A stretch of DNA of 64,000 bases from an uncultured Eubacteriales bacterium. GTDB lineage: Bacteria > Bacillota > Clostridia > Oscillospirales > Acutalibacteraceae. Position numbers and translations under genes: made by a program. The DNA lies in NCBI GenBank assembly GCA_900315875.1, contig ONAX01000001.1:38783-102782 (forward strand), in the 5' to 3' direction. Below the pieces are notes generated by a model. That model made no database searches and had not been told where the DNA came from. It worked only from the letters and a program-made list of their open reading frames with translations. This document shows positions 1-64,000 of the stretch, one piece after another. Numbering within the stretch: position 1 is the first letter of the stretch; every line of letters starts with the position of its first letter.

Positions 1-20
1 GACTGAAAGGCAGGAACATA

Positions 21-680
21 ATGGCAAGGGTTGCTGAAATGTTTATCAGTATCAACGGCGAGGGCGTGCGCGCAGGAGAGCTTGCTTATTTTGTACGTTT
101 TTGCGGCTGCAATCTCAGCTGCAGCTACTGTGACACGGCATGGGCAAACAGAAGTGACGCTCCCGAAACTCATATGAGCGCTGAAGAAATTGCGAAACAG
201 GTGATCGGTTCCGGCATAAGGAACGTAACCCTGACCGGCGGCGAACCACTTCTGCAGAAGGATCTTCCGGAGCTTTGCACAATTCTCGCAGAAAACGGAA
301 TCATCACTGAGATAGAAACCAACGGCAGCCTTGATATTTCGGAGCTTGCTGCTCTTTCCGGCAGACCGGTTTTCACAATGGACTACAAGCTTCCCTCATC
401 CGGCATGGAAGAGTTCATGCGTACCGAAAACTTTTCTCTGCTGCAAAAGCAGGATACAGTTAAATTCGTATGCGGAAGCGTACAGGATCTTGACCGTATG
501 CGCGAAATAACGGAAAAATACAGCTTACTTTCGCACTGCCATGTTTATATCAGCCCGGTATTCGGCTCTATCGACGCTTCTGATATAGTCGAATACATGA
601 AACAACACAGAATGAACGGTGCGAGGCTGCAGCTGCAGCTTCACAAATATATATGGGACCCCGACAAACGGGGAGTGTGA
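21..680 (+). CDS. queE: 7-carboxy-7-deazaguanine synthase QueE
   Basis: Radical-SAM enzyme that converts 6-carboxytetrahydropterin to 7-carboxy-7-deazaguanine, the ring-contraction step of preQ0/queuosine synthesis in the cytosol. The 219-residue protein has the start [15 protein letters not shown] typical of QueE and the Fe-S motif C30-x3-C34-x2-C37 ([10 protein letters not shown]). A GGE motif (TLTGGEPLL) follows for SAM binding. The length is normal for the family. folE starts 8 bases downstream, so the two are co-transcribed. A TGA sits at bases 3-5, and an upstream gene such as queD, which is not in the window, could end there. The family call is firm. Confidence 0.95.
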
Positions 681-688
681 GGTGCTGT

Positions 689-1255
689 ATGGATACAAAA
701 GCAATAGAATATCACGTAAGAGGTATACTCGAGGCAATAGGCGAGGATCCCGACAGAGAGGGACTGCGCGAAACTCCCGAAAGGGTTGCAAGAATGCTCG
801 AAGAGGTTCTCGCAGGTACACAGTATACCAATCATGAAATAGCAGAAATGTTCGGCAAGACCTTTGATAAGCCCTACGGCAATGACGACGACAATATCGT
901 TGTCATGCGCGACATAACCGTATTCAGCTACTGTGAGCACCACATGGCGCTTATGTATGATATGAAGGTCAATGTTGCATATATACCGAGAGGGCGTGTT
1001 CTGGGACTTTCAAAAATAGCAAGGATCTGTGATATGGCGGCACGCCGGCTGCAGCTTCAGGAAAGGCTGGGCGCGGATATTGCTGAAATAATAGCAGAAG
1101 CCTCCGGTGCAATTGATGTTGCTGTAGTGATAAGCGGCAGCCACAGCTGTATGACGGCACGCGGCATAAAAAATTCCGACGCCAAAACCGTCACAGCTAC
1201 CTACAGAGGCAAATTCAGGGACGATCCTTCTCTGCGCGAGCTGATAAAGCCGTAA
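689..1255 (+). CDS. folE: GTP cyclohydrolase I (FolE)
   Basis: Converts GTP to 7,8-dihydroneopterin triphosphate, the entry step for folate and, with QueD/E/C, for preQ0. The zinc ligands are visible: the CEHH motif at about residues 82-85 and the cysteine of [11 protein letters not shown] near the C-terminus. I chose the ATG at 689 ([10 protein letters not shown]) because GTGAGGTG lies just upstream; a reading from 653 would add 12 residues inside queE. The 188-residue length fits FolE. Its position between queE and queC indicates a role in queuosine precursor supply, although folate synthesis is equally possible biochemically. Confidence 0.94.
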
Positions 1256-1288
1256 ATCAGACCCCGGATTCCTACAGACTTTTTTTAC

Positions 1289-1316
1289 ATGCGCATTTAG
1301 GGATGTGCGCTTTTAA
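1289..1316 (+). terminator. weak hairpin-T terminator after folE
   Basis: GCGCAT at 1291-1296 can pair with GTGCGC at 1305-1310 (five Watson-Crick pairs and one G-U), followed by TTTT. About 125 bases remain before queC, with no gene. That leader has a GGGG/CCCC pair at about 1389-1415, but I recognise no riboswitch in it. Confidence 0.4.
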
Positions 1317-1441
1317 AGTTCAATATTGAGGATTGTCTTTACGAAGATGAACCGGAACAGGGTTTCGGCAATCCAAACAAGGTTTCAAGGGGTATCTGCT
1401 GAGCGCGAAATCCCCCACAGATCACAGGAAAGAGGAGCAAT

Positions 1442-2137
1442 ATGAAGGCACTGATACTTTTCAGCGGCGGTGTAGACAGCACCACCTGCCTTGCGATGGC
1501 AGTGGATAAATACGGTTCTGATAATGTTGTCGCCCTGTCCGTAGGCTACGGTCAGAAGCACAGCAAGGAGCTTGAAGCTGCAGAAAGAATTGCAGCACAT
1601 TACGGAGTTACACTCCGCAGGCTTGACCTTGCCGCAATATTTGAAGGCTCAGACTGCTCTCTGCTGAGCTCAAGTTCACAGAAAATACCACAGGAAAGCT
1701 ACGCCGAACAGCTTAAAAAAAATGACGGCGCTCCTGTTTCGACATATGTACCCTTCCGCAACGGTCTTTTTCTTGCAAGCGCTGCCAGCATTGCACTTTC
1801 AATGGGCTGCGGCGAAATCTGGTACGGCGCTCACAGCGATGACGCTGCAGGGAACGCATATCCCGACTGCAGCAGCGATTTCAACGAAGCTATTAACCGC
1901 GCAATATACGTCGGCAGCAGCTGCGAGCTGAAGGTTGTTGCACCGTTCATCGGCATGACAAAGGCTCAGGTAGTCGCAAAGGGACTCAGTCTGAATGCGC
2001 CGTACAAATACACATGGAGCTGCTATGTCGGAGCAGACAAGCCCTGCGGAATGTGCGGTACCTGCCGCGACAGGGCAGCAGCTTTTGCAGCAAACGGCGC
2101 TGCAGACCCTGCGCTGACAATAGAGGAGAATGTATGA
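1442..2137 (+). CDS. queC: 7-cyano-7-deazaguanine synthase QueC
   Basis: ATP-dependent ligase that turns 7-carboxy-7-deazaguanine plus ammonia into preQ0. The PP-loop is at the N-terminus ([10 protein letters not shown], residues 7-16). A C-terminal zinc site has four cysteines in [16 protein letters not shown]. The 231-residue length is normal. The start ATG has a good RBS (AGAGGAG at 1431-1437). The stop overlaps the queF start in an ATGA arrangement, implying translational coupling. It is separated from folE by a 186-base gap holding a weak terminator-like hairpin, so queC-queF may have their own promoter. Confidence 0.95.
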
Positions 2138-2625
2138 GAAACGAAAACGAGAAGGGCAGCATCAGCCTGCTCGGTAATTCAGCAACGACTTACAGGGATG
2201 ATTACTCTCCGGATGTACTGGAGACATTCCCTAACAAGCACCCTGAAAATGATTATTTCGTAAAATTCAACTGTCCGGAATTTACAAGCCTATGCCCGAT
2301 AACGGGACAGCCGGATTTTGCGACAATATATATTTCATACGTTCCGGCGGAGCGTATGGTAGAAAGCAAATCGCTGAAGCTGTATCTTTTCAGCTTCAGA
2401 AACAGAGGAGATTTCCACGAAGACTGCGTGAATATCATAATGAAGGATCTGATAAGGCTTATGGATCCGAAGTATATTGAAGTATGGGGTAAATTCCTGC
2501 CGCGCGGCGGAATTTCAATCGACCCGTACTGCAATTACGGCAAACCGGGAACAAAATGGGAAAATGTCGCATGGGACAGACTGACCAGACACGACATGTA
2601 CCCTGAGCATGTAAATAACAGGTAG
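2134..2625 (+). CDS. queF: NADPH-dependent preQ0 reductase QueF
   Basis: Reduces preQ0 nitrile to the preQ1 amine before insertion into tRNA. It belongs to the short, type I (YkvM-like) subfamily: 163 residues with the catalytic cysteine in [11 protein letters not shown] and the FHEDC segment used for substrate binding. The start at 2134 overlaps the queC stop (ATGA). Together with queE, folE and queC this gives preQ0 and preQ1 synthesis, except that queD is not in the window. Confidence 0.94.
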
Positions 2626-2645
2626 ATAAGGAAAAGGTGATTGAA

Positions 2646-3974
2646 ATGTACAGCAAAACAACAGTCGTTAAATGTATTTCAGCTGTGCTGGCTGCATCAG
2701 CATGTGTTCTGAGCCTTGCATCCTGCATGACTGATACAACTGGTCTGACAAATACTAATAACGAAAGTACTCCGAGCGCAGCAGAAACATCAGTCGAGGA
2801 GAGCAGCGCAGCATCTCTTCCGGAGCAGAACTCAAAGCCGAAGGCTTCTAACCAGAATACGGCTAAAAAGCAGAATTCCGCACCAGAATCCTCAAAGGAG
2901 GAATCATCAAAGCCGGAATCCTCGAAGCCGGAATCCTCAAAACCGGAGCAGTCCTCACAGCAGGTTTATACACCTGTTCAGCCTGAACCGCAGCCCGAAC
3001 CCGAGCCTGAGCCCGTTCAGGAAAGTGAAGAAGAAAGCAGCGAAATCGTCCCTCCCCTGCCGCCCAAGCCCGTGCCGATATACAGAGGTCGCAATTCCGG
3101 CACCTTCCCGGAAGCTCTGCTGACGATACCGTGGGATTACTATAAACCCCTTGAAGGCACACGTCCTATCGAGGTAGTATCATATACCCACCGCGGTCAC
3201 ACAAAGAATGTTTCAGTTTACCTTCCGCCGAATTACGACGAAAACAAGTCGTATAACATTATTTACCTCCTCGGCGGCGTTACGGCTAACGAATGGGCAT
3301 TCTTCAAAAGAGGCGACAAGCCTGATTACTGCAAATATGCTCTTGATCATCTAATTACAAACGGCGAGATGGAACCGTGCATCGTTGCAAACTGTTCATT
3401 CTTCCCGTCGGATGATATCCGTCTCGGCGATATGGACTTCACCGAAATGCTGAATGACTTTGACGACGAGCTCAGAAACTGTATTATTCCCGCAGTAGAG
3501 TCTGAATATTCAACATACATCGTAAATATGAATGAAATGGGAATAATTGCAAGCAGAAAGCACAGAGCCTTCGGCGGTTTCTCCATGGGCGCTGCCGTAA
3601 CATGGCACGAGCTCGCCAAGAATACCGATTATTTCTACTACTATGCACCGTTCTCAGGCGGAAGCTTTGAAACCGAGAACCTTGACTACAATGACGATGT
3701 AGGCGGCTCACTGAGAAGAAACCTCAGCCGTCTGGGATATGACAAGAATGATTTCTTCATCTTTGCCTGCGAAGGTACCGCAGACCACACGAAGAACAAG
3801 ATGGATAATCACGTAAACAATCTGCGCAATAATTTCCCGGATGTATTTGAATTTACCGATACGAACAAATCACAGGGCAACATTACATATAAATACAAGC
3901 AGGACGGAGAACACAACTACGTTTGTGCTTACGAATACCTGCGCAGCGCAATACATGCATTCTGGGAAATCTGA
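2646..3974 (+). CDS. lipoprotein esterase, esterase-D/feruloyl-esterase-like
   Basis: Predicted surface lipoprotein. It has an N-terminal signal with lipobox LASC near residue 30, then a ~120-residue Ser/Lys/Pro/Glu-rich spacer ([20 protein letters not shown]) that likely crosses the wall. An alpha/beta-hydrolase domain of the esterase-D family (PF00756, as in CE1 enzymes) follows. The nucleophile is in GGFSMGAA (Ser at about 313), the acid may lie in CEGTADHT, and the His is in DGEHNYV near the C-terminus. The ATG at 2646 has AAAGGTGA five bases upstream, and a GTG at 2637 in frame overlaps that RBS. Acetyl- or feruloyl-esterase activity on plant polysaccharide is the likely role, but the substrate cannot be read from sequence. 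Confidence 0.8.
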   Translation: MYSKTTVVKCISAVLAASACVLSLASCMTDTTGLTNTNNESTPSAAETSVEESSAASLPEQNSKPKASNQNTAKKQNSAPESSKEESSKPESSKPESSKPEQSSQQVYTPVQPEPQPEPEPEPVQESEEESSEIVPPLPPKPVPIYRGRNSGTFPEALLTIPWDYYKPLEGTRPIEVVSYTHRGHTKNVSVYLPPNYDENKSYNIIYLLGGVTANEWAFFKRGDKPDYCKYALDHLITNGEMEPCIVANCSFFPSDDIRLGDMDFTEMLNDFDDELRNCIIPAVESEYSTYIVNMNEMGIIASRKHRAFGGFSMGAAVTWHELAKNTDYFYYYAPFSGGSFETENLDYNDDVGGSLRRNLSRLGYDKNDFFIFACEGTADHTKNKMDNHVNNLRNNFPDVFEFTDTNKSQGNITYKYKQDGEHNYVCAYEYLRSAIHAFWEI

Positions 3975-4045
3975 CATAATCATCTGCCCCCGTCAGGCTC
4001 AATGTCCGGCGGGGGTTAACTGTATATAAACACAAATATAATCAG

Positions 4046-4080
4046 AAAACGGGAACGCCAATTCATAGCGTTCCCGTTAT
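4046..4080. terminator. bidirectional terminator between esterase and infB
   Basis: A perfect 11-bp stem (AACGGGAACGC at 4048-4058 with GCGTTCCCGTT at 4068-4078) has an A-rich left flank and T-rich right flank. It lies between convergent genes and can serve both strands. Confidence 0.85.
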
Positions 4081-4135
4081 TTACATGTAATTTTTTTTCG
4101 TACAGCAGTAAGAATTATGAACTGCGCCTCTGTGA

Positions 4136-6619
4136 TTATTCTGTAATCTGCTCCATCTCGTAAACCTCGAAGATATCGCCTTCTTTAATATCACTGTACT
4201 TTTCAAGCGTGATACCACATTCAAAGCCCTGTGCAACTTCCTTGACGCTGTCCTTGAAGCGCTGAAGTGAAGCAATGCTGTCGTCGGCAATGATGATACC
4301 GTCACGTACAACACGGCACTGTGAACCTCTTACTACCTTGCCTGAAAGAACATAGGAGCCCGAAACAATGCCGACGCCTGTGATCTTATAGGTCTGGCGA
4401 ACCTCGACCTTGCCGAGAAGGTTCTCACGGAACTTCGGAGCGAGCATGCCCTTCATAGCAGACTCTATCTCTTCGATGCAGTCATAGATAATGCGGTACA
4501 GTCTCATATCAACGCCGTCGCGCTTTGCATTTTCCTCAGCAACAGGATCGGGACGTACATTGAAGCCTACGATAATAGCATTGGATGCGGAAGCAAGCAT
4601 TACGTCGGATTCACGGATAGCACCAACTGCGCTATGGATAACATTTACGCGAACCTCTTCATTCGTAAGCTTTTCGAGTGACTGACGTACAGCCTCAACA
4701 GAGCCCTGAACGTCTGCCTTTACTATGATCTTCAGTTCCTTCATCTCTCCGAGCTTCATCTGATCAAAGAGGTTGTCAAGTGTAACCTTGGTTCTGGAAT
4801 TGAAACGTTCTTCCTTCTCTGTATCACGTCTCTGAGCAACAAGCTCTCTTGCAAGACGTTCGTCTGATACGGCATTGAAGGTATCGCCGCCGGTTGGTAC
4901 ATCGTCAAGACCGGTGATTTCAACCGGAACAGACGGACCTGCGCTCTTAACCTTTGCACCCTTATCATTTGTCATTGCACGTACTCTTCCGACAGTCATA
5001 CCTGCAACAACTATGTCGCCGACATGCAGCGTACCATTCTGTACGAGCATTGTTGCGATAGGACCTCTGCCCTTGTCAAGTCTTGCTTCGATAACAGTAC
5101 CTCTTGCAGCTCTGTCAGGGTTAGCCTTAAGTTCCTTCATATCTGCTACGAGCAGAACCATTTCGAGAAGGTCGTCAATACCTTCCTTGGTATGAGCGGA
5201 AACCGGGATAACCGGAACGTCGCCGCCCCACTCCTCAGGAACAAGCTCATGCTCAGTAAGCTGTGACTTAACTCTCTCTATATCTGCGCCGGGCTTGTCG
5301 ATCTTGTTTACAGCAACAATAATTGAAACGCCGGCAGCCTTTGCATGGTGGATAGCCTCAATTGTCTGGGGCATGATACCGTCGTCAGCTGCAACAACAA
5401 GGATTGCGATATCAGTTACCTGTGCGCCTCTTGCACGCATTGTGGTAAATGCTTCATGGCCGGGGGTATCGAGGAAGGTTATCTCTCTGCCGCTGAGCTT
5501 GACTCTGTATGCACCGATATGCTGTGTAATGCCGCCTGCTTCGGTAGCTGTTACATGAGCATGACGAATAGCGTCAAGCAGTGAGGTCTTACCATGGTCA
5601 ACGTGACCCATTACAACAACAACAGGTGCACGTTCAACAAGGTTCTCATCATCGTCCTCACTGTCATCGATGATCTTTTCCTCGATAGTTTCAACAACCT
5701 CTTTTTCAACCTTAGCATGGAATTCCATTGCAGCAAGAGAAGCTGTATCGAAATCGATGGTATCGTTTACACTCGCCATAACGCCGAGCATCATCAGCTT
5801 TTTGATAACCTCAGCAGCAGTAGCCTTCAGTCTGAGTGCAAGCTCGCCGACGGTAATCTCGTCCGGAATCTGCACAGTGATAGGCTTGCTCTTGCGCTCC
5901 TTTTCGATACGGTTGAGTCTTTCCTGCTCTGTTTCCTTGCGTGATGAACGGGGCTTTCCTCTCTGCTGTGATTTCTGGTTGATCTTCTGCTTCTGAGAAG
6001 TCGGCTCCTTATGCAGCTTTTCGCTTGCAAGGCGGTCGTACTTTTCGTTGTATTTATCAATATTGACATGAGAAGCTCTTGTATTTGCACTGACAACTCT
6101 GCCGCGGTTTTCATTTACCTTGCTGTTGTCCTCACTGACAAGCTCGCTTGATTCCAGCTTCTTGCCGCTGAGAATATGTGTTTCGCCCTTCTGTCTTGCA
6201 ACTGCGGGCTGCTTGTTCTTTTTCTGCTTCTTGTCATTCTTTCTCTGCTGCTGTTCTTCCTTTGCAGCTGCAGCCTGTGGCTTTGCCTGCTGGGGCTTTT
6301 CTGCTTCCTTCTTTGCCGCCGGTGCCGCAGGCTTTGCGCTCTGCTGGGGCTTTTTGGTTGCAGGTGCTGCAGCAGCCTGTGCAGGTTTTTTCGGAGCCTC
6401 GGCCTTTTCAGCCGGCTCGTTTGCGCTTGCATAGTATTCATTCAGATTCGGAAGCATTGTCTTATGAGTAAAATACTCGATAACGACATTCAGTTCCTCT
6501 TCGGTAAGCACAGCGCCGGATTTTTTATTTGAATTAAGATATGTTTTAAGTACCTCGGAAATCTCCTTGCTGGTGATATTGAGATTCTTTGCAATCTCGC
6601 TGAGTTTATATTTTATCAT
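4136..6619 (-). CDS. infB: translation initiation factor IF-2
   Basis: GTPase that places fMet-tRNA on the 30S subunit and promotes subunit joining. The 827-residue protein has an N-terminal IF2-N helix domain ([20 protein letters not shown]). A ~120-residue Ala/Pro/Lys/Gln-rich linker, a second IF2-N region, and the GTPase domain follow (G1 GHVDHGKT near residue 338, [12 protein letters not shown]). The C-terminal domains that bind initiator tRNA end it. The ATG at 6619 is preferred over the in-frame GTG at 6625 because AGGAGG is 9 bases upstream of the ATG and only 3 from the GTG. It is the last gene of the rimP operon; rbfA, common next in Firmicutes, is absent here. Confidence 0.97.
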
Positions 6620-6637
6620 ATACACATTCCTCCTGTC

Positions 6638-6940
6638 TTATTCTCCACAAAGCGTCTTCATCTTTTTTGCAAATCCCTCGTCGTTGACGGAGATTATACC
6701 CGTATGCTTTCCGACGGCAGAGCTCATGCTCTCCATCGGTTCTATCAGGATGATCATCGGGGTATCGGTTTCCTGCGCCACGGCAGTAATCGCGCGTTTC
6801 GTGCGATCCGATATATCGCTTCCGATAAGCAGCAGCCTTGAGCTGCCCTTTTTTGCAGCTTCTGCAGCCGCGTCAAAGCCCATTGACAGCCTTCCTGCCC
6901 GTCTTGCAATGCCAAGCAGTGAAAGCAGCTTTTCATTCAC
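6638..6940 (-). CDS. ylxQ: L7Ae-family ribosomal-type protein YlxQ
   Basis: Small RNA-binding protein of the L7Ae/L30e/Gadd45 fold. The start MNEKLLSLLGIARRAGRLSMG and the LLIGSDISDRTK segment are typical of YlxQ between ylxR and infB. I place the start at GTG 6940, with AAGGGTGAT upstream, giving 100 residues, the usual length. Its precise role is not established; k-turn RNA binding is known for the family. Confidence 0.9.
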   Translation of the reverse strand: MNEKLLSLLGIARRAGRLSMGFDAAAEAAKKGSSRLLLIGSDISDRTKRAITAVAQETDTPMIILIEPMESMSSAVGKHTGIISVNDEGFAKKMKTLCGE

Positions 6941-6986
6941 TTTCCGATCACCCTTTTTCAAGTAGTATTTCAGCAGCCGAAAATGC

Positions 6987-7271
6987 TCAGTCGGGCGCAA
7001 GCTCGCTGTCGAGCCGGCTATAAACATCATCGGGTATCTTGCAGGAAAACGCCTTTTCGAGGCGTCTGGCACGTTTTGCCTTCGCCAGACAGTCAGCGTT
7101 ATTGCAAATATATGCTCCCCTGCCCGGTTTTTTTCCTGTTTTGTCGACCGATATTTCTGAGGGGCTCCCGTCCTCATTTTCCGGAGCCTTAACTATGCGC
7201 ACAAGCTGACGCTTTTCAAACATCTCGCCGCAGCCGACGCATTTTCTCATCGGTATTTTCTTCTGACGCAC
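6987..7271 (-). CDS. ylxR: YlxR (DUF448) nucleic-acid-binding protein
   Basis: 94-residue protein of the YlxR family. The N-terminal RKCVGCGEMF and central PGRGAYICNNADC signatures are diagnostic. In other Firmicutes this family is a nucleoid-associated or RNase P-interacting regulator; the role here is inferred only from family. It sits between nusA and ylxQ in the standard operon order, with 30 bases separating it from nusA. Confidence 0.93.
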   Translation of the reverse strand: MRQKKIPMRKCVGCGEMFEKRQLVRIVKAPENEDGSPSEISVDKTGKKPGRGAYICNNADCLAKAKRARRLEKAFSCKIPDDVYSRLDSELAPD

Positions 7272-7301
7272 TTATATACATTTCCTCTCGTAATATCGTA
7301 A

Positions 7302-8516
7302 TTACAGGTTTTCCTCACTGTCCTGTACGTCCTGTTCCTCTGCCGGAGCTGCATCTTCTGCTGCAGCCTCGTCGGTCTGCTCAGCTGCAGAATCTGAAGC
7401 TTCATCTGCATCCTCTTTTGCAGCAGCCGGGAAAAGCTCCTCGTCCTCATCCTCGCCGAAGAAACCGCTTTCAGGGCGGATATCTATCTTCCATCCGGTA
7501 AGCTTTGCGGCAAGTCTTACGTTCTGGCCCTTGTTGCCGATAGCAAGTGACAGCTGGCTGTCCGGAACGGTTGCCTTGCAGATCTTTTCACCGGAAGGAT
7601 CAAGCGCAACGCCGAGAACCTCCGCTGGAGACAGAGCCTTTTTGATAAACTCTACCGGATCCTCGCTGTATTCGATGATATCGATCTTTTCGCCGCCGAG
7701 TTGCGAAACTATCGTTCCAACTCTCTGACCCTTGGGACCTATGCAGGCGCCTACTGCGTCCACTTCGCTGTCCTTACTGAATACAGCTATCTTTGTTCTG
7801 GAGCCTGCCTCACGTGAGATAGACTTGATCTCAACGATACCATCGAATATCTCGGGCACCTGCTCCTCAAAAAGTCTCTTGACAAGATCAGGATGAGTTC
7901 TGGAGATAATAGCTCTCGGTCCTCTTTCACTTGTCTTGACATTTACTACGTATACCTTAATAAGATCGCCTACATGCAGTTCCTCGCCTGCAACCTGATC
8001 GTTTTTCGGAAGGATCGCAATAGCCTTGCCGAGACGAAGCGTTGCATTGCCTGTTGCAGGATCAACCTGTTCAACTGTTGCTGTAACAATATCCTGGAGC
8101 TTGCTCTGATATTCGCTGAGAGCCTGTTCCTTCTCACCGTCGCGGATACCCTGACGGATCATATTTCTTGCTGTCATAACGGCAATTCTGCCGAAATTCT
8201 TCGGGTCAAGCTGTATGCCGACCTTATCGCCGATCTGAACGCCCGCCTTGAGCTTTTTAGCCTCCGGAAGAGAGATCTCACGGTTGATATCCGTAACCTC
8301 TTCTACAACGACCTTATTGAGCGTTGCTTCCAGTCTGCCGCGTGCTTCGTTATAAACGACTGATACATCATCATTTCCGCCATATGAATTCTTACATGCG
8401 GTAACGATTGCCTTGCTGATCTGTGCGAGCATGAAATCTGCGGGTATGCCCTTTTCCTTTTCAATAAGGGCAAGCGCCTCAAACAGATTCTCCTCGGGTT
8501 CCTTATTCTTTTTCAT
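7302..8516 (-). CDS. nusA: transcription termination/antitermination factor NusA
   Basis: Binds RNA polymerase and modulates pausing, termination and antitermination. The 404-residue protein has the N-terminal RNAP-binding domain (FEALALIEKEKGIP), the S1 domain (about residues 135-200), and two KH domains (ACIGPKGQRVGTIV and LAIGNKGQNVRLAAKLTGWKID). A ~60-residue very acidic Ala/Glu/Asp tail ends it in place of the proteobacterial C-terminal repeats. AGGAGG lies 8 bases before the ATG. It is the second gene of the operon, 18 bases after rimP. Confidence 0.97.
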   Translation of the reverse strand: MKKNKEPEENLFEALALIEKEKGIPADFMLAQISKAIVTACKNSYGGNDDVSVVYNEARGRLEATLNKVVVEEVTDINREISLPEAKKLKAGVQIGDKVGIQLDPKNFGRIAVMTARNMIRQGIRDGEKEQALSEYQSKLQDIVTATVEQVDPATGNATLRLGKAIAILPKNDQVAGEELHVGDLIKVYVVNVKTSERGPRAIISRTHPDLVKRLFEEQVPEIFDGIVEIKSISREAGSRTKIAVFSKDSEVDAVGACIGPKGQRVGTIVSQLGGEKIDIIEYSEDPVEFIKKALSPAEVLGVALDPSGEKICKATVPDSQLSLAIGNKGQNVRLAAKLTGWKIDIRPESGFFGEDEDEELFPAAAKEDADEASDSAAEQTDEAAAEDAAPAEEQDVQDSEENL

Positions 8517-8534
8517 TTCCTGTGCCTCCTGAAT

Positions 8535-9014
8535 TTACAGATTAAAATCATCCAGTTTAATATATACTGTGTCTTTCTTTATTATTACGGATTCGGATGC
8601 ATCCTCCCGGCGGATTGTAATACTGCCGCCTTCGTTTGCAATGAGCGTACCCTTAAGCTCCCGCTCGCCGTTTTCATCGGGACGGATAAGCTTTATCATA
8701 ACCGGTGCGCCGAGAAATCTGTCGAAATGCTCATCACGCACAAGCTCGCGTTCGATACCCGGCGAGGATACCTCGAGAGTATAGCTTTCAGCGATAGGAT
8801 CGAGCTCGTCGAGTGGTGCATCAACAGCGCGTGTGACGTTTTCGCAATCCTCAATGGTAACACCGTTTTCACTGTCGATATAGATCCTGAGAATACGGTT
8901 TGCGCCCTCCTTAAGATAGCGTACATCCCACAGCTCAAGCCCGAGTGATTCCACTATAGGCCGCACAAGTGCGCTGACCTCTGCCGAGACAGAGCCGCTT
9001 TTTTTCTTTGCCAT
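8535..9014 (-). CDS. rimP: ribosome maturation factor RimP
   Basis: Required for 30S maturation. The 159-residue protein matches RimP end to end, including LGLELWDVRYLKEG, IYIDSENGVTIEDCENVTRAVD and the signature SYTLEVSSPGIERELVRDEHFDRFLG. A clear RBS (CGGAGG) precedes the ATG. It is the first gene of the operon, downstream of the promoter at 9106-9134 and a leader hairpin. Confidence 0.96.
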   Translation of the reverse strand: MAKKKSGSVSAEVSALVRPIVESLGLELWDVRYLKEGANRILRIYIDSENGVTIEDCENVTRAVDAPLDELDPIAESYTLEVSSPGIERELVRDEHFDRFLGAPVMIKLIRPDENGERELKGTLIANEGGSITIRREDASESVIIKKDTVYIKLDDFNL

Positions 9015-9047
9015 AATTACCTCCGTTCAGGCTTTCGCCCGATAAAC

Positions 9048-9077
9048 GTAAAAGAGCGGGTCGCCCCACTCTTTTAC
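9048..9077 (-). other. perfect hairpin in the rimP leader
   Basis: GTAAAAGAG (9048-9056) pairs exactly with CTCTTTTAC (9069-9077), with an inner GGG/CCC pair. It lies in the ~85-base leader of rimP-nusA, between promoter and RBS. There is no T-run after it on the transcribed strand, so it is not a simple terminator. A regulatory role such as NusA autocontrol is speculation. Confidence 0.55.
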
Positions 9078-9105
9078 TCACCTTCATCATTATTATTACT
9101 AATAT

Positions 9106-9134
9106 ATTCTATCACGCTTTATGCATTTTTGCAA
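9106..9134 (-). promoter_or_regulatory. sigma-A-type promoter of the rimP operon
   Basis: On the minus strand: TTGCAA at 9134-9129, a 17-base spacer, and TAGAAT at 9111-9106. The predicted transcript start is near 9099. Confidence 0.65.
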
Positions 9135-9148
9135 GTGTTTTTTTAAAA

Positions 9149-10402
9149 TTATTCCGTTGCCGTTTCTTCGGCGTTTTTGCAGCTTTCGTCAGCAGAAATA
9201 CACTCATCTGAGGTATAGCTGCTCATAAGATGCATCAAGATAAAAAGTATCGCTATATAAATAAGGTTGCAGCACAGAAGAGAAATATCCCTGCTCCAGA
9301 ATTCAGAAAGTCCTGCCATGCGCAAAACCTTGACGGCGCCCTTTTCCCATATAATATAGCCGTACATACACTGCAGTGTAATTCCTACGGTCAGCACTGC
9401 ATCAGCGACAGCATTTTTCAGCAGGTCACGGCGGCTGTATCCGAAAAGGATAACCGGGATCAGTGCCAGAGTGAGTGTATCGAAGGGATGTGAATAAAAC
9501 CAGGACGGCTCCAGCAGAATTGCGGGAAGAAAAGGCAAAAAGACGATTTCGCTGCGCTTTTGGAAAACGGGTCTGAGCCTGAAAAAGCATATCGTCATTA
9601 TGGTAATGCCGACTACAGCGCTGCTGATAAGGATAACTCCGTTTCCTACACCGAAATTGCGAAGGAATGTAAAAAGCCCTGTATTGATTTCCACGTTTTC
9701 ATATGTGCCGCTTTGCTGCCATATCTGCAGAAGCATTGAAACCGGATCCATTCCAATCCATATGGAAGCGAATACCCATGCCGCAATACACACTGCAGCT
9801 GCAACGGCCACCACTATCCACTGACCCAGCAGAAGGTATGTTATAACGAACAGTCCGCCGACCTGCGGCTTTACGAGTGCAAAGGACAGTATAAGTCCGG
9901 CGACAACCGGGTGGCGGCGATAGATGCACATTGTTATGATTATCAGCAGGCAGCACAGTCCGCCGTAATTACCCAGCATAAATGTGCTTGCCATGGCCCA
10001 TGTACCGATGAGTGCAAATACAACAGGCACACTTTTATTTTGCATTTTGCGCCAGACAAGTATCCCGGCGGCGGCAGCAACAGCAAGATAGAGTACCACG
10101 CCGCATATGCGCGCGATCTCCCTCGGGAAAAACGGAAAAACCAGCAGGCAGCCAAGCGGATAAGCCCACGGCATACTGCCGGCATAGCTCGGAATCTTCC
10201 CGATGCCGTCCAAAACCAGTCCGCCTGAAATGGAATCGAACGGGTTTATCCTGCGGATAAAGTACGCATCCTCCATCCAGCGCAGGTCAAAGTCACCCTT
10301 GAATATCCTGAAACGGTAAAGAACATATGCTATATTCGCAAGTGCAAAAATCATTATCAGTATCTGTGCAGGAATGCTACGTTTGTTGGTAAGCTTATTC
10401 AT
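9149..10402 (-). CDS. polytopic membrane protein, GT87 (DUF2029)-like glycosyltransferase
   Basis: 417-residue integral membrane protein with about ten hydrophobic segments. An acidic first loop (FKGDFDLRWMEDAYFIRRINPFD) resembles that of GT-C glycosyltransferases of family 87, which use polyprenyl-phosphate mannose to decorate extracytoplasmic glycans. The charged C-terminal tail is cytoplasmic or disordered. It follows rpe by 13 bases and is probably the last gene of the rlmB operon. The GT87 assignment rests on the overall pattern; substrate and activity are not deducible. Confidence 0.55.
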   Translation of the reverse strand: MNKLTNKRSIPAQILIMIFALANIAYVLYRFRIFKGDFDLRWMEDAYFIRRINPFDSISGGLVLDGIGKIPSYAGSMPWAYPLGCLLVFPFFPREIARICGVVLYLAVAAAAGILVWRKMQNKSVPVVFALIGTWAMASTFMLGNYGGLCCLLIIITMCIYRRHPVVAGLILSFALVKPQVGGLFVITYLLLGQWIVVAVAAAVCIAAWVFASIWIGMDPVSMLLQIWQQSGTYENVEINTGLFTFLRNFGVGNGVILISSAVVGITIMTICFFRLRPVFQKRSEIVFLPFLPAILLEPSWFYSHPFDTLTLALIPVILFGYSRRDLLKNAVADAVLTVGITLQCMYGYIIWEKGAVKVLRMAGLSEFWSRDISLLCCNLIYIAILFILMHLMSSYTSDECISADESCKNAEETATE

Positions 10403-10415
10403 CAGATTTCTCCAA

Positions 10416-11072
10416 TCAGTTATTCTGCACCGTACCGGCTATTTCGCGTATTGCTGCGGCAGCGTCGGGTGCCTTGAAAACACCAGTACCGGAAACGCTG
10501 ACATCTACTCCGGCTTCTCTGCATACAGGAGCGGTTGCCGCTGTGATTCCGCCGTCTGCTTCGATAAGAACATCCAGGCCGCGTCTTTCAATCTCTGCTT
10601 TCAGAGCGCGAACCTTCGGCATCATATCAGCCATGAAGGACTGACCGCCGAAGCCCGGCTCAACAGTCATAACAAGAACCATATAAAGGCTGTCAAGATA
10701 CGTGAAAACAGCCTCGGCAGGTGTAGCAGGCTTGATTACAAGCCCGGGAAGTACGCCACGCTCCCTGATATGCGCTATTGTTTTTTCAATATCATCCTCT
10801 GCCTCAACGTGGAAGGTAATAATATCTGCACCTGCATCCGCAAACGGGTCGATGTAGCTGTCCGGATGGGATATCATGAGGTGAACGTCAAAGGGCAGCT
10901 TTGTATAGGGGCGCACAGCCTTGACAATGCCGGGGCCTATGGTCAGGTTCGGGACAAAATGCCCGTCCATGACGTCAAGGTGGATAAGATCCGCTCCTGC
11001 AGCGTCAATTCGGCTTACCTCCTCGCCCATTCGGGAAAAATCACAGCTAAGCAGCGATGGTGCTACCTTCAT
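10416..11072 (-). CDS. rpe: ribulose-phosphate 3-epimerase
   Basis: Interconverts ribulose-5-phosphate and xylulose-5-phosphate in the pentose-phosphate pathway. The 218-residue TIM barrel shows the family motifs: APSLLSCDF, HLDVMDGHFVPN (metal ligands His and Asp), DVHLMI, VMTVEPGFGGQ and EADGGI, then GTGVFK for phosphate binding. It lies between the P-type-ATPase-like gene (23 bases upstream) and the GT87-like gene. Confidence 0.95.
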   Translation of the reverse strand: MKVAPSLLSCDFSRMGEEVSRIDAAGADLIHLDVMDGHFVPNLTIGPGIVKAVRPYTKLPFDVHLMISHPDSYIDPFADAGADIITFHVEAEDDIEKTIAHIRERGVLPGLVIKPATPAEAVFTYLDSLYMVLVMTVEPGFGGQSFMADMMPKVRALKAEIERRGLDVLIEADGGITAATAPVCREAGVDVSVSGTGVFKAPDAAAAIREIAGTVQNN

Positions 11073-11095
11073 AAATAATCAGACCTTTCAATAAT

Positions 11096-14000
11096 TCAGG
11101 AAATTGTTCTTGCAGCTATTGATACGGCAATCAGTGCTATGCACCAGAAGCCTATATAAAGCAGCAACTCGAACACTCCGAGCTTTGCAAAGCCGGAGAA
11201 GAACGAAAGTATATTGACCAGAACAAAACCGGTCACAATGGACATCATCTGTATGATCTTGGAGATCGTTACGGTGGATTTCATTTTGATACAGCCGGAC
11301 ACTGCATTTGCAAAAGCCTCTATCTTACCGTTTGTTACGAGATAGGCACGGGTCGTCTTTTCCTTGCCGGAAATTTCGTCATAGGCTATCGTGCCCAGTC
11401 CTGTTCTGAGCACCGTTACACAGCGGTTGTACAGGCTGAACTTTTCGGCTATATGCTTTGAGGTGATATTCGGGTCTATCGTGCGCACAACAAAGCTGAC
11501 TCCGTTGTCCTCAAGCTCCCTGAGAGCCTCTGCAATATTCCTGTCCACCTTGTAGGTCATGATAAACATTGCAACAAGCTCGCCGCCTACGGAAATATAG
11601 GATATTTCATTTCCCATCTTGCGGTATTTGCGCTCAAGACGCTCATTCGGGGGTGTTATATTGTGCTTTTTCAGCAGCTCGCGGTTTCCGATAAGTATAC
11701 GCTGTCCGCCTATCCAACCGGAAAGACCCATATTGTCGTCATATGTAACACTTTCGACCTTCGGCAGCATGTTCTGTCTGTCCTGTATCATCGTTTCAAA
11801 TATGTATGTCATAGGACCGTTTACTGCAAAGGTTACGGCAGCTCCGGCGAGAATTGCATCCTGTATCTTCGTTTCGCTGAATGCCTTTATTCCGCTGAGG
11901 ATTATGCTGCCCTTGGGATAAAGGTCGGTATAGTCGAGCATAACGGTATTAGTATCCGAAAACTGCTTTACGGATTCAAAGCTGGCAAGCATTGCACCCT
12001 TCGAAAGCGTTGAACCGCTGAGGTTCTTCATGGGGATATTAATTGCCAGGAGAGCGCACATCGGGATAGTAATAACAGACGTCAGAGCAAATGATGACAC
12101 TCCGCCGACAACGTCCTTGGTCACCGCACCGTATGCAACGCCGCACAGCAGGCACAGGCACGCTGTAAACGGCGCAATAATCCTCGCAAGATCCTCAACC
12201 GGATCGACAGCATAGGACAGGCGCAGGAAATTGCTCATAAAATCCGAGCGCTTCATGTAGGCAATTATAGGCTTGCGAGAAGGAAGGTCGCGGACAAGTT
12301 TTTCGGCATTGTCGATATTGGTATATATCTTTCCGGCATAGCGCGCTTCCTTTTTACACAGGAAACGGAAATTATCTGCTGTACGTTTTACGATAAGCAG
12401 CTTTCCGACGCTGTTGAGAAGCAGAGCAAGAATAACAAGCGGAACATATATATGGTACGTACCGTTTACAAATACATCCGGCAGAAACAGTGCAAAAATT
12501 GACTGTATCGTCGCCGCAACAACAGCAACAGCCGCTGCTGTATCGGAATCTCCCTTGAAGTGCAGCAATGACATAAGCCCGTTATATATCGGGAAGCGGT
12601 CGAAATACACCGAAACCAGAAGCACGGCAAGATTAATAAGTGCATAAACAAGCCATCCGTGGTGAATTATCGTTGTAAACAAAGCTGGCATGAAATACGC
12701 AAGAAGTGCAGCTATAAGTGCCACCGATGTGGTAACGGTAAGTGCAACTGTCCTTACAAAAACCTTGCGGAGGTTTTCGTTGATATCGCCTCTTATCTCA
12801 TCAGCTTCGTCAACGCTGTTGTAATCTTCAAGCTCCGGACGTACTACATCCTCCTCATCGGGGTTTTCGTCGAATTCGTCATCCATGGAAAACAGTCCCG
12901 ATATCCTGGAACCGAGAGTCTTTTTCTTTTTAGGCATCTTTATAGGCGGCCTTGCAGGCTTGACCTTGAGAACTGCCTCATCCGCAGCCTCCTGTACTAC
13001 AGCAGCAGCCTCTACTCCTGCGGCAATTGCAGCAACAGCCGCAGATTTGGACTTTTTATCAGCCTTTTTGGGAGTCTGCTTCTTTTCGGCTGCAGGCGGA
13101 GCAGCTTTTTCGCTTTTCTGAGCCACCGGCGCCGGCACGGGAGCAGGTCCCGACTGTGCCTGAGGAGCGGCAAGCGCCCTGTATTTTCTGGCTGCTTCAT
13201 ATTCAGCCCGGATTGTCTTTGAAAACTTTCCAGCCATTACCAAAAACGGCGGACCGTCGTAGGTATGGTAGACCATGGGCTCCGGTCTTGCCTGTGCGAA
13301 GGCGTTATTCACCGTGGCGGTATGAACCCTCGGCAAGTCCTCAGTTTTCGTCACAGGCGGCGCTGCCTTTGGAGCAGGCTTTTGTACCGGCCTTGGTGCA
13401 GACTTCGGCAAAGCCTGCCCGGTCACAGGTCTTGCAGCAGACGGACGGGGTGCAGCCACCGGAACAACAGGTGCAGCAGGCTTTACAGCTGCAGGCTTTG
13501 TAACAGGTGCAACCGGTGCTGTATATAGTGTAGCTGATTCCGGAACAACCTCTTCGGGTTTATCCTCCGTCTTGTCGGTCACAGCTGCTGCAGCATCTTT
13601 AGTTGCCTTTTCTTCCGGTTTATCCTGCTTCGCAGCTTTTTCCGCAATTTCTTCCGTTGCTTTTTCCGGCTTTGCTTCAGCTTTTTCAGCATCTTTAACT
13701 TCTGATATTACAGGTTTCTTGTCAACCATCTGAGCTTTTTCAGGCTTCACTTCGGCTTTTTCAGCGTCCTTAACTTCTGGTGTTACAGGTTTCTTGTCAA
13801 CCTTCTGAGCTTTTTCAGGCTTCACTTCGGCTTTTTCAGCGTCTTTAACTTCTGATATTACAGGTTTCTTGTCAACCTTCTGAGCTTTTTCAGGCTTCAC
13901 TTCGGCTTTTTCAGCGTCCTTAACTTCTGGTGTTACAGGTTTTTCGTCTGCCTTTTCAGCCTTTTGTTCAGTCTGATTAACTGTTTTCTCCTCTTTTGTC

Positions 14001-15085
14001 TGAGCTTCGGGCTTTGATTCCTGCCCGGATATATTATCAGCTATAAACTCATTTTTAGTTTCCTGCACCGGCTTTTCATCTGTCTTTTGCAAGGGCTTTT
14101 CCCCTGCTTTTGGTGTGGACTTTTTGTTTTTGGGAACGGCATGAACCTTAACACGGGTCGCCTTCTTTTCCGTACCCTGCACTGCAGCCTGAGCAATCTT
14201 AATTCCTGAAGGATTTTCAGGCGCGGTTTTTTCCTCTGCCTGGATTTCCTTTTCGGCATCAGGCTTTTCCTCCGTTACAACAGCTGCTTTATACGTCATC
14301 GGTGTTTTTGTAACAGCCGAATTCTTAGCCTGCATGATTGCGTCAATGGTAATCTCCGTTTTCTTTACCACAGGCGCCGCAGGTTCCGCAGCAGTCACAG
14401 TGCTGACGGGTTCCTCTGTTTTTTCATTTTCCTTCGCGGCTGGCTCGGCAGCAGCAAAGCTTATTTCCTCATCCTCATCAACATGCTGAACCGGCTCGGG
14501 CTTCTCCTTTGCTGCTGAAGCAGTTTTTTCCTTATATAGTGACTTCGGAGAAGAAACTGATTTCGGAGCTTTTTTTATTTCGGTTGTGACGCCATTTTTA
14601 TCATCATCGGCAAAAATATCGTCGAGAACATCGTCCTCCTCCTCGGCAAAGCTTCCGTCTTCGGGCTGGGTTATTATCTCAACGAATTTTCCGAAAATCG
14701 AGCCAAGCTTGCTGCCCGTTTTTCCGCCGTTTTCTTCCGTCTTAGCCGCCGGCCGCGACTTTTCTGCGGCAGGAGCTTCCTTTTGTTCCGGTTTGCCGGC
14801 GCTGCCCGTTCTGAACGACACGGGTTTGGGCTTAACATGCTTTACTGAGTCCCCTGCGTCCTCTTTTTCATGCGCATCATCGGATATTGCAGAAGAATCG
14901 GCTTCGATTTCCTGTATATCTTCCGGGGCTTCGTTCTCTGTCTTCAGTGGCGAAGGGACGTCCGGCTCGTATTCTACCTCGGCAAGCCCGTTGTCCTCAT
15001 CATCGTTTTTTCCGAAAAAGCCACGCAGCGTCGCAAAGATATCCATTTTTTTATGTTCGGGTCTGCTGCTGTCAGACATATCCAT
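11096..15085 (-). CDS. P-type ATPase-like pseudoenzyme with long disordered N-terminus
   Basis: 1,329-residue protein not matched to a named family. Residues 1 to ~740 are low-complexity Lys/Glu/Pro/Ala sequence with four copies of a 25-residue repeat. From ~780 there are TM segments and a layout like the core of P-type ATPases, ending with two or three TM segments. The phosphorylation motif DKTGT is replaced by DYTDL (Asp ~1051 kept). The TGD motif appears as RTIDPN, and GDGxND is absent. GWIGGQRILIGNRELL resembles the nucleotide-domain GN(R/K)ELL stretch. I infer an inactive scaffold or regulator anchored in the membrane. It starts 12 bases after the rlmB stop. An alternative is a divergent non-ATPase membrane protein. 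Confidence 0.6.
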   Translation of the reverse strand: MDMSDSSRPEHKKMDIFATLRGFFGKNDDEDNGLAEVEYEPDVPSPLKTENEAPEDIQEIEADSSAISDDAHEKEDAGDSVKHVKPKPVSFRTGSAGKPEQKEAPAAEKSRPAAKTEENGGKTGSKLGSIFGKFVEIITQPEDGSFAEEEDDVLDDIFADDDKNGVTTEIKKAPKSVSSPKSLYKEKTASAAKEKPEPVQHVDEDEEISFAAAEPAAKENEKTEEPVSTVTAAEPAAPVVKKTEITIDAIMQAKNSAVTKTPMTYKAAVVTEEKPDAEKEIQAEEKTAPENPSGIKIAQAAVQGTEKKATRVKVHAVPKNKKSTPKAGEKPLQKTDEKPVQETKNEFIADNISGQESKPEAQTKEEKTVNQTEQKAEKADEKPVTPEVKDAEKAEVKPEKAQKVDKKPVISEVKDAEKAEVKPEKAQKVDKKPVTPEVKDAEKAEVKPEKAQMVDKKPVISEVKDAEKAEAKPEKATEEIAEKAAKQDKPEEKATKDAAAAVTDKTEDKPEEVVPESATLYTAPVAPVTKPAAVKPAAPVVPVAAPRPSAARPVTGQALPKSAPRPVQKPAPKAAPPVTKTEDLPRVHTATVNNAFAQARPEPMVYHTYDGPPFLVMAGKFSKTIRAEYEAARKYRALAAPQAQSGPAPVPAPVAQKSEKAAPPAAEKKQTPKKADKKSKSAAVAAIAAGVEAAAVVQEAADEAVLKVKPARPPIKMPKKKKTLGSRISGLFSMDDEFDENPDEEDVVRPELEDYNSVDEADEIRGDINENLRKVFVRTVALTVTTSVALIAALLAYFMPALFTTIIHHGWLVYALINLAVLLVSVYFDRFPIYNGLMSLLHFKGDSDTAAAVAVVAATIQSIFALFLPDVFVNGTYHIYVPLVILALLLNSVGKLLIVKRTADNFRFLCKKEARYAGKIYTNIDNAEKLVRDLPSRKPIIAYMKRSDFMSNFLRLSYAVDPVEDLARIIAPFTACLCLLCGVAYGAVTKDVVGGVSSFALTSVITIPMCALLAINIPMKNLSGSTLSKGAMLASFESVKQFSDTNTVMLDYTDLYPKGSIILSGIKAFSETKIQDAILAGAAVTFAVNGPMTYIFETMIQDRQNMLPKVESVTYDDNMGLSGWIGGQRILIGNRELLKKHNITPPNERLERKYRKMGNEISYISVGGELVAMFIMTYKVDRNIAEALRELEDNGVSFVVRTIDPNITSKHIAEKFSLYNRCVTVLRTGLGTIAYDEISGKEKTTRAYLVTNGKIEAFANAVSGCIKMKSTVTISKIIQMMSIVTGFVLVNILSFFSGFAKLGVFELLLYIGFWCIALIAVSIAARTIS
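13681..13945 (-). repeat. 75-bp in-frame tandem repeats (about 3.5 copies)
   Basis: Units at 13681-13755, 13756-13830, 13831-13905 and a partial from 13906 are nearly identical. Each encodes 25 residues (core KPEKAQKVDKKP, EVKDAEKAEV). Units 1 and 3 share the ISEV version and 2 and 4 the TPEV version, so a 150-bp unit was probably duplicated. Confidence 0.9.
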
Positions 15086-15097
15086 CTTCCTTTGCTA

Positions 15098-15877
15098 TCA
15101 GATTGCTTTTATATTTTTTCTCTGTCGAGTAAATTCATACATCAGTACGCCTGCTGCCACTGATGCATTCAGGGAATTGATTTTTCCCAGCATAGGCAGC
15201 GAAAGTATCACATCGCATTTTTCCCTAACAAGCCGTCCGAGCCCCCTGCCCTCGGCACCGATGACCAGTGCCGACGCACCGTCGAGCTTCGCTTCGCAGT
15301 AGGTCTGGCCGTCCATATCGGCGCCATAGACCCAGCAGCCGCGCTGCTTGAGGTCATCAATTGCTGCAGCGATATTAGTCACTCTTGCAACCGGAACATA
15401 TTCGAGCGCTCCGGCGCTGGATTTTCCTACGGTGAAGTTAAGTCCTGCGGCCCTGCGCGACGGAATTATCACTCCATGCGCCCCGGCACATTCCGCCGTA
15501 CGGATAATAGCTCCGAGGTTATGCGGATCCTCAATACCGTCAAGCACAATAACAAACGGTGATTCATCCCTTTGCCGGGCAAGCTCGAAAATATCATCAA
15601 CTGAGCTGTAATCCTTTACGGCAGCAAGCGCCACAATTCCCTGATGGTTGGCACGGTTGGTCATGAAGTCCAGCTTTTTGCGGTCAACCTCCTTGACGGG
15701 GATATGCTTTTCCTTTGCAAGAGCGGCAATTACCTTTACCGAACCGGTAAGCTCTCCCTTGGCTACATAGAGGGTATCAATGGAACGTCCCGATTTAAGT
15801 GCCTCTGAAACCGGATTTCTTCCGGCAATTATATCCTTGTTATTTTCCTCTTTATTCAAAAAATTCACCTGTTTCAT
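15098..15877 (-). CDS. rlmB: SpoU/TrmH-family 23S rRNA 2'-O-methyltransferase RlmB
   Basis: SAM-dependent 2'-O-ribose methyltransferase with a trefoil knot. The 259-residue protein has the N-terminal substrate-binding domain (IIAGRNPVSEALKSG) and the knot motifs: LDGIEDPHNLGAIIRTAECAG, LVIGAEGRGL and SLPMLGKINSLNASVAAGVLMYE. G2251 of 23S rRNA is the usual target. The start is uncertain: ATG 15877 has no RBS, while a TTG at 15859 has AGGTGA five bases upstream and would remove six residues. It heads the operon, behind the promoter at 15912-15940. Confidence 0.9.
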   Translation of the reverse strand: MKQVNFLNKEENNKDIIAGRNPVSEALKSGRSIDTLYVAKGELTGSVKVIAALAKEKHIPVKEVDRKKLDFMTNRANHQGIVALAAVKDYSSVDDIFELARQRDESPFVIVLDGIEDPHNLGAIIRTAECAGAHGVIIPSRRAAGLNFTVGKSSAGALEYVPVARVTNIAAAIDDLKQRGCWVYGADMDGQTYCEAKLDGASALVIGAEGRGLGRLVREKCDVILSLPMLGKINSLNASVAAGVLMYEFTRQRKNIKAI

Positions 15878-15911
15878 ATCTAATTAAATCTGAATATAGA
15901 AATACATTTTC

Positions 15912-15940
15912 ATTATAACATAATTTTTTTCCTTATACAA
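15912..15940 (-). promoter_or_regulatory. promoter of the rlmB operon
   Basis: TTGTAT at 15940-15935, a 17-base spacer and a perfect TATAAT at 15917-15912 on the minus strand, 35 bases before the rlmB start. Confidence 0.6.
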
Positions 15941-16110
15941 TCGCCGCAGGCAATAATTTTCAAATTTACCAAACGTTTATAAGTCTTCCGCACAGAATCA
16001 GCTCTCATTCAAAGAAATGTGAGTCTTAAGCACCCTTTAATCTTCTGAAAAAACTGACTGCTAATCGGTTTTCCTTTATTATAAGCATGATGACCTGTTT
16101 ACAGATTTAT

Positions 16111-16146
16111 TAAAAAATCCACGCAGAATATCATTTCCGCGTGGAC
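16111..16146 (-). terminator. terminator of the ddl-murI-argS operon
   Basis: TCCACGC (16118-16124) pairs with GCGTGGA (16139-16145), followed on the minus strand by a run of six T. It lies just after the small membrane protein gene. Confidence 0.75.
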
Positions 16147-16151
16147 ATTTG

Positions 16152-16394
16152 TTATTTTGTTTCAGCTGAAAGTGCACTGCAGCCGAAAAGGAAAGCAGCC
16201 ACTTCAAAAATCACTGCCGTCGCGCACACAGTAGCAGTGCAAACGTCAGCACTTTTCATTCCGAGCAGATCCGCAAGCTCCGAGTAAACATCTCCGTTGC
16301 CGGAAAGGAAAAGCACTGAGGCAAAAATTATCATTATTGCGCCGATCACTCCCAGAAAGACAGCCGTCAGCATAAGAGGTTTATTTCTGAGCAT
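16152..16394 (-). CDS. small two-TM membrane protein, unknown
   Basis: 80 residues, preceded by a strong AGGAGG eight bases before the ATG. There are two hydrophobic segments, about residues 8-31 and 52-74, separated by a short polar loop with Asp/Glu. No family is recognised. It is the last gene before the terminator, 17 bases after the methyltransferase-like gene, so it is co-transcribed with argS and that gene. Function unknown. Confidence 0.7.
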   Translation of the reverse strand: MLRNKPLMLTAVFLGVIGAIMIIFASVLFLSGNGDVYSELADLLGMKSADVCTATVCATAVIFEVAAFLFGCSALSAETK

Positions 16395-16411
16395 ATATAT
16401 TCCTCCTGAAT

Positions 16412-17548
16412 TCAGTACAGAATCGCACCGTATTTATCCCCGAGAGCATTAAGCTCAGACATTGGAATTCCGCAGCGGGTATCGATTATCAGCCGTCCCT
16501 GAAAATATCTCAGTGCTGCCTCAAGCGTTGTTGCGTCGTCGGCGGTAACACATACCGGAAGTCTCGACATATACGCACCCTCCGCCAGAACTGCTGCTTC
16601 GTCGGTAGAATGAAGCGAAACGCACACAGCGTTGATGTTTTCGTCGTCGAGATCAATGAGCTCGTCGCTGATATCAAAGCTGCAGTCAAGAGGCTCGGAA
16701 AGCTCGATATCATCCGGCAAAAAGAACGCCTCGCAGTAAACCGATGCGGCGCGGCTGTCCTTTTCGGTACTGCCGTCAAAGCAGGTGCCGTATTTATCGA
16801 TAAGCTCTGCATGCTTCGCGTTTATCTTGCCGCTCGTGTCAAGCCAGCCGGACACTCCCGCAAAGCTCAGCGACCTTATCTGATCGTCCGAAAAACCCGC
16901 CAGCTCCCCGGCCGCGCAAAGCGGAATTTCAGCATGAGGAAATGCTTCATGCATAAGCTCGCAAATCTCCTCAAAGCCGCCGCTGCAGTTTATGCCGAAA
17001 GCAGACGCGCCGAGAGCCTGCAGTGTGATGAGTGATGCGAGATAATCCGTTCCGGTAGGGCTTTTGCCCTCCTCATCAACATCCATTATTACTATTATAG
17101 GCAGCGCCGCCACCTTTGCCGCCATAACGGCTGCGCGCATACTGCTGAGTGTAGTATGACCGGCTGCTACCGCAAAATCTGCTCCTGCAGCCTTGAAGGC
17201 AGTCATTCTTTCAAGATAAGCGATGTGCTCGTCCTCAAAAGCAACAACAGTAACGCCCTCTGCAGGCTCATTAGGCAGCAGAACGGCTCCTACAGGGTAT
17301 TTGCCGCCGCTTGCATTCTTAACGCTGCCGATAATGCTATTTGCAATTATTCCGATGTCGTCCCCTATCCCTATTTCATCCATATCACTGAGGATCAGTC
17401 GGTCTGTAGGGGCAATAAGTGCATTTGCGCCGTTTCGGGAAGCCTGTGCAAGGACAGGCTCAGACACGTAAACGTCGTCGGACAGCGAGGGCAGCTGGTC
17501 ATCACCGGTAAGCGTGAGTACCGCTTTCAGCGGTATCGGAATATCCAT
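16412..17548 (-). CDS. degenerate homocysteine S-methyltransferase-like protein
   Basis: 378 residues. The segment LPIIVIMDVDEEGKSPTGTDYL...ALGASAFGINCSGG resembles the homocysteine-binding barrel of MetH/Hcy methyltransferases, including the first zinc-ligand position (INCS). The GGCCGT motif holding the other two zinc cysteines is absent; CAAGELAGF occupies that place. The C-terminal part (LIIDTRCGIP) faintly recalls a pterin-binding barrel. Catalysis as a zinc methyltransferase is therefore doubtful. It starts 16 bases after argS with a GAGGAG site, so it is in the same operon. Confidence is moderate for the fold and low for function. Confidence 0.55.
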   Translation of the reverse strand: MDIPIPLKAVLTLTGDDQLPSLSDDVYVSEPVLAQASRNGANALIAPTDRLILSDMDEIGIGDDIGIIANSIIGSVKNASGGKYPVGAVLLPNEPAEGVTVVAFEDEHIAYLERMTAFKAAGADFAVAAGHTTLSSMRAAVMAAKVAALPIIVIMDVDEEGKSPTGTDYLASLITLQALGASAFGINCSGGFEEICELMHEAFPHAEIPLCAAGELAGFSDDQIRSLSFAGVSGWLDTSGKINAKHAELIDKYGTCFDGSTEKDSRAASVYCEAFFLPDDIELSEPLDCSFDISDELIDLDDENINAVCVSLHSTDEAAVLAEGAYMSRLPVCVTADDATTLEAALRYFQGRLIIDTRCGIPMSELNALGDKYGAILY

Positions 17549-17564
17549 TATAAATATCTCCTCA

Positions 17565-19250
17565 TTACATTGATTCGGGTGCGTTTATCTTGAACATAGT
17601 CAGAACGTTTGAAATAACTGTTTTTGCTGCAAGGCAAAGTGCAAGTCTTGCCTGCATAAGTGATTCATTGTCGTCCTTTACCCTGCATGCATTGTAGAAC
17701 TTGTGGAAAAGTGCAGCAACATCATAGATGTAACGGGTAATTCGGGAAGGATCATAGTCCTTTGCCGCTGTGACGATCTCCTCACCGTATGCGGAAAGCT
17801 TGAGTATAAGCTCAATCTCCTCGGGAGAAGTGAGCAGCGCATAATCGCTGTCGGTACATTTTCTCGGAGTAATACCGTCGGATGCAAGGTTCTTGACTAT
17901 ATTGCAGATACGCGCATGTGCGTACTGTACATAATAAACGGGGTTCTGGGATGATTTCTCGATTGCGAGGTCAAGGTCGAATTCAAAGGGTGTGTTTGCT
18001 TCCCTGAGATTGAAGAAGAAGCGTGCTGCATCAATCGGAATCTCGTCAAGAAGGGTAACAAGAGTAATAGCCTTTCCGCTTCTCTTGGAGAGCTTTACGC
18101 GCTCGCCGTCCTTTACAAGGAATACCATCTGCATCAGAACAACGTCAAGTCGCGAAGCGTCTACGCCGAGAGCTGTAAGTGCAGCCTTGAGTCTCGGAAC
18201 ATATCCGTGATGGTCGGCACCCAGGACATCAATGGCTATATCATAATTTCTTGTAACAAGCTTATCGTAATGATATGCGATATCCGGCACAACATATGTC
18301 GGCAGACCGTTGGAGCGCACAAGAACAAAATCCTTGTCAGCGCCGAATTCGCTTGCCTTGAACCATACTGCGCCGTCCTGCTCATATGTGTGACCCTTTT
18401 CAGTCAGCAAACGCACGATTTCCTTTACGGAGCCGTCGTTATGAAGTGTGCTTTCACGGAACCAGCGGTCGTATTTTATGCGGTATTTCATCAGGTCACG
18501 TTCAAGTCCTGCTATATTTTTGGGCAGGGCGAAGTTTACAAGAGCGTCCCTTCTCTCCTGGCTGTCAGCTTCAACGTATTTGTCGCCGAATTCCTCGGAA
18601 AAAGCCTTTGCATGGTCTATTATATCCTGTCCGTGGTAAGCATCCTCCGGAAGCTCATAGCCCTCCCTGTAAAGCTGCATGTATCTAATTTCAAGAGATG
18701 TAGCAAATTTTTCAATCTGATTGCCGGCATCGTTTACATAGAATTCCCTTGCTACATCGTAGCCTGCAGCCTGCAGTACGCTTGCAAGTGAATCACCTAT
18801 GGCGCCGCCTCTCGCGTTGCCGACATGCATAGGACCGGTGGGGTTAGCAGAAACGAATTCCACCAGTACACGACGTCCTGCGCCGAAATCGGAGCGGCCG
18901 TAGTTTTCGCCCTGAGCTGCGATTTCCTTAAGAACAGACGCATAGAAAGACGGATCGTAGAAGAAATTGATAAAACCGGGGCCTGCAATCTCGAAGCGTG
19001 AAAGGCCCGTTCCGTCAAGCTCGATGCAGGAGCACAGAGCCTCTGCAATCTTTCTCGGTGCAGCGTGGAAGCTTCTTGCGGATACCATTGCTGCATTCGT
19101 CGCCAGATCGCCGTGTGAGCGGTCGGCGGGGGTTTCTATAATGAATGAGGGAATATCCCCTTCGGGCAGCTTGCCCTGCTCTATTGCCTTTTCAAAAGCT
19201 TTCCTTACGGCACCTTCAAGCGCCTTTACGGTATTAGTTGCTGCTGACAT
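17565..19250 (-). CDS. argS: arginyl-tRNA synthetase
   Basis: Charges tRNA-Arg. The 561-residue class I synthetase shows the N-terminal Add1 domain, the HIGH-type motif HVGNARGGAIGD, DVLGADHHGYVPRLK and the KMSKS-type loop KLSKRSGKAITL. A C-terminal DALR anticodon-binding domain ends in NVLTMFKINAPESM. The start at ATG 19250 (MSAATNTVKALEG) has AAGGAGG ten bases upstream; a longer reading from 19298 lies within the upstream gene and is rejected. The gene overlaps DUF1934 by 17 bases. Confidence 0.96.
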   Translation of the reverse strand: MSAATNTVKALEGAVRKAFEKAIEQGKLPEGDIPSFIIETPADRSHGDLATNAAMVSARSFHAAPRKIAEALCSCIELDGTGLSRFEIAGPGFINFFYDPSFYASVLKEIAAQGENYGRSDFGAGRRVLVEFVSANPTGPMHVGNARGGAIGDSLASVLQAAGYDVAREFYVNDAGNQIEKFATSLEIRYMQLYREGYELPEDAYHGQDIIDHAKAFSEEFGDKYVEADSQERRDALVNFALPKNIAGLERDLMKYRIKYDRWFRESTLHNDGSVKEIVRLLTEKGHTYEQDGAVWFKASEFGADKDFVLVRSNGLPTYVVPDIAYHYDKLVTRNYDIAIDVLGADHHGYVPRLKAALTALGVDASRLDVVLMQMVFLVKDGERVKLSKRSGKAITLVTLLDEIPIDAARFFFNLREANTPFEFDLDLAIEKSSQNPVYYVQYAHARICNIVKNLASDGITPRKCTDSDYALLTSPEEIELILKLSAYGEEIVTAAKDYDPSRITRYIYDVAALFHKFYNACRVKDDNESLMQARLALCLAAKTVISNVLTMFKINAPESM

Positions 19251-19680
19251 TACCTTTTGCCTCCTTGATATTGAGTATAAGCTCATTGGAGCTTGCATGC
19301 TCCGATTCTATATCTATTGAATATTTCACTTTCAGCTCGCCGCCGTTGTCGTCAAGCTTTGCGCTCACGCTGTCGGTATATACACCGAGAGTCAGTGAGC
19401 CGTAGGGAGTGTTGTATTCGCATTTATGACGAACACCCTGCTCGAGAATGAGGTTATGGTTTTCCTCTCCGCCCTTCATAACGGTAACAACGCCTTTTTC
19501 GTCGATCTTGACCGTTGTGCGGTAATGCTGTCCGGGGTTCTGCGCATCATATTCCTTGTATGTGATATATCGGCTGCCGTCACGCATTACATATGATGCC
19601 GCTGTTTCAAGCGCGATCTTATCCTGCGAGCCGTTGACAGTCTGCATTCCGCAGACCGACAGAATATAATTTTCTTCCAT
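19234..19680 (-). CDS. DUF1934 (YwiB-like) beta-barrel protein
   Basis: 148 residues matching the DUF1934 family, small calycin-like beta-barrels encoded directly upstream of argS in many Firmicutes (ywiB in Bacillus). The sequence is mostly alternating beta-strand pattern (YMRDGSRYITYKEYD, EKGVVTVMKGGEENHNLILEQG). The role is unknown. The end overlaps argS by 17 bases and the start is 17 bases after murI. Confidence 0.85.
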   Translation of the reverse strand: MEENYILSVCGMQTVNGSQDKIALETAASYVMRDGSRYITYKEYDAQNPGQHYRTTVKIDEKGVVTVMKGGEENHNLILEQGVRHKCEYNTPYGSLTLGVYTDSVSAKLDDNGGELKVKYSIDIESEHASSNELILNIKEAKGNVSSN

Positions 19681-19697
19681 TTTCCCTATCCAACCTT

Positions 19698-20501
19698 TTA
19701 TATTTCAATATGTCTTGCATTTTCGCCAACTTCTCGGCCGAGGAATATTTCCGCAGTGCGCCTGAAGCCCTCTACGGTATCGCTTACGAAGTATTCACAT
19801 TCTCCCACGGTTCCGGACTGACTGAGAAGTCCGCGGCTGCCGAGGATGTTTGCGGCATACAGTGCGGTTTCCTTTCCGGAATCGATAAGCGTTACATCAC
19901 GTCCGAGATAATTTGAAATAGCCCCTGCTATTATCGGGAAATGCGTGCAGCCGAGAATGAGCGAATCTATTCCGGCAGCCTTCATATCACTGAGATAGCG
20001 CTCAACAACGAGCTGGACGATTTTGTCGTCGTCAGCAATGAATCCGTTTTCAACAAGCGGCACAAACAGAGGGCAATCCTGCTGATATACCGTTATTCTT
20101 TCGTCGCGGCGCAGTATTTCCTTTTTATATGAGCAGCTTTTTACCGTTGCGGATGTACCGATAATTCCAATTTTTCCGTTTCTGGTTGCATTCACTGCAG
20201 CTGCAGCCGTCGGAATCACAACGCCCGTATACGGAACCGGCAGTGTATCATAAAGCTCGGTCGCAACAGAGCTTACAGTACCGCAGGCGGCAATAATGAG
20301 CTTGACACCTCTCGAAAGAAGGAAATCCGCATCCTGACGCGCATATCGTCGTATGGTAGCGTCGCTTCTTGTTCCGTACGGAACCCGCGCGGTATCTCCG
20401 AAATAGACAATATTTTCCTGCGGAAGAACCTTTATAAGCTCTTTTACAGCCGTAAGTCCTCCGAGCCCCGAATCAAAAACGCCTATCGCCTGCTCAGACA
20501 T
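19698..20501 (-). CDS. murI: glutamate racemase
   Basis: Makes D-glutamate for peptidoglycan. The 267-residue protein has FDSGLGGLT, YFGDTARVPYG, the first catalytic cysteine in AACGTVSS and the second in LGCTHFPII. The usual CNT triplet at the first cysteine reads CGT here. The start at ATG 20501 overlaps the ddl stop and keeps an AAAGGG site upstream; an in-frame codon 18 bases further is less likely. With ddl it forms a cell-wall precursor pair. Confidence 0.95.
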   Translation of the reverse strand: MSEQAIGVFDSGLGGLTAVKELIKVLPQENIVYFGDTARVPYGTRSDATIRRYARQDADFLLSRGVKLIIAACGTVSSVATELYDTLPVPYTGVVIPTAAAAVNATRNGKIGIIGTSATVKSCSYKKEILRRDERITVYQQDCPLFVPLVENGFIADDDKIVQLVVERYLSDMKAAGIDSLILGCTHFPIIAGAISNYLGRDVTLIDSGKETALYAANILGSRGLLSQSGTVGECEYFVSDTVEGFRRTAEIFLGREVGENARHIEI

Positions 20502-21573
20502 TGCGATCCGCCCTTTCAAACGCCAGACTGATAAGCTCCTCTATAAGCTCGCTGCCTGCCTTGCCACTTTCAGCCATAAGCTTGGGATACATGCTGATTG
20601 ATGTAAATCCCGGCAGAGTGTTGATCTCGTTAAGCTTTACGCTGCCGTCTTCGGTAACAAAGAAATCAACTCTAGAAAGCCCCTCACAGCCGAGAGCCTT
20701 GTATGCCTTTACAGCTGTTTCTTTTACAAGTGCGGTGAGCTTTTCGTCTATTCTTGCAGGAATAAAAAGCTTTGAAGCATTGCTTTTGTATTTTGCGTCA
20801 TAATCGTAGAATTCCGCAGAGGGAGCGATCTCGCCCAGAACGGAAGCAAAGGGCTGCTCGTTGCCGATGACAGCGCATTCGATTTCCTTGCCGATAATGT
20901 TCTCCTCTACAAGTATCCTTGTATCCTCAGCAGCAGCTACTTCAACTGCACGCAGGAATTCACTGCGGTCATGAGCCTTGGTGATACCGACGGAGGAGCC
21001 TGCATTCGCCGGTTTTACGAACACGGGGTAGCTCATAGCCTTTTCAACCTTGTCGATGCAGCTCTGAGGATCCTTTTTATAGTCATAAGCAGTAAACCAT
21101 ACAAAGCCTGCCTGATCTATTCCGGCATAATCTAACATTATATTAGTGACGATCTTGTCCATGCATGCAGAGCTTGCGAGTACTCCGCAGCCGACATACG
21201 GCAGAGCGGACATTTCAAAAAGTCCCTGTATCGTTCCGTCCTCGCCGTTTTTGCCGTGAAGAACCGGGAAAATAACGTCAAGCTTAATAACTGAGGAATT
21301 ACCCTGACCGTCAATAACAACCATGCCGTGCACAGAAGGTGCAGGAGCAATAAAAGCTGTCTTGTTATCCGGGTGATTTTCCCACGACCCGTCAGCAATT
21401 GCTGCAGTATCACCGCTGTAGAGGAACCAGCGTCCCTTTTTGGTGATGCCGATGGTGTATATCTCGTACTTGTCCTGCGGTATCACGCTGATAATATAGC
21501 TTGCAGATACCCTCGAAACCTCATGCTCGCTTGATTTACCGCCGAATATTACGGCTATGCGTTTTTTCTCCAT
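20494..21573 (-). CDS. ddl: D-alanine--D-alanine ligase
   Basis: ATP-grasp enzyme forming the D-Ala-D-Ala terminus of peptidoglycan precursors. The 359-residue protein has VIFGGKSSEHEVSR at the N-terminus, LHGKNGEDGTIQGLFE, PYVGCGVLASSACMDK, VKPANAGSSVGI and the C-terminal RVDFFV...LNEINTLPGFTSISMYPKL metal site. The ATG at 21573 has TTTGGAG eight bases upstream and is preferred to the GTG at 21582. It is the first gene of the operon behind the promoter at 21654-21682. Confidence 0.96.
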   Translation of the reverse strand: MEKKRIAVIFGGKSSEHEVSRVSASYIISVIPQDKYEIYTIGITKKGRWFLYSGDTAAIADGSWENHPDNKTAFIAPAPSVHGMVVIDGQGNSSVIKLDVIFPVLHGKNGEDGTIQGLFEMSALPYVGCGVLASSACMDKIVTNIMLDYAGIDQAGFVWFTAYDYKKDPQSCIDKVEKAMSYPVFVKPANAGSSVGITKAHDRSEFLRAVEVAAAEDTRILVEENIIGKEIECAVIGNEQPFASVLGEIAPSAEFYDYDAKYKSNASKLFIPARIDEKLTALVKETAVKAYKALGCEGLSRVDFFVTEDGSVKLNEINTLPGFTSISMYPKLMAESGKAGSELIEELISLAFERADRNV

Positions 21574-21653
21574 TGATAACACTCCAAATCATCATTATCG
21601 TGCTCCTTCCCTGTTACAGAAAGGGGTATGCGCATACTTTACTACAATTAAAT

Positions 21654-21682
21654 ATATTAACATATAATATGAATTCGTGCAA
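21654..21682 (-). promoter_or_regulatory. promoter of the ddl operon
   Basis: Minus strand TTGCAC (21682-21677), a 17-base spacer, and TAATAT (21659-21654), about 75 bases before the ddl start. Confidence 0.55.
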
Positions 21683-21794
21683 TTAAAATTTTAAAATAGT
21701 CGATAGGAATCTTGAGAAGTTATTAAGACTTTTTTTCAGCTTTTGTGCAAAGTGACAAATATTTGAAATTATTTTTGATAAATACGAAAAAGAC

Positions 21795-21823
21795 TTGATT
21801 TTTTCGGAAAATGATGTTATTAT
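21795..21823 (+). promoter_or_regulatory. promoter of the NlpC/P60 gene
   Basis: TTGATT (21795-21800), a 17-base spacer and TATTAT (21818-21823). The 125-base leader holds an 8-bp hairpin, GTTTGAAA (21843-21850) with TTTCAAAC (21860-21867). The 380-base gap between the divergent genes holds nothing else I recognise. It lacks the GC-rich conserved blocks of a ydaO-type riboswitch. Confidence 0.6.
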
Positions 21824-21954
21824 CTATACAGATTTGTTACAAGTTTGAAATTATTTAAGTTTCAAACGGGTATCAAAGGTTAAAAAATTGTAATTTTCTC
21901 ATCAATGTTTGAGTAAGTTTAAAACCACAGCAAAAGAAGGGAGTCTTTTCCTGC

Positions 21955-23931
21955 ATGAAGAAAACAATGAAGAAGATTGTTGCAGCAGCACTTTCGGTTG
22001 CTATGTGTGCCGGAATGCTGGCAATCGGCAGCATAACTGCTTCTGCAGAATCAAGCACAGGCGTAGGTCTTGCAGCACATGCTCTTAAGGCTTACAGAGA
22101 AAACTGGCAGTATGTATGGGGCGGCACCTCCTACGGTGCGGTAGACTGCTCCGGTCTTATATGGACATACAACGGAGTCGGCGGCATAAGAACAGACATG
22201 CTCTCCGCTTCACCCGAATGGGGTTATGTTTCAAACGGTATCCCGAATATCCACGGCCTCGGACTTCGCACACCCGGTCATGTCGGCGTGTACATTGGTT
22301 CAGGCATTGCAGTAGATGCAAGAGATGTAGGCATTAACCTTGTATACCACGATGTATACAGCAGAAACTGGACAAACTGGTTCAAGGTTGCAGGCGTTTC
22401 CTATCCGTCAAACGGTTGGGTACTCCTCGACGGCAGTTCCTACTACTACGAAAACGGTCAGTACATCACCGATACATCAAGAACTCTTGACGGTGTTACA
22501 TACTACTTCGACAGCGCAGGCGTTTCCAATATCGCTCCTCCGTCGAGCGCATATCTGGCAACTGACTATTCCTCCTCAAGCGTTGGACAGGCACAGCCTG
22601 ATCCTGAGCCCGATCCCGAGCCCGAGCCTGAGCCGGAACCCGAGCCTGAGCCGGAGCCCCAGCCCGAACCCGAACCCGAGCCGGAGCCGGAAGCTCAGAA
22701 CGAGCCGGAGTCTAAGCCTGAATCAGAACCCGAGCAGCCTGCTGCAGAAGAAGTTGAAATCCTCGCTTCCTACGGCGACGAGGACACAGAAACAAGAGAC
22801 AGAGTAAAGAGAATTCAGAACAGACTCTATCAGCTCGGTTATCTTACCGAAGAGCCCAACGGCTTCTATGGTGAAAATACAGTAAGCGCAGTAATGCTCT
22901 TCCAGAACCTCAACGGTTTTGAAGTTACAGGCGCAACTGATGAGAAAACATGGGAATTCATGAAGACAAGCGAAGCAAAGTCCAACTATTCCGACCTCGG
23001 AATCGGTGATTTTGACGACGGTGATACAATTCCCGTAACAAAGCTTCAGAATAAGCTTTCCGAACTCAAGTATTACTACGACGATATAACCGGTTTCTAC
23101 GGTGAGCTTACAGCAAGCGCTGTAAAGCAGTTCCAGACCGACAACGATCTTGAAGCAACAGGCATCGCAGATGAAAAAACTCAGCTCCTCCTGTTCAGCA
23201 AGGACGTCAAGGCTAACCCCAATGACGGCACTATCGCTTACGGTCAGAGCGGCGCAAAGGTTTCCGAAATTCAGAAAAGACTTATTGAGCTGCGTTATCT
23301 CTCAGGCGTTGTTAATGAAAAATTCGACGACGCTACACTCGAAGCACTTCACCTCTATCAGAAGACCGCAGGTCTTGAAGAGACAGATAAGCTTACAGCA
23401 GATCAGGTTGAAGCCCTCAAGGCTGACACCGCACCGAAGTCACCTGATTATGACGTACTGAAGTACGGCTTCAGCGGCGAGGATGTTGCTAAGCTGCAGC
23501 ACAACCTTTCAACTCTCGGCTACTACGACGGTCAGAATTCCGGAACATTCAGCCGCGCACTTGAGCAGGCTGTAAAGAGCTTCCAGAAGGATCAGGGTCT
23601 GAGCCAGACCGGTATTGTTGACGAAAAGACCGCAGAGCTCATCAAGACAGAAGCTCAGCGCGAAACAGCAAAGGTTGCTGACGAGCTTATTCTCAAGACT
23701 GCTGACATTACAGACAATGCTCTCGCAAGCATCGACGCTGCAACACCTGTCAGCGAGGTAACAATCAACACACAGAACACAAGCGATCTGCTCAGAACAG
23801 GCGTTATTCTCGGTGCAGTTGTAATCTTCGCAATCTTCCTTGCTCTGGTATTCGTAATCGAGCTCAGAAGAAGAAAGCTTGCAGCTGTAGTTGAAAGAGA
23901 ATCCGACAAGAAGTTCAGAAGAAAGTTCTGA
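21955..23931 (+). CDS. secreted NlpC/P60 peptidase with four peptidoglycan-binding repeats
   Basis: 658-residue wall-associated hydrolase. It has a signal peptide (residues 1-31, ending TASAES), an NlpC/P60 domain with catalytic Cys65 (AVDCSGLIW) and His109 (PGHVGVYIG), and a short repeat resembling cell-wall-binding YYY-G-Y motifs ([12 protein letters not shown]). A PEPEPE-rich spacer (about 215-265), four PG-binding-1 repeats (about 278-340, 360-415, 432-490, 505-562) and a C-terminal TM segment (613-635) with a basic tail follow. The TM anchor after four binding modules suggests a tether between membrane and wall. It is likely a gamma-D-Glu endopeptidase by family; this is not shown here. 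Confidence 0.88.
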
Positions 23932-23940
23932 TAAAAAAAC

Positions 23941-23968
23941 ACGGGGAAGCGAAAAGCTTCCCCGTTTT
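23941..23968 (+). terminator. terminator of the NlpC/P60 gene
   Basis: Perfect 10-bp stem ACGGGGAAGC (23941-23950) with GCTTCCCCGT (23956-23965), followed by TTT. It lies nine bases after the stop codon. Confidence 0.92.
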
Positions 23969-24179
23969 ATTTATGTCTGAATATAAAAAAGCAAGAAAAA
24001 ATAAGCGCACCCCCCATGATACGCTCCCTCGTTTTCACTATATGCCGGCTGCCACTCCATGTACCCGGCTTTATAAGCCATTCGGCAGTGTAATTCACTG
24101 TCTATATTATAAAACCATTCGGATTTTTAATTAATATATAAATCTTTGCGAAAAAGTAAACAAATTGTTAATTGGAATA

Positions 24180-24324
24180 AAATGAGCCTACTCAACCTGC
24201 AAGCCTTTGAAAAGGCTTGGGCGAAACCTTATCGCTTTGACACTTAATCACGACAAAAATACGAGTCTTATTTATTCAGAGCGATCGACTGTACTAAAAA
24301 AGCAGCGGCACTCCGCCTTTTTTT
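24180..24324 (+). ncRNA. candidate small RNA upstream of glyA
   Basis: The 470-base gap between the terminator at 23968 and glyA holds no ORF. It does hold a compact folded stretch: CAAGCCTT/AAGGCTTG closing a TGAA tetraloop (24200-24219), GCGA/TCGC (24221-24235), and a terminator-like hairpin. The last is AAAAAG-CA-GCGG, loop CACT, CCGC-CTTTTTT (24297-24324). It ends before the glyA promoter, so it is not part of the glyA leader. No known RNA family is recognised and no convincing promoter is seen. 23970-24180 is AT-rich with nothing identified. Confidence 0.3.
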
Positions 24325-24344
24325 CGCCAAGCTTATTAATATGC

Positions 24345-24373
24345 TTGAATAATGCGTCGGATTATGGTACAAT
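24345..24373 (+). promoter_or_regulatory. promoter of glyA
   Basis: TTGAAT (24345-24350), a 17-base spacer, and TACAAT (24368-24373), 65 bases before the glyA start. Confidence 0.65.
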
Positions 24374-24438
24374 AAGAGGGAATAACCGGAGCTGACACCC
24401 CTTGCTCCGGAATATGAAAAATGAAAGAGGTAATCCCC

Positions 24439-25692
24439 ATGTATAATGATTTAATGGACAGCATAGGATTTGTCGGCCAGTACGACAGCGCTATATCCGC
24501 CGCTATGGCAGATGAGCTGAAAAGACAGCAGATGAATCTTGAGCTTATCGCTTCTGAAAACATTGTTTCCCCTGCAGTGATGGCTGCAATGGGCTCTGTT
24601 CTGACTAACAAATACGCAGAAGGCTATCCCGGAAAGAGATATTACGGCGGCTGCCAGTATGTTGACGTTGTTGAGCAGATCGCTATTGACCGCGCATGCG
24701 AGCTCTTCGGCGCTAAGTTTGCCAACGTTCAGCCTCATTCAGGCGCACAGGCAAACACTGCTGTTTACTTCTCAATTCTTCAGCCCGGCGATACCGTTAT
24801 GGGTATGACACTTTCCGAAGGCGGTCACCTGACCCACGGTTCACCCGTTAATATCTCCGGTAAGTACTATAACTTCGTATCCTACGGCGTTGACCCGGTA
24901 ACACACCGCATCGACTACGATAAGGTATACGAAACAGCTATGCAGGTTAAGCCGAAGCTCATCGTTTGCGGCGCTTCTGCATATCCGAGAATAATCGACT
25001 TCCCCCGTTTCCGTGAGATTGCTGACGCATGCGGTGCATACCTCATGGTAGATATGGCACATATCGCAGGACTTGTTGCTGCAGGTGTTCACCCCAGCCC
25101 TGTTCCTTATGCTCATTTTACAACAACCACCACTCACAAGACCCTCAGAGGTCCCCGCGGCGGTCTTATCCTCACAAATGACGAAGACCTTGCAAAGGGT
25201 ATAAATAAGGCTGTATTTCCCGGCACACAGGGTGGTCCGCTTATGCACGTCATCGCTGCTAAAGCTGTATGCTTCGGCGAGGCTCTGAAGCCTGAATTCA
25301 AGGCATACGGTGAAAACATCGTAAAGAATGCTCGGGCTCTTGCAGACGGTCTTACCTCACGCGGAAACAAGCTTGTTTCCGGCGGCACAGACAACCACGT
25401 AATGCTGCTTGATTTGACCGACAGCGAAGTAACCGGCAAGGAGCTGGAGCACCGTCTTGATGAGGTTCGCATTACAGCAAACAAGAACACAGTTCCGAAC
25501 GAAAAGCGCAGCCCGTTTGTAACAAGCGGCGTTCGTCTTGGCACTGCAGCCGTTACCACAAGATGTCTCGGTGTTGCAGAAATGGACAAGATCGCTGAAT
25601 TCATAACACTTGCACTGAATGATTTCGATGCAAAGGCAGACGAAATCCGCGCAGGCGTTGAGGATATCTGCGAGAGATTCCCGCTTTACTGA
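24439..25692 (+). CDS. glyA: serine hydroxymethyltransferase
   Basis: PLP enzyme interconverting serine and glycine and charging tetrahydrofolate with a one-carbon unit. The 417-residue protein has [28 protein letters not shown], the PLP-lysine motif [14 protein letters not shown] and the C-terminal [15 protein letters not shown] start at ATG 24439 because AGAGG is eight bases upstream; an in-frame ATG at 24421 lacks an RBS. It is monocistronic, with its own promoter and terminator. Confidence 0.96.
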
Positions 25693-25710
25693 TAATTATT
25701 ACAAATAAAA

Positions 25711-25752
25711 AGCGTCGATGAATTCGCATAATGATTCATCGACGTTATTTTT
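25711..25752. terminator. glyA terminator, probably bidirectional
   Basis: An 11-bp perfect stem, CGTCGATGAAT (25713-25723) with ATTCATCGACG (25734-25744), is flanked by A-run and T-run. It also faces the end of the leftward secretion locus. Confidence 0.88.
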
Positions 25753-25829
25753 TTATTTAAAACTATAGATTCAAGAATAATTATAATACAACCATTTTAA
25801 TATGCCGCGTGAGTCAGCACAACAATGAT

Positions 25830-26354
25830 TCAGTTCGTCAGAAGCACCAGCCTTTTATAGCCTATTCCCAGAATATCGCCGCTTTTTAGTGCCATTTTTC
25901 CTGTTATTTTAACTCCGTTAACATATGTGCCGTTCTTGGAGTTGAGGTCCTCGATAAACACTATCCCGTTATTGGAAAACAGACTGCAGTGATATCGGGA
26001 AACCGTATTGTCAGCAAGCTTTATATCTGCACTGCCGGAAGCTGAACCTATGGTTACGGGACGCAGCAGGGATATCACACCGTAATCCGCCCTGCTTTCC
26101 TGCTCGACAAGGCGCACGAGAACATCGGACGATCCTGCAGCTATGATCGTCCGCATATTTTCGCTGTTCATAAGCCCTGCTCCTTCACTTGTGTAAACGC
26201 CGTTTTCAACGTTTGCGCCGCCGTTAATGCTCATATTGTCCCTGTAATATTCAAATTTATTATTTGAATAATATTTCAGCAGGACAATCACAAAAACAAC
26301 CACTATCACAAGCAGAAGCAGTACCATTCCTATGAGAAAATATACTATTTCCAT
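25830..26354 (-). CDS. membrane-anchored FHA-domain protein
   Basis: 174 residues. One N-terminal TM segment (about 4-27) is followed by a short spacer and a C-terminal FHA domain (about 95-172) with the phosphothreonine-binding signatures TIGSASGSADIKL, TVSRYHCSLF and DLNSKNGTYVNG. FHA domains bind phosphothreonine peptides, so this is a membrane-attached reader of the kinases encoded in the same locus. It is the last gene of the cluster, 32 bases after a WXG100-like gene. Confidence 0.85.
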   Translation of the reverse strand: MEIVYFLIGMVLLLLVIVVVFVIVLLKYYSNNKFEYYRDNMSINGGANVENGVYTSEGAGLMNSENMRTIIAAGSSDVLVRLVEQESRADYGVISLLRPVTIGSASGSADIKLADNTVSRYHCSLFSNNGIVFIEDLNSKNGTYVNGVKITGKMALKSGDILGIGYKRLVLLTN

Positions 26355-26386
26355 ATCGTTCGCACTTTCCGCGTATTATATTAATC

Positions 26387-26635
26387 TCAGAGCGGCTTGC
26401 TGTCAGACAGGGTACCGAGGAATTCACCGTATTCCGTCATTTTCAGCATCAAAGTATACATTCTGCTGCTGATTTCGTCATACATAGCATAGAACCTTGC
26501 CGCTGATTCGTCATTCCATTGTCGGTTGAGCCCTGCCATACATTCGTCAGTACTGCTCCTGAGCCTTGCAAGCTCATCGGAGCAGCTGTTCACCTGCTCA
26601 ATACAGCGCGCTATACCTTCACGTTCACCATTCAT
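26387..26635 (-). CDS. WXG100-like small protein (WND variant)
   Basis: 82-residue all-helical protein. A central turn LNRQWNDESAARFY matches the WXG100 pattern W-x-G-x-A-A-x-x-F/Y except that Asp replaces Gly. RBS GAGGTG precedes the ATG by six bases. It follows another WXG100 gene by nine bases. It is likely a secreted partner or accessory of the type VII-like system; whether it is exported cannot be seen. Confidence 0.65.
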   Translation of the reverse strand: MNGEREGIARCIEQVNSCSDELARLRSSTDECMAGLNRQWNDESAARFYAMYDEISSRMYTLMLKMTEYGEFLGTLSDSKPL

Positions 26636-26644
26636 AATAGCACC

Positions 26645-26971
26645 TCAAAGCAAATCACTTGGCAGAGCGTCTACCTGATCCGTACTATGCGTATCAGCTG
26701 CCCTGTATGAATCCGAAATATCCTTCAGCTTGCTGCTGTACGACAAAAGCATAGGAACAAGCTGCTCAATATTATTGCAACACTGCGCAGCTGCAGCACC
26801 GAAGCTATCGGCTGATTTGCCTCTCCAATAGCCTTGCATTGAACCGAAAATACCCTCTATCTGTTCGAGCTCTCTGCCGAGAATGTCCGCGCTGCCATTT
26901 ATCACACCGGCTGCGTCGTCAAGTCGTTCGGTAACGGCACTCTGATCCTCATATTCTGTTACCAAAACCAT
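26645..26971 (-). CDS. WXG100-family protein (WRG)
   Basis: 108 residues, predicted helical hairpin with the turn MQGYWRGKSADSFGAAA, the canonical W-x-G. The start ATG overlaps the upstream stop (TGATG at 26971); a GTG three bases earlier is also possible. With the preceding gene it forms a co-translated pair, as seen for heterodimeric EsxA/EsxB-type substrates. Residues after the second helix are polar and probably disordered. Confidence 0.75.
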   Translation of the reverse strand: MVLVTEYEDQSAVTERLDDAAGVINGSADILGRELEQIEGIFGSMQGYWRGKSADSFGAAAAQCCNNIEQLVPMLLSYSSKLKDISDSYRAADTHSTDQVDALPSDLL

Positions 26972-27276
26972 CACCCCCGCATTGCAAGCTCATTTACAGC
27001 TTCAGAAGTACGCCTGGACGCAGCACGATAGCTGCTTTCGGCATATTTCATCTTCATCAGAAGCTGTTTCAGCTCTGTGATAACATCCGACAGCTTTTCT
27101 CTGTCCTGCTGCCATGCGCTGTAATATTTTGCGGCAGCATTACCCTTCCATGAAGCCCTGAGCATGCCAAGCTCGGCGTCAAGATTCCTGCTGACGCCCT
27201 CAAGCACCTCAATACTGCCCTCTATTTTGCCGATATCGGCTGCAAGCATGTCGCAATCCATTTCAATTCTGTTCAT
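26971..27276 (-). CDS. WXG100-family protein (WKG)
   Basis: 101 residues with two helices around LRASWKGNAAAKYYSAW, a canonical W-x-G turn. The ATG at 27276 has AGAGG five bases upstream; the GTG at 27282 overlaps that RBS. It overlaps the next WXG100 gene by one base (TGATG), indicating translational coupling. It is a likely dimer partner and substrate of the EssC-type system encoded at 31301-36301. Confidence 0.75.
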   Translation of the reverse strand: MNRIEMDCDMLAADIGKIEGSIEVLEGVSRNLDAELGMLRASWKGNAAAKYYSAWQQDREKLSDVITELKQLLMKMKYAESSYRAASRRTSEAVNELAMRG

Positions 27277-27330
27277 AAACACCTCTGAAAAGCTGCTATC
27301 ACGCAGGGCAGCAGCCGGGCTGACACCTGC

Positions 27331-28278
27331 TTATCTTGATTCGTACTTAACCGGCCAGAGATTACGGTCACCAACCGTAGTGTCAAAGTATACAAACAGC
27401 GTTTCGTTCTCCTTAACCTCTACGTTACAGTTATTTTGGCTGTTGTATGTAACTCCGTCGTCTAGTTCGCCCCAGCTATCCGTCCATTCTCCGTTTACGC
27501 GCACCTTGAACTGATATGACATTGCAGGAAGACCGCTGATTACAACTGTAAAGATTCCGTCGCCGTCCTCATCCGTCAGGGGAATATCAGTCGTCCATTC
27601 CTTGCACTGCGGGAATGTCCCGGTAATGCCGTATGAAACTGCTGTCTGTACCTGAATATCCAGATTACAGTTTCTGAGGGATGTGCAGCCGGAAAATGCA
27701 TTCTGCGGAACCTCGCTTTTATTGACTCCGTCCGGAAAAATTGCTGTTTCCAGCGAAGAACAACCGGCAAACGCATAGTCCCCGACAGAGGTCAGTGTTG
27801 ACGGTATAGTCACAACCTTAAGGCTCTTGCAGTATTTGCATACACCCTCTGAAAGCGCAGTAAGACCCTCGGGGAAGGTAAGCTCCTCGAGAGATTCACA
27901 GGATACAAATGCGTATTTACCGATTTCGGTAACGCCCTGCGGTATTGTCAGCTTTTTCAGAGAGACCATATCCGACAGAAGATATTCCTTGATCTCGCGC
28001 ACCGGATATCCTCCGATAGTAGCAGGTATATTTACCTCCGTTGCACTCAGATCTCCGGCATAGTATACTATCATAGCATACCCGTCTTTCACTACGTAGC
28101 CGAAGTCATTTTCGATAATGACCTTATTGGCATCACTCTTTTCAGAGTCCGAAACTTCGGGCCCGGACGCGGGACCGTTTAAGTTGCTCTGTGTCAAAAG
28201 ACTGCAACCGGAGGTGCACACTTCGGCAAGCAGCGCTGCTGCAAGCAAGACAGACAGCCTTCTGATTGATTTTTTCAT
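27331..28278 (-). CDS. BspA-like leucine-rich-repeat lipoprotein with X25-like C-terminal domain
   Basis: 315 residues. It has a signal peptide with lipobox TSGC (Cys ~25). BspA-type (LRR_5) repeats follow at about residues 85-210, with repeating IP/FP-x-G-V/L-T and YAF-x-x-C-x-S-L-E motifs. A C-terminal beta domain (TDEDGDGIFTVVISGLP, FKVRVNGEWTDSWG) resembles X25-type modules of starch-active enzymes. It is predicted to sit on the outer membrane face. Its place inside the secretion cluster, 55 bases upstream of WXG100 genes, suggests a surface component of the same system or a passenger gene; I cannot tell which. Confidence 0.78.
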   Translation of the reverse strand: MKKSIRRLSVLLAAALLAEVCTSGCSLLTQSNLNGPASGPEVSDSEKSDANKVIIENDFGYVVKDGYAMIVYYAGDLSATEVNIPATIGGYPVREIKEYLLSDMVSLKKLTIPQGVTEIGKYAFVSCESLEELTFPEGLTALSEGVCKYCKSLKVVTIPSTLTSVGDYAFAGCSSLETAIFPDGVNKSEVPQNAFSGCTSLRNCNLDIQVQTAVSYGITGTFPQCKEWTTDIPLTDEDGDGIFTVVISGLPAMSYQFKVRVNGEWTDSWGELDDGVTYNSQNNCNVEVKENETLFVYFDTTVGDRNLWPVKYESR

Positions 28279-28362
28279 AGTACTACCTGACCTTTACATG
28301 TAAAATGTCGACAGAAAAAGTTCTGCATAAAGTAAAAACGAATTTTCACTTTGACAATAATA

Positions 28363-28716
28363 CTATTCGAAATCTCCCTCTAGCAGCTCCGGAATATCCG
28401 TCAGGTCGTTGACAACCGGAAAAACCTGTCTGGGGGCGAATTCTGCGCCGGACATGTGCTCACATACCGCGTCCTCGGTACTTTTGTATATTTCCGAGAT
28501 CTGACACAATATCAACTTAACAGCTCTGAGCTGTTCACTGCAAAGTGAAAGCTCACGCGTAAGCTCCGTGTATCTGTCGTCGGACTGCTCGGAGTGGATA
28601 TACATATCGAGTTCTGATTTTGTTTTCTCAAGATTATGAAGCATTTCGGTCAGATCATCGCTTTTTCTGCCGATGTACTCCCCTGTTTCATAAAGCAGCT
28701 CAAAATCTATATTCAT
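28363..28716 (-). CDS. small helical protein, WXG100/LXG-like without the W-x-G motif
   Basis: 117 residues from ATG 28716, which has AGGAGT five bases upstream; a longer in-frame reading to 28941 crosses a structured non-coding stretch and is rejected. The sequence is mostly amphipathic helix (DDLTEMLHNLEKTKSELDMYI, LSLCSEQLRAVKLILCQI) with an acidic C-terminus. It resembles type VII accessory or chaperone proteins in size and position only. No family match is claimed. Confidence 0.6.
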   Translation of the reverse strand: MNIDFELLYETGEYIGRKSDDLTEMLHNLEKTKSELDMYIHSEQSDDRYTELTRELSLCSEQLRAVKLILCQISEIYKSTEDAVCEHMSGAEFAPRQVFPVVNDLTDIPELLEGDFE

Positions 28717-28760
28717 TTTACTCCTGCCCTTTGCGGTATTATTGTCAAAATGAAAATTTC

Positions 28761-28848
28761 CGCCTTCCAACCTGCCGGGCTTCTGTCCCGGACTGACGGC
28801 TGACGCCGTGGGGTTAAAGCAGTCCGTACAGAATCTGCAGGTCGGAAA
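28761..28848 (-). ncRNA. structured RNA element between WXG100 and downstream gene
   Basis: The 175-base gap after the WXG100-like gene can fold into a closed multi-stem structure. The outer stem TTCC-A-ACCTGC (28765-28775) pairs with GCAGGT-C-GGAA (28837-28847). Inside are CCGGG/CCCGG (28775-28791), GACTG/CAGTC (28791-28824) and a nested ACGGC-TGAC-GCCGT hairpin (28796-28809). There is no T-run and no known riboswitch signature that I recognise. It could be an mRNA processing or stability element that sets WXG100 levels, or a riboregulator. Strand is taken from the operon. Confidence 0.4.
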
Positions 28849-28891
28849 GCTTAGTAACGGGTAAGTGTGTGTCCTTCCCGGTACTGACAAA

Positions 28892-29206
28892 TCAGGAAAT
28901 AATATCCGTTCTGAGAGCCTGTGCCTGCTCGAGGTTAGCACTTTCAGCCTGGTTATACTCCTCTACGATCCTCTGCAGGTCGCTGACATGCTCCTGGATC
29001 ATTGCATTCATCTTCTGAATGCTCGGCTCGAGGGAAGTCAGTTTGCTGATGAATGTCTGGGTAGATTCACTGGAGCATGAGGAAAGCTGTGTGGAAATGT
29101 TCACCATTTCCTGTGTAAGATTGCTTATTGCTGCGCCTGTACCTGAAAATTCGCTCGCTGTATTTAAAAGCTGTTCTGTAGAAACCTTGAATTCAACCTG
29201 TGCCAT
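28892..29206 (-). CDS. WXG100-like protein lacking the tryptophan
   Basis: 104 residues of clear WXG100 build (FKVSTEQLLNTASEF first helix; long second helix ending VEEYNQAESANLEQAQ). The turn reads LSSCSSESTQTF, so the W-x-G motif is lost. The ATG at 29206 sits nine bases after AAAGG; the ATG at 29215 abuts the RBS. It lies 17 bases after the canonical WXG100 gene at 29224-29526, so the two probably form a heterodimer in which only one partner carries W-x-G. Confidence 0.72.
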   Translation of the reverse strand: MAQVEFKVSTEQLLNTASEFSGTGAAISNLTQEMVNISTQLSSCSSESTQTFISKLTSLEPSIQKMNAMIQEHVSDLQRIVEEYNQAESANLEQAQALRTDIIS

Positions 29207-29223
29207 AATCGTCATCCTTTCTC

Positions 29224-29526
29224 TCAGTGATATGTTCTTTCCGTGGCAACTTCAACGTTCCTTGCCTCGGCCTGTTCAAATCTTGCTGCGATCTGCATAA
29301 GAGCTACAATGTACTCGTTAATGGTCTTATAGAAATTGTCCATCTGAGCCACATCACTCGAAAATGCATTGTGGAAGGTTGCCCTTGCCTCGCCGTCCCA
29401 GCTGGAATTAAGTGTAGCCTCAATATTCTTGAGCTCGTTAACCTGACTCTGGAACTGTACGTTGAGATCATTCAGATGATCTGCCTGTGCTCTGATCTGT
29501 GCGGAATTGATTAACATTTCTGCCAT
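29224..29526 (-). CDS. canonical WXG100 protein (EsxA-like)
   Basis: 100 residues with a helix-turn-helix and the textbook turn LNSSWDGEARATFHNAF, the best WXG100 match in the window. The strong RBS AGGAGG and its own promoter at 29592-29621 suggest high expression, as for secreted EsxA. It is probably a substrate and co-secretion partner of the 28892-29206 product. The C-terminal tail FEQAEARNVEVATERTYH is where type VII export signals usually lie, but a standard YxxxD/E is not obvious. Confidence 0.88.
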   Translation of the reverse strand: MAEMLINSAQIRAQADHLNDLNVQFQSQVNELKNIEATLNSSWDGEARATFHNAFSSDVAQMDNFYKTINEYIVALMQIAARFEQAEARNVEVATERTYH

Positions 29527-29591
29527 AATAAAACGCCTCCTGATTATTTATGTCGTTTTGTTTTCTTTCGTATTGCCTTACGACTGTATTT

Positions 29592-29621
29592 ATTATAAAA
29601 CATTCTGAAAAAAAATGTGTA
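29592..29621 (-). promoter_or_regulatory. internal promoter ahead of the WXG100 pair
   Basis: Minus strand TACACA (29621-29616), an 18-base spacer and TATAAT (29597-29592) in the 145-base gap after the YukD-like gene. It would allow the small WXG100 genes to be expressed above the apparatus genes. Confidence 0.55.
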
Positions 29622-29671
29622 CTTTCTGACAAACGGCACGTTTTTTGGTATCAACGACCACCCTTATTTTT

Positions 29672-29920
29672 TCAGATAATTATCAGCCTTTCGCTGTTCA
29701 TTATTCCGTTTTCCGCGCAGGACAGCTCATCCTTCAGGATGCTCATTCTGTCTGTGCTTACAAGCATAAGTCCGCTCATATTCTCTACCGGGGGATACTG
29801 TTCCTTCTGGCAGATCATAACGCAGATTTCCTCCTTCAGGTCGCTGACCGACGCATTTTCATCTATTCTGAAATCATATTTTTTTCCGATAATCGGTGCA
29901 AAAACCTCTATTACTATCAT
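29672..29920 (-). CDS. YukD/EsaB-like ubiquitin-fold protein
   Basis: 82 residues matching the YukD/EsaB family of type VIIb systems, cytosolic ubiquitin-like proteins (IEVFAPIIGKKYDFRIDENASVSD followed by LKEEICVMI). Members are required for secretion, possibly through EssC; the mechanism is open. The ATG overlaps the upstream stop (ATGA at 29917-29920). Its presence is the strongest sign, next to EssC, that this is a type VIIb-related locus. Confidence 0.75.
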   Translation of the reverse strand: MIVIEVFAPIIGKKYDFRIDENASVSDLKEEICVMICQKEQYPPVENMSGLMLVSTDRMSILKDELSCAENGIMNSERLIII

Positions 29921-30594
29921 AGGCTCATCTCCAAAAGCGTTGATAACAGCTCCCTGAGCTTTTCCTTAGTGTACGGATACTGTTCGGTATATCCGTCCTT
30001 CCTTGTAATCAGCACATTTCCGAGGGCGCGCTGGGCAAGTATTATATCTGCGCTGATACCAAGTGTGGTATTCTTTCTTTCCATCCAGACGGTAATCTCA
30101 TTATCGCCGCAGAGCATACCATCTGACAGCAGCTCTGACAGTTCCTGAGCAGTATACTGCGGCAGACGATGCTGCAGTCCGTCCTTTTCAGGAGGGAGCG
30201 CTCCGTCAGAAAGCATAAGCTCCCAAAGTCCTGATTCATCCGTCAGAGTAAGTCTTGTCTTTCCGCAGAAAAGTGAACAAACAAGCATCTTCCCTTCCGA
30301 CAGATAACAGCAAAGCTCTGATCTACTATCATCAACAAAGCGTATGCACAAAAGCTGACCACACTCACACATCATTGTAATCATCGCCCTGAACGGCTCA
30401 TTCAGTCTGAAATGCTCCTGTGTGTTTTCGTAAACACCTCGGTTAACAAGGCTGCTGAGAATATTGACAGCCTCATCGGCACCGAATGCTGTTTCTCCGA
30501 AATCAAATCCCGTCAGTGTACGATAACCCATGGAGGACGCCATAAATGCGATTTCTTCGCTGTCAAAAAGGTATGTGACGCACTCAGTACTCAT
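29917..30594 (-). CDS. hypothetical cytosolic protein coupled to LytTR and YukD genes
   Basis: 225 residues, no signal or TM segment. The start ATG 30594 overlaps the LytTR stop (ATGA), with GGGAGG upstream. The sequence has an N-terminal alpha part (LFDSEEIAFMASSMGYRTLTG), central beta-rich segments with many cysteines, and a C-terminal helix region. Size, position and the alternating pattern recall ESX chaperone-like proteins (EspG/DUF5081 class), but I do not see a diagnostic motif. Function unknown. Confidence 0.6.
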   Translation of the reverse strand: MSTECVTYLFDSEEIAFMASSMGYRTLTGFDFGETAFGADEAVNILSSLVNRGVYENTQEHFRLNEPFRAMITMMCECGQLLCIRFVDDSRSELCCYLSEGKMLVCSLFCGKTRLTLTDESGLWELMLSDGALPPEKDGLQHRLPQYTAQELSELLSDGMLCGDNEITVWMERKNTTLGISADIILAQRALGNVLITRKDGYTEQYPYTKEKLRELLSTLLEMSL

Positions 30595-31304
30595 ATGACT
30601 GCCTCCCTTACTGCGTTTTTGTATGTTCTCGAAAGCGGCAGCATACAGCCGTTTGCAAGCTTTATCGTATTGCTGGAAAATTTCACCGAGGAAATCTTTT
30701 TGACCGACACAATAAAGCTTCTGTGGCACCGTACAAAATCTTCAGGAAGCTGTCCCTCGAGGGTGTCCAGCGTGCCGTAGAAATTCAGCTCCTCAAATTC
30801 AGTACCGATCACTATCTTCTTTTCTCTTGCCTCAAAATAGAAAATACTGCTGTATGGTATTATCTGTCTTCCGTCACGGTTCTCAAAAAGGAAGCTGTCG
30901 TCATCATTATCCTGACGATCGCGCATGTAGACCTCATAGACCTCACGGAGGGTAGTGCAGACCCTTTCCTGACGCAGTGGCCGCATCAGAAGTGAGCTTG
31001 CAAGAATAGACGGGCGAATATATGTAAGCGGCGAAACGCTTTCGTCTGTTATTAATACGACTGCACAGGAGCGGAACTTTTTTCTGACAAGCTCCGCTGT
31101 AACAATGCCGCCGTTTCCGGTCACATCTATGCAGGCAATATCTATATTGATTGCTGTATTGATTGCTTTGTCTGCCTCAGTCCCGGTCCTGACTGAAAAG
31201 AATGACCATTCGTCATTTCCGGAGTCTGCGGCTATGCTGCGATATTGATTCGTAATATTCTTTAATTCAGCTTCAAAACTGCTGAATATAAGAACCGAAA
31301 TCAA
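30591..31304 (-). CDS. LytTR-type response regulator with atypical receiver
   Basis: 237 residues. The N-terminal receiver-like domain (about 1-115) has a candidate phospho-acceptor Asp in IACIDVTGNGG. It lacks the acidic pair near residue 10 and has Arg for the conserved Lys (LLMRPLR). The C-terminal LytTR DNA-binding domain (about 140-237) has IPYSSIFYFEAREKKI and FVRCHRSFIVS. It starts at TTG 31304, overlapping the EssC stop, with GAGGAGG eight bases upstream. No histidine kinase gene is nearby. It may regulate the locus, perhaps with input other than His-Asp transfer. Confidence 0.82.
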   Translation of the reverse strand: MISVLIFSSFEAELKNITNQYRSIAADSGNDEWSFFSVRTGTEADKAINTAINIDIACIDVTGNGGIVTAELVRKKFRSCAVVLITDESVSPLTYIRPSILASSLLMRPLRQERVCTTLREVYEVYMRDRQDNDDDSFLFENRDGRQIIPYSSIFYFEAREKKIVIGTEFEELNFYGTLDTLEGQLPEDFVRCHRSFIVSVKKISSVKFSSNTIKLANGCMLPLSRTYKNAVREAVI

Positions 31305-34300
31305 AGCTCGTCCCTCCTCACAAGAGGAAGCACAGCCTTCAGTGCAAGTGTTTCATCCTCATCAGAAACAACAAGCACATTGCCCTTTTTCAGCGGTTTT
31401 GCAGTTTCACTGAATGGAATATTCCTGAATGCGAAAAGCCGCTGTGAATTTACGGACGCTCCCATCAGCATACCCTTTTTAACGCTGACAAACGGCTGAT
31501 ACAGCTTCAGGGCGGAAATAAGTCCGTAGTCTTCGACATTCATGCAGCCGAAGAAATATATATTATGCAGCTTACCCTTGGAAATAAGGTTTCCGAGAGC
31601 ACCGGACATATCTCCTATTCCGCCTGAGGGCTTCTGTGCGCTTTCGAAGAAATCCTTCAGGTCGTCAATAAAGATGAATACCGGCTTTTCCTTTGACATT
31701 ACGTCGTAAACCTCTTCATCGGTCAGTCCGTCCGCAATGCATTTCTTCTTAATGCCGTTTCTGCGAACAAACTCCGGTATCAGGCTTTCGCTTACATAGG
31801 AATAAAGTTCCGAATCTTCGCTGATATATGTCGCATTGTATTTTTCTGCAGTACGCTGCAGAATAGAAGTCTTCTTTTCGTATATTACGATATTCCCCTG
31901 TTTCATACCTGCTGCGTACATAAGCAGCCGCAGCATATTCGTCTTGCCGGACTGCCTCTTTCCGAGGATGGTGTAGCAGTAGGTATAGCGCAGGTCCACG
32001 CTGAGAACAGATGCATCGTCAACAAAATATCCGAACGGAAGAAGGTGTCCTTCCTTCGAAAGGGCATTGTATTCGTCAAGAGCTTTCAGGTCACTGAGTA
32101 CCGGTTCGTCCGGAATAAAGGGTATCTTTGCAGCAGTGCTGCCCTTCCATGCCCTTGCCATCGCCTCTCCGACCGATTTCAGCTTATCGGCAGCCTCATA
32201 GTCGTCCTTTGCATCCACTGCAACCGCAGTCTGGAATTCAAGCAGCCTGCCGCTGACAAGAACAAGTCCTCTTCCCTTTTTCTCGCTGTCCGGCAGGACA
32301 GTAGGACGAATACTGCGGAAAACCTCAGCGTATTTATATTTGTCGCCCATATCAAGCGCAATTACGGTCTTCATGTTTTCAGCTATCCTGGTCGGGATCT
32401 CACTGATGCCGAAGCCTGCGGACGAAGCAACAAGGTGTATACCATAGCTCAGACCCTCTCTTGAAAGACGGATAAGAGCCTCCTCATACTTGCCTGCGGT
32501 CTTGTCCTTGAAATTGGCATAGTTATCTATTACAACGAGAATCATGGGGATCTTTTCACCCGTTGACCTCACGTACTGTGAATAGTTACCGCCGCCGAAA
32601 AGCTTCTTTCTCTGCTCAGTAATCTTTGTCAGCAGATTGAAGAATTTATCTATCTTATCCGGGAAAGCAGAGCTGAGTACTCCGCCGACATGCGGAAAGC
32701 CCTCAAAGCATGAAAGCATATTGCTGCTGAAATCCAGAAAATAGAAATTCAGTCTTTCGGGGTCATATCTGTTCATAAGTGAATAGCACAGCGTCTGCAG
32801 GAATGTGCTCTTTCCGCTTGTGACACTGCCGCAAAGTGCGATATGTCCAGCATCTCCGATTTCCACGGACGCAGGAAGCTGCGCCTGATTTTCCGGATCG
32901 TCATACAGTCCGAATGCTGTTTCAGCAGTGGAAAGATCGTCATCGTCCTTCCAGCCTGTACCGTCAAAGCCCTCATCAGCAGGGCTTATATCACTAAGCA
33001 GCAGCTTCTGCGGAAGCACCGGCAGCCAAAGACTGTTCTGGCGCTTATAGCCGTTTTTCTTTGCAACCTCCGCAATATAGCCGACAACTGCTTCGAGCTG
33101 CGTTTTTTCCTTCAGCTCGGGCATACGGATATTTCTTTCTCTTGATATTCTGATTATTTCTGCCGCTGTCTTTTCGTTGTTTTCGCCGAGTGTCTTGTTA
33201 CCCGGAGGAATAAGCCTGAGGAAGCTGACAAGACAGCTTATATCAACATCGCTTCCCTCAAAATTATATCCCTGATCGCGCAGTATCTGTGCGGCAGCCT
33301 TTGCGGTTTCCTCTGCTCTGGCTCCGTTATTTTTTGCGCTGATAATATCATAGAAGCTCTTTGCTCCGAAAAGGTCATTTGCCGCCTTACCGAGTGCATA
33401 TGCAACAGAGGTGAACCACTTCAACTTGTCCTTTTCCATACGCTTGAGCTTTGTATAATTGCCCACAACGGCTGTTTTGCCGGTTGAGGTTATCATCGTC
33501 GCGATAGAGGTTTTGCCCGAATTTTCCGGATCATAGACCGCACCGCTCCAGCCGGACTGGAAAAGCTCATACAGCTCGTCATTGCCGACCTGCAGGTAAC
33601 ACCTGCCCGCCTGAGTAATATAAGCGGCGTCGGGCTTGTGCAGCATTTCATTGCTGTCCTTTCTGTCCTGCACGCGCAGACAGAGCTTGAATTTGGAATT
33701 CGACCAGATATTGTCGCTTACCGTACCGCTTGGCTTCTGAGTTGCAAGTATAAGGTGAACGCCGAGGCTTCTGCCTATCTGGGCAACGCTAATAAGCTCG
33801 TTGATATATTCCTCTGAGCCCTCGCGCTTCATTTCGGCAAATTCATCGATAACTATTACAAGATGCGGTATTGCGACCTTTGCCTCGCCGTTTTTATAAA
33901 GTCTTGTATATGCGTCTATATTATTGACGCCGTATTCGTTGAACAGTGTCTGGCGGCGGTTGTTTTCACTTTTGATTGAAATCATCGCACGCCTTATCTG
34001 GTTGCCCGCAAGGTTGGATATACTGCCGATAAGATGCGGCAGATCAAGAAAGAGGTTAGCCATGCCGCCGCCCTTGAAGTCGATAAGGAAGAAGGATACA
34101 TCCTCCGGGCTGAAATTCGTCGCAAGGGACAGTATATACGTCTGAAGAATTTCACTTTTACCGGAGCCCGTAGTTCCTGCCACAAGGCCGTGAGGTCCAT
34201 GGTATTTTTCGTAAATATCAAGGCAGCAGTCTCCGCCGCCGGCCTTTTTACCTATAACGGCGCGCATGTTATTGTATGTACGGTTCCTGCACCAGGAATC

Positions 34301-36301
34301 GACCAGATTCAGCTGATCGAGCGAGCTGATGCCCAGCATTTCAAAGAAATCGAGCTGGGAAGGTATATTGGAATCGTTTTCCACCTCATTGATGCGGATA
34401 TTTGACAGTCTTTTTGCCATTACGCCGAGCCGCGGAAGCTCAACAGTATCGAAATTGATAGTCTGAACCTCGCCGTCAGTGGAAAGGGTATTGTAAATAC
34501 CGGAAAAGTCCTTTGTCTTTTCAATTATTATATTACAGCTGTTAGGCAACTGCTCGCGATGAGTACATACAAATATGGTAGTAAGACCCAGACGCTCTGA
34601 CGGGTGCATGACATATTTTGAAATAAGCTCATTTTCAAGCAGGCGGACATCTGTTACTATCAGGACAATATGTGGCTTTACTATCTCCGGGACATCTGCG
34701 CTTTCGGCACGATGGCGGATGATATCCGTAAGCTCATACAGCATTTCGCTGCTGTCTGCTGCTCCGACCGCAAAAAAGCGAAGCTGGTCATTGTTTGTCC
34801 AGTTATGCGGCAGGAATTTAATATAATTCCATCTGCCGTATCCTTCAGCAGAATTCTCTGTTCCGCAGAAGGCAAGCTTAACGTCCGTATAGCTATTATT
34901 TGCTGCTATCTGGGTTACCATTGCATCCACTATGGAATAGGTATCCCTTGGTTCTCCGACAATGCCTATAAGCCTGTTTGTTTTCAGGTCAACTCCGACA
35001 GGAACATTTTTCAGCATGCGGAACTGCTCATAAATAAATCTCGGTTTATCCTTGAGCTGATCCTGTACAAGAGTGAATTTATTGTCAGGTATTTCTATTT
35101 TTACCTGAAACGGCATATCACCCAGCCCAAGGCGGATAAACAGGAAATCCTTGTGAAAGAAGTTTCTGCTCCAGAGCGCCGGTGTGGTCCTGTCGTACAT
35201 TACGCACTGCTGTGCCGACGGATACATCGTATGCATCGCCAGCTCGTTTTCCGAATACTGCTTTTTAAGCTTTTCGGATATTTCTATCAGGTACTTTCCG
35301 TATGCTTCATACCTGTTGTTTTCGTTTTCAAATTCCTCGCGCCTTGTATGGCGAAGGTTCAGCACTGCCCATACTGAGCCGAGCACAGCAGAACCGACGG
35401 CTGTTATAATACCCGTGAACATAAACGCTCCCGAGCCTGTGCCGTGATACATTGTGCTGAAAACAGAAAGACCCGTTCCGAGCATCATCGGAATAGCCAT
35501 AGTAAACGACGGACCAATCACATTGAAAAGCGGTTTTTTCTTGCTGAACTGGGGCGCAGGCGGAGGTTCTATTCTGAGAGCGCCCTTATGGATATCGGGA
35601 AGCATTCTCGGTGCACGGTTAAAAAACTCCGCTTTAGACTGTATATGTCTGCCCTTTTCGGGCTTCTTTTTTACTTCAAGCCTATATATTCCCAGAACAT
35701 CGGAAATACTGACCTTGCCGAAGCCCGTGCCGACGCAAAGGATATTGCCGAGGACGACAAGGTTCAGTCCGAAAATATTCACCGTATCACCATATTGCAG
35801 GCTATAGGTGCCGCTTATTCTTTTATGATTTACATACACGCCGTTGCGGCTGGAATCCGTCACGGTGACGCTGCCGCCGTGAAACGTGATGCTGCAATGA
35901 ACGGATGAAACAAGATTTGTGATATTGTATCTTATCAGATTGGATTCATCACTTCCGACCGTCACTGTTATCTTGTCCGTTATACAGAACTTTTCAAAAA
36001 CAGTGAAGCTGATCCTTGAATCTATTACCAGTGCTGAGAGATTCTCTCCGCGCGGAGTATGAATGTCAACGATCATTTCATCAGAAAGCTCAGGATCCTT
36101 AACGGAAGCACCGTTAAGCAGGAGAGAATACTTCTCATCGGAATTCATCACCCATTTCCCGGCACTGTTCGTCAGACGTATTTCTATATCCTCAACCAAA
36201 GCGAAAAGCTGTCTGTCCAAGATAATGGAATAATCAAGGTTTTCTGAATTAGGCAGAACGAATTCACTGAATGCCTGATCCTTGAAAATCATAATTAGCA
36301 T
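31301..36301 (-). CDS. essC: EssC-type type VII secretion ATPase (FtsK/SpoIIIE) with N-terminal FHA
   Basis: 1,666-residue motor of a type VII-like system. It has an N-terminal beta domain (1-95), an FHA domain (about 112-190: VSSVHCSITF, DSSRNGVYVN), and two TM segments (about 262-312). Three FtsK-like ATPase domains follow. D1 has Walker A TTGSGKSE (710-717) and Walker B IVIDEF (816-821). D2 has SVTSGKST (1159-1166) with VVIDN. D3 has KRQSGKTN (1448-1455) with FIFIDD. Only D1 keeps the usual Walker-B Glu; D2 has Asn and D3 Asp. The ATG 36301 follows GGGGA by eight bases. It matches EssC/YukBA in length and order and is the central call for the locus. Confidence 0.93.
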   Translation of the reverse strand: MLIMIFKDQAFSEFVLPNSENLDYSIILDRQLFALVEDIEIRLTNSAGKWVMNSDEKYSLLLNGASVKDPELSDEMIVDIHTPRGENLSALVIDSRISFTVFEKFCITDKITVTVGSDESNLIRYNITNLVSSVHCSITFHGGSVTVTDSSRNGVYVNHKRISGTYSLQYGDTVNIFGLNLVVLGNILCVGTGFGKVSISDVLGIYRLEVKKKPEKGRHIQSKAEFFNRAPRMLPDIHKGALRIEPPPAPQFSKKKPLFNVIGPSFTMAIPMMLGTGLSVFSTMYHGTGSGAFMFTGIITAVGSAVLGSVWAVLNLRHTRREEFENENNRYEAYGKYLIEISEKLKKQYSENELAMHTMYPSAQQCVMYDRTTPALWSRNFFHKDFLFIRLGLGDMPFQVKIEIPDNKFTLVQDQLKDKPRFIYEQFRMLKNVPVGVDLKTNRLIGIVGEPRDTYSIVDAMVTQIAANNSYTDVKLAFCGTENSAEGYGRWNYIKFLPHNWTNNDQLRFFAVGAADSSEMLYELTDIIRHRAESADVPEIVKPHIVLIVTDVRLLENELISKYVMHPSERLGLTTIFVCTHREQLPNSCNIIIEKTKDFSGIYNTLSTDGEVQTINFDTVELPRLGVMAKRLSNIRINEVENDSNIPSQLDFFEMLGISSLDQLNLVDSWCRNRTYNNMRAVIGKKAGGGDCCLDIYEKYHGPHGLVAGTTGSGKSEILQTYILSLATNFSPEDVSFFLIDFKGGGMANLFLDLPHLIGSISNLAGNQIRRAMISIKSENNRRQTLFNEYGVNNIDAYTRLYKNGEAKVAIPHLVIVIDEFAEMKREGSEEYINELISVAQIGRSLGVHLILATQKPSGTVSDNIWSNSKFKLCLRVQDRKDSNEMLHKPDAAYITQAGRCYLQVGNDELYELFQSGWSGAVYDPENSGKTSIATMITSTGKTAVVGNYTKLKRMEKDKLKWFTSVAYALGKAANDLFGAKSFYDIISAKNNGARAEETAKAAAQILRDQGYNFEGSDVDISCLVSFLRLIPPGNKTLGENNEKTAAEIIRISRERNIRMPELKEKTQLEAVVGYIAEVAKKNGYKRQNSLWLPVLPQKLLLSDISPADEGFDGTGWKDDDDLSTAETAFGLYDDPENQAQLPASVEIGDAGHIALCGSVTSGKSTFLQTLCYSLMNRYDPERLNFYFLDFSSNMLSCFEGFPHVGGVLSSAFPDKIDKFFNLLTKITEQRKKLFGGGNYSQYVRSTGEKIPMILVVIDNYANFKDKTAGKYEEALIRLSREGLSYGIHLVASSAGFGISEIPTRIAENMKTVIALDMGDKYKYAEVFRSIRPTVLPDSEKKGRGLVLVSGRLLEFQTAVAVDAKDDYEAADKLKSVGEAMARAWKGSTAAKIPFIPDEPVLSDLKALDEYNALSKEGHLLPFGYFVDDASVLSVDLRYTYCYTILGKRQSGKTNMLRLLMYAAGMKQGNIVIYEKKTSILQRTAEKYNATYISEDSELYSYVSESLIPEFVRRNGIKKKCIADGLTDEEVYDVMSKEKPVFIFIDDLKDFFESAQKPSGGIGDMSGALGNLISKGKLHNIYFFGCMNVEDYGLISALKLYQPFVSVKKGMLMGASVNSQRLFAFRNIPFSETAKPLKKGNVLVVSDEDETLALKAVLPLVRRDEL

Positions 36302-36347
36302 AAGCTTTTCCCCGTTTCGTATTAGTTTTGCAATTCAACGTCAGAAG

Positions 36348-36884
36348 TTACATAACCCTTCCGTCAAAATGAAACAGTGTTACCCTGAATACTGTGCTGC
36401 CGACAATTATCTTATCTCCGCTTAGCACCTCATAAACACACGAATGAACGTTCACCCTGCTGAGTCCCCTTTTCAGCTCTGTTCCGTTTGCCGAGCTGTC
36501 GCTAAGGTAAACCCTGTCGTGATCAAGAAACAGCATGCAGTGCATTCCGGAAACAGTACTTTCATTCAGCAGAATATTACAGTTGCCTTTTCTTCCGAAG
36601 CTCACCCCGTCACCCACGTCAAACACATATCCTTTTTTTTGCTTTGACGATATGTTTTTGATATACGCCATCATTCTTACATCGTATATTGACGATGTAT
36701 CGCCGACATGAAAGTTGGGATTTTTCAGGGACTGCCGCAGATATTTTTCCTTAACAATATTTGCGGCAGCCTGATAACACCTGATTTTTTCTTCTTTCCT
36801 GACATAATACAGGACAACCGATGTGATAGTTCCGGCAACTGCAGCAATGATGAAAACTATGATTACAATTCCCGTCAAGTCCAT
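36348..36884 (-). CDS. membrane-anchored FHA-domain protein
   Basis: 178 residues: an N-terminal TM segment (about 5-28), a ~45-residue basic linker and an FHA domain (about 85-178) with VSFGRKGNCNILL, TVSGMHCMLFL and LSDSSANGTELKRG. The usual SxxH Arg is replaced (VSGMHC), but the fold signature is clear. It mirrors the FHA protein at 25830-26354 in layout. It sits directly before essC (46-base gap), so it likely sits beside EssC at the membrane. Confidence 0.82.
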   Translation of the reverse strand: MDLTGIVIIVFIIAAVAGTITSVVLYYVRKEEKIRCYQAAANIVKEKYLRQSLKNPNFHVGDTSSIYDVRMMAYIKNISSKQKKGYVFDVGDGVSFGRKGNCNILLNESTVSGMHCMLFLDHDRVYLSDSSANGTELKRGLSRVNVHSCVYEVLSGDKIIVGSTVFRVTLFHFDGRVM

Positions 36885-36901
36885 CAGATCACCTGCCGTT
36901 A

Positions 36902-38443
36902 TCAGTCATAATTACCATTGATGTTCTTTATTGCACCATTTTCGATCTCAAATACATTCCAGTTCTCAGGATCAACGTTTGCAGGAGGCGTAATTGTGTA
37001 GGTACGTCCGTCTGTATATACTTTTACAACCGCACCTGAGGAGCCGATTGAACCGTCAGATGAGAATCTGTTGACATAGTACTTGTAGGAACCGTTGATA
37101 TCATTGATAGTTATAGTTTCGCAGCCATTGCCGTTAGTATTGTCCACATCAAGTTTTGCAGCGCCGTCGGGGGCTATCATATCGCTCCAGAATACGTGAA
37201 TATTCTTATTCTGTGAGGTTGTTCCTTCAAGATGACCGTCAAGATCTCTCGGAACGCTGCCCCATGTCAGTACAACGCGGATTGTACCGCTTGCAACAAG
37301 GGGAGATACTACGATATCCTTCTTGTTGTCGTCACTGCTGGAAACGTGGATATTAAAGTAGTCGTAGATAAAGCCTGTAGGTCTTACCTCGAGGGTATAA
37401 TCACCTGCGGGGAGCTTGAACATGAACTCACCTGTATTGGTGGTTGTTGTATCAATAACTTCGCCGGTCTTGTTGTTTTCGCCAGGTCTTACCCTGATCT
37501 CGGTAGATGCGGTAACTGTCTGGTAGTTAGTTGCATTCTTGATAGTTCCGACAAATGTAAAGGTTGAGGCAGCACTCGGTGTCTGCGGCGGATAGATTTC
37601 ATTCCATACTGCAACGCCTGCAACATTACCTGCTTCATCACTTTCGAAGAATACTACACAGCCCCTATAATTGAACTGGTCAATAAACTTGAGGTTGGTT
37701 TCATGCTTCTTTACTACTGCATCGGTTACACCCGGAACTCTTCTGAGAGTGTCAAGGCTGAAGCCGCTTTCTGCACCTGAGCAGATCTTGTCAAGTCCGA
37801 GGCTGACAATCTTATAGGGAGTTGCTTCGTCCAGCGGCTCACCGCTTGAACGGACAACTGCCTTATCATAATAGAAAGCTATATCGAGGTTAATGTAGCT
37901 TACGATAATTTCGCCCTCATTAGTGGTGTCAGAACCCTTGAAACCGTATTTTTCGGAATACTGTTTATGTGTATAGGATGAGAACATATCGAAAAGCGTA
38001 TCATTCAGGATAAGACTGGTATCAAGAGTCTTTCCTCCGCTTTCCTGACTATCCGGCAGTGAGCCCATGGATACCACTCCGTCGCCGGAGCCGCCCGAAC
38101 CGCGATATTCATCAAGTTTTGCACGGATACGATCCGACTTTGTCTTTGCATATCCGTCTTCAAGAACACGGATAGCGTCGTCAACTCTGCCGCTCTTGTA
38201 GTAAGCCTCAGCAAGTCCGAGATAAGCGTCCTCATTGCTGTCGTCGAGCTTTATTGCATCCTCAAAGTAGGATATCGCATTGCTGTAATCGCCATCATCA
38301 AGATACTTCTGAGCAACAGCCAGCCTCTCGGTAAAAACCGATCTGTCGCCGCCGTTAAAGGTTACAATAGCGATAAGTACCGCCATTAAACCAAGCAGCA
38401 CCACAATAATGGGCACCATAATAAAGATTACTTTCTTGTTCAT
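36902..38443 (-). CDS. membrane-anchored TPR protein with DUF2135/YfaP-like C-terminal domain
   Basis: 513 residues from ATG 38443, where CGGAGGAG is positioned as RBS. One N-terminal TM (about 5-27), TPR repeats (about 40-110; SNAISYFEDAIKLDDSNEDAYLGLAEAYYKSGR) and a Gly/Ser linker come first. A ~140-residue domain, a CnaB-like beta sandwich (STEIRVRPGENNKTG, GEFMFKLPAGDYTLEVRPTG), and a terminal domain with VVLTWGSVPRDLDGHLEG and IHVFWSD follow; the last resembles DUF2135/YfaP. The TPR and beta domains lie outside the membrane if the TM is a signal anchor. It is possibly an extracellular scaffold of the apparatus. Confidence 0.72.
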   Translation of the reverse strand: MNKKVIFIMVPIIVVLLGLMAVLIAIVTFNGGDRSVFTERLAVAQKYLDDGDYSNAISYFEDAIKLDDSNEDAYLGLAEAYYKSGRVDDAIRVLEDGYAKTKSDRIRAKLDEYRGSGGSGDGVVSMGSLPDSQESGGKTLDTSLILNDTLFDMFSSYTHKQYSEKYGFKGSDTTNEGEIIVSYINLDIAFYYDKAVVRSSGEPLDEATPYKIVSLGLDKICSGAESGFSLDTLRRVPGVTDAVVKKHETNLKFIDQFNYRGCVVFFESDEAGNVAGVAVWNEIYPPQTPSAASTFTFVGTIKNATNYQTVTASTEIRVRPGENNKTGEVIDTTTTNTGEFMFKLPAGDYTLEVRPTGFIYDYFNIHVSSSDDNKKDIVVSPLVASGTIRVVLTWGSVPRDLDGHLEGTTSQNKNIHVFWSDMIAPDGAAKLDVDNTNGNGCETITINDINGSYKYYVNRFSSDGSIGSSGAVVKVYTDGRTYTITPPANVDPENWNVFEIENGAIKNINGNYD

Positions 38444-38463
38444 ACTATGCTCCTCCGTTTTGG

Positions 38464-38592
38464 TCAATATTTTTTCCAGGTTTCCTTGAACGCCTTTATC
38501 CAGCGTCTCATAAATACCTGAAATAATGCAAACAGTATTACATCGGCGGCAATAATTCCTATCCCGATGTAAATAAATTCTTCTCCGCTCAC
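38464..38592 (-). CDS. 42-residue single-TM protein
   Basis: A short ORF starts at GTG 38592 with GGGGGTG six bases upstream and stops 20 bases before the TPR gene. The product has a short acidic N-terminus (SGEEF), one hydrophobic segment (about 6-27) and a basic, Trp-containing tail (RRWIKAFKETWKKY). The layout is that of a small membrane subunit. It fills the otherwise empty gap between the kinase and TPR genes. No homologue is known to me. Confidence 0.55.
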   Translation of the reverse strand: MSGEEFIYIGIGIIAADVILFALFQVFMRRWIKAFKETWKKY

Positions 38593-38625
38593 GGAGAACA
38601 CCCCCTTATTCCTTGATCCGAGGTT

Positions 38626-40482
38626 TTAACCATACATTGAACGCAGCCGGTCAAGCTCTTCTATTTCAGTCTGTACAAGCTCTTCCCTGCTGTACTGAGA
38701 GGCTCTTGCAGCATTATCTATAATGCCGTCACGGTCACCCATTGCTTCGCACGTAAGGGCAATATTCAGATACAGCTTGCAGCTGTCGCCGAATTTTGAA
38801 ATACCGTCGCGAAGCACCCTGAGGCTCAGGTCATATTTACCGCATGCACGGTACGCCCAGCCGAGAGTAACTATATCGTTATAGGTCGGCACATATTTTT
38901 TATATACAATATTGAGCGCATCGGATGCAAGCTCAAAATTTCTGGTATACATTGCATCCGTGCTGCGGTAATTCTTGTTACACTTTATATAGGCATTTGC
39001 AAGGCTGCGCAGAGTTTTCGGGGATTCGGAAAGCTCACTGGCCTTTTTATAGCAATCTGCACTTTGAGGATAGTCCTTGCAGATATCATAGATATCGCCA
39101 AGAAGAACATAGCATTTTGCCGCCTTGCTGCTGTCAACTGAGGAATCAATACACTGTCTGGCGCTTTGCGCTGCGTCGTTATACTCTCCTTTTGCAAAAG
39201 AGATCTGTGCATCGGCAAGCTGCAGTGCCGTGCTCTCCACTCCTGCTGCTCTTGCTTCTTCAATTATTTTCAGCGCTGTTGACAGATTATCCGTTTTGGC
39301 AAGGGAGATAACGTAATCCACATACAGATCAGATGGAGAATTGAGTTTATCAACAAGCTTATAAGCCTCTGAAAAATAGTATACTGCGCCCTCATAATCG
39401 TCACGGTTGTAAGCACTGTTACCCAGAAGGTACAGAAGCTCCGCCATTTCCTCATCGGTTATCATTCCGGCATAATCAGAATTATTCAGGAACTGCGTTC
39501 CCAGCTTTATAGCCGATTCATAATCGCCTTGCTTATATTCATCCTTGACAGCTTCAAAGCTTGCTGCATAGTCATCGTACTTCATCTGCGTACTGCCAAG
39601 CATGATCATGCGTACACCTGCGATAAGTCCGACTGCAAAGATAATTGCACCGATAGTCTGGAAGGCTATATATTTTTTATATCTGGAATCGCTTCTTTTG
39701 ATATTATCAAGAGCCCTTAGCACCTCATCCGCAGTAGCAAAACGCGAATACAGGTCGGGACATCTCATTTTATCCACTATCTCAGCCAGTGCCTCAGAAT
39801 ACTGCAGACCGGTATATGATGTCAGTAAAGGCATGTCCAACCATTCGACATTAGGTGTAACGCCTGTCATAAGGTAATAAAATGTCGCCCCGAGGCTATA
39901 GATATCACTTCTGCCGTCGATAGCATAGTTTTCTATCCCAGGATAGCCCGACATATACATATTGAACCACGAATACTGCTCCGGAGATGCATATTCCTTT
40001 GTCAGACCCTGACCACCGGCAATATTGAAGTCTATCAGGCAGACATTTCCGTTCTCGTCTATAAGGATATTATCCGGCTTAATATCACTATGGATAATCG
40101 GCGGATTCTGTGAATGAAGATAGCTCAGCACCGAGCAAAGCTGTCTGAGCCATTTTATAAGCTCCTGCTCCGTAAAGCGGGTACCGCTTTCCATATAGGC
40201 CTTCAGATCATAACCGCTGATATAGTCCATGACCGTATAGATATCGCCGTCGCTTTCGATATAGTCATAAACATTCGGCAGGTACGCATGCCGCAGCTGC
40301 TTCAGCGTATCAACCTCTATTCTGAAGCGGCTGTATGACATCTTATCTACCTTTATTTTTTTAAGAACAACGTATTTCTGCAGACGGACATGATAGGCTC
40401 TGTAAACTACACCCAATGCACCGCTTCCGATCTCGGAATCGATCATATAAGTTTCATTGATCATATCCCCGGTTGTGAGCAT
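38626..40482 (-). CDS. Ser/Thr kinase-like protein with TM and C-terminal TPR domain
   Basis: 618 residues. The kinase domain (1-265) has glycine loop GSGALG (19-24), Lys41, Glu56, HSDIKPDN (131-138; the HRD Arg is Ser) and DFN (151-153, for DFG). Only about a dozen residues lie between DFN and the APE-type motif (ASPEQ), a very short activation loop. A TM segment lies at 270-292. The rest (about 310-618) is TPR-like helical repeat (QGDYESAIKLG, EGAVYYFSEAYKLV, PQSADCYKKASEL) and would be extracellular. The order cytosolic kinase fold, TM, extracellular helices parallels EssB/YukC of type VIIb systems. Activity is uncertain. Confidence 0.87.
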   Translation of the reverse strand: MLTTGDMINETYMIDSEIGSGALGVVYRAYHVRLQKYVVLKKIKVDKMSYSRFRIEVDTLKQLRHAYLPNVYDYIESDGDIYTVMDYISGYDLKAYMESGTRFTEQELIKWLRQLCSVLSYLHSQNPPIIHSDIKPDNILIDENGNVCLIDFNIAGGQGLTKEYASPEQYSWFNMYMSGYPGIENYAIDGRSDIYSLGATFYYLMTGVTPNVEWLDMPLLTSYTGLQYSEALAEIVDKMRCPDLYSRFATADEVLRALDNIKRSDSRYKKYIAFQTIGAIIFAVGLIAGVRMIMLGSTQMKYDDYAASFEAVKDEYKQGDYESAIKLGTQFLNNSDYAGMITDEEMAELLYLLGNSAYNRDDYEGAVYYFSEAYKLVDKLNSPSDLYVDYVISLAKTDNLSTALKIIEEARAAGVESTALQLADAQISFAKGEYNDAAQSARQCIDSSVDSSKAAKCYVLLGDIYDICKDYPQSADCYKKASELSESPKTLRSLANAYIKCNKNYRSTDAMYTRNFELASDALNIVYKKYVPTYNDIVTLGWAYRACGKYDLSLRVLRDGISKFGDSCKLYLNIALTCEAMGDRDGIIDNAARASQYSREELVQTEIEELDRLRSMYG

Positions 40483-40542
40483 AGTAACACCCCTGACATA
40501 TTCCGTAATCCATAAACCCGGATTATTCTTTTACCGGATATC

Positions 40543-40648
40543 ATTTTAATAAAACCTGCTGCCCGGGCAGGGCTTATTAAAATAACATTCGATCAGCTTA
40601 TGACAAGGAACATATCTTCATCTGAAAATATGTTCCCTGTCGGCTGAT
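40543..40648 (-). other. two long hairpins between the giant gene and the kinase gene
   Basis: In transcription order, the first hairpin (40592-40648) has a 14-bp stem, GACAAGGAACATAT/ATATGTTCCCTGTC with one G-U on the RNA, plus an outer ATCAGC/GCTGAT. The second (40543-40583) has ATTTTAATAA/TTATTAAAAT (10 bp) around a GC-rich CCTGC/GCAGG core. The second has a T-rich 3' arm, so it may terminate or attenuate read-through from the 10-kb gene into the apparatus genes. Stability or processing roles are alternatives. Confidence 0.55.
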
Positions 40649-40658
40649 TAAAGTTTAA

Positions 40659-43600
40659 TTAGCTCTGGTTCTTCTTCTTTTTCTTTCTGCTTGCAACAAC
40701 TATAATGATAATTATTGCTGCGATAAGGAGAAGGAAGCCGATGATCGTAAGTACAACCGCTACTGTGTTATCGAGGAACATCTGGAGTTCACTCGCTCTG
40801 AGCGTGAAGTTTTCGATCTTTGCTGTTCCGACATTTCCTGCCTTGTCGGTAACTGTTACAACGATATCTGACGGATTACCGTCGCCGGTAAGATCAATAG
40901 TAATAACATAACCGGATTCAGTCTTTTTGATCTGATCTTCCTTTACGTCGTAGGTCTTGCCGCCAACTGTAACTGTGATCTTGTTATCACCGATCTTATC
41001 CGAGAAGTTGGAATCCTGAAGTGTGATAGTCAGTGTCTTGGTTGATTCTCTGTAAGGCTTGTTGTCCTCAATACCGGAGATTGAAACCATGGGTGGCTGC
41101 TTATCAACTACGAAGGATACAACCAGCTTCGGAAGACGCTTTTCGTTAGTGGTATCAATATCGTTATTGCTGTTTGTTGTGCTAAGCTTGTTGTCCTTGG
41201 ACTTGAGCATTACCTCATAGTTACCTTCCTCAGCAAATACTCCCTTACTGATCGTATAAACTGCCTTGTACCAAGTCTCAGCATTACCGCTGATCTCTAC
41301 ACTGTATTCACTGCCCTCGGTAAGGGTCTTTGTAGAACCACCGGCTGTTACGATTATCTCGTCCTTGATTATCGGGTCAGCATTGAATTCCATTATTACA
41401 ACATCCTGCTCATCCTTTATGCACTTGTTGTTGATTTTAATGGTTTCGTCGCTGAGCAGGTAGGTTGAACCGAAGCGGTTTACTGAGAAGCGGACAGTTT
41501 CGGGATGCAGATTACCTGCCTTGTCCTTAGCGGAAGCAGAAAGGATGTAAATACCGTCGTTATCCTTTGTATTTGCAATTGCACCCAGTATAACACTTGT
41601 ACCGTCTGCGCTATCCTCAAAGCCAAAGGCTCTTGTGACATCGGTTCTTGTACCGTCAACACCTATTCTTTCAAGCTTATAGTTATGATCGCCGCCATAG
41701 TTGATGTCAGAAATAGCGATATTGATGTTAACATCTCCGCCATAAGCAACATCATTGTTTACGCCGGTTATTACAAGCTCGGGAATAACCTGATCGAGGT
41801 AGAAGGTGCTCTCTGTCTTGCGGTCTGCAACGTTCTTTGCGAAATCAGTATTATCAACTGTGAAGCTGAACATACCGTCCTCACTGAAGTATACCTTTGC
41901 AGTATGAACGTCTCCGCTGTCGCTCATGTTTGTGAGCTGCGGTCCGGGAACTGAGGTTGTATTGTCAGCAGCTGTTGCGCTGAGTATGTACTTGACCTCA
42001 TCCCATGAGAAGTTGAGTTCCTTGACTGTGATCGTTGCGGTTCTGGGCGCAGCGTAGTAATTGCCGTTAAGTGCCGAGTTATTATCAAAGGAAATGCTTA
42101 TCTCAGGCTTGGTCTGGTCCATTCTGAACTGATCGGGTGCAGGGCTTGTTGCCTTGTTGCCTGCCTTATCCTGGAACGACATCTCAAACTTGTAGTAGCC
42201 GTCCTCATGATAAACTATCCTTGCTACGTGAGTAGAAGCATCAGGATCTGCGGAATTCGTGCTGTGAGTCCATGATGTCATTGTAGGAACGCTCTTGATT
42301 CCGATCGGAATGGTGTTTTCAATCTTATACTCGAAATCTGCCGGGTCGAAGTTACGCTCTGTAACTGTGATAATGGCAGTTCTGTCGCTGTTGTAGTATT
42401 CGTTTCCTCCTACTATATTTGCCTGACCGCCCTGATATTCAACCTTGATAGTCGGTTTTGTGATATCAATATCGACCGTCAGATTGTAAGGATCGCTCTG
42501 GTTGCCTGCAAAATCAGTTGCAATAAGTCGGATCTTGACATTATTGCTGTTGAACTTGTTGCTGTCAACCACAAAGTTAGTGTCAAATGTATTGACATTG
42601 GTATTTGTGTTTTTAAGCGTGCGGCTTTCAGAGTATCCGGTGGTCGGGTTGGTGATTGTGTAATCCACCTTGTAAACACCGGATGCAACGCCGTTTACTA
42701 CAGGATCGTAGACATTTACGTCTACACGTACATCGCCGTCATAGATATTGTTTCTCGGTGCCTTCTGAGGTGCAGCATTTACAACAGGCTTAACGTTTTC
42801 GTAAAGCGGATTCTTATCATCTACGATAATACCCTTTCTGTCGCTCTCTGTAGAGTAAACTGTGGTATTTCCGGAGAAGTCAATGGCCGTAAGCTTTACA
42901 TAGCCCTTGAACTGAGGATCAACTCTGAAGGTGTAAGTCTGTGAGGGTTTCGGATCTGCATTGCCGGACTTCATATCAACGGTTCCGCTGAAGGATCTTG
43001 ATCCGGTATTACCGATGCACTCATACTTGAGATATTCGATACCTGCTGTGCTGTCCTCAGCGCTGATTGTAACAGTTGTGGAAGCATTGTAGCAGCCATA
43101 TGTAACCTTTGAATACTGTCCGAGGGTAAGAACATCGAGTACGATATCCATTACAGAACGGCTGAAGCTTATTTTAAGGTTTGTCGGTGCGGTATCGTCA
43201 ATTACGAAATTGGATTTTGCAGGTTTCTGCTCGTCTGTGTTGCCTGCCTTATCCATCGTGAAGAAGTCGAATCTGCTGATACGGCTGTTTCCGGGAAGCC
43301 TTACGTATGTAACATACTTGTTGCCGCCGGCATTTGTCCAGCTGAAGCCACCGTCTATTGTTGTTTTATTCGTTGACTGACCTGTAATATATACAACCTC
43401 ATAGTCTGCAATGTTATAGTTCTGATCTGCGCTGTTCTTGAAGTTATATTCGTCAACAGTGATAGTTGCTACAATATCAGAGGAATTGTAGTATGTCCAG
43501 TTCTTGTAACTCTGAACACCTGCTGCCGGCTTGTAGTCGATGGAGATAACCGGCTTTGTTGTATCAATTACAAATCTGTCGTCGATAAAGCTGTCACGAA

Positions 43601-46600
43601 CACTGCCTGAAGCATCAGTTGCCTTATTGCCTGCAGGATCAGTAAATCCGCTGAACTTGACAACGAAATCGCCGTCGCTCATATGTGCGGTATCCTGGAA
43701 GGTGTACTTGAATGTATAGGTATTACCTGACTTTTGCCACTTATCTGCAGCAACCTTTCTTGATACCATATTTCCGGTTTCATCGCTTGTGATAGCAAAA
43801 TCAATAAGAGATACAAGATCTTCGGCATTCTTGATACCGTGATCAGTTACTGTAACAGTAATTGTGCGGTTCTTGTCAAAGTAGGCAGCACCGTCAACTG
43901 TTTTACTGTTGTTATTGTCATACTCAACGTTGACAACAGGTGCAGTGTAGTCAATTACTATTCTGTCACGGGAATGACCTGTGAATTCAGCTCCGTCTGT
44001 ATCGAGAGCCTTATGACCTACCTTATCATTGAGAGAATCAACGCTTACGGTATAGTCGCCGTCGGTATCGTCATTGGATTTGTCCTCAAATACATATTCA
44101 GCAGTAAATACGTTTGTTCCGTTTTCATGGTTCCACTTATCAAAGCTGATGGACTCACCGTGCTCATTTACGATACTGTAGCTGATGAATTCCTCGATCT
44201 CATCTGCGGAGAAGTTGTGCTCAGTAACAGTTACTTTGAGGGTAAGAGGATTGCTCTTATCGTTGAAATACTGATAATCGTTGTCTGTCTGATACCATTT
44301 GCCGTTATCGTTCAGGTACTCAACCTTGATAACAGGCTCAGTCTTATCAATTATGAAGGATTCAGTCTTTCCGAGATTACTGTTCTTTGCAGTGCGCTGT
44401 GCTCTGTCCTTAAGAGATCTGAATACTACTGTATACTTACCGTCGAAATCATCGTCTGTGAGATCATCAAGATCAACGCTTGCTGTATACTCGTCCGGAT
44501 TTCTGGTTGCTGACCAAACGAGGGTGAGCTCATTGCCGTGCTCGTCCTTAATGCTGTAATCGATGTAGTCACCGCTGTTAAGATCGTCAGCTGTGAGGTT
44601 ATGCTCCTTGATAGTGGCCTTAAGTGTACGCATCTGGTCGTAGTAGTAAACCGTGCTGTTCTTTTCAACGCGTGTTGTAAGATTTCCGTCGTGATCATCA
44701 TATTCCCATGTAATCACAGGATCGGTGTTATCTACAACAAATGTTTCTGTCTTGCCGAAATCACTGTTTTCAGCTGCATTTCCTGCCTTATCAGTGAGGG
44801 ATGTGAATACTACTGTGTATTCGCCGTCTCTGAGAAGTTCTTCACTGTCAGTGAACTCATAGGTTCCGACGAATTTATTTTCGCCGTTTTCCTTCCAGTC
44901 AAGCCAGATAACCTTGCTGCCTGCTGCAACATCAGTGCCGTCACTTGTCATTGAATAAACAAGGTATGCGCCGGTGCCGGTCTTCTCGATGTCGTCGAGA
45001 GTGAAATTATGCTCCTCAACATTAACAGTCAGCTTACGGCTGCCACTGAAGTACTTGTTATCGGGGCCGACGCCGTTTTCATCCTCGAATTTCCAGCTGA
45101 TCTTCGGAGCCGTCTTGTCAATAATGAAGCTTTCGTTGTAGCCTATGCAGTTGTTGCCGATCATATCAGCGAAATCTGGAATATTTACTGTGAAATGACC
45201 GTCGCTTGCATCGTCATAATCCGTAAAGGTAACTGTGCCGACGAATTCATTCTTTGTGTTATCGGGCTGCTCCCATTTGAGCTGATGCTCACCCTTGGGT
45301 GTACCCTCTGTGATAATGTCTGAGAAGTTGTTCTTTACGTAGTCGAGATCGAAGCTTACTTCTGTAATCTTAATGGTAAGCGTGCGGTCGTTATCGTAAT
45401 AATCAACTCCGTCAACTGTCTTCTTTGTGTTGTTGTCATACGAAACATTGAGAACAGGAGCATCGTTATCAATAGCGAACAACTGCTCTTTTGTTGTCGT
45501 AAAGTATGTTGCGCTGTCGCCGTCTGCTGTCTTGATGATATTATTTTCAGCAGTTACTACAAGCTTGTAGTATCCGGATTTCTTATCAGCAATGTGCAGT
45601 GTATAGCTGAGGTCAAGTGTCTTTGTCTGGCTGAATATTGCTGTGCCGAAGCCTGTCAGGCTGTAGCCTGAAACTGTTTCAACACCGTTTCCGATGTCAT
45701 TGAACTCTGCAACGGACTGCCAGTTGCCTTGTGCCTTTTCAGCTGCGCTTGTAGCATAGAAGAGCTCTGCCTTTACGCTTCTGATACCGGGGTCTGCTTC
45801 TCCGTCAGCTCTTGCTGTCTTTGAAGAAACGTCGAACTTGACATCAAGTGTATTATCGCTGTTAGCAGACCAGTTTTCAGGCTCTGTAATAGTTACGAGC
45901 GGCTGGTTATCATTTTTATCCTCCATGGAAGCAATTTCCTTTGTCTGGGTTGATGCCTTTTCGTCATCAGTCAGCTGTGAAGGATCGATTGTTGTTGTAT
46001 TGGCAGAATTTTCTGATTCGGTTCTGCCGATGTTATCAAGTGCCTTAACACTGATTACATAAGCAATGTTCTTGTCGAGCTTTGCTGTAGCAGTATAGGT
46101 ATGACCGTTATCTTCTGTAGAGAATTCAAACTTATCTGTAATATTTTCCTCGCCGTTCTTAACGATTATTGATGAGGAATTGATACCGGAGATAGCGTCA
46201 GTTACTGTAATTGTAACTTCTGCTTCTGCGCTGCGGTACAGACCGAAGGTCAGTACCTGTGCGATAACATCGCTGAAGCTCTGACCGTAGCTGACCTTTA
46301 CGTCAGCCTCGGTATCATCTACTGCAAAGTCTACTGCCTTCGCAGTAATGTCGGATTCGTTTCCGGTTTCGTCAACAAGCTTTGACGGTATGAAGTTGTA
46401 AGTAGCTTCGTCATCAAGCTCTACGCTTGCAACAGTCTTTCCGTCCTTGTCCTCCCATGTACCGAATGCATATGCCTTGTCCTTGGAATCTGTCAGACTG
46501 TAGGTGAACTTATCGCTGTCTGCATTGAGCAGTGCAGCATTTATGTGCTTGTCATTTACTGTTGCTGTAAGTGTTACCTTCTGATCGAAATACTGCATAT

Positions 46601-49600
46601 CACCTGTGTATTCAGCTGTCTTTGAGAAGGTGAACTCTATTTCCGGATCTGTAAGGTCAATTTCAAATACGCTGTATGCATCAGTGCTGACGTATTCATT
46701 GTTTGCTGAATCCTTAGCAGAGTTGTTGGTGCTTGTAACCTTGATTATGTAGTAACCGCTTTCAAGTCCCTTCTTGGGAGCTACTGCAAGATCATAATCG
46801 CAGTCTGTTACCTTTGTTTCTGCAAAATCTGCATCTGTGCTGCTTGTTCTTGAAAGAACGAACTTCTCGTCAGCTGCTGCAGATACTTCCTTGCCGTTAT
46901 CGGTAAAGCTTGCAGTCTCTGCCAGACCGTCAACGTTATAGCTGCCGTCAGCCTCTGCTGTCGGCTCCTGCTCGGTATAATAAACCTTTACATTGAGAGA
47001 TCTGAGACCAGGATCTGCATCCTGTGTTTTGTTTATGGACTTGGTGTTGATCTTTGCCGTAAAGTCAGAGTTTACCTGATTTGCAGGAACACCGTCAATT
47101 GAAATCGCAGGAGCGGTTTCTGTAACAGCGATCTCCTTTGTAGTACCCTCGCTGGTCATTCCGTCGGGTTTAAGAACTCTTTCCGGGTTCGGCTCTGCTC
47201 TGTTGATGTTATCGTTTGCATCAACTGTCAGAACATAAGCAACATCTCTGTCGAGTGTTGCGGTTGCCTTGTAAGTATGACCGCCGTCATCGGTTGTAAA
47301 GTCAAAGCTGCTTGTTATATTAGCAGAACCGTTTTTAACCTTAATGCTGTCAGACTTAACACCTGCTGTTTCATCTTCAACAGTGATCGTTACATCAACA
47401 TTCTCTGTGCGATATACGCCGAAGCTCAGCGCCTGTAGTATGCTGTCTGTTTCGTCTACGCTGTATGCAGTTGTGATCTTTGCCTCAGTGGAATCCACAG
47501 CGAATCTTTTTGCGTTTGCGCTGATATCCTTTGTGTTTCCGGTGTCATCTGTTATAGTTGCCGGTGTAAAGGTATATACATCCTCGCTGTCAAGCTCAAT
47601 GCTTGCAACGGTTTTGCCATCCTTATCCTCCCATGTGCCAAACGGGAAAACACCATCACCGGAATTTGTAAGTGTATATACAAATTTATTCTTGTCGTTA
47701 TTGAGGAGATCTGCATTTATATGGTTATCAGTGATTTCTGCAATAAGGGTAGCTTTCTGATCGAAATATTCTGTATTAGTATCATTGTCGGTATACTTAA
47801 CACTTTCTTCGATCCTGAAGCTTACCTCAGGTAATGTGGTGTCGATCTCAAATACACTATAAGCGTCTGTGCTCTTATCTACATTATTTTTACCTGTTGC
47901 TTTTATAATGTAGTATCCGCTTTCAATACCCTTAGCAGGATCAACTGCCAGTGAGTAATCGCAGGACTTAACCTTTGCTTTTGCAAAGTCTGTATCAGTG
48001 CTGCTTGTTCTTGAAAGAACGAACTTCTCGTCAGCTGCTGCAGATACTTCCTTGCCGTTATCGGTAAAGCTTGCAGCCTCTGCCAGACCGTCAACGTTAT
48101 AACTGCCGTCAGCCTCTGCTGTCGGTTTCTGCTCGCTGTAGTATACCTTAACGTCAAGTGCTTTCAGTCCGGGGTCAGCCCCCTGAGCTGCGCCGTCGGA
48201 TACTGCATTAATCTTTGCAGTAAAGCTGCTGTTAACCTGTGCAGTCGGAACATCTCTTATAATTACTGCAGGAACATCGTCTGTAACAGCGATTTCCTTG
48301 ACATTGCCGCCATCCTTCATTTCATCAGGCTTGAGTTCCTGAACGGGTGAGGGAGAATTTCTCTTGATATTGTCGTTAGCTTCAACTCTCAGACGATATG
48401 CTACATCTTTTCTGAGCTGAGCGCTTGCTTTAAAGGTATGTCCTTCATCAGTGGATGTGAAATCAAATTCGCTTGTAATATTCTCTTCGCTGTTAAACAC
48501 CTTAATGCTGTTTTCGTCAACACCCGCTACTGCGTCTGAAACAGTGATATCTACGCTGATAACCTCATCCGAGGTGCGGTAAATACCAAAGCTCAGTACA
48601 CTGAGAAGGTTGTTTGTGGGAGTAGATTTGTATACAGTTTCAATCTTTGCTTCTGTTTTATCAACTGCAAATTCTACGGACTTGTCGAGATTGGTTTCGT
48701 TGCCGATTCCGTCCTTAATGTATACTGCCTCTGCTTTGTGCCCTCCCTCTTCGGAAACCTCAACGGACGTAACGAACTTATCGCCGTCCTTTGTCCATTC
48801 TGTGGGGCTGACTTCATTACCGTCAAGCTTGTACTTGAAGTACTCGCCTGTCTGCAGCTTTGCAAGATCAAGTGTATCATCTGCGAAGCTGAATTTTACG
48901 GTAGCTTTGTCATCATAGATCTTTTTAGTGTTATCATCATAAACATTGCCCTCGCCTGAAACGTCAATGCCTACCTCAGCAGCATTTCTTTCAACATTAA
49001 ATGTAAAGCTATCGTTTTCAAGCTTGTTGCCGGCATTGTTCTCTATATTTACTACGGCAGTGTATATACCGTTCTTGAGTGCTTTGGAAACATCTGCCTT
49101 ATTGATCTTAAGGGTGTAATCCTGAGCTTCAACTGCAGAAGCGGAATATGCGCTGTTTGTTCCGGTAGTAAGTACGATATCGTATTCATTACCTGCACCT
49201 GCAGTTACGGAAGTACCGTCACATGTGAAAGAAGCAATTTTCTTCTCGGCAACAGCTTCCGCTCCGGAGTAAATGTCCAGGTTGAAAGAGTAAAGACCGA
49301 TAACGCTTCCGTTTTTCTTGCCGGATTCTGTTTTAATCGGAATCTCAAAAGACGGCTGAGCAGAAAATGAAGTCGTACCGCTTCCGCTGCCGTAAACTGC
49401 TGACGGTCTTGTATCCGTTACAACAACCGGATAGTTTTCGTCTATTGAAATAGGCGTTATAGTTGTCAGCTCTGTAATTTCTTTGATTTTTTCAGTTTTT
49501 ACGGTGTTTTCGCCCTTCATGAAGACTACTGTAACACCTGTATCAGCGTAATCGTCGCCGGTGGTGATATAATACTTGCCACCCTCGGCTGTTGCCGCCT

Positions 49601-50786
49601 TGCCGTTGATAGTAACACTGTCAAACGAAGCAGAACCCGGATCAGTGACGCTGACACCGATCTTTACATCTGTATTTGCATACAGACCGAAGGTAAGAAC
49701 GTTGAGCAGCTTATCAAGTCCGCTTGTGCTCTCTTTCTTTTCAGCGGTGCACTCTGTCGCTGTGGGAGCTCCGTCACTTACAGCAACAGTTGTTTTCAGA
49801 TCGAAGAGCTGACTTGTTCCGTAGCTTACCTTTGAGCCAAAGCCTATAGTCTTTCCGCTGACATCCTGAGGGATTGTATACTCGCTGCCGTCTATCGGAG
49901 TACTGTTGCCGTCTATTGTAACATAGTAGGAAACAGTCCTTGTACCAAAGGAGGAAAGTGAGTCCGGCTCAGAAACAGAAAGGGTAAGTGTATCTCCTGT
50001 ATATGCTTTGTCAGAAGATGATGTTACTGTGAAATCAAGCGGAGCATCCGTTACGGTATCATCATTTGCCACAGCACCGTTTGTGTCAATCTTAAGAGCG
50101 GAGCTTGTGGTATCTGATGCCGCGAAATCTACTGAATATACATCATTTACGAATGTCAGTTTTCCGTTTTCATCCTGACAGAGATACTTGCCGGTTTCGC
50201 CGGTAATCTCGGTAAAATCTTCATATTCGGTTTCGGTGGCTGCCTCTTTTGTAGCCACTATTTTAGTCATTCCTTCACCAAGATATGAAATGAACTCTGA
50301 AGGTAAAGAACCTGCAGAAAGAACATACATACAGGTACCGTTTTCGCCCGGGAAGGAACCAAATTTATCATCAGGAACAAATGTAAATGTCTTTTCTGAC
50401 AATGTGGCATGGGTTATTTTAAGATCAATCTTACTGTATGATCCATTAAAGAATATATAAGCGTTTTCATCCAGCAATAAAGGCTTATAATAAAGCTTTG
50501 CGCCTCTGTCGGGTGAAAAATATACTCCTGTGTCAGACTTATTAAGGGCTTTGTAGCTATCCCCATCCTTAGTAAACACTCCGCCGATATCTGTTCCGGT
50601 TTTATTGGTGACCGTAGCATAACTTGCAGATGCCTTGCTGAGTGTATTGACACCGCGCTGCTGGTTGCTCTGCGAAGGTTCACTTTCGACCGGAGCACCG
50701 ATAACATTATACGGTGCCATAGCAGAAACCAAAGTACCCGTAAGCAAAAGTGCCAGAATTTGCTTGGCTCCGTTAGACAATCTCAT
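40659..50786 (-). CDS. giant 3,375-residue surface protein with Ig-like repeats
   Basis: Signal peptide (about residues 1-30) and C-terminal TM segment followed by a KKKKK tail, so it is membrane-anchored and exposed. The N-terminal third carries repeated ~387-residue modules, marked by LSFGIYRT, LSFGVYRT, LTFGLYRS and LTFGLYAN followed by TITV-(T/E)-D strands. The remaining part has about a dozen ~100-residue Ig-like domains with signatures such as YFxxxRTLTVxVxExNF, GNxAxxxxSF and FxIDxTxPxI. The domains resemble bacterial Ig-like adhesin folds, but no named family is claimed. It could be a stalk, adhesin or wall-spanning fibre. The start ATG is one base after the upstream stop, with GGGAGG as RBS. 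Confidence 0.88.
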   Translation of the reverse strand: MRLSNGAKQILALLLTGTLVSAMAPYNVIGAPVESEPSQSNQQRGVNTLSKASASYATVTNKTGTDIGGVFTKDGDSYKALNKSDTGVYFSPDRGAKLYYKPLLLDENAYIFFNGSYSKIDLKITHATLSEKTFTFVPDDKFGSFPGENGTCMYVLSAGSLPSEFISYLGEGMTKIVATKEAATETEYEDFTEITGETGKYLCQDENGKLTFVNDVYSVDFAASDTTSSALKIDTNGAVANDDTVTDAPLDFTVTSSSDKAYTGDTLTLSVSEPDSLSSFGTRTVSYYVTIDGNSTPIDGSEYTIPQDVSGKTIGFGSKVSYGTSQLFDLKTTVAVSDGAPTATECTAEKKESTSGLDKLLNVLTFGLYANTDVKIGVSVTDPGSASFDSVTINGKAATAEGGKYYITTGDDYADTGVTVVFMKGENTVKTEKIKEITELTTITPISIDENYPVVVTDTRPSAVYGSGSGTTSFSAQPSFEIPIKTESGKKNGSVIGLYSFNLDIYSGAEAVAEKKIASFTCDGTSVTAGAGNEYDIVLTTGTNSAYSASAVEAQDYTLKINKADVSKALKNGIYTAVVNIENNAGNKLENDSFTFNVERNAAEVGIDVSGEGNVYDDNTKKIYDDKATVKFSFADDTLDLAKLQTGEYFKYKLDGNEVSPTEWTKDGDKFVTSVEVSEEGGHKAEAVYIKDGIGNETNLDKSVEFAVDKTEAKIETVYKSTPTNNLLSVLSFGIYRTSDEVISVDITVSDAVAGVDENSIKVFNSEENITSEFDFTSTDEGHTFKASAQLRKDVAYRLRVEANDNIKRNSPSPVQELKPDEMKDGGNVKEIAVTDDVPAVIIRDVPTAQVNSSFTAKINAVSDGAAQGADPGLKALDVKVYYSEQKPTAEADGSYNVDGLAEAASFTDNGKEVSAAADEKFVLSRTSSTDTDFAKAKVKSCDYSLAVDPAKGIESGYYIIKATGKNNVDKSTDAYSVFEIDTTLPEVSFRIEESVKYTDNDTNTEYFDQKATLIAEITDNHINADLLNNDKNKFVYTLTNSGDGVFPFGTWEDKDGKTVASIELDSEDVYTFTPATITDDTGNTKDISANAKRFAVDSTEAKITTAYSVDETDSILQALSFGVYRTENVDVTITVEDETAGVKSDSIKVKNGSANITSSFDFTTDDGGHTYKATATLDRDVAYVLTVDANDNINRAEPNPERVLKPDGMTSEGTTKEIAVTETAPAISIDGVPANQVNSDFTAKINTKSINKTQDADPGLRSLNVKVYYTEQEPTAEADGSYNVDGLAETASFTDNGKEVSAAADEKFVLSRTSSTDADFAETKVTDCDYDLAVAPKKGLESGYYIIKVTSTNNSAKDSANNEYVSTDAYSVFEIDLTDPEIEFTFSKTAEYTGDMQYFDQKVTLTATVNDKHINAALLNADSDKFTYSLTDSKDKAYAFGTWEDKDGKTVASVELDDEATYNFIPSKLVDETGNESDITAKAVDFAVDDTEADVKVSYGQSFSDVIAQVLTFGLYRSAEAEVTITVTDAISGINSSSIIVKNGEENITDKFEFSTEDNGHTYTATAKLDKNIAYVISVKALDNIGRTESENSANTTTIDPSQLTDDEKASTQTKEIASMEDKNDNQPLVTITEPENWSANSDNTLDVKFDVSSKTARADGEADPGIRSVKAELFYATSAAEKAQGNWQSVAEFNDIGNGVETVSGYSLTGFGTAIFSQTKTLDLSYTLHIADKKSGYYKLVVTAENNIIKTADGDSATYFTTTKEQLFAIDNDAPVLNVSYDNNTKKTVDGVDYYDNDRTLTIKITEVSFDLDYVKNNFSDIITEGTPKGEHQLKWEQPDNTKNEFVGTVTFTDYDDASDGHFTVNIPDFADMIGNNCIGYNESFIIDKTAPKISWKFEDENGVGPDNKYFSGSRKLTVNVEEHNFTLDDIEKTGTGAYLVYSMTSDGTDVAAGSKVIWLDWKENGENKFVGTYEFTDSEELLRDGEYTVVFTSLTDKAGNAAENSDFGKTETFVVDNTDPVITWEYDDHDGNLTTRVEKNSTVYYYDQMRTLKATIKEHNLTADDLNSGDYIDYSIKDEHGNELTLVWSATRNPDEYTASVDLDDLTDDDFDGKYTVVFRSLKDRAQRTAKNSNLGKTESFIIDKTEPVIKVEYLNDNGKWYQTDNDYQYFNDKSNPLTLKVTVTEHNFSADEIEEFISYSIVNEHGESISFDKWNHENGTNVFTAEYVFEDKSNDDTDGDYTVSVDSLNDKVGHKALDTDGAEFTGHSRDRIVIDYTAPVVNVEYDNNNSKTVDGAAYFDKNRTITVTVTDHGIKNAEDLVSLIDFAITSDETGNMVSRKVAADKWQKSGNTYTFKYTFQDTAHMSDGDFVVKFSGFTDPAGNKATDASGSVRDSFIDDRFVIDTTKPVISIDYKPAAGVQSYKNWTYYNSSDIVATITVDEYNFKNSADQNYNIADYEVVYITGQSTNKTTIDGGFSWTNAGGNKYVTYVRLPGNSRISRFDFFTMDKAGNTDEQKPAKSNFVIDDTAPTNLKISFSRSVMDIVLDVLTLGQYSKVTYGCYNASTTVTISAEDSTAGIEYLKYECIGNTGSRSFSGTVDMKSGNADPKPSQTYTFRVDPQFKGYVKLTAIDFSGNTTVYSTESDRKGIIVDDKNPLYENVKPVVNAAPQKAPRNNIYDGDVRVDVNVYDPVVNGVASGVYKVDYTITNPTTGYSESRTLKNTNTNVNTFDTNFVVDSNKFNSNNVKIRLIATDFAGNQSDPYNLTVDIDITKPTIKVEYQGGQANIVGGNEYYNSDRTAIITVTERNFDPADFEYKIENTIPIGIKSVPTMTSWTHSTNSADPDASTHVARIVYHEDGYYKFEMSFQDKAGNKATSPAPDQFRMDQTKPEISISFDNNSALNGNYYAAPRTATITVKELNFSWDEVKYILSATAADNTTSVPGPQLTNMSDSGDVHTAKVYFSEDGMFSFTVDNTDFAKNVADRKTESTFYLDQVIPELVITGVNNDVAYGGDVNINIAISDINYGGDHNYKLERIGVDGTRTDVTRAFGFEDSADGTSVILGAIANTKDNDGIYILSASAKDKAGNLHPETVRFSVNRFGSTYLLSDETIKINNKCIKDEQDVVIMEFNADPIIKDEIIVTAGGSTKTLTEGSEYSVEISGNAETWYKAVYTISKGVFAEEGNYEVMLKSKDNKLSTTNSNNDIDTTNEKRLPKLVVSFVVDKQPPMVSISGIEDNKPYRESTKTLTITLQDSNFSDKIGDNKITVTVGGKTYDVKEDQIKKTESGYVITIDLTGDGNPSDIVVTVTDKAGNVGTAKIENFTLRASELQMFLDNTVAVVLTIIGFLLLIAAIIIIIVVASRKKKKKNQS
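46837..48124 (-). repeat. near-identical repeat copies inside the giant gene
   Basis: 46837-46963 and 47998-48124 are identical except for two seen mismatches, offset by 1,161 bp (387 codons). They mark recently duplicated or gene-converted modules; the remaining modules are more diverged. Confidence 0.85.
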
Positions 50787-50787
50787 T

Positions 50788-51270
50788 TCAGCTTTCCTCC
50801 CTTATACGTTTTCCTCTTACGCCTGCCATGCCGAATATCGTACGGAAATTAATCCCATTGACGATAGCTCGCATCTGCGCAGAGAATATTAATGTTGAAA
50901 TAAAGAAATAGATCAGAACATCCGGCATTCTCTCCCCCGTAGCCACTGAAATGACGGTCATAATAAGGCTTAAAACAAAGACAACGTCAAAAACTGCAGC
51001 CGGTGTAGAGGAAAAGAACGTCAACAGTCCGGGTCTTCCTGCGGCAGACCTTTCAGATTTTGATGACTTTTTCCTCTGCTTTGAAGCCATGAAGAAAAAC
51101 ACATATCCGACGATCAGCCCGGCGTAAAAGACTGCGCCTTCAATAATAACAAGCGGATGCACACTGTCACCGGGTCCGGATGCTGTTATGAAAGGCGACA
51201 GCATAAAGACATAAGACGAAACAAACAGTGCAGCGATCGTTACAAGTAAAGATCTTTTTGCAGATCTCAA
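50788..51270 (-). CDS. four-TM membrane protein, unknown
   Basis: 160 residues with about four hydrophobic segments (near 8-28, 40-62, 90-110, 118-140). A basic/Ser-rich loop (KQRKKSSKSERSAAG) separates the second and third. It starts at TTG 51270 with GGGAGGTG upstream. The stop is one base from the giant gene start, implying coupled expression. No family is recognised. It could be an anchor or assembly factor for the giant surface protein. Confidence 0.7.
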   Translation of the reverse strand: MRSAKRSLLVTIAALFVSSYVFMLSPFITASGPGDSVHPLVIIEGAVFYAGLIVGYVFFFMASKQRKKSSKSERSAAGRPGLLTFFSSTPAAVFDVVFVLSLIMTVISVATGERMPDVLIYFFISTLIFSAQMRAIVNGINFRTIFGMAGVRGKRIREES

Positions 51271-51371
51271 AACGACACCTCCCGATTATTCATGCAGCCA
51301 CACACTGCTGCACATTTGTTGTTTTTTCATTTATAATTCCCGTCGGGCTTCCCACACCCGAGGAGATAATA

Positions 51372-51953
51372 TCAACAGATGACCTCGTCCGTATGAATAT
51401 GGATGATCTTCTGCAATATCTGAAATTCAGAACTGTTCATACCGCCGCTGAGTACGGTTGTTTCGGAGCTGTTATCCAGCACCGAGGTCTCCCCTGCTTC
51501 GGACAGAAGCGACGTTTCTGCCACTGCGGCAGCTGCACCAACGTTGAAGGCTGTCTGTGCAGCAGCTGCGGGAGCCTGATTCGGAAGCGCACCGGTCATT
51601 TCTGTACCGTCGGTACTTACTCTGTTAACACTTTGTACGGTGAACGTTGTGTTCTGTTCAGCCTGCTGCTGCATCTGCATAGCCATCTGGGCTGCAACCT
51701 GCGGCGGCACCGATGACGGAGCCTTGAAGCCCTCGTCAAGTCTTGATGTAAGAGTTTTTCCGTTTTGTCTGAGACGTCCGGTCTGGCTATTGGCCTTCTG
51801 CATCTCTTCAATGGTTTTCTTCTTCGCGCGTCCGGTTCTGATATTGAATATAAGTGGAATATTGAATACAAAAAACAGCACTATTGACAGCACAAAGAAC
51901 AAACCACACAGAGCCAGGCAGACGTACGTAGCTATATTAAGAAATTCATTCAT
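51372..51953 (-). CDS. membrane protein with three ETS/TTxL phospho-motifs
   Basis: 193 residues. One TM segment (about 8-36) is followed by a basic stretch and a Gln/Ala-rich disordered region. Three motifs follow: ETSLL (146-150), ETSVL (155-159) and ETTVL (164-168). A conserved-looking tail (FQILQKIIHIHTDEVI) ends it. The ETT/ETS motif resembles the phosphothreonine site of GarA (ETTS) that FHA domains bind. The start overlaps the kinase stop (ATGA), so it is a likely kinase substrate presented to the FHA proteins of the locus. No enzymatic domain. Confidence 0.75.
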   Translation of the reverse strand: MNEFLNIATYVCLALCGLFFVLSIVLFFVFNIPLIFNIRTGRAKKKTIEEMQKANSQTGRLRQNGKTLTSRLDEGFKAPSSVPPQVAAQMAMQMQQQAEQNTTFTVQSVNRVSTDGTEMTGALPNQAPAAAAQTAFNVGAAAAVAETSLLSEAGETSVLDNSSETTVLSGGMNSSEFQILQKIIHIHTDEVIC

Positions 51954-53779
51954 TCACTATCACCTGCCTGATCATTTCTTCCATATGTTTCTGTTATCTG
52001 CTGACGTGCCTTTCCAAGAGATACTTTTGCATCCGTGACACGCTTTCCGAAATCGCTTACATTATCAAACTGAAGCGTGGTTTCAAGCAGTTTCAGATCC
52101 TCCTCGATATTGTCGAGCAGCTTCGCCACATTACTTGCTTCAATGCCTGCAGCCTTGAATCTGTCAGCGCGGTTTACTACTTCACTTGAAACAAGTCTGC
52201 ATACCTCAACGAGAAGAACCGACGCTCCGTGCTCCTTGTTTTCATAACGTGCATTTGCCTCTGCTGTTTCAAGTGCAAGCCAGTATTTTGCGTAATCAAC
52301 TGACTGAGTTTTGCCTGTGGTCATATCAACCGAAGCTCTTGCTGAAACCATTTTATAGTAGCTTGCCACATCATAGAGTGCGGAAGCTGTTGTCTTATTG
52401 TCCTCTGAGCAATACTCCTTTGCCTTGTCCAGCCATTCAAGGCTGCTGTTCAGACCTTCCTGTTTATTTGAGCAGTTCAGAAAAAGGTTTGTCCCAAGAG
52501 GAAGAAATATCTTATCAGCAAATGTTTCATTATAATACTTGCCGGCATTGCTATCCGTAAAGTAAGATCCTGTTACATCCTTGAATTCCTGATATTCCTC
52601 AAGGTCATATGCTCTGGTTTCGCTGTCAGTAGTTTTATTGTTTTCGTTTTTGTTGTATGTAAGCGTTGCCCCTTCGAGAGACGCATCCTTGAAATATGAG
52701 TTCAAAAGTTCTTCAAATGCCTCTACTCTCGAATCATCGCATTCAATTGTTTTCTGCAGATATTCACGGTATTCCTTACGCTTTGTAAGGTCATTATCCG
52801 TCATCTGATAATCTTCTATTGCAACCCTTGTTTTGTCAAGAAGCTCCTGATAGTTCTGTGCTCTCAGGGTAGTATTTGCAAAATTGAAGCCAAGTGCTCC
52901 CACACCCATTACACCCGTAAGGGCTACTGAGGTCCAGAAAAGATTCCACTTTGTTTTCTGTGACTTTCTGCTTTCCTCTTCAAGATACTGAATATTATCC
53001 AGAGCGTACAAAAGCTCTGCACAACTCTGATATCTGTCGTTCGGATTGAGCTGAGTACATTTCAGAATGATCTGCTCAAGTCCTGACGAAAGCAGTGGGT
53101 TCCACTGACGTATCGGGTACATTTCGTATGGCGGTGTTGCCGGGTTATGACCCGTTACCAGATGGTACATTGTTGCACCGAGACAATAAATATCCGTTCT
53201 CGCGTCCGTCTGTCCCTGTCCGCCGAACTGCTCCGGTGCCGCGTAGCCTCTTGTACCGAGACAGGTGGTATCTGCAACGCTTGATGATTTGAATTCTCTC
53301 GCCGTTCCGAAGTCGATAAGCGCGATATTGTTATCCGGCTTAAGCATAACATTGGAAGGCTTCATATCACGGTATATTATTGCAGGGTTCCTGGAATGAA
53401 GATAGCCCAGAACATCGCAGAGCTGCTTGGACCACTCTATAACGTCGTCCTGCGGCTGAGCTCCGCTCGCCTTCAGCACGTCGCTGAGAGGCTTGCCCTG
53501 GATATAGTCCATCACTATAAGAAATGTGCCCTCTCTGTCGATAACATCGACGATGCTCGGCAGGTTGGGGTGATTCAGCTTTTTGAGCATGTCTGTTTCA
53601 GCTATAAGGTTCTGGCGCACAACCTCGTAGTTCTGCATGCCGTCTTTTCTGATCTCCTTAATAGCCCAGATCTTGTTTGCTCTTTCGTTTCTTGCCTGGT
53701 AAACGACGCTCATGCCGCCCTTACCAATGACATCAAGTATTTTATATTTTCCGTCGATTACTGATCCGATATCCAACAT
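51950..53779 (-). CDS. Ser/Thr protein kinase (PknB-type) with TM and helical extracellular domain
   Basis: 609 residues. The kinase domain (1-270) has GKGGMS loop (19-24), Lys41, YRDMKPSN (136-143), DFG (156-158) and activation-loop threonines in ADTTCLGTRGYAAPEQ. All catalytic residues are present. A TM segment lies at about 281-300. The rest is helical and acidic, with no PASTA repeats. This active kinase is paired with PP2C (13 bases upstream) and with its likely substrate at 51372. Compared with the kinase at 38626 it is the complete, canonical one. Confidence 0.92.
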   Translation of the reverse strand: MLDIGSVIDGKYKILDVIGKGGMSVVYQARNERANKIWAIKEIRKDGMQNYEVVRQNLIAETDMLKKLNHPNLPSIVDVIDREGTFLIVMDYIQGKPLSDVLKASGAQPQDDVIEWSKQLCDVLGYLHSRNPAIIYRDMKPSNVMLKPDNNIALIDFGTAREFKSSSVADTTCLGTRGYAAPEQFGGQGQTDARTDIYCLGATMYHLVTGHNPATPPYEMYPIRQWNPLLSSGLEQIILKCTQLNPNDRYQSCAELLYALDNIQYLEEESRKSQKTKWNLFWTSVALTGVMGVGALGFNFANTTLRAQNYQELLDKTRVAIEDYQMTDNDLTKRKEYREYLQKTIECDDSRVEAFEELLNSYFKDASLEGATLTYNKNENNKTTDSETRAYDLEEYQEFKDVTGSYFTDSNAGKYYNETFADKIFLPLGTNLFLNCSNKQEGLNSSLEWLDKAKEYCSEDNKTTASALYDVASYYKMVSARASVDMTTGKTQSVDYAKYWLALETAEANARYENKEHGASVLLVEVCRLVSSEVVNRADRFKAAGIEASNVAKLLDNIEEDLKLLETTLQFDNVSDFGKRVTDAKVSLGKARQQITETYGRNDQAGDSE

Positions 53780-53792
53780 AATAAATCACACT

Positions 53793-54560
53793 CTATTCTG
53801 ATCTTATTACAATGACCGAAATATTGTCTGTCTCCTGCCTGTACTTATTAAGATCGGTCAGATAGACAGCCGATTGCCTGAGCATTTCTGCACTTTGACG
53901 TCTTGCCGGGTTGAACTGCTCGAACATTTCCGCTTCAGTTATTATATGTCTGAAACCGTCCGAACAGAGAAGGTAAACTTCATTCGGTCTTACATCGTCA
54001 TCAAAGAAATCAGGCTGAACAAACGAGCTTGCTCCTATACACTGCAGCAGCACATTCCTTTTGGGGTGGTTCATAGCCTCCTCATAGGTCATCCTGCCCG
54101 AATCAAGCTCTCTTTGTACAAAGGTATGATCCTTCGTCAGTACCGTGGTCCTGTCGGTGTATTTATACGCTCTCGAATCGCCTACATTAATTATATAGTA
54201 CCTCGACTTGTAAATCAGCATAGCCACAAGAGTAGTACCGAGGCTGATTGATTTTTCTGCGCCGTAGGCTGCTATTTTTGAATTCATCTGTGAGGCGATA
54301 TTTTCCCATGTTTTGAAAAGCTCTTCCTTATTGAAGCCGGTTTTCAGAGTCTGCGGGAAGTCCTTTTCAAACCATCGGAAATAAGCTTCAATAACTGAGG
54401 CGCTGGCGACCTCGCCTTTGGCAAGGCCGCCCATACCATCACAAAGAACGGTAAAAACTATTTCTTCATTTTCGTAACTCGCTTTGACGGCAAGCACAGA
54501 ATCCTGATTCGTGCTTTTCTTTATTCCAACGTCTGTATGTGCGGTTATCAAAAATTTCAA
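53793..54560 (-). CDS. PP2C-family protein phosphatase
   Basis: 255 residues. PPM motifs: MKFLITAHTDVG...NQD near the start, CDGMGGLAKGE (about 40-50), NVGDSRAYKY, LTKDHTFVQRELDSG and LLCSDGFRHIITE, giving the acidic metal ligands. The TTG at 54560 is chosen since GGGGTG lies seven bases upstream; an ATG at 54575 would add five residues but has a poorly placed RBS. It is the expected phosphatase partner of the kinase gene that follows 13 bases later. Confidence 0.9.
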   Translation of the reverse strand: MKFLITAHTDVGIKKSTNQDSVLAVKASYENEEIVFTVLCDGMGGLAKGEVASASVIEAYFRWFEKDFPQTLKTGFNKEELFKTWENIASQMNSKIAAYGAEKSISLGTTLVAMLIYKSRYYIINVGDSRAYKYTDRTTVLTKDHTFVQRELDSGRMTYEEAMNHPKRNVLLQCIGASSFVQPDFFDDDVRPNEVYLLCSDGFRHIITEAEMFEQFNPARRQSAEMLRQSAVYLTDLNKYRQETDNISVIVIRSE

Positions 54561-54585
54561 GTTAATGCACCCCATTTTTTGAAGT

Positions 54586-56214
54586 TTAGCCCTTGAACTC
54601 GAATTCGATCAAGGAAATCTTAAGCTTATCGCCGTTCTGGATGAGAACCTCCTGGTTCGGTGTAAGCTTGTTGCCGTTGATGTATGTGCCGTTCTTGGAG
54701 CCCATATCAACAACGTAGCATCTGCCTGCTCTTACTCTGATCTTGACATGCAGACGGCTTACTGAGTTATCATCAGCTATGCAGTAGTCAACTCTGCTTC
54801 TTTCCTTACCGATTGCAAACTCAGGCTTATTGATGATGATCTTCTCGCCGCTCTTTGTATTAACAAGAACGCCTGACGGAATTCCTACTGTTGCACCGCC
54901 GCCGAGAACTGTTGTCTCACCTGCGCCGTCGCTGAGGACTGTTGTCTCGCCTGCACCCTGTGCCGGGTTCATCGGAGGCTGGTTGTAGCCGCCCATCGGA
55001 GGCTGCGGAGGAGCCATCGGGGGCTGAGGCGGAGCCATCGGAGGCTGAGGCGGAAGCTGAGGCTGAGTTGCCGGAGGAGGCATTGAGCCGGGATATGTGC
55101 CGGGACGTGCCGGAGGCGGAACGGGAGCTGCCGGAGCGGGCTTTTTCTTTGTAAGCAGTACGATCATAACGATGATCAGAATTACTACTACAACTGCAAT
55201 ACCAACAATTACAATGATAATGATCATGTTGTTATTGTTGTCTTCTGCAGGAACTACAGGCTTGCTCTCTTCTGAGGGCTTGCTGTCAAGAGCAGGCTTG
55301 CTTTCTTCAACAGGTGTGCTATCAATTGCGGGTTTGCTGTCCTCTGTCGGCTTGCTGTCAACAGCCGGCTGGCTGTCGGGCTTGCTGTCAACTACGGGAG
55401 CTACAGTACCGCTTGACTCCTCATAGGGGATACCGAAGTTGTTGCATACATCCTTAACCTTCTGGATCGGAACTGCAATGTAACCGTCATCCTTCTTTGT
55501 AAAGGTAAGAGCAACTACGTCGCCTGCCTCGTTAATAACAGGACCGCCGATAAAACCGTTGATCGGGTTGCTCATTGCAAACTGGATGAACTTTGTCTCT
55601 TCCTCGATACGTGTTACCTTACCTTCGTTGATAACTGTCTTTTCTTCGCTGATTGCGGAGCTGACCTCATCAACAACAACTACATCCCAGATGTTATCGG
55701 TAGAATAACCGATGCTGTAGATGGTCTGTGTGGTTTCAACTGCGTTGCTGTCGCCGAGTACGAGAGCCTTGTAGGTCGACTTTTCAAGGTCAATAGACTG
55801 AGAAAGCTGCATTACAGCAAACTGCATCTTTGTATCCTTGAACTTGCTGGTGGCGTCAACGTATGCGTCGCCGATCTTAACCTTGAATCTGATCTTGGAT
55901 TCATCGAATACAAAGTTCTGACCAACATTACGAGTAAGTGCCTGCTCATAGTTGTAGCCGAGAATCTCTTTGCCTGTTACTACGGTCTGGCTGTTGATAA
56001 GGAAGCCTGTCATTGAGAGAACATGATACTGAGTCACGCCGTCAACATACAGACATTCTACCCATACAACGCCCTTTTCGTTTTCTTTGACTTCATCGGA
56101 AGCTGTTCCGGCTGCGGATGCGCTGATCGCAGAGCCGAAGACTGTAACAGCTGCCAGTGTCAGCGCCGTAACAACGGCAAACACTTTTGAAGCCAGTCTT
56201 TTTCTAAAGCCCAT
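54586..56214 (-). CDS. secreted pseudo-protease/TM/ETTVL/FHA transmembrane protein
   Basis: 542 residues from ATG 56214. It has a signal peptide (1-35), a trypsin-like domain (about 40-260), DSKP/EESKP repeats (about 276-322), and a TM segment (330-355). A proline-rich cytosolic spacer, two ETTVL motifs (423-427, 433-437) and an FHA domain (about 465-530; FAIGKERSRVDYCI, SVSRLHVKI, DMGSKNGTYINGN) follow. The protease fold lacks catalytic residues: GNSGGP reads GFIGGP and the TAxH region reads TGKEI. It probably senses something outside and signals through the FHA end. It is the first gene of the locus, behind a perfect promoter. Confidence 0.85.
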   Translation of the reverse strand: MGFRKRLASKVFAVVTALTLAAVTVFGSAISASAAGTASDEVKENEKGVVWVECLYVDGVTQYHVLSMTGFLINSQTVVTGKEILGYNYEQALTRNVGQNFVFDESKIRFKVKIGDAYVDATSKFKDTKMQFAVMQLSQSIDLEKSTYKALVLGDSNAVETTQTIYSIGYSTDNIWDVVVVDEVSSAISEEKTVINEGKVTRIEEETKFIQFAMSNPINGFIGGPVINEAGDVVALTFTKKDDGYIAVPIQKVKDVCNNFGIPYEESSGTVAPVVDSKPDSQPAVDSKPTEDSKPAIDSTPVEESKPALDSKPSEESKPVVPAEDNNNNMIIIIVIVGIAVVVVILIIVMIVLLTKKKPAPAAPVPPPARPGTYPGSMPPPATQPQLPPQPPMAPPQPPMAPPQPPMGGYNQPPMNPAQGAGETTVLSDGAGETTVLGGGATVGIPSGVLVNTKSGEKIIINKPEFAIGKERSRVDYCIADDNSVSRLHVKIRVRAGRCYVVDMGSKNGTYINGNKLTPNQEVLIQNGDKLKISLIEFEFKG

Positions 56215-56472
56215 ATAAAACATCCTTTCACTTTTGTGCAGGCAGGCCAAGGCTCCGGGGCACAGACTGACACAAATTTTTTATATCCAGAAGCTGTCGC
56301 TTCAAAGATCCGATAAATAATTCACTGCAGAAAACAGCAGTAAACACAAAAGATGCATCGAAAACCTTCAGAGAAAAATCATTTGTCGAAGCATAGTCCG
56401 GCAGAACCATAATCACAACTAATCCGGGACACACTCCGACAAGATTGAAATATTTTAAGGTTCACACAACCA

Positions 56473-56501
56473 ATTATATTATTTCAGGAAGGATTTGTCA
56501 A
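56473..56501 (-). promoter_or_regulatory. perfect consensus promoter of the secretion/signalling locus
   Basis: Minus strand TTGACA (56501-56496), a 17-base spacer and TATAAT (56478-56473). It gives a ~250-base leader before 56214. The rest of the 56215-56691 gap is AT-rich, with two short ATTTGTCAA direct repeats (near 56493 and 56592) and no other gene I can support. Confidence 0.9.
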
Positions 56502-56691
56502 CCGATTTTGTCGATTTCAGCAGAAAAAAGTAGTATTCAATATGCAGCAAATTTCACATCCAAACCTATACAATGTGAACAAATAGTCGTCAGATTTGTC
56601 AAATATTTCACGATTCAGACGTGTAATTTTATCATTAATTCATTTTTTCCGCTTGTTTTTGTCGGATGAATAAATTCAGCTCACAAAATAA

Positions 56692-56713
56692 GGGGAGGTG
56701 CAGTGACCTCCCC
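56692..56713 (-). terminator. terminator of the small hypothetical gene
   Basis: An 8-bp perfect stem GGGGAGGT/ACCTCCCC (56692-56699 with 56706-56713) is followed on the minus strand by TTATTTTG. Confidence 0.75.
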
Positions 56714-56801
56714 AATGAATTCGATGAAAAATATTTCTTCACAGCTCAAGGCTGCGATAATAAGCCTGTCTTATGCTTCACGTTTTTATTTCTTTAAAAC
56801 A

Positions 56802-57155
56802 TTATTGCTTTACTGCCTGCTCATATTCCTTTTCTAAGATTTCCTCCCAGCTGATATCATATCTGTCCTTTTCATATTTATCCCATATCTCTGAGATAGA
56901 CATCATACTGCCTGGAAACAAATAAAAATTAGTTTCATTGCAGTCTATTATCGGAAGATTATAGCTTACAACAATGTAAGACGGAGCTCTCCATGCTTTG
57001 TTTCCTCCATCCTGATATTCCTCCAGCTGAGGACACACGAGCCACAGTAAAAAAACCACAAAAACAACAATCTTCGTTATACTCATGGCAATATCCAATT
57101 TAGTTTTATTTTCTTTTTCAGATACAGAAACGGATCCGGAAATATTATTTTCCAC
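56802..57155 (-). CDS. hypothetical single-TM protein
   Basis: 117 residues from GTG 57155, where AGAGGGGGG is close upstream; a longer reading to 57215 has no clear RBS. A TM segment (about 26-46; IVVFVVFLLWLVCP) separates a Glu/Lys/Ser-rich cytosolic head from an acidic C-terminal domain. No family recognised. Neighbours are the secretion locus on one side and another small membrane protein on the other. Confidence 0.55.
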   Translation of the reverse strand: MENNISGSVSVSEKENKTKLDIAMSITKIVVFVVFLLWLVCPQLEEYQDGGNKAWRAPSYIVVSYNLPIIDCNETNFYLFPGSMMSISEIWDKYEKDRYDISWEEILEKEYEQAVKQ

Positions 57156-57274
57156 ATTGCCCCCCCTCTCAATAGCATTTACATATTGAGTCATAGTCAA
57201 TAAGTGTTCCATCAATCATATTGATACACTGTATTTTCTTATAGTCATCCATTCTGTTTTTAACGCGCTATTAT

Positions 57275-57571
57275 CTACTCAAACGTAATCGGCGTAAATA
57301 TTCTGTAAAGAAACAGTATAGTTATTACAACATCAATAATAAAAACTATGACGCTTATTACTATTGTAGTTTTAGACAAACCATTACTGCCTGCTTCATA
57401 ACGGATATCACAGAATTTTTTAAGACCAAGAAACCAGAACGGAAACAACATCGTTGCTCCGCTTACTCCGACAAACATATCAAGCAAAAAAGCTAAAATG
57501 GTCAGGGATGCGAAAACCATGCTGAATATTGCATATAGTCTTATGTGTTTATCCTGAGAATTATTACTCAT
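57275..57571 (-). CDS. hypothetical small membrane protein
   Basis: 98 residues with three hydrophobic segments (about 14-33, 37-50, 70-92). An RBS-like AGGGGA lies seven bases before the ATG. Base composition is more AT-rich than its neighbours. No family recognised. Confidence 0.55.
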   Translation of the reverse strand: MSNNSQDKHIRLYAIFSMVFASLTILAFLLDMFVGVSGATMLFPFWFLGLKKFCDIRYEAGSNGLSKTTIVISVIVFIIDVVITILFLYRIFTPITFE

Positions 57572-57677
57572 TGAAGTCCCCTACTTTCAACAATAATATA
57601 AAATCAAGTCACATCCGTTGCTACAATCGTAACAAAAACAAAAGGGTTTGTCAACATATTTCTCAATAATTATGAAA

Positions 57678-58640
57678 TCAGTTCGTAACTCCGCTTAACC
57701 TGCAAAGTTCGATAAGCTGTTCGTAGGTTTCAAGAGTGCCTGCGCGGCGGCGAAGTTCTGCTGCTCCCTTCATCCCCTTGAAATACCACGCGGCATGCTT
57801 TCTTGCCTCGCGCATTGCGATCTTTTCTCCCTTGTATTCGCACATCATCCGTACATGCCGCAGCAAAACAGTTATTCGCTCGGCGTGGGACACCGGCAGC
57901 AACGGTCTGTCGTAACCGATAAGGCTGTTTATTTCGCGGAATATCCACGGATTTCCCAGCGCTCCGCGACCCACCATAACAAGGTCACAGCCTGTGTGCT
58001 CGTACATTTTAGCGGCATCAGCTGCACTTGTTATGTCTCCGTTGCCGATTACGGGAATCCCGACGGATCTTTTAACCTCGCGGATTATATCCCAGTCCGC
58101 CGGCGGTGCATACTGCTGTTCACGCGTCCTGCCGTGAACGGTTATTGCCGCAGCTCCGTTCTTTTCGCAGATCTGAGCAACCTCAACGGCATTTACACTG
58201 CCGCTGTCCCAGCCCTTTCGGATTTTTACAGTAACCGGAACATCCACAGCACTGCTGACGGCCTTGACTATTTCTCCGCAAAGAGCAGGATTCTTCATAA
58301 GAGCTGCCCCTGAGCCGTTGCCTGCAATCTTAGGCGCCGGGCAGCCCATGTTGATATCAATTATTTCCGGACGATACCGCAGAGAAAACTGCGCTGCCCT
58401 TGCCATTACATCCGGCTCATAGCCGAAAAGCTGCACTGCCGCCGGACGCTCCTCGTCAGAAAGCCCGAGAAGCTCTGCCGATTTTTCGCTGCCGTAGGTC
58501 AGCCCCTTCGAGCTTACCATCTCACCTACGACATATGCCGCTCCGAATGACACGCACAGCTCACGGAAGGCTCTGTCCGTCACGCCTGCCATAGGCGCAA
58601 GCGCGGCATATCCGTTTATTTTCACATTTCCTATTTTCAT
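57678..58640 (-). CDS. dus: tRNA-dihydrouridine synthase
   Basis: FMN- and NADPH-dependent reduction of tRNA uridines. The 320-residue DusB-like protein has LAPMAGVTDRAFRELC, GEMVSSKGLTYGS, QLFGYEPD, DINMGCPAPKIAGNGSGAALM (catalytic Cys) and GNGDITSAADA, then MVGRGALGNPWIF. AAGGAGAAG precedes the ATG. The usual Firmicutes partners (greA, lysS) are not adjacent; its position next to small unknown genes is unremarkable. Confidence 0.94.
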   Translation of the reverse strand: MKIGNVKINGYAALAPMAGVTDRAFRELCVSFGAAYVVGEMVSSKGLTYGSEKSAELLGLSDEERPAAVQLFGYEPDVMARAAQFSLRYRPEIIDINMGCPAPKIAGNGSGAALMKNPALCGEIVKAVSSAVDVPVTVKIRKGWDSGSVNAVEVAQICEKNGAAAITVHGRTREQQYAPPADWDIIREVKRSVGIPVIGNGDITSAADAAKMYEHTGCDLVMVGRGALGNPWIFREINSLIGYDRPLLPVSHAERITVLLRHVRMMCEYKGEKIAMREARKHAAWYFKGMKGAAELRRRAGTLETYEQLIELCRLSGVTN

Positions 58641-58741
58641 TTCTTCTCCTTATTTCAAGGCAATCAATACATTCGTCTGCTCACAGTGACCGTCGGGCAT
58701 AGTTGACTGCCGGACCTTCACTTTATTATTTGCAATCTTTG

Positions 58742-59728
58742 TTATGTTCTCTCAGACCCGCACTCAGGGCAGAATTTTATTCCCGTTTCTTCAAACTTAT
58801 ATCCGCATTTCGGGCAGTAGGCGCACTTTCCGTCAGCCAGTTTCGAGGTATCATTCATGGGTGAGGGCTTGTATTCGCCGAAGGGCTTGTTCTTTCCGTC
58901 CTTATTGGCGTTCATCGCCTCCACCATAGTCATACCGATCATGCCTGCCATGCCCATCATGGGCGCCATTCCGGGAGAGCCCAGTCCGACAAAGCCCATC
59001 ATCTCCGGTTGAGTATCATCGGGACGGTACATCATCGTGTTGCGCGGAGCCACCTTTGCGCTGCCGGGTACCTCTATCTTATCCAGCATATCCTTACGGG
59101 CGAAAACGGAGGTCGGCATACTCATATCGCAGACCATCATAGTCGTGGTCAGCTTATCGGGATAAACCCTGACATTTGTAAAGCCGCCGAAATCCGACCT
59201 GATAAGATCCTCCGGCACAAGATATACTGCCTCTTTATCATAGGTATAGCTTACGACATGGAATTTTCCGCCGCAGCCGATCCAGCTCAGGCTGTTACCC
59301 TTTATTATCATCGGATTGCCGCCTTCGCCGCTTGCTCTCCACTCTGCCCATTCGCCCTGAAGTTCATCGAGGAATTCATCGTCACGGATGATGATATTGC
59401 GGAACGCGTCGCCGTCCACCTTTTTCAGGGTGTAGAGGGTCTCGCCCATAATTGTGTAGTAATACAGCATTTTAAGCTCGCCGTCCTCCCAGGCAAGCTC
59501 CTTTATCTCGGTCATCATATTCCCTTCATAGTCACGGGAAAGGATATTGTTCTCAAGAGTAATAACGGTGCGCTCGCCGGCTTCAAGCTTATCCGCATCG
59601 TAGGAAACTGTAGTCTCAAGACGCTTGCCCTTATCATAGCCCCTGACCAATAGCTTGTCATCATTGAATTCGAGGTAGTAATGATACCCCTCCTCCCAGT
59701 AGCCGTTGAGTTTGTCTGAGTATTTCAT
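58742..59728 (-). CDS. C-terminal zinc-ribbon protein of unknown function
   Basis: 328 residues from ATG 59728 (AGGAGG upstream). The N-terminal two thirds are beta-rich, with repeated YYLEFNDDKLLV, MLYYYTIMGETLYTLKKV and GNSLSWIGCGGKFHVVSY segments, suggesting lipocalin-like or pleckstrin-like strands. A Gly/Met-rich hinge (about 250-275) and a C-terminal zinc ribbon CAYCPKCGYKF...CPECGSE follow. The ribbon binds zinc by motif; the rest is unassigned. Confidence 0.7.
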   Translation of the reverse strand: MKYSDKLNGYWEEGYHYYLEFNDDKLLVRGYDKGKRLETTVSYDADKLEAGERTVITLENNILSRDYEGNMMTEIKELAWEDGELKMLYYYTIMGETLYTLKKVDGDAFRNIIIRDDEFLDELQGEWAEWRASGEGGNPMIIKGNSLSWIGCGGKFHVVSYTYDKEAVYLVPEDLIRSDFGGFTNVRVYPDKLTTTMMVCDMSMPTSVFARKDMLDKIEVPGSAKVAPRNTMMYRPDDTQPEMMGFVGLGSPGMAPMMGMAGMIGMTMVEAMNANKDGKNKPFGEYKPSPMNDTSKLADGKCAYCPKCGYKFEETGIKFCPECGSERT

Positions 59729-59748
59729 ATTTTGACCTCCTGACTGTA

Positions 59749-60069
59749 TCATTTTATATTCGTACTGATATAAAGTGCTTCATTGAATGCAAAGTTCACA
59801 TCCGCATTTTTGCACAAAATAGCGCAACTGCAACCGTGTCCGATTCTGTCTATTTCAAATCCATACATATAAAACCGCACAGGCTGTATCGGAATACCGG
59901 AATTTGTATATAACAGATCATTGCACGAGAAATCAATATCAGCCCTACCGATCAGAATCAATTGGTCATCTGCGCATGGTATTTTCGCAAGCAAATCCTC
60001 ATCAAGCTCAATTTCGGAATACGTCACATTACCTCTGCGGACTCCCAAAACAAAAAATGCTTCTTTCAT
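59749..60069 (-). CDS. hypothetical small protein
   Basis: 106 residues, beta-rich, several cysteines (GHGCSCAILCKNAD), no TM segment. The RBS is weak, so the start is uncertain. It lies just upstream of the zinc-ribbon gene (20-base gap). No family recognised. Confidence 0.45.
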   Translation of the reverse strand: MKEAFFVLGVRRGNVTYSEIELDEDLLAKIPCADDQLILIGRADIDFSCNDLLYTNSGIPIQPVRFYMYGFEIDRIGHGCSCAILCKNADVNFAFNEALYISTNIK

Positions 60070-60134
60070 TCAATTCTACACTCATTTCTGACTCGGATAT
60101 TTTTCCAGAATTTGACCCGTTACATATTTTCGAG

Positions 60135-61406
60135 CTACCCTTGACTTTTCTTTATCCTGTCCCAATACGCCTTATACGCTTGCTCGTTTTTGTTGTCGCC
60201 TGGAACGTAGTACACTGCATCCCGTACCCCATCCGGCAGATATTGCTGCTCTACCCAGTGATCCGGAAAATCGTGCGGATATTTGTAGAACTGACCCTTT
60301 ACAGCAGCGTCCGCACCGTCATAGTGTTTATTCTGCAGCTGTCTCGGGAAACCCCCGGCCTTTCCGGCTTCTATATCAGCCATTGCCGCGGCTATAGCCA
60401 TGTAGGCACTGTTGGATTTCGGTGACTGAGCCACAAGAATGACCGCATCCGCAAGGGGTATACGCGCTTCAGGCAGACCCACCATAAGAGCCGTATCCAC
60501 AGCCGCCTTGACAATGGGAATTATCTGCGGATTGGCAAGGCCTACATCCTCGCAGGCGCAGACCAGAAGCCGCCGGCAGGCAGAGGGAAGATCGTGTGCC
60601 GCAAGAATACGGGCAAGGTACAGAACAGCCGCATCCGGATCGGAGCCGCGCATGGATTTCTGAAAGGCGGAAAGCAGGTCATAATGCTCGTCACCCTCCC
60701 GGTCATAGCGCATGGCACTTTTCTGCGTTAGCTGTGACACGGTTTCGAGGGAAATATGTTTAACGCCGTCCCTTTCCGGAGTTGCATCAAATGACAGCTC
60801 AACCGCATTGAGTGCCTTTCTGACGTCGCCGCCGCATGCATAGGCAATATGCGCTGCGGTTTCCTCATCTACGTCAACCGGAACATCACTGTCCCCGGAC
60901 AAAACGTCAAATCCGCGCCGCACTGCCCTGATAACGTCATCTTTTTCAACCGGCTTGAATTCAAACACCGTGCAGCGGCTGAGTATTGCCCCGTAAACAT
61001 AAAAATACGGGTTTTCAGTGGTGGAAGCAATCAGCGTTATACTTCCGTTTTCTATATATTCCAGCAGCGTCTGCTGCTGCTTTTTATTGAAATACTGTAT
61101 CTCATCCAGGTACAGTAGGATACCGTTTATTCCCGAAAAACCCGACAGCTCCTCAAAAATAGCCTTAATGTCGGCAGTTGAGGCTGTCGTACCGTTAAGC
61201 TTTCGCAGGGTTCGGTTGGTCTTGCGCGCAATAAATGACGCCAGTGTCGTTTTGCCGACGCCCGAGGGGCCGTAAAAAACCATATTGGGAATGTGCCCGG
61301 ATTCAATGATATTTCTCAGCGGTCTGCCCTCATCAAGAAGATGGTGCTGACCAACAATATCCTCAAGTCTTTCCGGCCGTATTCTGTCAGCAAGCGGTGT
61401 ATCCAT
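60135..61406 (-). CDS. rarA: replication-associated recombination protein RarA (MgsA) ATPase
   Basis: Clamp-loader-type AAA+ ATPase acting at stalled replication forks. The 423-residue protein has LADRIRPERLEDIVGQHHLL, Walker A YGPSGVGKTTLA, Walker B LYLDEIQYF, sensor-1 STTENPYF and the C-terminal tetramerization region (YKYPHDFPDHWVEQQYLPDG). The ATG 61406 has CGGAGG eight bases upstream; a longer in-frame reading to 61487 crosses the promoter and is rejected. Confidence 0.95.
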   Translation of the reverse strand: MDTPLADRIRPERLEDIVGQHHLLDEGRPLRNIIESGHIPNMVFYGPSGVGKTTLASFIARKTNRTLRKLNGTTASTADIKAIFEELSGFSGINGILLYLDEIQYFNKKQQQTLLEYIENGSITLIASTTENPYFYVYGAILSRCTVFEFKPVEKDDVIRAVRRGFDVLSGDSDVPVDVDEETAAHIAYACGGDVRKALNAVELSFDATPERDGVKHISLETVSQLTQKSAMRYDREGDEHYDLLSAFQKSMRGSDPDAAVLYLARILAAHDLPSACRRLLVCACEDVGLANPQIIPIVKAAVDTALMVGLPEARIPLADAVILVAQSPKSNSAYMAIAAAMADIEAGKAGGFPRQLQNKHYDGADAAVKGQFYKYPHDFPDHWVEQQYLPDGVRDAVYYVPGDNKNEQAYKAYWDRIKKSQG

Positions 61407-61449
61407 ATTCCATCCTCCGATCAAAGCTAATTCCGCATCATCTGAACTG

Positions 61450-61478
61450 ATTATATCAAATATTCCATCCGAAATCAA
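61450..61478 (-). promoter_or_regulatory. promoter of rarA
   Basis: Minus strand TTGATT (61478-61473), a 17-base spacer and TATAAT (61455-61450), 44 bases before the rarA start codon. Confidence 0.75.
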
Positions 61479-61573
61479 TATCCACAAAAAGTACCAGAGA
61501 ATATGGCATAGAATAACACTGCCGCGATACCGTTTTTTATTCTTTCATTAATAATACTTTCGAAAAGCAAAAA

Positions 61574-61598
61574 GCGCTGCCGTAGTAAGCGGCAACGC
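61574..61598 (-). terminator. terminator for a leftward gene that is missing
   Basis: GCGCTGCCG (61574-61582) pairs with CGGCAACGC (61590-61598; one G-U). The T-run lies only on the minus strand (GCGCTTTTTGCTTTT). It would end a transcript entering from beyond 61600, where only rightward genes are found. Confidence 0.8.
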
Positions 61599-61614
61599 AA
61601 TTTTAAGTATTATT
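61599..61614. other. probable junction to foreign (Bacteroidota-like) sequence
   Basis: From here rightward the genes lack Shine-Dalgarno sites, point the other way, and encode Bacteroidales-type products. An assembly chimera is the simplest reading; the exact join is uncertain by tens of bases. Confidence 0.6.
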
Positions 61615-62067
61615 ATGAAAACTGTGAAGAAAATCATTATTATCGCTGTGGTGGCGCTGCTGCTCGGTTGCGGTCTGTGGGTGTTTATTCATTTCTTCTG
61701 GGAGTTCGGCTCCGGCGTCAAGGCCGGCGAACTGAATCAGGTTGTTTACAAAGGCTGGATCTGGAAAACCTATGAAGGCAGGCTCATCATGAGCGGATTC
61801 AAAAACGGAAAGAACGGGGGCGGGCTTCAGAGCAACGAATTCTCTTTCTCTGTAGACAAACATGCCGAAGGACGCAAAGCCAACGGAGCCGCTTATTCCG
61901 TGGCAGATTCGCTTATGCGCTGCAGCGGAAAAAACGTGCAGGTAAAATACAAAGAGTTCCGCGGCGCGCTCCCATGGCGCGGAATACAGAAATTCGTGGT
62001 CTATGACATCCTGTCCGTAAGCGATCCCAATCCGTTCAATACCATCCCCATAGACGCCGGCGAATGA
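61615..62067 (+). CDS. hypothetical membrane-anchored protein, Bacteroidota-like
   Basis: 150 residues with an N-terminal signal anchor (about 6-28) and a small extracytoplasmic domain of beta strands (VVYKGWIWKTYEGRLIMSGF, GKNVQVKYKEFRGALPWRG). The layout resembles short hypothetical proteins of Bacteroidales. There is no Shine-Dalgarno before the ATG, as usual in that phylum. The stop overlaps the following peptidase start (ATGA). Function unknown. Confidence 0.65.
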   Translation: MKTVKKIIIIAVVALLLGCGLWVFIHFFWEFGSGVKAGELNQVVYKGWIWKTYEGRLIMSGFKNGKNGGGLQSNEFSFSVDKHAEGRKANGAAYSVADSLMRCSGKNVQVKYKEFRGALPWRGIQKFVVYDILSVSDPNPFNTIPIDAGE

Positions 62068-63911
62068 CAACTCTCATTCTTGCAGTTCTCCTGCAGATAC
62101 TCGCCTCCCGGCCGCAGCAGCCGGAAGGCCGTCTTCTTACCATGCATGACGCTGTGCTCGGACGCAGCCTGTACCCCGAAAGCAAAGCCTGGCATTGGGA
62201 AGGAAACGATCTGAAAGAAGGGCGTGCACCGGCACAGATCAGGAAATGGACGCTGCCTGAAGAAGACGCGGAAGGCATAGTGATCGGTCAGAGCGTTTCC
62301 CGCAACGAATTCGGAATAAAGGAAGGGGTATTCCCCTCCCCGTCGGGAAAATACCTCGCTGTTTACCGCAAGGACGAGAGCGCAGTATCCCAGTTTCCGC
62401 TGCTGGACATAACTACCCGCACCGGCAGTCTCGTGTCAATCCGTTATCCAATGAACGGAATGCCTTCCGAAAGGATCAGCCTTCTGGTGTGTGACACGAC
62501 AGGCAACGTCATCTCAACGATAATTCCTTCTGAATTCAGCGAAGAACGCTATCTTACGTGCGTCAGTTGGAGTCCGGACGAAAAATACATCTTCATACAG
62601 GTTCTCGACCGGGAGCAGCATCACATGGTGCTGAACCAATACAGGGCTTCGGACGGCACCTACGTCCGCACCATCCTTAAAGAAGAGAACGACGCCTGGG
62701 TGGAGCCGCAGGACCCCCTGCACTTTCTCAGGGGCCGATATGAATTCATCTACCGGACCGACAACCGCGACGGCTACAAGAACCTATATCTCTGTGACAC
62801 TGTAGGTAACGTGCGAAGGCTTCCCACTGCTTATGCCGATATTCAATACGTCGCCGATGACGGTCGCCACGTGTTCTACACTTCCGCCGAAGTATCCCCT
62901 GTCGAGAATCATCTGTTCTGCATTGATGTAGGAAGGAAGCCTGTGGCAAAGACCCGTTTCGGGGGGCCAAGACGGCTCACCTTCGAAGAAGGCTGGCACC
63001 GCATCAGCATGAACGCTGCGTGCACCCGTTTTATCGACAGCTGGAGTTCGTTCAACGTCCCCGGCAAAGTTGCGGTCAGTTCCACCGACGGAAAACACTC
63101 CGAACTTCTGTTCGAAGCCGGCGATCCCCTATCGGGATATGCTTCCGCAGAAGTTGAAATGGGTGCCGTTCCTTCCGCAGACGGAGCCTTCCCGAACTAC
63201 TACCGTCTATACAAGCCGCTGGGTTTCGACCCGGCAAAAAAATACCCTGTAATAGTTTATGTATATGGCGGGCCGCATTCCCAGATGGTGCAGGACACGT
63301 GGCTGGGCGGAATCAGGATGTGGGAAATGCTGATGGCACAGAAAGGATATGTGGTTTACGTGCAGGACAACCGCGGTACTTCGAACCGTGGTGCAGCATT
63401 CGAAAAGGCCATCAACCGGCAGTGCGGGCAGGCCGAGATGGCCGACCAGGTCGCCGGCATCCGGGAGCTGATGAAACAGCCCTGGATAGACAGGGAGCGC
63501 ATTGGGGTGCATGGCTGGAGTTATGGAGGGTTCATGACCATATCTCTTCTTACAAACTATCCCGAAATATATAAGGTAGGAGTCGCGGGCGGCCCGGTCA
63601 TCGACTGGAAATGGTACGAGGTGATGTACGGAGAACGATATATGGATACACCCGAAACGAACCCTGATGGTTTTGCCCTGACCTCCCTCATCGGCAAGGC
63701 TGCATCTTTGAAAAGAAAACTTCTCATCTGCCAGGGTGCAATCGACAATACCGTGGTCTGGCAGCACAGCCTCAATTTCGTGCAGGAGTGCATAGAGAAC
63801 GGTGTACAGCTCGACTACTTCCCCTATCCACGCTCCGAACATAACGTTTTCGGGCGCTGGAGAGTGCATCTCATGGACAAGGTAACCGACTATTTCGATT
63901 TATATTTATGA
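62064..63911 (+). CDS. S9 family dipeptidyl-peptidase IV-like peptidase
   Basis: 615 residues. A short hydrophobic signal (about 1-16) precedes a DPP-IV N-terminal beta-propeller (about 70-390) and the C-terminal alpha/beta-hydrolase peptidase domain. The catalytic Ser486 is in GWSYGG, the Asp in GAIDNTV, and the His in SEHNV. It is slightly shorter than the ~720-residue norm of the family, mostly in the propeller. It cleaves X-Pro/X-Ala dipeptides by family. It is coupled to the M20 gene by ATGA overlap. Typical of Bacteroidales periplasmic peptide metabolism. Confidence 0.88.
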   Translation: MTTLILAVLLQILASRPQQPEGRLLTMHDAVLGRSLYPESKAWHWEGNDLKEGRAPAQIRKWTLPEEDAEGIVIGQSVSRNEFGIKEGVFPSPSGKYLAVYRKDESAVSQFPLLDITTRTGSLVSIRYPMNGMPSERISLLVCDTTGNVISTIIPSEFSEERYLTCVSWSPDEKYIFIQVLDREQHHMVLNQYRASDGTYVRTILKEENDAWVEPQDPLHFLRGRYEFIYRTDNRDGYKNLYLCDTVGNVRRLPTAYADIQYVADDGRHVFYTSAEVSPVENHLFCIDVGRKPVAKTRFGGPRRLTFEEGWHRISMNAACTRFIDSWSSFNVPGKVAVSSTDGKHSELLFEAGDPLSGYASAEVEMGAVPSADGAFPNYYRLYKPLGFDPAKKYPVIVYVYGGPHSQMVQDTWLGGIRMWEMLMAQKGYVVYVQDNRGTSNRGAAFEKAINRQCGQAEMADQVAGIRELMKQPWIDRERIGVHGWSYGGFMTISLLTNYPEIYKVGVAGGPVIDWKWYEVMYGERYMDTPETNPDGFALTSLIGKAASLKRKLLICQGAIDNTVVWQHSLNFVQECIENGVQLDYFPYPRSEHNVFGRWRVHLMDKVTDYFDLYL

Positions 63912-64000
63912 AAGAATACATTGAAAAGAACAAGGAGCGTTTCTTCGAAGAGTTGTTCTCGGTTCTTAGGATTCCTTCGATAAGCGCCAAGGCTTCCCAT
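63908..64000 (+). CDS. M20-family dipeptidase, partial (5' end only)
   Basis: The first 31 residues (start MKEYIEKNKERFFEELF, then VLRIPSIS) match the N-terminus of M20/M25/M40 metallopeptidases; the window ends before the zinc site. It overlaps the S9 peptidase stop by four bases. Confidence 0.7.
   Translation, partial: MKEYIEKNKERFFEELFSVLRIPSISAKASH

What the first reader, a model, noticed from the sequence alone, without database searches (positions are those of the whole stretch)
25830..56501. Contiguous type VII-like secretion locus merged with a Ser/Thr phosphorylation circuit
About 21 collinear genes carry EssC, YukD/EsaB, five WXG100-type proteins, three FHA proteins besides EssC's own FHA, two kinase-TM proteins, PP2C, LytTR and a 3,375-residue surface protein. 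EssA, EssB and EsaA are not recognisable. Type VIIb systems normally need those (established). Here kinase, phosphatase and FHA genes occupy the locus instead, suggesting a variant whose assembly or gating is set by phosphorylation.
Basis: partly seen in the sequence, partly recalled or inferred. Interest (0 to 1): 0.9.

Follow-up and report, generated by a model that had tools for sequence, protein, structure and literature searches.

The report
Phosphorylation-wired type VII secretion gene cluster
A gut bacterium carries a protein-export machine of the type VII kind whose gene cluster also encodes protein kinases, a phosphatase and proteins built to recognise phosphorylated threonine, and short conserved tags in two of its membrane proteins suggest how phosphorylation could assemble or switch the machine.

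Summary
In detail: 21 collinear minus-strand genes (25830-56250) carry EssC, a weak but syntenic YukD, five WXG100-type proteins, three FHA proteins, two Ser/Thr kinases, PP2C, LytTR and a 3,375-aa surface protein. EssB, EssA, EsaA and LXG are not found in the genome over curated cut-offs. The locus belongs to a large EssC clade of mostly gut and rumen Clostridia. Seventeen relatives fetched upstream share the order protease/FHA-PP2C-kinase-short TM protein-giant; 15 also have the second kinase. The kind is known: Garrett et al. 2024 (PMC11217815) described T7SSc-j, several with kinase, phosphatase and FHA parts, and already proposed phosphorylation control. New here: (1) a combination that matches none of c-j as their text describes them; (2) an EspG-fold chaperone, supported by structure prediction; (3) a membrane trypsin-like protease fused to FHA, its catalytic residues lost in this window only; (4) a GarA/OdhI-like T-x-[VIL]-L motif, about 18-21 times over shuffles, in the short TM protein's tail and in the protease's linker, with the Ser form at chance. 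The motif, refined after inspection, is the best evidence for a phosphothreonine-FHA switch. Phosphorylation and secretion are untested.

The parts
54586..56250 (-). tryFHA: signal peptide, trypsin-like domain (catalytic His and Ser lost here), TM, linker with two T-x-[VIL]-L motifs, C-terminal FHA
   Evidence: Pfam Trypsin_2 50.2 bits, FHA 59.2 bits; motifs; lost residues against 17 relatives
53793..54575 (-). PP2C phosphatase (TsxF-like)
   Evidence: PP2C_2 and PP2C over cut-off
51950..53779 (-). kin: membrane Ser/Thr kinase with helical C-terminal region (TsxD-like)
   Evidence: Pkinase 165.9 bits; K, YRD, DFG kept in window and 17 relatives
51372..51953 (-). TMshort: N-terminal TM segment and unstructured-looking tail with three T-x-[VIL]-L motifs (TsxH/K-like)
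   Evidence: found in 17 of 17 cassettes
50788..51270 (-). TM4: small protein with several hydrophobic segments
   Evidence: no Pfam family over cut-off; HMM hit in 7 of 17 cassettes
40659..50786 (-). giant: 3,375-aa envelope protein with signal peptide and C-terminal TM, weak Ig-like matches (TsxI-like)
   Evidence: Big_12/Big_13 below cut-off; ends read
38626..40482 (-). kinTPR: membrane Ser/Thr kinase with TPR region (TsjD-like)
   Evidence: Pkinase 132.1 bits and TPR; K, HSD, DFN
36902..38467 (-). TPRreg: membrane-anchored TPR protein with a CarboxypepD_reg-like stretch
   Evidence: TPR_19 47.8 bits; CarboxypepD_reg 28.2 bits, below cut-off
36348..36884 (-). FHA2: membrane-anchored FHA protein
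   Evidence: FHA 37.1 bits
31301..36301 (-). EssC/TsxC ATPase with N-terminal FHA
   Evidence: TIGR03928 1044.7 bits
30591..31304 (-). LytTR DNA-binding regulator (compare TsiN)
   Evidence: LytTR 76.4 bits
29917..30594 (-). EspG-fold chaperone (TsxG-like); likely start at 30594
   Evidence: model pLDDT 90.6; Foldseek hits are EspG structures
29672..29920 (-). YukD/EsaB-like protein (TsxB)
   Evidence: PF08817 E=0.003, sub-threshold; same place in G024
29224..29526 (-). WXG100 protein A1
   Evidence: PF06013 39.7 bits
28892..29215 (-). WXG100 protein A2
   Evidence: PF06013 29.4 bits
28363..28716 (-). small helical ORF, possible substrate-partner protein
   Evidence: start at the internal Met; local HMM hits in other loci; no Pfam family
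27331..28278 (-). lipoprotein-like LRR protein with an X25-like domain
   Evidence: LRR_5 92.4 bits, X25_BaPul_like 28.7 bits
26971..27282 (-). WXG100 protein A3
   Evidence: PF06013 42.5 bits
26645..26974 (-). WXG100 protein A4
   Evidence: PF06013 48.1 bits
26387..26635 (-). WXG100-like protein A5, sub-threshold
   Evidence: PF06013 24.0 bits
25830..26354 (-). FHA3: membrane-anchored FHA protein
   Evidence: FHA 71.1 bits

Best explanation
A dedicated type VII secretion system of a subtype not described in the text of the 2024 survey, allied by content to T7SSe/j and T7SSi: an FHA-bearing EssC, WXG100 proteins, a YukD-like subunit and an EspG-fold chaperone (shown by sequence and model). Inferred mechanism: two membrane kinases sense the envelope or the outside through their helical and TPR regions; one or both phosphorylate threonines in the T-x-[VIL]-L motifs of the short TM protein's cytosolic tail and of the tryFHA linker; FHA domains (tryFHA, FHA2, FHA3, perhaps EssC) bind these phosphothreonines and so assemble or gate the ATPase complex at the membrane; PP2C resets it. 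The giant Ig-like protein spans the wall in place of EsaA, and LytTR controls transcription. Shown: gene content, conservation, kept kinase motifs, motif enrichment with Thr and Leu+3 preference. Inferred: phosphorylation, FHA binding, gating, secretion.
For: Collinear locus and families. Conserved cassette: tryFHA, PP2C, kin and TMshort in 17 of 17 fetched relatives, two or more kinases in 15 of 17 (order). 40 of 41 full loci with STK, PP2C or non-EssC FHA against near-empty control windows. kin K/YRD/DFG kept in window and 17 relatives. EspG fold. T-x-[VIL]-L: TMshort tails 46 motifs in 16 of 18 against 2.6 in shuffles (maximum 8 of 1000), tryFHA linkers 38 in 18 of 18 against 1.8 (maximum 7); Ser form 2 and 1 against 1.8 and 1.6. 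Self-bound FHA tails in DgcB, GarA and OdhI have Ser at +1 and hydrophobic +2 and +3 (passages of PMC6733907), which TSVL and TTVL fit.
Against: No phosphorylation, binding or secretion data. The loose motif was defined after seeing the tails; the strict form is not enriched over all 1,656 ORFs of the 82 sources (16 against 22 in one shuffle). L179 and L180 TMshort tails lack it. The reversed motif is also over shuffles, though less (9 against 2.6, 8 against 1.9). Five tryFHA-like proteins of other subgroups lack it. The EssC FHA in the window has Ser where a GR arginine is expected (the expectation is recalled). kinTPR has DFN in the window and 10 relatives.
Confidence: 0.55

Rival explanations
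1. It is an ordinary member of a published subtype (T7SSe, j or i) whose description was drawn from few genera; the extra parts are accessory and no new subtype is needed.
For: A, A2, B, C with FHA, kinase, PP2C, giant I and short TM parts agree with T7SSe; a TPR kinase with T7SSj; LytR-like regulator and EspG with T7SSi (PMC11217815). A kinTPR-like kinase (35% over 565 aa) lies beside a different EssC in G390.
Against: No subtype text lists LytTR, EspG, kinase, PP2C and giant together, or two kinases, or a protease-FHA protein. DUF6382, which marks TseJ/TsjJ, was not matched in the window.
Confidence: 0.3
2. The kinases are structural, EssB-like scaffolds and the FHA contacts do not depend on phosphorylation, as described for EssC-EssB in T7SSb; the motifs serve something else.
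For: Same topology idea as EssB and TscD in PMC11217815; the FHA Arg position is not kept in the EssC of the window.
Against: Catalytic K, D and DFG kept in kin across 18 sequences; a PP2C in every fetched cassette; Thr over Ser preference in the motif.
Confidence: 0.2
3. Two neighbouring, unrelated loci: a T7SS and a kinase/phosphatase signalling operon that happen to be adjacent.
For: Gaps of 176 and 158 bp near the giant and kinTPR genes; in some subgroups the kinase or PP2C is elsewhere or not seen in the stretch.
Against: Order kept in 17 of 17 fetched cassettes spanning both halves and 40 of 41 full loci.
Confidence: 0.03
4. A decaying copy that no longer works in this genome.
For: The window's protease domain lost His and Ser; full-length EssC is in only one of 36 other same-genus genomes, with fragments in a second.
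Against: All 21 frames are open, including 3,375 and 1,666 codons, with tight overlaps; EssC is 70% identical to that of G024 over its full length.
Confidence: 0.05

Closest known systems
T7SSe (Garrett et al. 2024, PMC11217815)
   Same: WXG100 pair, YukD-like B, FHA-bearing C, membrane kinase D, PPM phosphatase F, large Ig-like I with signal peptide and C-terminal TM, short single-TM H/K proteins (by description)
   Different: No DUF6382-FHA protein matched; two kinases; LytTR, EspG, TPRreg and protease-FHA added
T7SSj (same paper)
   Same: Kinase with TPR C-terminal region, phosphatase, I, K, FHA-bearing C
   Different: Second, non-TPR kinase; LytTR, EspG and protease-FHA added; DUF6382 not matched
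T7SSi (same paper)
   Same: YukD-like B, FHA-bearing C, EspG-like G, LytR-like regulator N
   Different: Kinases, PP2C and giant present here; TsiM not looked for; EssC relation untested
T7SSb (Bacillus, Staphylococcus)
   Same: EssC with FHA, WXG100, YukD
   Different: EssA, EssB, EsaA not found
EspG chaperones of mycobacterial T7SSa
   Same: Predicted fold: the 17 PDB hits with E<=0.001 are EspG structures or complexes
   Different: 6-14% identity; clients unknown; PE/PPE substrates were not searched for
GarA/OdhI/DgcB self-binding FHA tails
   Same: Thr motif with Ser/Thr +1 and hydrophobic +2, +3 near an FHA domain
   Different: Glu at -1 instead of -2; repeated motifs also in a separate membrane protein

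Membership tests
Type VII secretion system (general) | EssC/EccC-type ATPase | tested here: met
   TIGR03928 1044.7 bits over 778.4
Type VII secretion system (general) | WXG100 protein at the locus | tested here: met
   Four over cut-off, one sub-threshold
T7SSb | EssB/YukC | tested here: not met
   No match in the genome; B. subtilis control rings
T7SSb | EssA and EsaA | tested here: not met
   Only sub-threshold hits, the EsaA one an ABC-2 protein
T7SSe | WXG100 pair, B, FHA-bearing C, kinase D, phosphatase F | tested here: met
   B sub-threshold
T7SSe | TseJ: DUF6382 with C-terminal FHA | tested here: inconclusive
   No DUF6382 match in the window's proteins, nor in three J-like proteins of relatives, so the library may lack or miss the model
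T7SSe | TseH, TseI and TseK orthologues | tested here: inconclusive
   Giant and TMshort fit the description only; no reference sequence compared
T7SSe | EssC clusters with TseC | not tested
   No named reference sequence on hand
T7SSj | Kinase with TPR region | tested here: met
   38626-40482
T7SSj | TsjJ (DUF6382-FHA); EssC clusters with TsjC | tested here: inconclusive
   DUF6382 as above; EssC not compared
T7SSi | EspG-like G and LytR-like N with B and FHA-bearing C | tested here: met
   whether LytR-like in the paper means LytTR is not certain
T7SSi | EssC clusters with TsiC; TsiM present | not tested
   No named Vallitalea sequence on hand
EspG chaperone | EspG fold | tested here: met
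   Foldseek best E 2.3e-7, TM 0.60 by query
EspG chaperone | Binds WXG100-type or PPE client | not testable with these tools
   Needs binding assay

The most novel reading that the evidence does not exclude
The short TM protein is a dedicated multi-site phosphothreonine scaffold: its tail, phosphorylated by the locus kinases on repeated T-x-[VIL]-L sites, is read by tryFHA, FHA2, FHA3 and EssC, so that this secretion complex is assembled by phosphothreonine-FHA bonds in place of EssB/EssA contacts, and an external protease domain is coupled to the switch through the same motif.
Probability: 0.4. Interest if true: 0.85.

Novelty: new variant of a known kind. Interest (0 to 1): 0.6.

Why it matters
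How type VII systems other than T7SSa and T7SSb are assembled and switched on is open; the 2024 survey noted kinase, phosphatase and FHA genes and proposed control without naming sites. A short, conserved, Thr-preferring motif beside cognate FHA domains turns that remark into a test with peptides and recombinant domains. It would link FHA self-recognition switches (GarA/OdhI) to secretion gating, as with the threonine phosphorylation of type VI secretion mentioned in the same survey. Most relatives found are from gut or rumen Clostridia.

Tried and rejected
YukD 'absent' was dropped when the direct scan and synteny showed it. EsaA at C86 was rejected as an ABC-2 protein. 'Pseudo-protease component' was dropped: of the copies aligned, only the window's lost the His and Ser. 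A strict ETTVL-type motif is not enriched over all ORFs of the 82 sources (16 against 22 in one shuffle); it is in 15 of 17 tryFHA and 8 of 15 TMshort. The looser T-x-[VIL]-L form was defined after seeing those tails, so its significance is not that of a prior hypothesis. Controls, TMshort tails then tryFHA linkers, observed against shuffle mean: S-x-[VIL]-L 2/1.8 and 1/1.6; T-x-[VIL]-A 0/3.9 and 0/3.8; -V 1/2.9 and 1/3.4; -D 3/1.9 and 2/0.4; T-x-[AGSP]-L 7/4.3 and 0/3.5; reversed L-[VIL]-x-T 9/2.6 and 8/1.9. EssB-likeness of kin's outer region stayed unresolved: the 50 PDB matches shown are kinase domains.

Rows dropped and limits: the EssC tree used 72 of the 82 sources of our set (ORF over 1,400 aa) and 102 of 103 sequences; the one left out is the split EssC of G027. 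In one search two of 82 sources (L111, L128) gave no EssC ORF under the thresholds. EssB was searched in 50 of 80 relative genomes. Cassettes were fetched for 17 of the 20 genomes, which were chosen because they showed the giant or kinTPR type; L185/L186 and L179/L180 are near relatives, so rows are not independent. The giant gene is in several pieces in L172 and L186. The greedy ORF filter hid some small genes, so counts come. Local HMMs were built iteratively from window seeds, so their counts are approximate. Of 6 tryFHA-like proteins outside the two-kinase type, five were shown and lack the motif; L156 fell under that call's length filter.
Full report
What is there. The window lies on contig C40 of a 2.26 Mb genome (98.5% complete). 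Beside a glyA-like gene (24421-25692, plus strand; name recalled from the translation), 21 minus-strand genes run from 56250 to 25830. In transcription order: tryFHA, PP2C, kin, TMshort, TM4, giant, kinTPR, TPRreg, FHA2, EssC, LytTR, EspG-like, YukD-like, A1, A2, hairpin, LRR, A3, A4, A5, FHA3. Five 4-bp overlaps join kin-TMshort, EssC-LytTR, LytTR-EspG, EspG-YukD and A3-A4.

All named parts are present. YukD is weak (18.7 bits, cut-off 27) and the genome search missed it, but its place between EspG-like and A1 is the same in G024, and a YukD-like ORF by a local HMM is in 71 of 80 relatives. The fifth WXG100 is sub-threshold. EssB, EssA, EsaA and LXG are not found over cut-off in the genome.

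Relatives. With EssC as query over 60 genomes, the full-length protein is in the own genome and one (G024) of 36 others of the genus, with fragments in G005; the own genome and six others of the genus also show a different EssC-like protein split in two frames. In a class-level sample of 391 genomes, G331 and G332 have 43-44% identical full-length EssC. A scan of named genome contigs with three EssC sequences found 92 relatives and kept 80 loci, 39-69% identical in the best segment; most titles name Clostridia (Lachnospiraceae, Oscillospiraceae, Ruminococcus and others), among them Anaerosporobacter faecicola, Oscillibacter valericigenes and Bilifractor porci. In a tree of 102 EssC sequences the 72 of this set form one clade (support 0.991), apart from the two genomes with EssB. 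The set was found by similarity, so the extent of the clade is biased.

Synteny. Of 80 loci (up to 10 kb flanks, many cut by contig ends), LytTR is in 66, EspG-like in 63, YukD-like in 71, STK in 56, FHA outside EssC in 71, PP2C in 19, TPRreg in 28; of the 41 loci with full flanks, 40 have an STK, PP2C or non-EssC FHA and L137 has none. Seventeen control windows (331 kb) from genomes of these relatives had STK in 2, LytTR in 2 and none of the others. PP2C is low because it lies beyond the flank where the giant gene is present. A kinTPR query matched 20 of 20 preselected genomes; in 15 of them two kinase matches lie 9-14 kb apart on one contig. Upstream stretches of 17 of these hold tryFHA, PP2C, kin and TMshort in 17 of 17, two or more kinases in 15 (L187 and L188 have one), TPRreg in 13 (in L175 and L178 the stretch ends before it) and TM4 in 7.

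EspG. The 225-aa product (start 30594), aligned with 49 homologues, gives a model with pLDDT 90.6 and pTM 0.87. Foldseek against PDB: 17 hits at E<=0.001, all EspG1, EspG3 or EspG5 or their complexes, best 2.3e-7 with TM 0.60 by query; the next hit is at E 0.07. Identity is 6-14%, so this is a structural assignment.

Kinases and protease. kin has K, YRD and DFG in the window and 17 relatives; kinTPR has K and HxD with DFN (window and 10 relatives) or DFG (5 relatives). kin's model has pLDDT 76 and its best PDB matches are Stk1 and PknB kinase domains. tryFHA has a trypsin-like domain outside, TM, linker and FHA. The 17 relatives keep SGGP (GNSGGP, once GHSGGP, once GSSGGP), and the 16 that cover the site keep a His; the window has TGKEI and GFIGGP instead (the catalytic positions are recalled, the Asp was not examined).

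The motif. The TMshort tail and the tryFHA linker carry repeats of T-x-[VIL]-L, often GETTVL or GETSVL. Over the window plus 17 relatives: TMshort tails 46 motifs in 16 of 18 sequences, shuffles 2.6 (maximum 8 in 1000); tryFHA linkers 38 in 18 of 18, shuffles 1.8 (maximum 7); the Ser form is at chance, the reversed form 3.5-4 times over shuffles. In the extracellular part of tryFHA the motif is under chance (3 against 8.7), and other ORFs of the cassettes have 1.05 per 1000 residues against 17.2 in the tails. TMshort tails otherwise align poorly, so the motif is kept while the rest drifts. In DgcB, GarA and OdhI the self-bound FHA tail has hydrophobic +2 and +3 and Ser at +1 (passages of PMC6733907); TSVL and TTVL fit, with Glu at -1 instead of -2. 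The FHA domains of tryFHA and FHA2 keep SxxH and NxT-type positions in most rows; EssC FHA keeps SxxH and NG in the window but not the GR arginine (which residues bind phosphothreonine is recalled). Against: L179 and L180 tails lack the motif, and five tryFHA-like proteins in other subgroups lack it.

Prior art. PMC11217815 (abstract, whole Results, passages of other sections) defines T7SSc-j and proposes phosphorylation control; its main text has no match for Ruminococc, Oscillospir, Lachnospir or Oscillibacter (figures, Table 1 entries and supplements were not seen). A search for T7SSi, T7SSj or TsxC returned only this paper; one pairing type VII secretion with Lachnospiraceae and WXG100 returned none. 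Searches were seen as listings (20 of 37, 20 of 81, 15 of 15, 15 of 157 and 1 of 1 papers); apart from this survey none shown is on this combination by title or start of abstract. Only an open-licence library was searched.

Verdict. A real, conserved type VII variant of a published kind, with a combination of parts not described for c-j in the text read, and a specific, testable phosphothreonine-FHA hypothesis. Whether it deserves a new subtype letter depends on an EssC comparison that could not be run.

Noticed in passing
genome contig C19:1-20000 (locus L032): A second type VII-like locus in the same genome: EssC-like ATPase split into frames of 1036 and 517 aa, one WXG100 over cut-off and further weak ones, two kinase matches, two PP2C-like genes, and TPR proteins; similar split ATPases occur in six other genomes of the genus.
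   Followed up: partly
L034:1369-3993 (G024, beyond FHA3): Three further WXG100-like proteins, a 383-aa protein with a weak WXG100 match and a DUF4176 protein: a possible substrate module not seen in the window.
   Followed up: no
window 51372-51953, C-terminal end: The short TM protein ends in a conserved I-H-T-(D/E)-E-type stretch after the variable tail, in most relatives; meaning unknown.
   Followed up: no
L084/L085 (G390, same family): A different EssC clade next to a kinTPR-like kinase (35% over 565 aa), a TPRreg-like fragment and a 432-aa protein with C-terminal FHA: parts are shared between EssC clades.
   Followed up: partly
genome contig C38:28001-36000 (L191): A separate kinase and PP2C pair, probably the housekeeping pair, so the pair in the window is an additional one; the genome has 8 Pkinase matches, two of them in the window.
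   Followed up: partly
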